IMG/VR virus record: IMGVR_UViG_3300045412_000446 | Location: 1-21,821 of that record | Length of the DNA stretch: 21,821 bases | From: a virus | Direction: 5' to 3' (one strand) | Shown: positions 1 to 21,821 of the stretch, piece by piece | Layout of the letters: every line of letters starts with the position of its first letter | Numbering within the stretch: position 1 is the first letter of the stretch | The notes under the pieces: generated by a model | The model's database searches: none | Seen by the model: the letters and a program-made list of their open reading frames with translations, nothing else | What the model was told of the DNA's origin: nothing | Made by a program: the position numbers and the translations under genes

Positions 1-272
1 ATCGTGTCTTCGGCAATGCCCAGCCATCCCATCAGTGTTTTCATTTTACCAGACAGCTTGCGACCGATCACATAACTGGCTGTGTAGCCACAGTTGAAAC
101 AGTGATAGCTTAGGGTTCCGTCAGCGGAAGTCATCACCCCGCCACGTTTCCTCTTGTCCTGCGACTCACCATTGTACACACAACAGGGCGCATTGAAGCT
201 CAACCATCCCGATGGTGTCTTTTTCCTTACAGACGGCAGCGATGTCAGAATTGTAGACTGAATCAGGTTCAT
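1..272 (-). CDS. DNA primase, gp61-like, N-terminal zinc domain (partial)
   Basis: The gene runs off the left edge, so only about 90 N-terminal residues are visible. They contain a zinc-ribbon-like arrangement: a CC pair in APCCVYNGES near residue 28 and a second pair in YHCFNCGY near residue 59, followed by basic GRKLSGKMKTLMGWLG. This resembles the start of the gp61 primases of T4-like marine phages, which make RNA primers at the fork with the gp41 helicase. The zinc domain reads the template; the catalytic part lies outside the window. The ATG at 272 is chosen because a stop (282-284) lies just upstream in the same frame. It begins 9 nt after the structural gene ends, so the two are probably co-transcribed. 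A different zinc-ribbon phage protein cannot be excluded. Confidence 0.72.
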   Translation of the reverse strand, partial: MNLIQSTILTSLPSVRKKTPSGWLSFNAPCCVYNGESQDKRKRGGVMTSADGTLSYHCFNCGYTASYVIGRKLSGKMKTLMGWLGIAEDT

Positions 273-281
273 TCTTACATT

Positions 282-1082
282 TTAATGTCTATATAGTATT
301 TTGTCAATGCGTCCGGTATTACCACTGTCATTGCTCCAACTGAATCGCACATTTTCGTACACCCCAGTGAAGTTGTAATAGGTGACCGCGGTGGAAGACG
401 AGAATGTTATCGTAGATGACTCGCCCGTGGCAGTGATGTTGAAGTAGTCGGTGTCTGAGGGCGTTGATACCATGGTGCCCTGTATCCTCAGCGATCCCGA
501 AAAAGATTTTGTGTACACGGCGATGGTGTGCAACGCCACGTTGTTGTTGATGCCCGGATTGGCATCTATTGCCCCGCTGGTTTTGTCCAATGGTCCTGTG
601 GTGCTTGTGAAATTGTTGATCTCTATGCTGTCCAGAAAGTCGGGATAGGCGCCATCCAACACTTCTATCGTGCCAGCGGCGTTGTAGAACGAGTCAGCAA
701 AGGTCACTGTTCTCACATTGTCTGCAGCCACTTCTCTTATGGCATAATTGTAAAATTTTGCGTCCAAGGCCAATAAGTCGCCCTCTGTGATTGTTACGCT
801 GGCAGTGCCCTTTGTGCTCACTGTGGAGCCATCATCTAATATTGTAAGATTACGTGTAACAACGCTTTGTTTGGTCTCGGAATCAATCAAATTAAATTCA
901 AAAGTTTTAGAAGTTATATCCTGTGCTTTTTGATCTTCGTTCTTGAACGTGAAAGTAAGCGGATTTGACACACCTTTATACAGTTTTAAACGTCTATCAT
1001 ACACCATGGGATTCCTTCCGTGATAACCAGATGAGTACACTATTACCACGTTGTCTAGTAAATACCTCGATACAGTTTGCAT
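282..1082 (-). CDS. Putative virion structural protein (tail/baseplate, Ig-like N-terminus)
   Basis: A 266-residue protein, rich in Thr, Ser, Asn and beta-strand-like stretches, with no signal peptide or membrane segment. Residues about 30-120 (KLYKGVSNPLTFTFKN, then VTRNLTILDD and KGTASVTITEGDLLAL) resemble the beta-sandwich found at the N-terminus of baseplate upper proteins (BppU-like) and of structural proteins of T4-like marine phages. Residues about 140-266 form a second beta-rich part ending in YYNFTGVYENVRFSWS, suggestive of a carbohydrate-binding jelly roll. A late-promoter-like octamer lies 16 nt upstream of the ATG, which fits late expression of a particle component. No strong ribosome site is seen. 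The exact place in the virion is not known; tail fibre, baseplate or capsid decoration are all possible. Confidence 0.6.
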   Translation of the reverse strand: MQTVSRYLLDNVVIVYSSGYHGRNPMVYDRRLKLYKGVSNPLTFTFKNEDQKAQDITSKTFEFNLIDSETKQSVVTRNLTILDDGSTVSTKGTASVTITEGDLLALDAKFYNYAIREVAADNVRTVTFADSFYNAAGTIEVLDGAYPDFLDSIEINNFTSTTGPLDKTSGAIDANPGINNNVALHTIAVYTKSFSGSLRIQGTMVSTPSDTDYFNITATGESSTITFSSSTAVTYYNFTGVYENVRFSWSNDSGNTGRIDKILYRH

Positions 1083-1098
1083 AATTCATTGCTTACTG

Positions 1099-1106
1099 TA
1101 TTTATT
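1099..1106 (-). promoter_or_regulatory. T4-late-promoter-like octamer AATAAATA
   Basis: On the minus strand the octamer AATAAATA stands 16 nt before the ATG of the structural gene. T4 late promoters need only a TATAAATA-like -10 element read by gp55, and marine relatives accept NATAAATA. The position and the late-type gene behind it support the call. The site also sits in the leader of the divergent gene at 1116. Confidence 0.55.
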
Positions 1107-1115
1107 GTGCAAACT

Positions 1116-1490
1116 ATGAATGAAATTTTTGAAACTCTAAAGACCAAGTTCCCTTTCCTGTCACTGATATGCAAGGGCGATCTGGAATATGTGGGCATCG
1201 TGCAAAACCAGGACAATCAGATAACTTCATTCTATGACTACGGCAGGATCATGTTGCCAGCGGACAAGATGAAATTCCTGCGCTTGGGAGAAACTTGGTG
1301 GTGGGAAAGCAACAGGAAAATACCCATAAACATATTCCTAAAGAAAGATTTCAAATACTTTAGAAGCACCATAGTCACCCTGTCTACTAAAGACATCAAG
1401 ATCGTGCATGGACCGGTAGTTAGATTGGACGAAATATCCAAGAAGAGGATCAAGCGCAGGACCATACAGCTGATGCGTAGGCCCGTTTAG
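1116..1490 (+). CDS. Small conserved-looking phage protein, unknown function
   Basis: A 124-residue soluble protein starting MNEIFETLKTKFPFLSLI. An in-frame ATG at 1077 would add 13 residues but overlaps the start of the divergent structural gene; the 1116 ATG gives a compact protein and is preferred, though neither start has a clear ribosome site. Visible features are an aromatic patch (LGETWWWES, about residues 64-72), a hydrophobic core and a strongly basic tail (KKRIKRRTIQLMRR) that could bind nucleic acid. It is the only rightward gene in the first 7 kb. A T11 run follows its stop and a strong hairpin lies 130 nt downstream. The overall look is that of conserved unknowns of T4-like marine phages. 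No function is assigned. Confidence 0.6.
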   Translation: MNEIFETLKTKFPFLSLICKGDLEYVGIVQNQDNQITSFYDYGRIMLPADKMKFLRLGETWWWESNRKIPINIFLKKDFKYFRSTIVTLSTKDIKIVHGPVVRLDEISKKRIKRRTIQLMRRPV

Positions 1491-1499
1491 TTTTTTTTT

Positions 1500-1622
1500 T
1501 TATTTTACTTTTTCTTTGATTTCTTTTGTTTGCCTGATGTCATCCACGCTCTTGAAAGCCCACGCAATGCCTATAACCAACAACACTAATATCTCAATCA
1601 GTATTAGATCAGGGTTTAGTAT
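1500..1622 (-). CDS. Tiny single-pass membrane protein lacking an ATG start
   Basis: This frame encodes about 40 residues: a short head, one hydrophobic helix (LILIEILVLLVIGIAWAF), then a charged tail (KSVDDIRQTKEIKEKVK) ending at TAA. Such a layout is typical of small phage membrane proteins. No ATG lies in frame; a stop occurs near 1634. Two readings are possible. Either an ATA codon at 1620-1622 is the start, since GAGGA stands 6 nt before it; or translation starts at the ATG at 1633-1635 in another frame, reads eight codons to CCC TGA, and slips +1 into this frame. A one-base assembly error would also explain it. A late-promoter-like octamer lies upstream at 1662-1669. The coordinates given use the ATA start. 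Confidence 0.4.
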   Translation of the reverse strand: MLNPDLILIEILVLLVIGIAWAFKSVDDIRQTKEIKEKVK

Positions 1623-1623
1623 T

Positions 1624-1645
1624 CCAGATCCTCATGAGGATCTGG
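1624..1645 (+). terminator. Perfect 22-bp palindrome followed by T-run; probable terminator
   Basis: Arms CCAGATCCT and AGGATCTGG pair perfectly around a CATG loop. Reading rightward the stem is followed by AT and then GTTTTT, which fits factor-independent termination of the transcript of the gene at 1116-1490, shielding the opposing operon. A second small stem (GGATG / CATCC around TTTTT, 1644-1658) overlaps it. On the minus strand the same hairpin covers the translation start region of the tiny membrane protein, so it may also act in translational control. Confidence 0.6.
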
Positions 1646-1661
1646 ATGTTTTTCATCCATC

Positions 1662-1669
1662 TATTTATT
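1662..1669 (-). promoter_or_regulatory. T4-late-promoter-like octamer AATAAATA (second copy)
   Basis: The same octamer as at 1099-1106 occurs on the minus strand, overlapping the stop codon of the DnaE-like gene (1665-1667) and 27 nt before the ATG in the palindrome loop. It would give late expression of the tiny membrane protein independently of the early operon. The motif is short and A-rich, so chance occurrence is possible; the repeat of exactly the same octamer in front of another gene start raises the odds. Confidence 0.4.
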
Positions 1670-2225
1670 TTTTCCTTAGGAGATTCATCTGCACCACAAT
1701 GGCCTGGGCATATGCCACGGCATGTGATTTCTTGAAAAAGTAACTGTCATCTTTGGGCCGCAACCAAACTTCCTTCAGTATCTCTGACCAATATTTGTGC
1801 ATGAGATTCCTCTTGGCGGGCCTGATTATGGCCAGCACCGCCGCCAGTTGCTCGATGTTCTTGGGTTCCAGTTTAGACACTATGTCAAAATGTCCATTGA
1901 TGTGGAACAGTTGGTCCACGATAGCCTTGTCCTTCAGCATGTCCCAGTCTGGCTCTTCCAGCATCAACTCCACTAGTTGTTGCTCGGTCTCGATGCCTTC
2001 GTAGAGATTCACATTCAATAGATCAATCTTGAAGTATCCACGCTCCTCCGCCCGTTTGTAGTCAAAGCTGCAACAGCCATTGATGGGATCCACGGGCACC
2101 TCTTGGAAGTACACCCCGGTCTTGTGCTTCTCCACCTCATCGTCTTTGATTATGGCCGCGGGCACATGTTGGAACAATTTCAGTGCTTGTTCTCTGTCCG
2201 CGAAATCTATGTCTACGTCAGGCAT
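1665..2225 (-). CDS. Miniature C-family DNA polymerase-like (DnaE/PolIII-alpha-like) protein
   Basis: At 186 residues this is far shorter than DnaE (about 1,100), yet it shows palm and fingers landmarks in the right order. PDVDIDF at residues 2-8 matches the PDxDxDF motif that supplies two catalytic aspartates. FKIDLL near residue 66 matches the KFDFLGL motif with the third. DQLFHINGHFD followed by LEPKNIEQLAAVLAIIRPA (about 104-137) matches the GVFQLE...LKP...L.ALLALYRPGP stretch. KKSHAVAYA near 165 matches NKSHAAAYA. The PHP, clamp-binding, OB and tau-binding parts are all absent. The start overlaps the previous stop (TGATG), so it is the distal gene of the replication operon. Whether it polymerises DNA, binds it, or is a repurposed relic is unknown. 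Confidence 0.6.
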   Translation of the reverse strand: MPDVDIDFADREQALKLFQHVPAAIIKDDEVEKHKTGVYFQEVPVDPINGCCSFDYKRAEERGYFKIDLLNVNLYEGIETEQQLVELMLEEPDWDMLKDKAIVDQLFHINGHFDIVSKLEPKNIEQLAAVLAIIRPAKRNLMHKYWSEILKEVWLRPKDDSYFFKKSHAVAYAQAIVVQMNLLRKK

Positions 2226-2449
2226 CAGTTGTACTTCTTTTTGTTTGCGGCGGCCCTAATCAGTCCACCTTTTTCCTTGTCTATAAACTCCAGCACGTCC
2301 AGAGTCAATTTGTAGCCCTTGCTCACTTGTGACGGCACGTTGACTTCTGGCAAGATCACTTCTCCTATGGAACCATCTTCCTTGATCACTATGATGCAAT
2401 CTCCCGGGTCAATGTCTATGCCCTCTTTTTCTTTGATCGTGCTACTCAA
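2225..2449 (-). CDS. Small phage protein, unknown; TTG start with strong ribosome site
   Basis: The frame remains open up to an ATG at 2488, but a TTG at 2447-2449 is a better start: GGGAGG lies 6 nt before it, whereas the ATG has no such site and would overlap the upstream gene by 47 nt. With TTG the protein has 74 residues and overlaps the preceding stop by 8 nt, like its neighbours. The sequence is acidic in the middle and basic at the end (KGGLIRAAANKKKYN), with beta-strand-like stretches (DPGDCIIVIKEDGSIGEVI) suggesting a small OB- or SH3-like fold. It sits between the zinc-finger gene and the DnaE-like gene, so a part in replication is plausible. No family was recognised. Confidence 0.55.
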   Translation of the reverse strand: MSSTIKEKEGIDIDPGDCIIVIKEDGSIGEVILPEVNVPSQVSKGYKLTLDVLEFIDKEKGGLIRAAANKKKYN

Positions 2450-3128
2450 TTTTGGCCTCCCTGGCTGTCTCCTGCACAAACAAAGCATCGGCCATGTTGG
2501 TCTTAAACCTGTTGGACCAAAATTCTGGATTGATAAATCTCTGTACCATCTGCAGTTGCTCGTCTGAAAATGATTTTAACATCTTCTTGCCCGCGGCACA
2601 ACCAAGCACCAGCCATGGAGATAATTTACCAGTCTGTATGTGTTGCACGGCCCTGGTGGTGTTGACCAAGCGGAAGTAGTCCGCCCACTGCACGTTCTGT
2701 TCTTCCGCCCACTCCATCATGGTCTGTATGCTCCTCTGCAGTGCCCCCTCCACCGGCTCTGTCTTGAGGGTGTCTATGAGATAGGCCTCGTAGAGATCGT
2801 CCCTGGCCCAGTGATCTAATTTTATTCTAGAACGTATCACGTATTCAATATATTTTTCTGGATATAATGGATTGATGTGCATGATGTACCTGCCAAATTT
2901 TACAAAAGCATTGTAGTAGGCGCTCTTGCAAAAATCTTCATAGGTTTTTGGTTTGACATTATTTTGATGTATTTGATAAAATCTTTGAAACACCAATAAA
3001 GCATTCTGCACCCATTTCTCATTTTTTTGCAGATGTCGACGCTTGGGCTCGCACACATGTACCTGTAGAGTTCTTTCTTTAGTAAAACTTTTGCCGCAAA
3101 AAGTACAGGTGTTAAGATTGCTCTCCAT
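2442..3128 (-). CDS. Zinc-finger protein of the replication operon, unknown role
   Basis: A 228-residue protein beginning with a finger-like motif: CTFCGKSF (Cys8, Cys11) followed by LQVHVCEPKRRH (His24 and Cys26 as likely ligands). The spacing resembles a degenerate C2H2 or C2HC finger. The rest is helical and rich in aromatic and charged residues (HINPLYPEKYIEYVIRSR, WAEEQNVQWADYFRLV). The finger and the KRRH segment suggest nucleic-acid or protein binding. It overlaps gp62 by 17 nt and is followed by two short genes in the same operon. T4 itself has no evident equivalent; similar proteins occur, to my recollection, in marine T4-like phages. I assign no biochemical function. Confidence 0.6.
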   Translation of the reverse strand: MESNLNTCTFCGKSFTKERTLQVHVCEPKRRHLQKNEKWVQNALLVFQRFYQIHQNNVKPKTYEDFCKSAYYNAFVKFGRYIMHINPLYPEKYIEYVIRSRIKLDHWARDDLYEAYLIDTLKTEPVEGALQRSIQTMMEWAEEQNVQWADYFRLVNTTRAVQHIQTGKLSPWLVLGCAAGKKMLKSFSDEQLQMVQRFINPEFWSNRFKTNMADALFVQETAREAKIE

Positions 3129-3555
3129 GATCCTCTAGCAGTTGTTCTAGTTCGCTGTCGGTTATAATTTTATCCAGCGTCTCGAGATCCGACATTTTGG
3201 TGTTGGGATAGATATCCATCAACGTCTGCAAAGACTTGTTGGGTATTTTCTTCATGGGCTTTATGTAGGGATGGAACTGTTGTTTCAATCCTCCACACAT
3301 GGCTGTCAACTGCCAGCACAGTTTCTTGTGCTTGCTGCTGAGAGTGAACAAGTGCTTGTTGACGCACTCGTTTATCATCTCCACATAGTGCTCCTGATAG
3401 AATCTTTCTCCAGAAACTGCGGAGGCATATCTCATGGTCATGTAAGGACTGTACAATGATCTCTCATGCTCGTCCACCCGATCGAGATAGTCCTTGTTGC
3501 GGAAGTCTATGGCCTTCATGCTGTTCCTCAATTCAAAAAATTTCTTCTCAGTCAT
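3112..3555 (-). CDS. Probable clamp-loader small subunit (gp62-like)
   Basis: A 147-residue protein that opens with FFELRNSMKAIDFRNKDYLD and continues with SLYSPYMTMRYASAV, EMINECVNKH and KHKKLCWQLTAMCG. This order recalls the gp62 subunits of T4-like marine phages, which pair with gp44 ATPase to load the gp45 clamp for gp43 polymerase. T4 gp62 is 187 residues, so this copy is somewhat short. GGAG lies 5 nt before the ATG, and the start overlaps the previous stop by 8 nt. Neither gp44 nor gp45 is in the window, unlike T4 where they are adjacent, so the assignment rests on remembered family resemblance rather than on context. Confidence 0.55.
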   Translation of the reverse strand: MTEKKFFELRNSMKAIDFRNKDYLDRVDEHERSLYSPYMTMRYASAVSGERFYQEHYVEMINECVNKHLFTLSSKHKKLCWQLTAMCGGLKQQFHPYIKPMKKIPNKSLQTLMDIYPNTKMSDLETLDKIITDSELEQLLEDHGEQS

Positions 3556-3790
3556 CTTCTCTCCATGTCAATGCGAACACAGATGCGTGTTTGGGATTCT
3601 TGAAAGTTATCTCTATGTTCTTGCCTCGCAGTTGATAGCCCTGTATGCTTAATCTTTTCTTCTTGGCATGCTCCATGATCCAATCTATAAAATGTCGATT
3701 CATTAGAACCGGTATCTCCCTGTCATGGTCGTCCGGGACCATGATGACCGGGGCCTCCATGCGAACCACATTTTGTTTTGCCTTTACCAT
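3548..3790 (-). CDS. Small basic phage protein, unknown function
   Basis: An 80-residue protein with a basic N-terminus, an acidic turn (VPDDHDREIPVLM), a helix (HFIDWIMEHAKKKRLS) and a strand-rich end (LRGKNIEITFKNPKHASVFALTWRE). The last part has the look of a small alpha/beta module, possibly nucleic-acid binding. It is embedded in the operon with overlaps on both sides (7 nt with the upstream gene, 8 nt with gp62), which argues that it is real and co-translated. I did not recognise a named family. Confidence 0.55.
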   Translation of the reverse strand: MVKAKQNVVRMEAPVIMVPDDHDREIPVLMNRHFIDWIMEHAKKKRLSIQGYQLRGKNIEITFKNPKHASVFALTWREDD

Positions 3791-4287
3791 ACTGCTCCGT
3801 ATTCCAGGAATTCTGACTGCCTTGATATGTCCTTGACGAAGTATGCGCAGGGTGGATTGTCATCATCAGTTAAGGGTACAGCCAATATCTGTCCTGATTT
3901 GATCTTGGGGAAGTACCATTTGACTTCTTGATATATGTCCACAATGTCCACCTCAGCGAAAGCGGGCTTGGAGTCTGATATGGGATTAAACATGAACGCA
4001 TTGAATCCCCTATCGTTCAAACTGGTCAATGGCAACACATGCAATTCGCCCTGTTCGGGATCTCCTATGATCATCTTCCAATCCAGTGGCATCTTGATTT
4101 TATATTGCCCAATCTGTAGCACCGCTGCCGGAGCGTTGAAGGATTCCAAAAATATCAGTGGTATAAAGAAATAGTCTGGATCTGCAGGATTGGAATTGTC
4201 CAGCACTGCGAATCTCAGTTTGTCGTCCACATATTCTGGTATCTTTTCCAGTATGTAGGTCTTATTTTCTAATGTAAGGATTTTCAT
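3784..4287 (-). CDS. Phage protein of unknown function between uvsW and gp62
   Basis: A 167-residue soluble protein with a conserved-looking core: PLDWKMIIGDPEQGELHVLP, then LNDRGFNAFMFNPI and VYQEVKWYFPKIKSGQILAV, ending CAYFVKDISRQSEFLEYG. I associate this pattern with a conserved unknown of T4-like marine phages that travels with uvsW. It is beta-rich, without membrane segments or recognised catalytic motifs. The start overlaps the end of uvsW by 26 nt, so expression is tied to the helicase. A structural or assembly chaperone for the replication machinery is conceivable, but nothing in the sequence shows it. Confidence 0.6.
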   Translation of the reverse strand: MKILTLENKTYILEKIPEYVDDKLRFAVLDNSNPADPDYFFIPLIFLESFNAPAAVLQIGQYKIKMPLDWKMIIGDPEQGELHVLPLTSLNDRGFNAFMFNPISDSKPAFAEVDIVDIYQEVKWYFPKIKSGQILAVPLTDDDNPPCAYFVKDISRQSEFLEYGAVW

Positions 4288-5731
4288 AATCTATCTTTTC
4301 TATATTATACGGATAATTGGCCTCTTTGTAAAACTTTTTCCTTTGCCCAAGATGTCTCTTGGCGAACTTGCAACTGGAAGTTATATCCCAAATGTTGACG
4401 TGATCTTTGTCTTCTGCTTTCCTGATGCCCCTGCCGATGCTCTGTATCACACGCACAAAGCTCTTGCCAGGCTCTATCAACACCAAGTTAAAGATCCTGG
4501 GTATGTTTATGCCTACGGCAGCCACGCCATAGGTGGCTATTATAACTTTGTGTTGTGCTATGGAAACTTCATCATAGTGTTCTTTTCTTTCAATATTCTT
4601 TGTGGAGCCAGATATGAACACGCTGTCTTTTATTTTCTTTTCTAATAACTCTCCAGCAGATATCCTATCCACTAGAATCATTGTGTTGCCTGTGTTTGAT
4701 ATATCTTCTATGGTTTTTGCAATCCACGACATTCGGGTTTCATCTGTGGTCAACCATTTCAATTCCTCCTGATAATTTTTGAATTCTGGATGATCCTGGG
4801 TTTGTAAAACGTTCACGTTGCATTGTGCCAACACACCTTTGTCTTGTAATTCTTTAGCTACTATCTTATTGGCCACGTCGCCTATGCTGCATCGCAATCC
4901 ATAAAATTCATAGTCGGCTTTTGGCACTGTGCCCGTGAGTCCCCAACGTATTCCACATCGAGCAAACGGTCCTGTTAACATTCTTTTTAACACATCTGCT
5001 TTCGCCATGTGCACCTCGTCCACTATCACAGTATTGATGTTCTCTATGGCTTCCAAGAATGCTGTGGTCTCATCGTCTCTGCTTTTCTTTTCCAACACAT
5101 TTAATGATTGCCAAGTGGCGATGGTGTTCTGTCGTCCTAATTCTTTTCTGTCACCATAGTACACTCCAACATCTAGATTACATGCCAAGAAATCATCTTC
5201 TGTCTGTGTGACCAAACTCTTATTGGGTACAATAGTTAAAGTTCGTCCATAATTTTCAACCAGCCGGCACAATGCTGCTGTGATGATGGTCTTACCTGCT
5301 CCTGTGGCAATCTCTTGAATACACTGAGGATTCTCCAGGAACTTGTTTATGGTTTCCACTTGATAGTCTCGCAACACTATAGATTGTCCGGCACAGGGAT
5401 GATTCTTTGGCCACTTGGTATCAGCTAGATAGTTTTGATCTATCAGTTTAAATTCAAAGTTGTGTGGAGTTCTCTGATCTTCCAATTCCACATACACCCC
5501 AGCATCTTCCAGAATGGGCAATATCTCTCCCACCAACGCCAGATAGGTGTTGCCACCCAATCCAAAGAAACTGACCTTGCCATCCCATCTGCCCAGTTTT
5601 ACTGCTGGTAGATGTCGAGCATAAGGTATTTCAAATTTAAATTTGTTGCTGAGATGTTTCCTGTGATCTAGAGAAAGGTTCTCAAATTTGACGTTTACCT
5701 CGTCTCGAATTACCAGTTTGCATGAACTCAT
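4262..5731 (-). CDS. uvsW: UvsW-like DEAH-box branch-migration helicase
   Basis: A 489-residue superfamily 2 helicase. The order of parts matches T4 UvsW: an N-terminal DNA-binding region with LGRWDGKVSFFGLGG (about 46-60), RDYQ (121-124), Walker A ATGAGKT (142-148), the box DEVH (238-241), LTGT (265-268), then a second RecA-like domain ending in motif VI, QSIGRGIR (430-437). UvsW unwinds R-loops and branched DNA, remodels stalled forks and shuts down origin-type replication in favour of recombination-dependent replication. Its length is close to T4 UvsW (about 500). The ATG overlaps the stop of the HARP-like gene as ATGA, so the two are translated together. In T4, uvsW is expressed late; here it is in the operon of an early-looking promoter. 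Confidence 0.92.
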   Translation of the reverse strand: MSSCKLVIRDEVNVKFENLSLDHRKHLSNKFKFEIPYARHLPAVKLGRWDGKVSFFGLGGNTYLALVGEILPILEDAGVYVELEDQRTPHNFEFKLIDQNYLADTKWPKNHPCAGQSIVLRDYQVETINKFLENPQCIQEIATGAGKTIITAALCRLVENYGRTLTIVPNKSLVTQTEDDFLACNLDVGVYYGDRKELGRQNTIATWQSLNVLEKKSRDDETTAFLEAIENINTVIVDEVHMAKADVLKRMLTGPFARCGIRWGLTGTVPKADYEFYGLRCSIGDVANKIVAKELQDKGVLAQCNVNVLQTQDHPEFKNYQEELKWLTTDETRMSWIAKTIEDISNTGNTMILVDRISAGELLEKKIKDSVFISGSTKNIERKEHYDEVSIAQHKVIIATYGVAAVGINIPRIFNLVLIEPGKSFVRVIQSIGRGIRKAEDKDHVNIWDITSSCKFAKRHLGQRKKFYKEANYPYNIEKIDYENPYIRK

Positions 5732-7062
5732 ACGGATTGTATCTTGTCAGATGGTTTCTGACTCATATAATACAATCTTTTCGGCAAACTTTCAACCAGC
5801 TTGTCCAGGGTGTTGGTACTCATGGCCCACATAGGGGTATCTTGCAACATGAATGCTATCTTGGGTTTGATCCCAGATCGCAGCAGAGTCCTTGGTATTT
5901 TGTTTCTAACGAATATGATTTTGGTCTGCGGGGAGATCTTTCTATTGCTGACGCTCAACGCATGCAGAATTTTCCATTGGTCATATATTCGCTCACGCTC
6001 CATAATGGGGGTATCCGCACCATAGACGAAGTCTGGGGATGGAAACTGCTCCACCTCAGTATTGGGATCCGCGGACATTGGTTGGTTGAGTTCAAAACCA
6101 AATGCGATGCTGTCTTTTGTTATGCCCGCCGCTTCAAATTCTCCCAGCCATTCATAAACTGACGTGATTTCATCTTTTATTCCCAGATCCCCGCTGAATG
6201 GACAGATCGTGGGCAGGTCTCCCAATTCTATGATTGCTTGTAACAAAGTTTTCCTGTCATAGACTTTCCTGTCCACGAACAAATCAGTGTTGGATGCATG
6301 GGCTATCTTTTCCGCTAGTGTTCGTGCAGGCGCAGAATTATTTCTTACAGAAGAAATGCAGAGTTGTTTCAATTGGTCTCTCTGTTGAAGATATGACAGC
6401 GATTGACAATTTTTTAGCCAATATTCTGCAAGTGAGTCGGAAGCATTGATTAATCTTATTGAATCGTTATCTACATCAGCGATGACAGGCAGATATTTCT
6501 TCTTCTGTTGTTTGATCTCTTCGTAGTCATTTAAAATTTTTATTTTTAGTATCTTGAAATCATATCTCACCGCTATCAGTGTCACATAGTAGGCCACCGT
6601 ATCGGTATAATTCATGGTCCATTTTTTTGTCTCTCCGTCATACAGCATTGGAACCAACTCCTGTGTTTTCTTTTTAAGGCATCTTATCAATGCAATAAAT
6701 TTTTCGTTATAAGGAAATCTCATTTCTAGAACTTCTCTACCATCTTGTGCTGTAAAGACATCTACGCTCTTTTCGAAACTTATGACTCTAAAGGGTTGGT
6801 CATAGCGGGGATTGTTTATCAGATTGTCCACATCAAAATCAAATTTTTCCAACAACGTTTTGTATCTCTTCAAGAACATCATGGCCAGTTTGCCCTGCTT
6901 CTCCGTCCATGCATAGGTAGCGGCAGCCAAGCTCTGTATGATCTTGAAATCTTTGTCATGCATCCCGGAATTTTGCCAAGATCCGCCGGTATTATAGGCC
7001 AATATCCTCAGAGCGGCCTCCATTGATTCCAACCTGCGATGTGGTATGTTTGTGTTTGTCAT
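5728..7062 (-). CDS. HARP-domain-like protein coupled to UvsW
   Basis: A 444-residue protein with no Walker A or other ATPase motif. Residues about 113-160 (MRFPYNEKFIALIRCLKK, then MLYDGETKKWTMNYTD) resemble the HARP module of SMARCAL1-type annealing helicases, where a YxxELI helix is followed by a Y-D-x-x-x-R-K-W turn. The C-terminal part (SPQTKIIFVRNKIPRTLL, IKPKIAFMLQDTP) looks like an alpha/beta domain of unknown type. An open frame continues to a GTG at 7089, but that codon lies upstream of the expected transcription start, so ATG 7062 is chosen. It is the first gene after the promoter and overlaps uvsW as ATGA. A role as DNA-structure-binding partner of UvsW is my inference; the HARP match is by eye. 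Confidence 0.55.
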   Translation of the reverse strand: MTNTNIPHRRLESMEAALRILAYNTGGSWQNSGMHDKDFKIIQSLAAATYAWTEKQGKLAMMFLKRYKTLLEKFDFDVDNLINNPRYDQPFRVISFEKSVDVFTAQDGREVLEMRFPYNEKFIALIRCLKKKTQELVPMLYDGETKKWTMNYTDTVAYYVTLIAVRYDFKILKIKILNDYEEIKQQKKKYLPVIADVDNDSIRLINASDSLAEYWLKNCQSLSYLQQRDQLKQLCISSVRNNSAPARTLAEKIAHASNTDLFVDRKVYDRKTLLQAIIELGDLPTICPFSGDLGIKDEITSVYEWLGEFEAAGITKDSIAFGFELNQPMSADPNTEVEQFPSPDFVYGADTPIMERERIYDQWKILHALSVSNRKISPQTKIIFVRNKIPRTLLRSGIKPKIAFMLQDTPMWAMSTNTLDKLVESLPKRLYYMSQKPSDKIQSV

Positions 7063-7077
7063 TTTTTGGATAATTAC

Positions 7078-7105
7078 AGTATAGCACACAAGACAAAAAA
7101 GTCAA
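7078..7105 (-). promoter_or_regulatory. Sigma70-like early promoter for the uvsW operon
   Basis: On the minus strand TTGACT (7100-7105) and TATACT (7078-7083) are separated by 16 nt, close to the consensus TTGACA-17-TATAAT. Transcription would begin about position 7071, only some 9 nt before the ATG at 7062, so the leader is very short. It is the only strong promoter seen between 7122 and the left end for the leftward replication genes, and presumably is read by unmodified host RNA polymerase. Confidence 0.68.
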
Positions 7106-7121
7106 TTGTGTTACCACTTTT

Positions 7122-7526
7122 ATGAGAAGAAAAAAAGCACTCAAATTAAGGCATAAGATAGTGAGAGAAACCCTTGTACATAAGGGACCTTATGAAACCA
7201 ACAGGCGGGCTATAGATCTCTGGTTTCGCTACATCAATCGAGCAGTGTTCAACAATGAGTTGCCAAATTTCAATAAGATCATAATCAAGAAATGGCTGAA
7301 ACAGGCCATGGGGCAGGTGTGCGCCTATCCAGATAGAAATCCTAAAAGATTTGAACTGGAGATGCTGCGCAAGTACAACACCAAGAAAGATTTTATAGAA
7401 ACATTGGCACACGAGATGATACACCTATATCAATTTGCATTAAAGAAGGACACGGGCAATCACAACAGGATCTTCTACAGCTTCCGGCCAAGGTTTAAAT
7501 TTATTGGCCTAGGACTTTCTCTTTAA
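7122..7526 (+). CDS. SprT-like zinc metallopeptidase
   Basis: A 134-residue protein with the core of the SprT/Spartan family: LAHEMIHLYQ at about 95-104 gives the HExxH zinc site (His97, Glu98, His101), and His114 in NHNRIF is the likely third ligand. The upstream segment IDLWFRYINRAVFNNELPNF matches the helix before the family's beta-sheet. Eukaryotic Spartan clears DNA-protein crosslinks at forks, while SprT itself is poorly understood; the phage copy lies beside replication genes, which fits a DNA-linked substrate. It is rightward, divergent from the uvsW operon and convergent (26-nt overlap) with the glycan cassette. The N-terminus is basic (MRRKKALKLRHK). The usual C-terminal zinc ribbon is missing. 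Confidence 0.82.
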   Translation: MRRKKALKLRHKIVRETLVHKGPYETNRRAIDLWFRYINRAVFNNELPNFNKIIIKKWLKQAMGQVCAYPDRNPKRFELEMLRKYNTKKDFIETLAHEMIHLYQFALKKDTGNHNRIFYSFRPRFKFIGLGLSL

Positions 7527-8244
7527 ACACATTATAGGTCATCAACAACGTATTCTTTAGATTGGTCCCAGTCTGCAGGTGATTTAGATACTCTGGTGGG
7601 TTGTCGTGCACCACTGTGAAGCGGCAGTAGGGCCTCTGTTTTATCAAGGTTCTGAACTGTTTCAGCCATGCCTCAAATATGCTGTCATCGTTTCTTTCTC
7701 CATAGCACGGCGTATCCTGGTAGATGTTGTTCAGTTGTCCCTTGCCATATTGCCTGAAGTCAAAGCCTATGAGATAGATATTTTTATGTCCATGCACGCA
7801 GGCGGTCCACATGGCGGCCTGCCCAGAAACCCAATGCGGATTATTGGGTATGAGGTTTAGTTTGCCAGCGTACCTGTTGACCTCCAGCGAAGGAGCGTAG
7901 CATACGCATTTTTCATACACTCGGCCATCCACTATGACCTTGCTTATCTTGGAGTCGACCATGAAAAGGTAATCTGGCATGAAGTCTCTGTAGAGTGCGT
8001 TGCAGCCATACACCTGCCCTGTGGGCCTCAAAATATTAAGATCAAATCCCTGCCTGGAAGGACCGTTGCCTATTATGTAGGCATTGCCTCGGGGCACTGC
8101 CTTGACCCGGTCCTCATAGAATGCTGTCTCCAATATCTTCTGACCTTTCCTTATCACCGTGCGGACCGTGACGGTTTCACCGCTGTAGGGCTGCCATTCT
8201 ATGGGCTGGATCTCCTCATGCCTGTGTGTCCTGACTGTCTTCAT
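7501..8244 (-). CDS. DUF115/Maf-like protein of the glycan cassette
   Basis: With the start at ATG 8244 (overlapping the preceding stop as ATGA) the protein has 247 residues; a longer frame to 8349 would overlap its neighbour by over 100 nt and is rejected. The core AYIIGNGPSRQGFDLN, then VYGCNALYRDFMPDYLFMVD, and later HWVSGQAAMWTACVHGHKNI with YLIGFDFR, match the DUF115 / 6-hydroxymethylpterin pyrophosphokinase-like fold. Maf proteins of this superfamily transfer nonulosonic acids such as pseudaminic acid to flagellin; others act in lipid-glycan assembly. It is the last gene of the leftward block. Substrate and reaction are not determined here. A transferase working on a nonulosonic acid is one option, in keeping with the Kdo-transferase-like neighbours. 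Confidence 0.65.
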   Translation of the reverse strand: MKTVRTHRHEEIQPIEWQPYSGETVTVRTVIRKGQKILETAFYEDRVKAVPRGNAYIIGNGPSRQGFDLNILRPTGQVYGCNALYRDFMPDYLFMVDSKISKVIVDGRVYEKCVCYAPSLEVNRYAGKLNLIPNNPHWVSGQAAMWTACVHGHKNIYLIGFDFRQYGKGQLNNIYQDTPCYGERNDDSIFEAWLKQFRTLIKQRPYCRFTVVHDNPPEYLNHLQTGTNLKNTLLMTYNVFKEKVLGQ

Positions 8245-9116
8245 TTTATGCTGTATTTTTCCTCCAACCTTGTCCTTATCCTCATCCATGGAGTGCCGTT
8301 CCTGATCTCCTGTGTGGTCCATTCGGTGTAAGCCAATCGATTGGCCCAATTCAATCTGGCTGGCATGGCTGGTTTTTCTATGTCTCTCAGCTCCTCGTTT
8401 CCAACTTCATAACTGAGGCTGGATGGTGACACAAATACCGGCACGCCATTGATCACCGATTCCATTCCAATGTTGCTGGAATGATTGACCACTGCCCAGG
8501 CGTCATTGAGCACTTCCTTGAAATCGGTGTCGTCGTATGTGTTGGGGTCGGGAGCAGGCGCCCTAAATTTAACATTTTCAAATTTTTCTTCACTGAGCTC
8601 AAAGTAACTCCTGGGATGTGGTCTCACAATGATCTGTCTCTTGGTGTATTTCCTAATCTCCTTGATCTTTTGTTCCGCCCATTGTGCTGCCGTTGGCATC
8701 CCTTGCCATTGCAGGCTTTCTGTGTTCTGGCAACACAATAAGATATATTTGCCCTGGGATCTCCAGGGTTTCATCTCTATGTCAAACAATGGCCAACGCT
8801 TGTCATTATATTGTTGATTGGCGAAGTCCGCGTCCCTGTTGGTGCCATTGATGGCCATCTTCCATGTGTGCTCGCGTTTGATGCCACCCACTTCCAATAC
8901 CACTACCGGTCGATTGGTCGACCTAAAGCTGTCCCATACTTGTTTGTTGGCGGCCATCCTGCCCTTCCATAGCACCGACCATATGATGGCCACGTCGCAG
9001 TTGCGGTCCTCGTTGAGATGGAATTTCTCTCCCTCGTCTCTAAAGCAGTCCAGCAGTGCCTTAAAAACAGGGCGTGAGTTTATGCTGCCATTGTTTTCGA
9101 ATACCGCTATCCTCAT
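8241..9116 (-). CDS. KpsC/KpsS-like capsule glycosyltransferase, paralog A
   Basis: A 291-residue protein with start ATG 9116 (ATGA overlap with the GT-A gene). The N-terminal half (MRIAVFENNG, DVAIIWSVLW) looks like a Rossmann domain; the C-terminal half has IIVRPHPRSYFE, then AWAVVNHSSNIGMESVINGV with PVF, and ends with LAYTEWTTQEIRNGTPW. The RPHP motif and the AVV..SS...E....GvPVF loop are the donor-binding signature of the GT-B capsule polysaccharide superfamily (KpsC, KpsS, CDP-glycerol transferases). It shares its C-terminal pattern with three other genes here. It probably transfers a sugar or sugar-phosphate from a nucleotide donor in the cytoplasm. Donor and acceptor are unknown. Confidence 0.68.
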   Translation of the reverse strand: MRIAVFENNGSINSRPVFKALLDCFRDEGEKFHLNEDRNCDVAIIWSVLWKGRMAANKQVWDSFRSTNRPVVVLEVGGIKREHTWKMAINGTNRDADFANQQYNDKRWPLFDIEMKPWRSQGKYILLCCQNTESLQWQGMPTAAQWAEQKIKEIRKYTKRQIIVRPHPRSYFELSEEKFENVKFRAPAPDPNTYDDTDFKEVLNDAWAVVNHSSNIGMESVINGVPVFVSPSSLSYEVGNEELRDIEKPAMPARLNWANRLAYTEWTTQEIRNGTPWMRIRTRLEEKYSIK

Positions 9117-10021
9117 TTCAATGCTCCTGGCACTTTCTTCCAATAGTCCAACTCCAACACATTGGCCGGGGCATCCTTCATGGGAGGTCTCAGATCTGCT
9201 CTAGCACTGCTGCCCAATTTTTTTCTTTTGCCTTTCATGTGGTCCATGTATAAACCCAATTCGCTGTTGATGAACACATGATGTCCTTTGACGTTCTTGC
9301 CATAGCCAATATCATTTACCTGTATGTTATACTTCTCTTGAAATTTCCTGGCCAGATGCCAGAAAATAAAACTGTCGTGCCACTCTAGCAACTTGAACAC
9401 CTCATCTGTGATGTATAATTTTTCCCATTCTGTAACAAATTCTTGGGTGTTAGGATGTTGTAAATTATACCCTACAAATCCACACTCGGGATATTTGCCA
9501 CCATCTTTCAATGCATATCTTTCTCGGCCCAGGAAAGTCAGCATGGTATCTCGGGGTAAAAGAGTCTCAAGGAAATTCAATGGTATGGATCTAAATGTAA
9601 AAGTATCAGCATCAACCCACAGCACATAGTCATAGTTGGCGGAATTTCTCACAGCGTTGATAACGCAAAAAACTTTATTGCTGAATCTCACGGCATCCCA
9701 AAGGAACGATCCCTTATTTTTATCCAATCCACCATGTTGTTGCAGAGCAGCAGGTCTTCTAACTCCCCCCGGTATCTCTTGTAACTCTCCGCATGCCACA
9801 GGATCGTTCCGATGTTGATTTTTAAATTTCAACAACTCGGGTTCAGCCGAGTTTAGATCAATCCATGTGATTCTAGGATGATCGTAGTTGGGTTTTGGTT
9901 CCTCAAGATACACCACAAGATCGATTTCTTTCGGCCATTGTTCGGCAATGCTCTTGATACCTCTACCGGAATAGAGATCCCATGTGCCTGGTTTGTATGA
10001 GGTTATAACTTTGATTTTCAT
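9113..10021 (-). CDS. GT-A fold glycosyltransferase
   Basis: A 302-residue protein opening MKIKVITSYKPGTW, with a DxD-type metal and nucleotide-sugar motif in DYVLWVDADTF (Asp137, Asp139) and a later LGLYMDHMKGKRKK that could supply the histidine ligand. GRERYALKDGGKYPECGFVG resembles the acceptor-side loop of retaining GT-A transferases of the GT8 kind. No membrane helix is visible, so it is likely cytoplasmic. It starts 7 nt after asparagine synthetase ends and overlaps paralog A as ATGA. An insertion-like stretch at about residues 78-105 (IPGGVRRPAALQQHGG) is of low complexity compared with the rest. Sugar specificity is unknown. Confidence 0.7.
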   Translation of the reverse strand: MKIKVITSYKPGTWDLYSGRGIKSIAEQWPKEIDLVVYLEEPKPNYDHPRITWIDLNSAEPELLKFKNQHRNDPVACGELQEIPGGVRRPAALQQHGGLDKNKGSFLWDAVRFSNKVFCVINAVRNSANYDYVLWVDADTFTFRSIPLNFLETLLPRDTMLTFLGRERYALKDGGKYPECGFVGYNLQHPNTQEFVTEWEKLYITDEVFKLLEWHDSFIFWHLARKFQEKYNIQVNDIGYGKNVKGHHVFINSELGLYMDHMKGKRKKLGSSARADLRPPMKDAPANVLELDYWKKVPGALK

Positions 10022-10028
10022 ATTCTAT

Positions 10029-11747
10029 TTAATACGTCATTTGATATTTTTTAATCCAGTCTTTCATTATCCAAGCCGGAACCAGAGCTTTACTGGCTTT
10101 TTGGCTTACCGTAATTTTATCTAGTTTTGATTTGTCTCCCATATTATTTGTATAGAAGTTTTTTAAATTTTTATCAGTGCCCATGGCCAGCCATTGCCCA
10201 ATTGGCACAGTCCATCCAGTTTTTTGTTTTGTGATTATGGCGTCCGGCAATATGCCTTTGTAGGCTATCTTGGTCAATAATTTGGTATCAGATTTATTTT
10301 TTCCTATCTTATAGCTTGTGGGAATGTCCAGGCAGTACTGCATGAACATCTTTGTGGTCAGAGGAAATCTCCCCTCCATGCCAAACGACATGCCATATTT
10401 GTCGTTCCTGGCAAAGAATTCGTTTGGAGCCTGCGCAACACAATCGATAGCCATGTAAGACGCCACAGGATCTGCAGGATTCCATAGAGTGTCGGGATAT
10501 AATTTTATTAGTTCTTCTCTCAATACCGGAGTTGGCAGAGTTGGCACTCCTACCACTAGTGGTCGTTTTATTCTTTGTAACCATTTGTCTATTACGCTGC
10601 TCCATGAATTAAATTTTTCATCTTTCATTTTCCAATACTTAGGATATCCGCCCAGTATCTCGTCGCCCATGTCTCCCGCCATGGTTATGACGGTGCCTGC
10701 CTCGGATAATTTTCTATTGGTATGGTAGTACATGCTCATGCTGGGATTGTATACTGGCTGCTCCATGTAATAGATGCTGTCATTCCATGCCGCAATCACG
10801 TCATTGGGAGTGATGATGATTTCTCTGTGATTGAATTTTTCTTGATCCGCTAATATTTTAGCACAGGTGGCATCACTGTTGTAATCTTCATCTGTTACTA
10901 CATTGGGTTTCATTTTATTAGTAAATGTATTCACTGAGCCGTGTATCTTCATCATCTCGTATGCCACCACGCTGCTGTCTAATCCGCCGCTGAGGAACAC
11001 TCCCATCTGTCTTCTTCCTATGCTGCACATCTGCACAGTCTTTCTAACTCGATCTCTGAACTCCGCGGGATCAAAGGAAGAATTGGATCTAGGAGTTATG
11101 AAAATTCTTTCTGATAATTTTATTCTTTTATTTGCACAGTCATATGTGATTGTTTCTCCCGGCATCAGTTGTTTTATGTTGGAAAAAAATGTGTTTCTGG
11201 TGGCATTAATACCTGTGAGGCTCATGCAACTTATTGCCAACTGATCTATCTTCCTGGAGTTGGGCACTAGATCCAGCATGCCCTTTATCTCAGAACCAAA
11301 TATCAATCCTTCAACGGTCTCGGCATAGTATAGAGGTTTGATGCCAGCGTGATCTCTACTCAATATCAGTTGTCTCGTGTGCGTGTCGTAATAGGCAAAG
11401 GCATGCATGCTATCGATCTGTTCAACAAATTTTGCGCCATATTGGTCCAGACCCCATGCCAATAGTTCTGTGTCGCATGTGGTGCGGGGTTGGAATGCCG
11501 TGTTTTTTTTTATCAGATCAAAATAGTTAAAGATCTCTCCATTGTAGATCAATATGTTACCCCTTTCCGTTCGCCATGGCTGCTGTGACGCAGTGGGCTG
11601 ATCTGTGATGCTCAAAAGATTGTGTCCCAGTGTAACCGAATCATCGTTCCACACACCATTGCCGTCTGGTCCCCTATGGTGGCACTTCTCCATGTACTTT
11701 TTGATAAACTCTACATCTTTAGTTGTGATGCCATATACGCCGCACAT
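10029..11747 (-). CDS. Glutamine-dependent asparagine synthetase (AsnB family)
   Basis: A 572-residue, apparently intact enzyme. The N-terminal glutaminase has Cys2 as nucleophile (MCGVYGI), HRGPDG (24-29) and NGEIFNY (69-75). The synthetase domain has the PPi-loop SGGLDSS (253-259), then TMAGDMGDEILGGY and GRFPL typical of AsnB. AsnB makes asparagine from aspartate, glutamine and ATP, but relatives in polysaccharide loci amidate uronic acids or other carboxylates (as in WbpS/Alb-type genes). The position among transferases and the sulfotransferase favours glycan amidation over amino-acid supply; this is inference. GGAAGG lies 7 nt before the ATG inside the end of the sulfotransferase gene, with a 29-nt overlap. 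Confidence 0.88.
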   Translation of the reverse strand: MCGVYGITTKDVEFIKKYMEKCHHRGPDGNGVWNDDSVTLGHNLLSITDQPTASQQPWRTERGNILIYNGEIFNYFDLIKKNTAFQPRTTCDTELLAWGLDQYGAKFVEQIDSMHAFAYYDTHTRQLILSRDHAGIKPLYYAETVEGLIFGSEIKGMLDLVPNSRKIDQLAISCMSLTGINATRNTFFSNIKQLMPGETITYDCANKRIKLSERIFITPRSNSSFDPAEFRDRVRKTVQMCSIGRRQMGVFLSGGLDSSVVAYEMMKIHGSVNTFTNKMKPNVVTDEDYNSDATCAKILADQEKFNHREIIITPNDVIAAWNDSIYYMEQPVYNPSMSMYYHTNRKLSEAGTVITMAGDMGDEILGGYPKYWKMKDEKFNSWSSVIDKWLQRIKRPLVVGVPTLPTPVLREELIKLYPDTLWNPADPVASYMAIDCVAQAPNEFFARNDKYGMSFGMEGRFPLTTKMFMQYCLDIPTSYKIGKNKSDTKLLTKIAYKGILPDAIITKQKTGWTVPIGQWLAMGTDKNLKNFYTNNMGDKSKLDKITVSQKASKALVPAWIMKDWIKKYQMTY

Positions 11748-12375
11748 TGAAATCCCTTCCGTTGTGTTTTATTGCTGACCAGATGCGATCGTCTATCGTC
11801 CAGTCAAATTTCCAAACTGCTCTGAAAAATTTGTATACGTTTTCGTTGAGTTCCACTTGCGATGGAGGAGTTACATTGATCAGCTCGCGGTTCCATGGCA
11901 GGCCAAATTTGTTCTCAATCTTTTCAAACCAATTGGGACCATCGATGGCCACCAGTCTCACGGCAACTTGATCCGTGTCAAAATAATAATGCTGTGGTCT
12001 CAGAGCTCCTCCTTGTTCATTTCTTGGTCTATCCTGCGTAACAACGAGATCTGCCAGGTACGCCAGCACTCCTGGTTCATCTTTTTGATTTTTTGGTATA
12101 GACCTCGACTGCAGGTTATAACGTATTATACTATCATAACGTTCTCTGGGTGATCTAAAAGTTGTGAACCAAAACCAATCCTTGTATTCCTCTGCCGCAT
12201 ATTTCTGTCGTAGTTCTAATCCTATGATCTGATTGGCAGACAGGTGAGGGGTGTTTTTTAAACATCCACGGTTGACCTCGTTAGGGGCTATGCTTTCCAG
12301 ATATTTTGTCACGGTATGACCAGCGGTCTTTGGCACATGTATGTAAACAACTTTTAATTTACTTGAGATGTACAT
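11719..12375 (-). CDS. Sulfotransferase family protein (PAPS-dependent)
   Basis: A 218-residue protein with the two PAPS-binding signatures: VYIHVPKTAGHTV (10-22; Lys16 and Thr17 in the 5'-phosphosulfate loop) and WFTTFRSPRERYDSI (about 69-83), whose Arg74 and Ser75 match the 3'-phosphate loop. Such enzymes move sulfate from PAPS to a hydroxyl or amino group of a carbohydrate. Bacterial homologues of the sulfotransfer_2 type often occur in capsule and O-antigen loci. The length is at the short end for the family, but both loops are complete. It lies between paralog B and asparagine synthetase. A possible source of PAPS is the APS-kinase-like fusion at 20258-21037. Confidence 0.78.
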   Translation of the reverse strand: MYISSKLKVVYIHVPKTAGHTVTKYLESIAPNEVNRGCLKNTPHLSANQIIGLELRQKYAAEEYKDWFWFTTFRSPRERYDSIIRYNLQSRSIPKNQKDEPGVLAYLADLVVTQDRPRNEQGGALRPQHYYFDTDQVAVRLVAIDGPNWFEKIENKFGLPWNRELINVTPPSQVELNENVYKFFRAVWKFDWTIDDRIWSAIKHNGRDFNVRRIWHHN

Positions 12376-12381
12376 AAAAAA

Positions 12382-13365
12382 TTATAATTTCAATTTCAAT
12401 TTGAATCTACGGAACACCGTGCCATTTTTTATCTCTTCAGTGGTCCACATCTTGTATCCCAGATCATTCAACCATTGTGTCCTGTCAGGCATTTCCGGTG
12501 ATTCTATCTTGGTCAGATCTTTGTTACATACCGGCCAGCATATAGCTAGATCGGAAGTGCAGAAAGTGGGTATACCTCTCACGCAACTGTCTGTGCTGGC
12601 TGTTGAATTGTGTGTGACCACGGCATGGCAATCGGCAATCGCTTCTTGAAAATTAAATCTATAGTATTTTTTATTGTCTCCGGAGAAAAATTTGGGCCCT
12701 ATCACTAGCTCGACGTCATTGGGAAATTCTTTTGCCCTGTCTGCTATCGCTGCCATATGATTAGGATGTGGCCTCACTAAAAATTTCTTAGCAGTCAATG
12801 GTCTCAGTGTTTTATAAACTCCATTGAACCAATCAACGGGATCTAGCTCGTTCATGCTCCAGTTATCTTTGGGTTGTAGTACAAACAGTATTGGATCTTG
12901 TGAATTGGATTTCCTCCATGGTTCATTCTTGATGTTCCACAGCTTCTTCATCATTTCCCAACGATCTGGCGGAGAGTTGTCTGACAAAAAATTTCCATTG
13001 TTCATGGGGGAATATAGAGCCACCCTCCAGTGATGACGGGGATGATCCACTGTGTTTCCAAAACTGCTAAGCAGACCCCCGTCGAATGTGATGATGTATA
13101 TGCCTTTCTTCTTGGCACGTTCCACAAGGTCTCTCCTCCTGCCCTTGGTATGATGCATCTGCTTGTCCCCACCATAGCCAAACATGCAGCCGATAGGTGC
13201 GGTGGGTTCCATCTCGTCCTTGCGCCACTCTCCGGTCAGGTGCTCGTTCACTATTATGGCATTGTCTCCGCAGGCCTTTATGCCCTGGGCCATGTGGTGC
13301 AGCAGTTCCCAGCTGCCACCCCTTCGCCTGTCCTTGACCGTTCTCCTAAAGATCTCAACGTCCAT
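12382..13365 (-). CDS. KpsC/KpsS-like capsule glycosyltransferase, paralog B
   Basis: A 327-residue protein. The start is ATG 13365 because GGAGG stands 7 nt before it inside the end of paralog C; a frame to 13419 would add 18 residues without such a site. Its N-terminal half is longer than in the other copies (CMFGYGGDKQMHH, IYIITFDGGLLSSFGN). The C-terminal half has FLVRPHPNHMAA, ADCHAVVTHNSTASTDSCV then GIPTF, LTKIESPEMPDRTQW and MWTTEEIKNGT, matching the other copies motif for motif. RPHP is intact, so it may be catalytically similar to paralog A. Donor and acceptor are unknown. Confidence 0.68.
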   Translation of the reverse strand: MDVEIFRRTVKDRRRGGSWELLHHMAQGIKACGDNAIIVNEHLTGEWRKDEMEPTAPIGCMFGYGGDKQMHHTKGRRRDLVERAKKKGIYIITFDGGLLSSFGNTVDHPRHHWRVALYSPMNNGNFLSDNSPPDRWEMMKKLWNIKNEPWRKSNSQDPILFVLQPKDNWSMNELDPVDWFNGVYKTLRPLTAKKFLVRPHPNHMAAIADRAKEFPNDVELVIGPKFFSGDNKKYYRFNFQEAIADCHAVVTHNSTASTDSCVRGIPTFCTSDLAICWPVCNKDLTKIESPEMPDRTQWLNDLGYKMWTTEEIKNGTVFRRFKLKLKL

Positions 13366-14170
13366 CCAATATCCTCCATGCCCATCCGTCCTGCATCTCT
13401 TCTCTTGTGAACTGTCCATACGCTAATGAATGATAGCAGGGTTCTCTGTCCGCATATCGGGGTGTTTCTATTTTTGCGAAATCTGTTTCTGCTATGGGAG
13501 CGCATGAGTTCATTGTGTCTGTGAACACAGGCACACCCCTTGCTGTGGATTCTATGGTTACGTTGCTGTTGAATGTCACAATGGCATGTGTGTCGTTCCA
13601 ATTGATTGGTGTGGTGTTGTCCTCATTATCGTCTGGCCCTGGCATCAGTCTCCCTAGTTCATCTATTTTGCTGTCTGGATTATATCCTTTGTTTCTCACA
13701 ACTATTTCTCTATCTGTGTTTGCCCGTAGAATTTCTAAAGTTTTGGACAGCCAGTCTTCCTGTTCGAACATGACCGCCATGCTGTGCGTGGGAGGACACA
13801 CCACAATTTTACGACCGCCCCTCTTCCATGGTTCTATGTTAAAAGGAAAGGATTTTTTAAAACGATCATTGGATCTAGATTCTAAATAATTTTTTACATG
13901 ACCGTTTTTGGTTATTCTCATTAAGTAAGGACTGCCTCGACTCTCTCCCCAGTAAGGACGATCCATGAAATAGAAATCGATCTTGTTTTTTTGTGCCCAA
14001 TGATAAACCATGTTGGTGCCTCTCAATATGCCCATTAGCACAACTTTTTTGGCATCTCTCTGTTGTATCACTTGATCATATGGTAAAATTTTTGATCCTG
14101 GTAAACCTTGTTGGCACCAGTCTATGTATTTCTCTGTGGCAGGTCGGCCAGTTTTACTAAGATATATCAT
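13355..14170 (-). CDS. KpsC/KpsS-like capsule glycosyltransferase, paralog C (altered RPHP)
   Basis: A 271-residue protein starting MIYLSKTGRPATEKYIDW. It keeps the family's C-terminal pattern (THAIVTFNSNVTIESTARG, GVPVF, FAKIETPRYADREP, LAYGQFTREEMQDGWAW), but where A and B have RPHP it reads VVRNKGYNPDS. The conserved His is thus missing, suggesting changed chemistry or a non-catalytic partner. It overlaps paralog B by 11 nt and begins 21 nt after the GT61-like gene. On the minus strand TACAAT (14182-14187) stands 11 nt before the ATG, but with no convincing -35 box. The codon use is more AT-rich than in paralog A. Confidence 0.62.
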   Translation of the reverse strand: MIYLSKTGRPATEKYIDWCQQGLPGSKILPYDQVIQQRDAKKVVLMGILRGTNMVYHWAQKNKIDFYFMDRPYWGESRGSPYLMRITKNGHVKNYLESRSNDRFKKSFPFNIEPWKRGGRKIVVCPPTHSMAVMFEQEDWLSKTLEILRANTDREIVVRNKGYNPDSKIDELGRLMPGPDDNEDNTTPINWNDTHAIVTFNSNVTIESTARGVPVFTDTMNSCAPIAETDFAKIETPRYADREPCYHSLAYGQFTREEMQDGWAWRILDGR

Positions 14171-14191
14171 TTGTATTAATTATTGTATTTT

Positions 14192-15268
14192 TTATAACCG
14201 ATTAATTAATTCAAACAGTTGTGTTTTTTCAATGGATATGTTATTGAAATCTTTTTTCCTTTTTACTCCGTTGATTTTATCTCCTGATATTGGCACTTTC
14301 TTTCCTAACAACACATGATGAGATAGTCCCAAGTGATGACTCAACACAGGATAAACTTTTTTATCTAACAATTCTTTTTGACTAATTTCTATGACCTTTG
14401 TTCCAATTGGGCACCATAACAGATTGGTCAATCCGGCCCCGTGTGTGGACATCACATGACTGGCCTCTGAAAAGAGTGCTATCTGTTTTTGTAAGCTCAT
14501 CTCAGATAAAGTCACAGTTTCCCAGCCCTGCAGGGCCATGAATACTTCTTCGGCATTTATTAATTTCCTTGCAGGGGCATCATCTCTGCTAATAAAAATT
14601 TTTCTATAAGGTTTAAATTGCTGTCCAAATTTATGTCTTAACCATTTCGCTGTTTCAGGGACTGTTATACCATCTTCGTGATTGCTCATAGAAGGTGTTA
14701 ATAGGTGTGAGAACTTCCATGTGGTATTTTTAGGCATTACATAATATCTCAATTCAGGAAACAGCTCTCGTGCCACACGATCAAAATATTCACTGTGGCT
14801 ACTGAGCACATATATGAAGTCCGTGTATTTGTGGCTGAATTTTTTTTCCACTAATCTAAATTTGGATATCACGTCGATCCAGATGTGCCAGGCGTTGTTG
14901 GCGCTGTTCTTGTCAATAGGCAACCAAACATACTTGTAGGGCTCAGAGAACTGCTTGTGCGCAGTGGGCAAATTTATGTCTATGTTCTCTCCCCAGATTC
15001 GCCATAGCCCGTGTGTCTTGTGAGGTTTGTGTCGAGTTTTGTGCAACAATGGCCACACATGCGAAGTGATGAGGTGATTTTCATTCGTTACAATGAGGGG
15101 CAGGCTGTGTGCGTAACAGTCATGGAATTCGGCCACGAACGTGGGATTAGTGGTAAATGTCTTTTGGTGAGCATCTGGATGATAATCCACGGTGTATTGA
15201 TATGGCACATCTATGATGTCAAATCTTTCCTGGAAATATTGTATGGCTGTGATGTTTTTTACTATCAT
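14192..15268 (-). CDS. GT61-like (DUF563) glycosyltransferase
   Basis: Starting at ATG 15268, which follows the promoter at 15282-15309, the protein has 358 residues; the frame continues upstream to 15352 but that part lies before the expected transcript start. The C-terminal half shows the GT61 hallmark: KIFISRDDAPARKLINAEEV, then LSEMSLQKQIALFSEASHV and MSTHGAGLTNLLWCPIGTKV. These correspond to the RxxxxR.i.NE.e, vi..HGAgl.N..f.p.gt.viEi pattern of EOGT/xylosyltransferase and bacterial capsule proteins. Transfer of xylose, GlcNAc or a related sugar is typical of the family; the substrate here is not known. It is the first gene of the leftward glycan block. Confidence 0.78.
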   Translation of the reverse strand: MIVKNITAIQYFQERFDIIDVPYQYTVDYHPDAHQKTFTTNPTFVAEFHDCYAHSLPLIVTNENHLITSHVWPLLHKTRHKPHKTHGLWRIWGENIDINLPTAHKQFSEPYKYVWLPIDKNSANNAWHIWIDVISKFRLVEKKFSHKYTDFIYVLSSHSEYFDRVARELFPELRYYVMPKNTTWKFSHLLTPSMSNHEDGITVPETAKWLRHKFGQQFKPYRKIFISRDDAPARKLINAEEVFMALQGWETVTLSEMSLQKQIALFSEASHVMSTHGAGLTNLLWCPIGTKVIEISQKELLDKKVYPVLSHHLGLSHHVLLGKKVPISGDKINGVKRKKDFNNISIEKTQLFELINRL

Positions 15269-15281
15269 TGTATTCTTAATA

Positions 15282-15309
15282 ATTATACTATAAACTATTA
15301 CAATGTCCA
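15282..15309 (-). promoter_or_regulatory. Sigma70-like promoter for the leftward glycan block
   Basis: On the minus strand TGGACA (15304-15309) and a perfect TATAAT (15282-15287) are 16 nt apart. The start point would be near 15275, about 7 nt before the ATG at 15268. The -35 box lies in the first codons of the divergent SGNH-like gene. On the plus strand TATACT (15284-15289) overlaps the same -10 and stands 13 nt before the ATG at 15303, though its -35 is poor; the two directions may exclude each other. Confidence 0.6.
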
Positions 15310-15974
15310 AATTGTTTTCCAATGGCTGCAGTTTCCTTACTACCAGACCCAAGGATGGAGTTGAAACCTTTGTGACAAAGATATTAGCAGATCAATATCA
15401 ATTACCATTAGAAAATTTTGCAAAGGGCGGGCGGGGCAATGACCGCATCAGTTTCTCCACCAAGGTGTGGTTGGAGCAAAATGATACCACCAAATACTTT
15501 GCAGTGATAGGTTGGAGCAGCGCATTCAGGATGGACTATGTCGCCAGCGATGACCCCAAACCCATCAGGCATCCGGGCACCGAATTGTTGTGGCAGTGTT
15601 GGAAGATGCTAGAAAAGAAGGGTTTAAATTTCATAGATTCCTGGGGCAATTGGCACATCGAGGACACTGCCTGCTATCGCTATCTTGACAATGTTCTCGA
15701 TCTGCAGAACTATTTCAAAATAAAAAAAATTCCCTACGTGATGTACAACGCCATGCCACCTGTGTTCAATACTGAAAAGTTAGATTTCAAAGTGATTTAT
15801 CGCACAATCGATCAGCAGAGATTTTTTAGATTTAATTCAAGCCATTTTGATTTTGTAGTGGAAAACAAATTGGTCGTTGATAAAAACAGTCCTCATCCTT
15901 CAACAGAGGGACACCAACAATGGGCCAAGCTATTAAAGGAATTTATAGATGCTAACAATCTACGCACCATCTGA
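15303..15974 (+). CDS. SGNH-hydrolase-like protein of the glycan cassette
   Basis: A 223-residue protein with SGNH-like blocks: SNGCSFL with Ser10 as candidate nucleophile, GGRGND (42-47) supplying Gly and Asn of the oxyanion hole, FAVIGWSSAFR, and a C-terminal HPSTEGHQQWA with His198. Family members remove or add acetyl and other acyl groups on sugars and lipids. The acidic residue that normally stands two or three positions before the His is not there (SPHP instead of DxHP); Asp193 is the nearest. It may therefore have altered activity. It is the first gene of the rightward block and overlaps the next by 26 nt. It resembles a group of uncharacterised proteins (DUF6071-like) seen in marine phages and hosts. 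Confidence 0.6.
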   Translation: MSKLFSNGCSFLTTRPKDGVETFVTKILADQYQLPLENFAKGGRGNDRISFSTKVWLEQNDTTKYFAVIGWSSAFRMDYVASDDPKPIRHPGTELLWQCWKMLEKKGLNFIDSWGNWHIEDTACYRYLDNVLDLQNYFKIKKIPYVMYNAMPPVFNTEKLDFKVIYRTIDQQRFFRFNSSHFDFVVENKLVVDKNSPHPSTEGHQQWAKLLKEFIDANNLRTI

Positions 15975-16761
15975 CAAGCCTGATAGCAAGTGCTGGGAGG
16001 TGTTTGATGGAATCAAGAAAACTTGGCCTACTGATGTTGTCGTAAGGAACAGCAACGACACAGAGGCCAATTCTCCGGCCATGTTCTGGGGATTTGTAAA
16101 CAACAATATCAACCTCGTCCAGCAGCTGGATGATAAAAAAAATCAATACTGGTACACAGACACGCCTTACTTCGGCAGATTTGACAATAAAAATTTAAAA
16201 AATGACAATCATTATTGGAGGATCTGTAAAAACAACATACACGCCAAGTTCATAAAAGGATTGCCATCGTACAGGTTCCATAGATTTAAATTGGATATCA
16301 AAATCAGAAACAAAAATAGAGGCCGGCATATTCTTGTGTGCCCCAGCAGCCTGGGCATCCACAGATATCTAAAAAAAATAACTTGGTTAAAAGACACAAT
16401 CAATGAGATCAAAAAGCACACAGACAGGCCGATAAAAATAAGAGAGAAGCCAAGGAAAATGGGAACCAGCGGACCATCTGTGGCGGACGTGCCACTGTCG
16501 CACGATCTGCAGGACGCATGGGCCTGCGTAACCAGTTGCAGCATCAGCGCAGTGGAGGCGCTGCTTGAGGGAGTGCCTGTGTTCAGCGATGCCAAGAGCT
16601 TTGCCTGGCCCATGTCATCTCCTGGTCTGAACGAGATAGAGAATCCTTTTTATACCGATCCAACAGAATGGTGCCATTCTCTGGCCTATCAGCAGTTTAC
16701 TCCACAGGAATATGCAGATGGCACGGCAGTCAGCGTACTCAAAGAGATCGGGATGTTATGA
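15949..16761 (+). CDS. KpsC/KpsS-like capsule glycosyltransferase, paralog D (altered RPHP)
   Basis: A 270-residue protein beginning MLTIYAPSDKPDSKCWEVF; AAGGA-like sequence precedes the ATG inside the SGNH-like gene. Motifs: HILVCPSSLGIHRYL, IKIREKPRKMG (where A and B have RPHP), AWACVTSCSISAVEALLEG, GVPVF, LNEIENPFYTDPTEWCHS, LAYQQFTPQEYADGTA. It is most like paralog C in the N-terminal part (YWYTDTPYFGR versus FYFMDRPYWGES), so C and D may form a sub-pair standing on either side of the divergent promoter. The 3' half is unusually GC-rich (over 60% by eye at 16501-16560) compared with the next gene. The stop overlaps the FkbM start as ATGA. Confidence 0.65.
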   Translation: MLTIYAPSDKPDSKCWEVFDGIKKTWPTDVVVRNSNDTEANSPAMFWGFVNNNINLVQQLDDKKNQYWYTDTPYFGRFDNKNLKNDNHYWRICKNNIHAKFIKGLPSYRFHRFKLDIKIRNKNRGRHILVCPSSLGIHRYLKKITWLKDTINEIKKHTDRPIKIREKPRKMGTSGPSVADVPLSHDLQDAWACVTSCSISAVEALLEGVPVFSDAKSFAWPMSSPGLNEIENPFYTDPTEWCHSLAYQQFTPQEYADGTAVSVLKEIGML

Positions 16762-17393
16762 GGATAGAAAAAATAAATGGATTTTGGGTACCCAGCAATG
16801 ACATTCATGTAGAGCAATGGCGTCAAGGGCGGCCATTCACACAAAATAAATGTTTAAAAATTTTTCTCAAATGGTGCGACACTAATGGTAAAAAATTTCA
16901 CACAGTATTGGATATTGGAGCATGGTGTGGAACATGGAGCGCGGAGTTAGCACCATATTGTAAAAAGATAGTTGCTATTGAACCAGACCGAACACACTTT
17001 GAATGTCTTTTAAAAAATCTTTCTTCTTTCGAAAACATTGAACTACTAGACTATGCCGTAGGTGATATTGAAACTACGGTATCATTAGCCGATAATGATT
17101 TCACACAGGCTAAAAGGATACATTCAACAGGTAACATATTAATGAAGACTGTGGATTCTTTCCAATTTAAAGATGTTGATTTGATTAAAATAGACGTGGA
17201 AGGATATGAGATGAATGTACTCCGTGGAGCAAAAGATACACTAAAAAATTGTAAATTTTTAATGATAGAATTGAACAATAACGCAAAAAAATATAATTCT
17301 AGCAATGAAGATTTAGAAAAATATATTAAGGAGCAAGGTTTTAACACGATAATAGACAAATGGCCAGACAAGGTCTTTAAGAGGAATAATTAA
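16758..17393 (+). CDS. FkbM-family methyltransferase
   Basis: A 211-residue class I SAM-dependent methyltransferase. The start is ATG 16758, overlapping the stop of paralog D; a longer frame to 16668 lies wholly in that gene. SAM motif I is VLDIGAWCGTWSAELA (50-65), motif II IVAIEPDR (71-78), and the FkbM signature DLIKIDVEGYEMNVLRGA follows, with FLMIELN at the end. FkbM enzymes O-methylate hydroxyls, often on sugars, and are common in surface-glycan loci. The gene is very AT-rich (about 25-33% GC in lines counted by eye) beside GC-rich neighbours, a sign of separate acquisition. Its likely task is capping or decorating a sugar of the polymer. Confidence 0.85.
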   Translation: MRIEKINGFWVPSNDIHVEQWRQGRPFTQNKCLKIFLKWCDTNGKKFHTVLDIGAWCGTWSAELAPYCKKIVAIEPDRTHFECLLKNLSSFENIELLDYAVGDIETTVSLADNDFTQAKRIHSTGNILMKTVDSFQFKDVDLIKIDVEGYEMNVLRGAKDTLKNCKFLMIELNNNAKKYNSSNEDLEKYIKEQGFNTIIDKWPDKVFKRNN

Positions 17394-17399
17394 TATATC

Positions 17400-18401
17400 A
17401 TGAAGATTTTTATCACAGGCGTTGCTGGGTTCTTGGGATCGCATCTGGCAGATCTAATGATATCCAATGGGCACCAAGTGGCCGGTAATGATAACATGAT
17501 AGGTGGTTACAGTGATAACATACCAGAGGGGGTGGAGTTCCATCAGATCGATTGCCGGGACCTAGATAAGATGACCGAGGCCATGCGAGGCAGCGACATA
17601 GTCTACCATTGTGCCGCCACTGCCTATGAAGGATTGAGTGTGTTCAGCCCATTGTTAGTGACGCAAAATATATTTGAAGCATCAGTATCCACAGTAACAG
17701 CAGCGATAAAAAATCGTGTAAAAAGATTCGTTTATTGTTCTTCCATGGCAAGATATGGAACCAACCAAGTGCCTTTCAGAGAAGAATATGAACCTAGACC
17801 ACAGGACCCATATGGTATTGCCAAAGAAGCTGGAGAACGAGTGATCAAGAATATATGTGACACACATGGCATAGAATGGAACATAGCAGTGCCCCATAAC
17901 ATCGTGGGACCTAGACAGAAGTATGATGATCCCTTTCGTAATGTGATGAGCATCATGTTGAACAGGATGCTGCAAGGTAAAGCACCTGTGATATATGGAG
18001 ATGGTGAACAGAAAAGATGTTTCAGTTACATCAACGATTGTCTCTATTGTTTGAATGAGTTAGCATTCAATGAAAACGTCAAGGGAGAAACCATCAATAT
18101 AGGCCCAGACGAAGAATTTATCACCATCAATCAATTGTCAGAACTGTGTGCAAACGAAACAGGTTGTAATCTTGACCCACTATATTATGAGGACAGGCCG
18201 AAAGAAGTAAAATTTGCTACCTGCTCCGCTGACAAAGCTCGGAGATTGTTAAATTATCGTACCACTACCAATTTAAAAACTGCAGTGAAGAAAACTGCAG
18301 ATTATATCAGGCAGAGAGGCACACGAAAATTTAAATATCATCTTGCATTGGAGATAATCAGCGATAAGACTCCCAAAACATGGAAGGATAGATTGATATG
18401 A
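17400..18401 (+). CDS. NAD-dependent sugar epimerase/dehydratase (extended SDR)
   Basis: A 333-residue extended short-chain dehydrogenase. ITGVAGFLGSHL (5-16) is the NAD-binding glycine motif; YCSSMARYG (112-120) and YGIAK (138-142) give Ser, Tyr138 and Lys142 of the active site; VPHNIVGPRQ and GEQKRCFSYINDC are typical of the UDP-glucose 4-epimerase-like branch. It most likely epimerises, or with partners dehydrates, a nucleotide sugar used by the neighbouring transferases. Which sugar cannot be told. It follows the FkbM gene by 6 nt and overlaps the next gene as ATGA. A UDP-xylose, GDP-fucose or heptose epimerase are alternatives within the same fold. Confidence 0.86.
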   Translation: MKIFITGVAGFLGSHLADLMISNGHQVAGNDNMIGGYSDNIPEGVEFHQIDCRDLDKMTEAMRGSDIVYHCAATAYEGLSVFSPLLVTQNIFEASVSTVTAAIKNRVKRFVYCSSMARYGTNQVPFREEYEPRPQDPYGIAKEAGERVIKNICDTHGIEWNIAVPHNIVGPRQKYDDPFRNVMSIMLNRMLQGKAPVIYGDGEQKRCFSYINDCLYCLNELAFNENVKGETINIGPDEEFITINQLSELCANETGCNLDPLYYEDRPKEVKFATCSADKARRLLNYRTTTNLKTAVKKTADYIRQRGTRKFKYHLALEIISDKTPKTWKDRLI

Positions 18402-19132
18402 TATCCATCTGTTGCCCATCTAGGGGAAGGCCTAAAATGGCCAAAAGAATGCTCGACACAGCCTACGAAACTGCGAGCGACATAAAAAATATAGAATTTT
18501 TGATATATCTTAACGACGACGATCCTGCCTTATGTGAATACAAAAAACATATAGATTCAAAACATTACTGCATAGGCCCCAATCAGAGCACCTGTTATAG
18601 TTGGAACCAATTGGCAGAAAAATCAAAATATGATATAGTTTTTTTGGCAGGTGATGATATAAAATTCATGACCAAAAATTGGGATCTTAATATCAAGAAA
18701 GGTTTTGATCAGTATGATGATAAGATTTGTATGGTTGTGCCATTTGATGGCAACGGCAAGGGCAAGGGCAAGAACCTGTTAGGGCATGAAGAACCATATC
18801 TAGTAAAAGAAAAAGAATCTTTTGGTAGTCCACATTTCGCTCTACATCGAAATTGGATCAATGCGTTGGGATATTTTGCTCCGCCATGGTTCTGGCATTT
18901 TTATGTTGATACCTATAATCAAAAGATAGCAAGGAAATTAAACAGATGCGTATTACTTACAAAAACATTGGTGCAGGCAAAAAAAATTTTAGATGACACA
19001 GGAAATCTAGTTAGGAAAAATCTTAACATTTCTGTTAGAGAAAATTATGTCTGGGAGAAAGTTAGGGATAGGCATCTAGAAGCAGATGTCAAAAAATTAC
19101 AAGAGTTCATAGACAATTATAAAAAAAATTAA
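18398..19132 (+). CDS. GT2-like glycosyltransferase
   Basis: A 244-residue protein starting MISICCPSRGRP, with LNDDDP (39-43) in the nucleotide-binding position and IVFLAGDDIKF (80-90) as the DxD-like metal site, followed by FGSPHFALHRNW and FAPPWFWHFYVDTY in the acceptor region. This is the layout of short inverting GT-A enzymes of family 2. A tandem GGCAAG hexamer repeat (18753-18772) writes an NGKGKGK loop that may be a recent expansion. The C-terminus is lysine-rich and helical. It ends the rightward block and meets the opposing gene with a 4-nt overlap. The gene is AT-rich. Donor and acceptor are unknown. Confidence 0.72.
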   Translation: MISICCPSRGRPKMAKRMLDTAYETASDIKNIEFLIYLNDDDPALCEYKKHIDSKHYCIGPNQSTCYSWNQLAEKSKYDIVFLAGDDIKFMTKNWDLNIKKGFDQYDDKICMVVPFDGNGKGKGKNLLGHEEPYLVKEKESFGSPHFALHRNWINALGYFAPPWFWHFYVDTYNQKIARKLNRCVLLTKTLVQAKKILDDTGNLVRKNLNISVRENYVWEKVRDRHLEADVKKLQEFIDNYKKN

Positions 19133-19147
19133 CTTAATAAATTTTTT
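19123..19147. terminator. AT-only inverted repeat between convergent genes
   Basis: AAAAAATT (19123-19130) pairs with AATTTTTT (19140-19147) around a 9-nt loop, exactly where the two convergent genes end and share their stop codons. T-runs follow on either strand. The stem has no G-C pair, so it would be weak; it may serve as a bidirectional terminator or simply reflect base composition. Confidence 0.3.
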
Positions 19148-19590
19148 ATTTTTTCATTCGTTGTTTCGTCAAAATATAATTCACAGAACGGCCTGGTTGG
19201 TAATCTTTCACGCCTAGGCTTCACCAAAAATGTATCATGTGCATCTAGTACCAATATTGTATTCTGATAGTAGTTTAACCTTTTTTCTTCCTTACCATTG
19301 GATATCATTATGTCCTCTGCGCTGCTTTTATCAGTACGTTGCCTAAAGAACCAATAGCCGATATATCCCGATGTACGTTTAGGCATCAATGGTTTGACAA
19401 AATCTTCGTGGAAATATACATCAACATGATTATGATCAATGAATGTCTTCCATCTCTCGTGTTCCTTGTTACTCCATTGCTCGTACAAATGATCGTAGAG
19501 GTCCAATTTTAAAAAATTCTTGCAGTAGATGTGTGGTATGGGAAGTTTATGGCAGTGGTGATTTGACACTTGCCAAGCAGTGTGCATCAT
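19129..19590 (-). CDS. Orphan protein of the glycan cassette, unknown
   Basis: A 153-residue protein starting MMHTAWQVSNHHCHKLPIP at an ATG that overlaps the preceding stop (ATGA). It is rich in His and aromatic residues (HNHVDVYFHEDF, GYIGYWFFRQRTDKS) and ends YYQNTILVLDAHDTFLV, RERLPTRPFCELYFD. The end recalls the last strands of 2-oxoglutarate/iron oxygenases, where a residue-N..L.L.D stretch is followed by a partner-binding Arg, but a convincing HxD...H iron triad is not evident, so I do not claim that function. It is translated with the GT8-like gene. Possible roles are sugar or peptide modification within the same pathway. Confidence 0.55.
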   Translation of the reverse strand: MMHTAWQVSNHHCHKLPIPHIYCKNFLKLDLYDHLYEQWSNKEHERWKTFIDHNHVDVYFHEDFVKPLMPKRTSGYIGYWFFRQRTDKSSAEDIMISNGKEEKRLNYYQNTILVLDAHDTFLVKPRRERLPTRPFCELYFDETTNEKIKNLLS

Positions 19591-20261
19591 GACGAGAAAA
19601 GATTTATCAGTTCCTTCTTCCAGACGTCACTGTATTCACAATCTCTATAATTTTCGAACCAAGGTCCGCCCTCGGTATAATGTAATATTTTTGGAGTACC
19701 GTCTCGAGGTTCTTTATACCACCCCACCAACCAATTGTACACGTGAGGTAGAGATCCTATGTCAGAATCTTCCAACCAACTGAATCTATGCAGGAACTTG
19801 CCTGTTTCTTTGTTTAATAATTCTGGAGTAAGAATTCTATTTTTAGGATGGTCACAATTCCATAACACCATCGAACTCCAGTTTTTTCTAGGATACGCCA
19901 ATTGCATCTGTCCATCCATTTTTACACCCTCTGGGGGAGTGTAATCATGCTGTACGCACACAATTGCTTTGCTGTCATCACAGTATTGTTTTAGTTCATC
20001 GGCATCTATCTGCCAGACAAAATCACAGTCACAGAACACTGCCCAGCCTTGATAGCTTTGCAGGAATGGTATGAAAAATCTTGTGAATGTGAATTCTGTG
20101 CTGGCCAGTTTGTCTATTTCTCTGGTATATATCCCGGCTTCTCTTAGAGTTTTCATTTTTAAGGGAACGACCTCGACGTTTTTATTTCTGCGTTTGATTG
20201 AATGCTCACACACTTGATATGTGATATCTTCGCGAGGATCATAACCTACATATACTTTCAT
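19587..20261 (-). CDS. GT8-like glycosyltransferase
   Basis: A 224-residue GT-A enzyme. MKVYVGYDPRED is a typical GT8-like first strand; FTFTRFFIPFL leads to WAVFCDCDFVW with the metal-binding DxD (Asp78, Asp80); ILHYTEGGPWFENY near the end carries the histidine and Gly-rich loop that closes on the diphosphate. GT8 enzymes are retaining galactosyl-, glucosyl- or glycogenin-type transferases. This short form without membrane anchor is common in phages and in surface-glycan loci. It is joined by ATGA overlaps to the kinase-nucleotidyltransferase fusion before it and to the orphan after it, so it may use the sugar they activate. Confidence 0.8.
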   Translation of the reverse strand: MKVYVGYDPREDITYQVCEHSIKRRNKNVEVVPLKMKTLREAGIYTREIDKLASTEFTFTRFFIPFLQSYQGWAVFCDCDFVWQIDADELKQYCDDSKAIVCVQHDYTPPEGVKMDGQMQLAYPRKNWSSMVLWNCDHPKNRILTPELLNKETGKFLHRFSWLEDSDIGSLPHVYNWLVGWYKEPRDGTPKILHYTEGGPWFENYRDCEYSDVWKKELINLFSS

Positions 20262-21037
20262 AGTTTTCCTTCTTCTCTCATCTTCTTCCTAATGTCAGTG
20301 GCAGAGATCTTTTGTATGTTCATTGGCAAAACTATTTCTTCTATCTGATATCCAACTCCTCTGCCATAACAAATATTAGTTATGTTTGGTACTAGGGTGA
20401 TTCGAATTCTGTTGCGATAAGGTTGCAATGCTTGTTCTATATTTTTTTTAACTGTTTCAAAATCAAATGGATTATCCCCCACTCCCCGAACGTCTCGAAC
20501 CTGTATGTTTACCTGTCCCGTTTTTTTAACAATTTCTTCGAACAGTGCCTGGTGTCCTTCATGCCATGGTTGCCATCTGCCCAGCATCTGTGCTGTGGGC
20601 CTACGATTATCCCAAACATATTCTTGTATCTCATCTGCGATTCTCAGAGACCACAATTCAGCGTTCTGTGTGGGCACTCTGAAATCATATTCATCTGGGG
20701 GCACGAACATCTTATTGGTGTCTTGAAAACGTGTTTTTTTGATGGTGTCCACCCATACTGTATAATCAGCAGCAAAGTCTTCTCGAGTTCGTGGAGTAGG
20801 ACAAACAAAGTCTGCGATCACGTGTCGGCCAAGATTTAATACCTCTTGTGCTAGGCGTTTCATTCTTTCTGCCTGTCTTGTCCTGCCCTCGGGAGAAAAA
20901 TCCCAATCGTTGGCTTCTGCTCTTACTCGGTCGGCGTTCAACCAAGTGGCACCCAATATAGCGGCCAATTTGTCAGCGAGATAACTCTTGCCTGATCCTG
21001 GCAATCCCATTACTAATATTTTTTTATTTTTTGCCAT
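20258..21037 (-). CDS. APS-kinase-like domain fused to a HxGH nucleotidyltransferase
   Basis: A 259-residue two-domain protein. Residues 1-120 match adenylylsulfate kinase: Walker A GLPGSGKS (11-18), LNADRVR (34-39 region), then DFSPEGRTRQAERMKRLAQE and HVIADFVCPTPRTRE as in the APS-binding part. Residues about 150-259 are a nucleotidyltransferase: GRWQPWHEGH (153-162) with the HxGH site, and ISATDIR (244-250) equal to the family's ISxTxIR. The second motif is closer to NadM/NadR-type adenylyltransferases than to ATP sulfurylase (QxRNPxHxxH), so this is not a classical PAPS synthase. The product may be PAPS, or an activated sugar phosphate. It overlaps the HAD gene by 14 nt and the GT8-like gene as ATGA. 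Confidence 0.78.
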   Translation of the reverse strand: MAKNKKILVMGLPGSGKSYLADKLAAILGATWLNADRVRAEANDWDFSPEGRTRQAERMKRLAQEVLNLGRHVIADFVCPTPRTREDFAADYTVWVDTIKKTRFQDTNKMFVPPDEYDFRVPTQNAELWSLRIADEIQEYVWDNRRPTAQMLGRWQPWHEGHQALFEEIVKKTGQVNIQVRDVRGVGDNPFDFETVKKNIEQALQPYRNRIRITLVPNITNICYGRGVGYQIEEIVLPMNIQKISATDIRKKMREEGKL

Positions 21038-21617
21038 TGATGATTTGATATATGTGTTGCCAGTTATTTACTCGGATGATTTCTTTGTGTTCTAAACCTT
21101 GGTTGTAATCGTGATCGTATAATAATGGACGCAGGCCATATTCCAAACCTTTTTTGGCATTGGTCCATTTATCTTCCACCCACCATAAATTTGTGCCATG
21201 GAATTCCGCCAAAGCAGCATCTTTGTGATCCCCGGTTTCCAATATAAAATAATTGGTGAACACTGTGTCTCCAAACAGTTCTGCTAATCTTTTTTTTCTC
21301 AATTGCTGTGCTGGTATGTCGGATGTTTGTGATGTTATGGGTATGAATGTCCATCCTTCTGCGTGCAATAATTTAACCCAGGTCTGGGCATCCGGCATGG
21401 GCAATTGTGTTGACATCCATGCGCTCTTATTAAATTCTCTGACCAGTTCTCTGGAAAGGTCTATGTGTATGCCATATCGGATACTCATGTCATACTCATA
21501 ATCTGTATTTTCCAATTGTGGGAATCCTTTTAAGACCATCCATTTATCAAAATGGTCTTCCCATTCCAATAACACACCGTCGACGTCTGTTAGTATTATC
21601 CTATCTGATAGTGGCAT
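21024..21617 (-). CDS. HAD-superfamily phosphatase
   Basis: A 197-residue HAD enzyme with all four motifs: LTDVDGVLL (9-17; Asp11 nucleophile, Asp13 acid/base), ITSQTS (94-99) as motif II, the Lys of GDHKDAAL (132) as motif III, and WWVEDKWTNA with Asp149 as motif IV. The cap region at about 20-70 is aromatic and acidic. Such enzymes remove phosphate from sugars, nucleotides or sugar-nucleotide intermediates. Its position directly before a kinase/nucleotidyltransferase fusion recalls the order phosphorylate, dephosphorylate, nucleotidylate seen in heptose activation; that reading is inference. The alternative is a 5'-nucleotidase in phage nucleotide metabolism. Confidence 0.8.
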   Translation of the reverse strand: MPLSDRIILTDVDGVLLEWEDHFDKWMVLKGFPQLENTDYEYDMSIRYGIHIDLSRELVREFNKSAWMSTQLPMPDAQTWVKLLHAEGWTFIPITSQTSDIPAQQLRKKRLAELFGDTVFTNYFILETGDHKDAALAEFHGTNLWWVEDKWTNAKKGLEYGLRPLLYDHDYNQGLEHKEIIRVNNWQHIYQIINGKK

Positions 21618-21821
21618 CTTCCATCCCAGCCACTCTTAACTTGACTATGTTGGTCAACTGCCATTGTTTTTGGTCCAGTCCCTTGGTTATGCCCAGCCAT
21701 TTGTTCCTCAGCAGGGCAAACTCATTGATGATCTTTTCCATGTCTACCACATCTGCCTCACCATCCACGTACTTGTCGGCATCTCTGGATGTGAGTGCTC
21801 TGTTGTAATTTTCCAGGAATT
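21601..21821 (-). CDS. Unknown protein, C-terminal part only
   Basis: The last 73 residues of a gene that enters from the right edge. They are helical and charged (ADKYVDGEADVVDMEKIINE, FALLRNKWLGITKGL, QWQLTNIVKLRVAGMEDATI) and end in TAG at 21601-21603, overlapping the HAD start by 17 nt. The composition suits a small soluble or coiled phage protein. There is too little to name a family. Confidence 0.6.
   Translation of the reverse strand, partial: FLENYNRALTSRDADKYVDGEADVVDMEKIINEFALLRNKWLGITKGLDQKQWQLTNIVKLRVAGMEDATIR

Follow-up and report, generated by a model that had tools for sequence, protein, structure and literature searches.

A 186-residue protein encoded in the 21,821-nucleotide stretch of viral DNA analysed here (IMG/VR record IMGVR_UViG_3300045412_000446; below, the window) is probably the C-terminal subunit of a split, minimal C-family DNA polymerase: an enzyme whose two halves, each a separate protein, would rebuild one active site. 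Support for this reading comes from homology, fold, invariant residues, purifying selection, the complementary boundaries of the two halves, their co-occurrence in relatives and the replication neighbourhood of the gene; from these we infer that the partner is present in this virus, that the halves associate, that the pair is catalytic and what its role might be. Judged by its sequence, the window protein (the C-half) is a further environmental member of a split polymerase already predicted in 2021 (Iyer et al. 2021, PMC7824862).

PDVDIDF opens the chain, just as the family phrog_11778 begins at the DxDxD motif, and FKIDLL, IRPAK and KSHAVAYA follow in the order of DnaE (Table 1). An earlier note, made from the letters of this DNA alone, had taken PDVDIDF and FKIDLL for the motifs that hold the catalytic aspartates and had seen an RPxP-type and a KSHAxAYA stretch following in the right order; both observations hold, the former stretch being IRPAK. 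It was also right that the other domains of DnaE are missing: there are no PHP, clamp- or tau-binding or OB parts, and all 186 residues match positions 400–778 of the alpha subunit. Absent too is the GRGS (hG[GS]) nucleotide-binding turn. The description of the protein as a minimal C-family core is thus accurate for the palm and fingers, with all catalytic aspartates, but not for the GRGS half of the palm, which is a separate protein in relatives.

Table 1. Features of the window, with positions counted from its first letter.
Feature	Position	Strand	Remarks
C-half: putative Mg- and template-binding C-terminal half of a split minimal C-family DNA polymerase	1665..2225	-	186 aa; phrog_11778
PDVDIDF metal-ligand motif, residues 2–8	2202..2222	-	D3, D5 and D7 invariant; equivalent to E. 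coli alpha D401/D403 region
FKIDLL, residues 65–70	2016..2033	-	K66 and third catalytic aspartate D68, both invariant
IRPAK fingers motif, residues 134–138	1812..1826	-	R135, P136 and K138 invariant
KSHAVAYA fingers motif, residues 166–173	1707..1730	-	H168 invariant
ORF upstream of C-half, no assigned function	2225..2488	-	87 aa; stop overlaps C-half ATG (TGATG)
C2H2-type zinc-finger-like protein	2442..3128	-	phrog_11058; conserved neighbour
Candidate gp62-like clamp-loader small subunit	3112..3555	-	phrog_11758
UvsW-like DNA helicase	4262..5731	-	neighbour named in earlier note; confirmed
Convergent small gene	1077..1490	+	phrog_11637; at same place in RaK2
Virion structural protein-like	282..1082	-	phrog_14467; at same place in RaK2
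Start of gp61-type (DnaG-like) primase, cut by window edge	1..272	-	MNLIQSTILTS...; complete in contig L034

Among PHROGs the window protein falls, well beyond chance, in phrog_11778, ‘DNA polymerase’ (E 3.5e-66); it also matches further phage Pol III alpha profiles: the full-length phrog_405 (E 1e-6) and phrog_12219 (E 3.5e-4). The Pfam finger domain is matched below threshold (E 0.013). A phmmer search of the PDB with the single window sequence returned zero matches and profile matches were weak (best E 0.033); the assignment therefore rests on PHROGs, the motifs, the fold and conservation.

The AlphaFold model of the C-half, built on a 66-sequence alignment, has a mean pLDDT of 91.9, and every one of its best 16 Foldseek matches is to Pol III alpha or PolC. 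VIA-align places residues 1–186 on E. coli alpha 400–778, Taq 461–835, M. tuberculosis 419–805 and PolC 971–1293, with Z between 6.4 and 9.6 for Pol III alpha and PolC as against 3.1 for the top unrelated row. The comparison of folds that the earlier note had proposed thus ends in a strong match to Pol III alpha and PolC alone. Over the matched range 379 residues of E. coli alpha shrink to 186: some 190 are deleted internally, and the fingers are cut down to about half.

Relatives of the C-half were found by tblastn in 63 phage records, each with at least 80% query coverage and less than 60% identity; a second, divergent query likewise gave 63 phage records. Most of these are jumbo phages of 280–490 kb (Phosso, Atu_ph07, PA5oct, RaK2, 121Q, CBB, XacN1, SCTP-2 and others), while two carriers are 141-kb Alishewanella phages. 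The nearest cultured phage is Phosso, whose C-half is 56% identical to that of the window. Within IMG/VR, relatives of the window protein are encoded in 425 stretches, and a profile query finds C-half relatives in at least 598.

Among 133 distinct viral sequences twelve residues never vary: D3, D5, D7, H34, G37, K66, D68, R135, P136, K138, K165 and H168. The three aspartates, on whose conservation the earlier note had placed weight, are thus constant among viral homologues. The motifs DxDxD, KxDxL, IRPxK and HxxG are intact in all 133, the full KxHxxxYA-type motif in 128; a set of 13 divergent sequences (12 from annotated phages) likewise shows no variation in the metal ligands, K-x-D, IRPxK or the histidine. 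Between the window C-half and its close relatives pN is 0.04–0.16 and pS 0.72–1.1; because pN is far below pS, the C-half is under strong purifying selection.

The turn that the window chain lacks is carried by a second protein in relatives. Searched with the full profile for Pol III alpha, each of 13 jumbo-phage records yielded a second small frame, at profile positions 322–437, which lie upstream of those that the C-half matches; beyond these two frames the 13 records gave no convincing DnaE part. (A phrog_405 match in a 459-aa frame of Phosso was discarded: by eye the frame resembles cysteinyl-tRNA synthetase.) This second protein, the N-half, corresponds to phrog_11127, is ∼170 aa long and matches PF07733 above its cut-off. 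Its jumbo-phage translations contain G-x-GRGS and end in an ...EF(L/F)-type tail. In 78 environmental copies GRGSS is constant, and in 72 of the 78 (where the motif was located) the chain ends 29 residues past GRGS.

Of particular interest is the fit between the two proteins. The N-half profile aligns to E. coli alpha 322–392, and residues 82–179 of the N-half model (pLDDT 91.2) superpose on alpha 279–395 with Z of about 10–12. On E. coli alpha the N-half thus stops at 395 and the C-half starts at 400, so that no more than about four residues lie between them; the same short gap is seen in M. tuberculosis (415/419), Taq (457/461) and PolC (966–967/970–971). The N-half ends where the C-half begins, and a single active site is divided between two proteins, one with the hG[GS] turn and the other with the metal ligands. 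The genes themselves are far apart, the N-half and C-half lying at 97.5 kb and 321.5 kb in Phosso and at 187.8 and 144.1 kb in PA5oct. In three environmental contigs the N-half is within about 1–3 kb of gp44. A small gene and one for a GroES-like co-chaperonin come after it in nearly all contigs examined (L137–L216, L400:17758–18617). An origin by split intein was rejected, the lengths of the halves leaving no room for intein blocks; the intein split reported for phage MIJ3 affects its B-family polymerase.

The two halves tend to be found together. Comparison of accessions, covering all but PP728206, OR228459 and OQ508957, shows the N-half in at least 60 of the 63 C-half phage records, and the C-half is also present in 11 of 30 long environmental contigs that carry the N-half. 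Two long contigs, G032 (543 kb, L138) and G037 (359 kb, L154), have an N-half and no C-half detectable by tblastn or profile, being either incomplete or cases of real loss. A B-family polymerase is encoded in 13 of 13 jumbo-phage records; a search of 13 jumbo phages for an A-family polymerase gave one sub-threshold match only. One 328-kb contig (G041) holds both halves together with a B-family polymerase, its C-half being 57% identical to that of the window. To the earlier note a C-family core was puzzling in T4-type phages; its presence there beside a B-family polymerase had already been described for a whole group of jumbo phages (Iyer et al. 2021, PMC7824862).

As the earlier note had said, the C-half belongs to an operon together with replication and recombination genes of T4 type. 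Between UvsW and the beginning of gp61 the window keeps the gene order of RaK2-like phages: UvsX – (UvsY) – DnaQ-type exonuclease – UvsW – ... – small gene – C-half – phrog_11637 – phrog_14467 – gp61 – gp41. Of the two neighbours named in the earlier note, uvsW is confirmed, whereas gp62 is plausible on indirect grounds: the Slicko01 homologue of the candidate adjoins gp44 and matches phrog_225 ‘clamp loader’ (E 3e-4). In Slicko01, gp44 and the gp62-like gene lie ahead of the C-half. The place of the ORF directly upstream of the C-half is taken in many relatives by a small gene, annotated in RaK2-like phages as a virion structural protein.

Two further parts of the window were judged by eye. 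A small protein with a HEMIH motif (7122–7526, plus strand) looks like an SprT-like metalloprotease and is convergent with an adjacent glycan-type gene. A large block of what appear to be surface-glycan or sugar genes spans 7501–21037 and includes asparagine-synthase-like (10029–11747), FkbM-type methyltransferase-like (16668–17393) and NDP-sugar epimerase-like (17400–18401) genes, together with several similar proteins of about 270–345 aa.

Contigs with close C-halves encode a further C-family protein ∼5 kb downstream, past gp61 and gp41: a PHP-less, single-chain DnaE of about 565 aa (hereafter compact DnaE) with TRGSAGS, LPDVDIDF, LKVDIL and fingers (PF07733, E 1.4e-42; PF17657, E 7e-15). 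Copies lie at L034:10963–12558 and L218:1519–3210, and there are 60 IMG/VR loci in all. Contig L001 is 99.98% identical to positions 1–8225 of the window and extends 2.98 kb beyond its left edge; its final 75 bases (11129–11203) match the start of compact DnaE, with 92% identity over 25 codons. Because this near-identical contig ends in the start of that gene, it is very probable that the virus of the window has a compact DnaE, starting ∼2.9 kb past the window edge. Like the C-half, compact DnaE (L218:1519–3210) has a C-family palm and fingers and is linked to gp61/gp41; unlike it, it carries the GRGS-type turn and the aspartates on one chain, and it is a gene separate from the window ORF. Not every relative has it here: the 121.8-kb contig G001 (L059), whose C-half is 74% identical to that of the window, is without it; nor were a B-family polymerase or an N-half found in that contig.

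No B-family polymerase (PF00136) was found in 30 plus 32 environmental fragments of related contigs, all of them partial, G001 included. Nor was the N-half found in the fragments of the window's lineage, which are short; this absence carries no inference, because the GroES-like neighbour of the N-half is also missing from them. An attempt to link the N-half to the lineage through shared neighbours and longer contigs failed, the contigs being too short, and no single contig has N-half, C-half and compact DnaE all together. Compact DnaE and the N-half do occur together in two related contigs (G061 and G104), and in LR756508 (484 kb), which is more distant, a compact DnaE with 37% identity is accompanied by a B-family enzyme but by no C-half. 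It is possible, though we suggest this tentatively, that in the window's lineage a T4-type primosome/recombination module relies on C-family enzymes alone, with compact DnaE replacing gp43 as replicase and the split Pol III core acting as a second polymerase.

In the split enzyme the C-half would supply the metal ligands (DxD and the third aspartate) and a shortened fingers/template-binding part, and the ∼170-aa N-half, encoded elsewhere in related genomes, would contribute the GRGS turn together with the beginning of the palm. The two most likely associate, restoring one polymerase active site. Such a rebuilt core would most likely serve primer extension or gap-filling in recombination-dependent replication and repair, producing only short pieces of DNA; alternatively, it may extend primers before the main replicase takes over. 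That replicase would be the B-family enzyme in jumbo phages and possibly the linked compact DnaE in the window's lineage.

Against the split-polymerase reading are the distance between the two genes, which are not co-translated, the reduction of the fingers to about half, the failure to find the N-half in the short contigs of the window's lineage and the long contigs with the N-half only (G032 and G037). The C-half might instead be a non-catalytic accessory: a polymerase-like palm/fingers domain with no synthesis of its own, whose role would be to bind DNA or to regulate compact DnaE or the B-family polymerase. The missing GRGS turn, the presence of other polymerases and the failure to find the N-half in the lineage's short contigs would all fit; yet metal ligands, K-x-D, IRPxK and KSH that stay constant in 133 sequences are needless for a non-catalytic role, and we consider this account unlikely.

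C-family palms have the Pol beta-type nucleotidyltransferase fold, which, with fingers so much shortened, would allow the pair to act on another substrate, for example as a template-independent or RNA-modifying enzyme. The Pol III alpha fingers motifs are nevertheless retained and the neighbourhood is one of replication and recombination, which makes such an activity quite improbable. Small size and missing domains could also mark a decaying, functionless remnant of a lost DnaE, and the earlier note had indeed entertained a ‘residual’ core. This is contradicted by the substitution pattern (pN ∼0.04 as against pS 0.72–1.0 to close relatives), by invariant active-site residues and by a length and motifs kept across hundreds of phages; pN being so far below pS, we reject it with near certainty. 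The split polymerase thus remains our preferred reading.

If this reading is right, a replicative-type active site has been divided over proteins of ∼170–190 aa, with the nucleotide-binding turn on one side of the cut and the metal ligands on the other; these would rank among the smallest C-family polymerases in nature and offer a model of the origin or reduction of such enzymes. With its precise boundary, its invariant residues and the co-occurrence of its halves, the split enzyme can be tested directly; no experimental test was found in the open-licence papers searched. The linked compact DnaE of the window's lineage, which is apparently new and for which we found no earlier description, raises the question of which enzyme copies these phages.

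Parts of this system have been seen before. The authors of the CBB genome had noted a truncated alpha subunit (PMC5259590), those of Atu_ph07 reported a predicted alpha subunit (PMC6102473), and PF07733 is present in roughly half of a marine jumbo-phage cluster (PMC9123017). In group 2.2 jumbo phages, split minimal Pol III alpha was described computationally by Iyer et al. (2021, PMC7824862), who independently drew the same inference of a split enzyme and suggest that the split form is ancestral.

Compared with bacterial Pol III alpha (DnaE, PolC), the C-half has the palm/fingers fold and catalytic motifs in common over E. coli 400–778, but is without the PHP, thumb, clamp, tau and OB parts and without the GRGS half in its chain. 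With the enzyme of Iyer et al. (C-half phrog_11778, N-half phrog_11127) it agrees in family, size, motifs and synteny (UvsW ... C-half ... gp61, gp41). It differs from that group in belonging to an uncultured virus, in whose partial contigs the N-half and a B-family polymerase were not found, and whose lineage has a linked compact DnaE.

Follow-up and report, generated by a model that had tools for sequence, protein, structure and literature searches.

A conserved glycosyltransferase cassette in an uncultured jumbo-phage clade and a possible target for its glycan on the phage head

Related phages of an uncultured jumbo-phage clade share a conserved cassette of glycosyltransferase and tailoring genes. 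We propose that, in the host cytoplasm, this cassette builds an acidic glycan specific to the phage and that its most likely attachment site is on virion (head) proteins, a reading to which we assign a probability of about 45%. The window, i.e., the whole stretch of 21,821 nucleotides analysed here (IMG/VR record IMGVR_UViG_3300045412_000446), is a fragment of one such phage, in which the gene for the UvsW helicase adjoins the cassette. Positions 7501-21617 are filled by 17 soluble, mostly overlapping ORFs, the overlaps being 4 bases long or otherwise short (Table 1). The original prediction, made from the letters of the window, had placed a glycan cassette of about sixteen genes in this interval; the cassette is confirmed, and the extra ORF is 19129-19590. 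ORF starts were set at 8244, 9116, 13365, and 16758, where for three of them stops in orthologous stretches exclude longer starts, and the start of the GT61 gene (15268) was picked by ortholog length.

Table 1. Features of the cassette and the adjoining backbone gene, with positions in the window.
Feature	Position	Strand	Evidence and occurrence
UvsW helicase	4262..5731	-	Pfam ResIII, phrog_16; backbone gene marking the insertion slot
GT42 (CST-I/II sialyltransferase)/DUF115-like putative glycosyltransferase	7501..8244	-	33/33 contigs between UvsW and AsnB
KpsC-like (retaining Kdo transferase-like) GT-B, paralog 1	8241..9116	-	alignment A1, motif columns; 33/33 contigs
GT-A-type putative glycosyltransferase	9113..10021	-	invariant DxD (VDAD) in orthologs; 33/33 contigs
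AsnB-type glutamine amidotransferase	10029..11747	-	Pfam Asn_synthase E 9e-48; 1ct9 E 4e-32
Sulfotransferase, variable gene	11719..12375	-	phrog_3347 E 8e-5
KpsC-like, paralog 2	12382..13365	-	AlphaFold2 and Foldseek
KpsC-like, paralog 3	13355..14170	-	alignment A1; 38/38 contigs between AsnB and paralog 4
GT61 glycosyltransferase	14192..15268	-	Pfam PF04577 E 2.5e-21
SGNH-like/DUF6071-related protein, variable	15303..15974	+	22/38 contigs
KpsC-like, paralog 4	15949..16761	+	alignment A1; 26/28 contigs
FkbM methyltransferase, variable	16758..17393	+	Pfam E 9e-17; 15/28 contigs
SDR nucleotide-sugar epimerase/dehydratase, variable	17400..18401	+	Pfam E 5e-44; 11/28 contigs
GT2-like glycosyltransferase, variable	18398..19132	+	phrog_14945 E 2e-25; 10/28 contigs
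Protein without clear family match	19129..19590	-	16/28 contigs
GT8/GT24-like glycosyltransferase	19587..20261	-	phrog_28018 E 2e-52, GT8 matches in ortholog set; 28/28 contigs
P-loop kinase fused to nucleotidyltransferase (GRWQPWHEGH motif)	20258..21037	-	AAA_33 E 6e-11, APS_kinase; phrog_10255 E 2.5e-61; 15/28 contigs
HAD-like phosphatase	21024..21617	-	DVDGV motif; phrog_420 E 1e-26

Most of the family assignments first read from the sequence, namely GT61, GT2, GT8, AsnB, FkbM, SDR, the kinase, and the sulfotransferase, gained profile support (Table 1). The HAD phosphatase keeps its name on a motif and the PHROG_420 match, whereas the SGNH-like label was not confirmed, DUF6071 being the only notable family touched by the ortholog set that includes this protein. 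NCBIfam searches with ten window proteins gave names to the SDR and AsnB proteins only. The latter passes the equivalog cut-off of TIGR01536 (303.7 bits vs 267.1), with sugar amidotransferase as a role it may have instead of asparagine synthase, and the nearest NCBIfam family of the SDR protein, LegB, scores far under its cut-off. The GT-A-type protein at 9113..10021 has no firm Pfam family; when the orthologs of the two GT-A-type proteins were scanned jointly, 5 of 15 matched GT8. One possible role of the fused kinase/nucleotidyltransferase is to form PAPS for the sulfotransferase; its resemblance to APS kinase is limited to the kinase half.

Synteny of the cassette extends over about 40 related viral contigs, with identities of roughly 45-100%, and its genes are under strong purifying selection, with dN/dS values mostly of 0.01-0.1. 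Its fixed core comprises the four KpsC-like genes, one GT42-like gene, GT61, a GT8-like gene, another GT-A gene, and AsnB. Loss of all but one or two of the cassette genes in homologous phages, with frameshifts in the rest, would have refuted the original prediction; instead, the gene set is conserved. A whole-window nucleotide search against phage records gave no match. The sulfotransferase, SGNH/DUF6071-like, FkbM, SDR, GT2, and kinase/nucleotidyltransferase genes are patchy among the contigs, the sulfotransferase gene being restricted to the window and one near-identical contig, and the kinase/nucleotidyltransferase is also common outside the cassette. Such patchiness is what would be expected if the genes formed a hypervariable island, a mixture of metabolic functions that share no single product. 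We consider that explanation improbable, as the core of about nine genes holds its order and strand over this whole range of identity, always with four KpsC-like paralogs, and the overlaps between the genes are operon-like.

The core includes the KpsC-like proteins, of which there are exactly four in 9/9 records that contain the whole locus. An AlphaFold2 model of paralog 2 (pLDDT 86.5, pTM 0.86) has KpsC (6mgb, E 4.9e-7) as its top PDB match in Foldseek, followed by KrkA, WbbB, and other retaining Kdo transferases, with moderate fold scores (TM about 0.5); the remaining three paralogs are sequence homologs of this protein in alignment A1. The family alignment contains one conserved acidic column in the N-terminal domain, occupied by Asp and, in paralog 1, by Glu, together with invariant Arg, Ser, and Glu residues; these are candidates for the catalytic nucleophile and the CMP-Kdo-binding residues of KpsC. 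The prediction of four KpsC/S-like transferases is upheld by one modelled fold and three homologs, although the Pfam family Capsule_synth (PF05159) gave no match in 13 records or in 28 members of the KpsC-like family, and the A1 profile retrieved nothing meaningful from PDB sequences. The predicted fold, and perhaps also the conserved acidic residue, likens the window proteins to the retaining β-Kdo transferases KpsC, KrkA, and WbbB. In contrast to KpsC, they are single-domain proteins present as four paralogs, lack a PF05159 match, and are confined to phages in one genome scan. That scan, done with the narrower alignment A2, gave four matches, each on a contig with other cassette genes; three of these contigs also carry phage backbone genes, and the fourth, of 3.4 kb, holds cassette genes only. 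It revealed no cellular donor, an absence that carries little weight as two peptide patterns were used. The KpsC-like proteins would form a divergent branch of the retaining Kdo-type transferases, one that appears restricted to phages. A literature search on Kdo in phages yielded nothing relevant.

The first protein of the cassette had been described as DUF115/Maf-like. By fold it gives weak matches to the DUF115 enzyme MptE, at E 3.5e-4, and to mammalian sialyltransferases, at E 4e-3 to 5e-2. By profile it resembles the GT42 sialyltransferases: its ortholog profile matches the CST-II and CST-I structures at E 1e-5, with a Pfam CST-I score below the cut-off. Judged from these profiles, the DUF115-like protein is related to the GT42 family. 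A paralog of it lies within the head operon of related phages. In 76 of 80 loci it is flanked by the portal gene and, on its other side, by a prohead-core gene; the remaining loci are mostly cut by contig ends. A genetic tie of this kind between a transferase and virion genes is what a phage virion glycosylation system would be expected to show. The paralog is present in 9/9 records with the portal of this clade, and it shares a contig with the four KpsC-like genes in G001, G003, G010, and G012. The backbone relatives Phosso and Atu_ph07, whose UvsW proteins match that of the window at 55% and 52%, respectively, have unrelated small ORFs in the cassette slot and, likewise, no GT42-like gene between the portal and prohead genes. 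However, the cassette and the head paralog may have been gained in one shared lineage event, and their co-occurrence would then amount to a single data point.

The Kdo-transferase and GT42 families both use CMP-ulosonic-acid donors. During infection, the soluble transferases of the cassette would assemble an acidic glycan in the host cytoplasm, for which the KpsC-like and GT42-like enzymes, going by the donors of their families, would take CMP-activated ulosonic acids (Kdo- or sialic acid-like) from the host. No CMP-sugar synthetase was found in the phage, so CMP-activated donors would need to be supplied by the host, and the original description of a near-complete toolkit was too strong. The kinase, nucleotidyltransferase, and HAD proteins might supply or trim activated sugars, which is a guess, and the tailoring enzymes (sulfotransferase, methyltransferase, epimerase, and SGNH/DUF6071-like protein) would vary the outside of the glycan. 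We infer a head protein as the acceptor because the clade keeps the GT42-like paralog between its portal and prohead genes.

The main competitor is that the cassette acts from the cytoplasm on the LPS/LOS core or another surface glycan of the host and relies on a host exporter, e.g., to block superinfection. The relatives of the KpsC-like fold with solved structures are Kdo transferases of capsule and LPS synthesis, and the bacterial relatives of KpsC, GT61, GT8, and FkbM mostly act on capsule or LPS. The LPS core is likewise made in the cytoplasm by soluble enzymes, and its assembly works without a phage flippase. A surface arms race would fit the variable tailoring genes. The neighbours of the cassette are replication genes rather than head genes, which speaks against a virion target; the head operon lies outside the window. 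Host-surface remodelling is also how the glycosyltransferases of pelagimyophages (PMC7029224) and the LPS gene clusters found in certain jumbo phages (PMC13282480) have been interpreted. Nevertheless, this explanation does not account for a related transferase fixed in the head operon, and the cassette offers it neither a membrane-bound nor a lipid-carrier enzyme. A hydropathy check found no transmembrane segment in any cassette protein, the window contains no flippase or export gene, as predicted, and a search of 11 related records returned no Wzx flippase (PF01943); Wzx-dependent export was set aside, in line with the predicted assembly in the cytoplasm. All in all, virion proteins are the more likely target, with remodelling of the LPS core a substantial but less probable one.

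Of the targets initially offered, i.e., virion proteins, DNA, and a host glycan, DNA is the least supported. DNA glycosylation is a known job of phage glycosyltransferases, the cassette adjoins replication genes, and a different DNA modification could draw on the GTP cyclohydrolase I and radical SAM genes present elsewhere in G001. However, the thymidylate synthase-type hydroxymethylase family (PF00303) has no member in 11 related records, all of them fragments, and hypermodification was set aside on this basis. In addition, four Kdo transferase-like enzymes with a sulfotransferase and an FkbM methyltransferase are more than known DNA glycosylation requires. Glycosylated or otherwise hypermodified phage DNA is thus very unlikely to be the purpose of the cassette.

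Clusters of phage glycosyltransferases are already known and occur commonly among large marine phages and jumbo phages, their target (DNA, host LPS, or virion) usually being guessed. The cluster of the pelagimyophage Mosig is smaller; it includes homologs of the GT-A and GT8-like proteins and of two KpsC-like proteins, along with FkbM-like methyltransferases and one gene with a sulfotransferase annotation; no homolog of the cassette AsnB or GT61 was found in the Mosig stretch searched. Mosig and HTVC008M, which differ from the window phage in being smaller and T4-like, have GT42-like genes too, but outside the head operon. The large cyanophages S-SCSM1 and S-SCSM2R carry cell-wall/LPS gene sets of a composition unlike that of the cassette; in S-SCSM2R, the GT8-like protein has a homolog at 45% near KdsB and KdsA, and the stretch searched has no KpsC-like gene by profile. 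In the available part of their description, the moraphages, aquatic jumbo phages with Bacteroidota as predicted hosts, have four core glycosyltransferase orthogroups with no target assigned, and neither such a cassette nor a head-operon transferase is described (PMC12619734). As for virion glycosylation itself, in the mycobacteriophage system attributed to Freeman et al. 2023, phage enzymes reportedly place glycans on capsid and tail subunits, with fewer glycosyltransferases and in an actinobacterial host; in the clade of the window, a glycan is predicted from the genes.

Tentatively, the clade might make its own Kdo- or sialic acid-like glycan, fix it to the head by means of the dedicated head-operon transferase, and vary the coat through tailoring genes exchanged between phages, on a scope comparable to that of giant-virus self-glycosylation. 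With a fixed cassette and a related head-operon transferase in one clade, the virion option becomes a concrete one that mass spectrometry can test. If the virions do bear an acidic, variable glycan, this would bear on adsorption, on the contact of particles with grazers and host surfaces, and on the reason for the large number of tailoring genes in such phages.

In this cassette, conserved soluble transferases are combined with tailoring genes that vary, and the clade has a transferase paralog in the head operon. The window is an entire IMG/VR contig (21,821 bases), and a nucleotide search of it against phage records gave no match. Its UvsW helicase is 55% identical to that of the jumbo phage Phosso (469 kb) and 52% to that of the jumbo phage Atu_ph07 (490 kb). 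The Phosso gene order is preserved for UvsW, a DnaE-like protein, a virion structural gene and the start of a primase, so the window is part of the genome of an uncultured jumbo phage with kinship to Polybotosvirus. In G001, a related 196 kb viral record, the cassette is flanked by the UvsX/SSB/TerL side at one end and UvsW at the other; the same flanks occur in Phosso and Atu_ph07, with different small ORFs and zero cassette genes between them. Two contigs, L178 and L179, encode UvsW and the kinase/nucleotidyltransferase, yet neither the GT42-like gene nor KpsC-like paralog 1 occurs in the 7.6 kb next to their UvsW; these contigs possibly represent a related lineage lacking the cassette.

Seventeen ORFs, frequently with 4-base overlaps, tile 7501-21617 (table). 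Pfam and PHROG backed the AsnB, GT61, FkbM, SDR, kinase/nucleotidyltransferase, GT2-type and GT8-type proteins of the original prediction and, weakly, its sulfotransferase; the HAD assignment was recovered by motif and PHROG only, and the SGNH call was unconfirmed, the ortholog scan touching DUF6071 instead. The SprT-like gene is oriented opposite to its flanking genes and kept in 33/33 contigs.

Main features of the cassette and related loci
Feature	Location	Assignment
SprT-like metalloprotease-type gene	window 7122-7526	E 1e-9; between cassette and replication genes
GT42-like protein	window 7501-8244	CST-I/CST-II sialyltransferase profile match, E 1e-5 (protein and orthologs)
KpsC-like paralog 1	window 8241-9116	Single family with paralogs 2-4 by alignment
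KpsC-like paralog 2	window 12382-13365	Same family
KpsC-like paralog 3	window 13355-14170	Same family
KpsC-like paralog 4	window 15949-16761	Same family
ORF	window 19129-19590	No family assigned
GT42-like paralog	G001 65290-65940	30% identical to GT42-like gene; CST-I match below cut-off

Gene order is kept in about 40 contigs. All five genes between UvsW and AsnB are present in 33/33 distinct contigs; between AsnB and KpsC-like paralog 4, paralog 3 occurs in 38/38, paralog 2 in 36/38, GT61 in 32/38, the SGNH-like gene in 22/38 and the window's sulfotransferase in 0/38. From AsnB to HAD, the GT8-like gene is constant (28/28), with FkbM in 15, SDR in 11 and GT2 in 10 of the 28. Other tailoring genes occur in the cassettes of relatives, e.g., those for a 2OG-Fe(II) oxygenase, a GNAT-like protein and a sulfotransferase of a second type. 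Where synonymous sites are unsaturated, dN/dS is 0.01 to 0.1 in most cassette genes and reaches 0.1-0.25 in FkbM and the family-less ORF.

None of the four KpsC-like proteins matches Pfam Capsule_synth. The predicted model of the second (pLDDT 86.5, pTM 0.86) best matches KpsC beta-Kdo transferases in the PDB (E 5e-7), then KrkA and WbbB, and all four paralogs share an acidic residue (Asp; Glu in one), Arg, Ser and Glu. Exactly four members occur in each of the nine records with a complete locus. One scan of 84,980 cellular genomes with the second protein gave four matches, each on a contig that has further cassette genes, and three of these contigs have phage backbone genes as well. The four contigs (L311-L314) bear MAG labels of Gammaproteobacteria, Pelagibacter, Verrucomicrobia and Rickettsiales, so these bins probably contain jumbo-phage contigs.

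Fold comparison of the GT42-like protein gave weak matches to MptE (DUF115) and mammalian sialyltransferases. The donor is CMP-Kdo for KpsC and CMP-sialic acid for GT42 enzymes, from which the glycan may be expected to contain ulosonic acids; no CMP-sugar synthetase turned up in 12 related records, so the donors would be made by the host. The Pelagibacter phage HTVC008M has two GT42-like genes beside a carbamoyltransferase and 2OG-Fe(II) oxygenases (L315:752-4980).

Glycosyltransferase clusters of this sort are already known: pelagiphage Mosig has a smaller one that shares the GT-A and GT8-like genes, two genes of the KpsC-like family, and genes for methyltransferase and sulfotransferase, S-SCSM2R has a GT8-like homolog close to KdsA/KdsB, and moraphages (PMC12619734) possess four core glycosyltransferase orthogroups. 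A partial literature search found no earlier description of the fixed four-paralog KpsC-like core or the head-operon transferase.

In G001, the head-operon transferase gene has portal on one side; on the other comes the gene for an acidic protein and, after it, those for prohead protease, scaffold and major capsid protein. Among 80 related loci, portal adjoins the paralog in 76 and an acidic prohead-core gene lies on its other side in 76, the remaining loci mostly running out at contig ends. The paralog occurs in 9/9 records having the clade's portal, four records carry it together with four KpsC-like genes, and Phosso and Atu_ph07 have no GT42-like gene between portal and prohead genes. Since the window stops short of its own head operon, we infer the paralog in its phage. 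A DctP-type (TRAP transporter solute-binding) protein near the G001 major capsid gene (L211:2612-3550, E 4e-29) is an odd neighbour for a head gene. Two further G001 clusters (L214:71-13452 and L215:5744-14364) encode eight or more radical SAM proteins, of which several have SPASM domains, together with carbamoyltransferase, DegT aminotransferase, epimerase, IMP dehydrogenase-like and GTP cyclohydrolase I proteins; the product might be an unusual sugar or modified base.

The original prediction left virion proteins, DNA or a host glycan as targets. Bacterial relatives of the cassette enzymes mostly work on capsule or LPS, and the LPS core is likewise a product of soluble cytoplasmic enzymes, which argues against a virion target and leaves action on the host LPS core a serious, if somewhat doubtful, competitor; pelagimyophage (PMC7029224) and jumbo-phage (PMC13282480) clusters have also been interpreted as host-surface modification. 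For glycosylation of the virion speak the lack of transmembrane segments in cassette proteins and of Wzx in 11 related records, both consistent with cytoplasmic assembly, and the lack of a thymidylate-synthase-type hydroxymethylase in 11 related records; DNA modification appears very improbable, and a mixed island unlikely. We favour head proteins as the target, tentatively, at a probability of about 0.45: an acidic glycan would be assembled in the cytoplasm from CMP-sugars supplied by the host and would then be attached to the proteins of the phage head.
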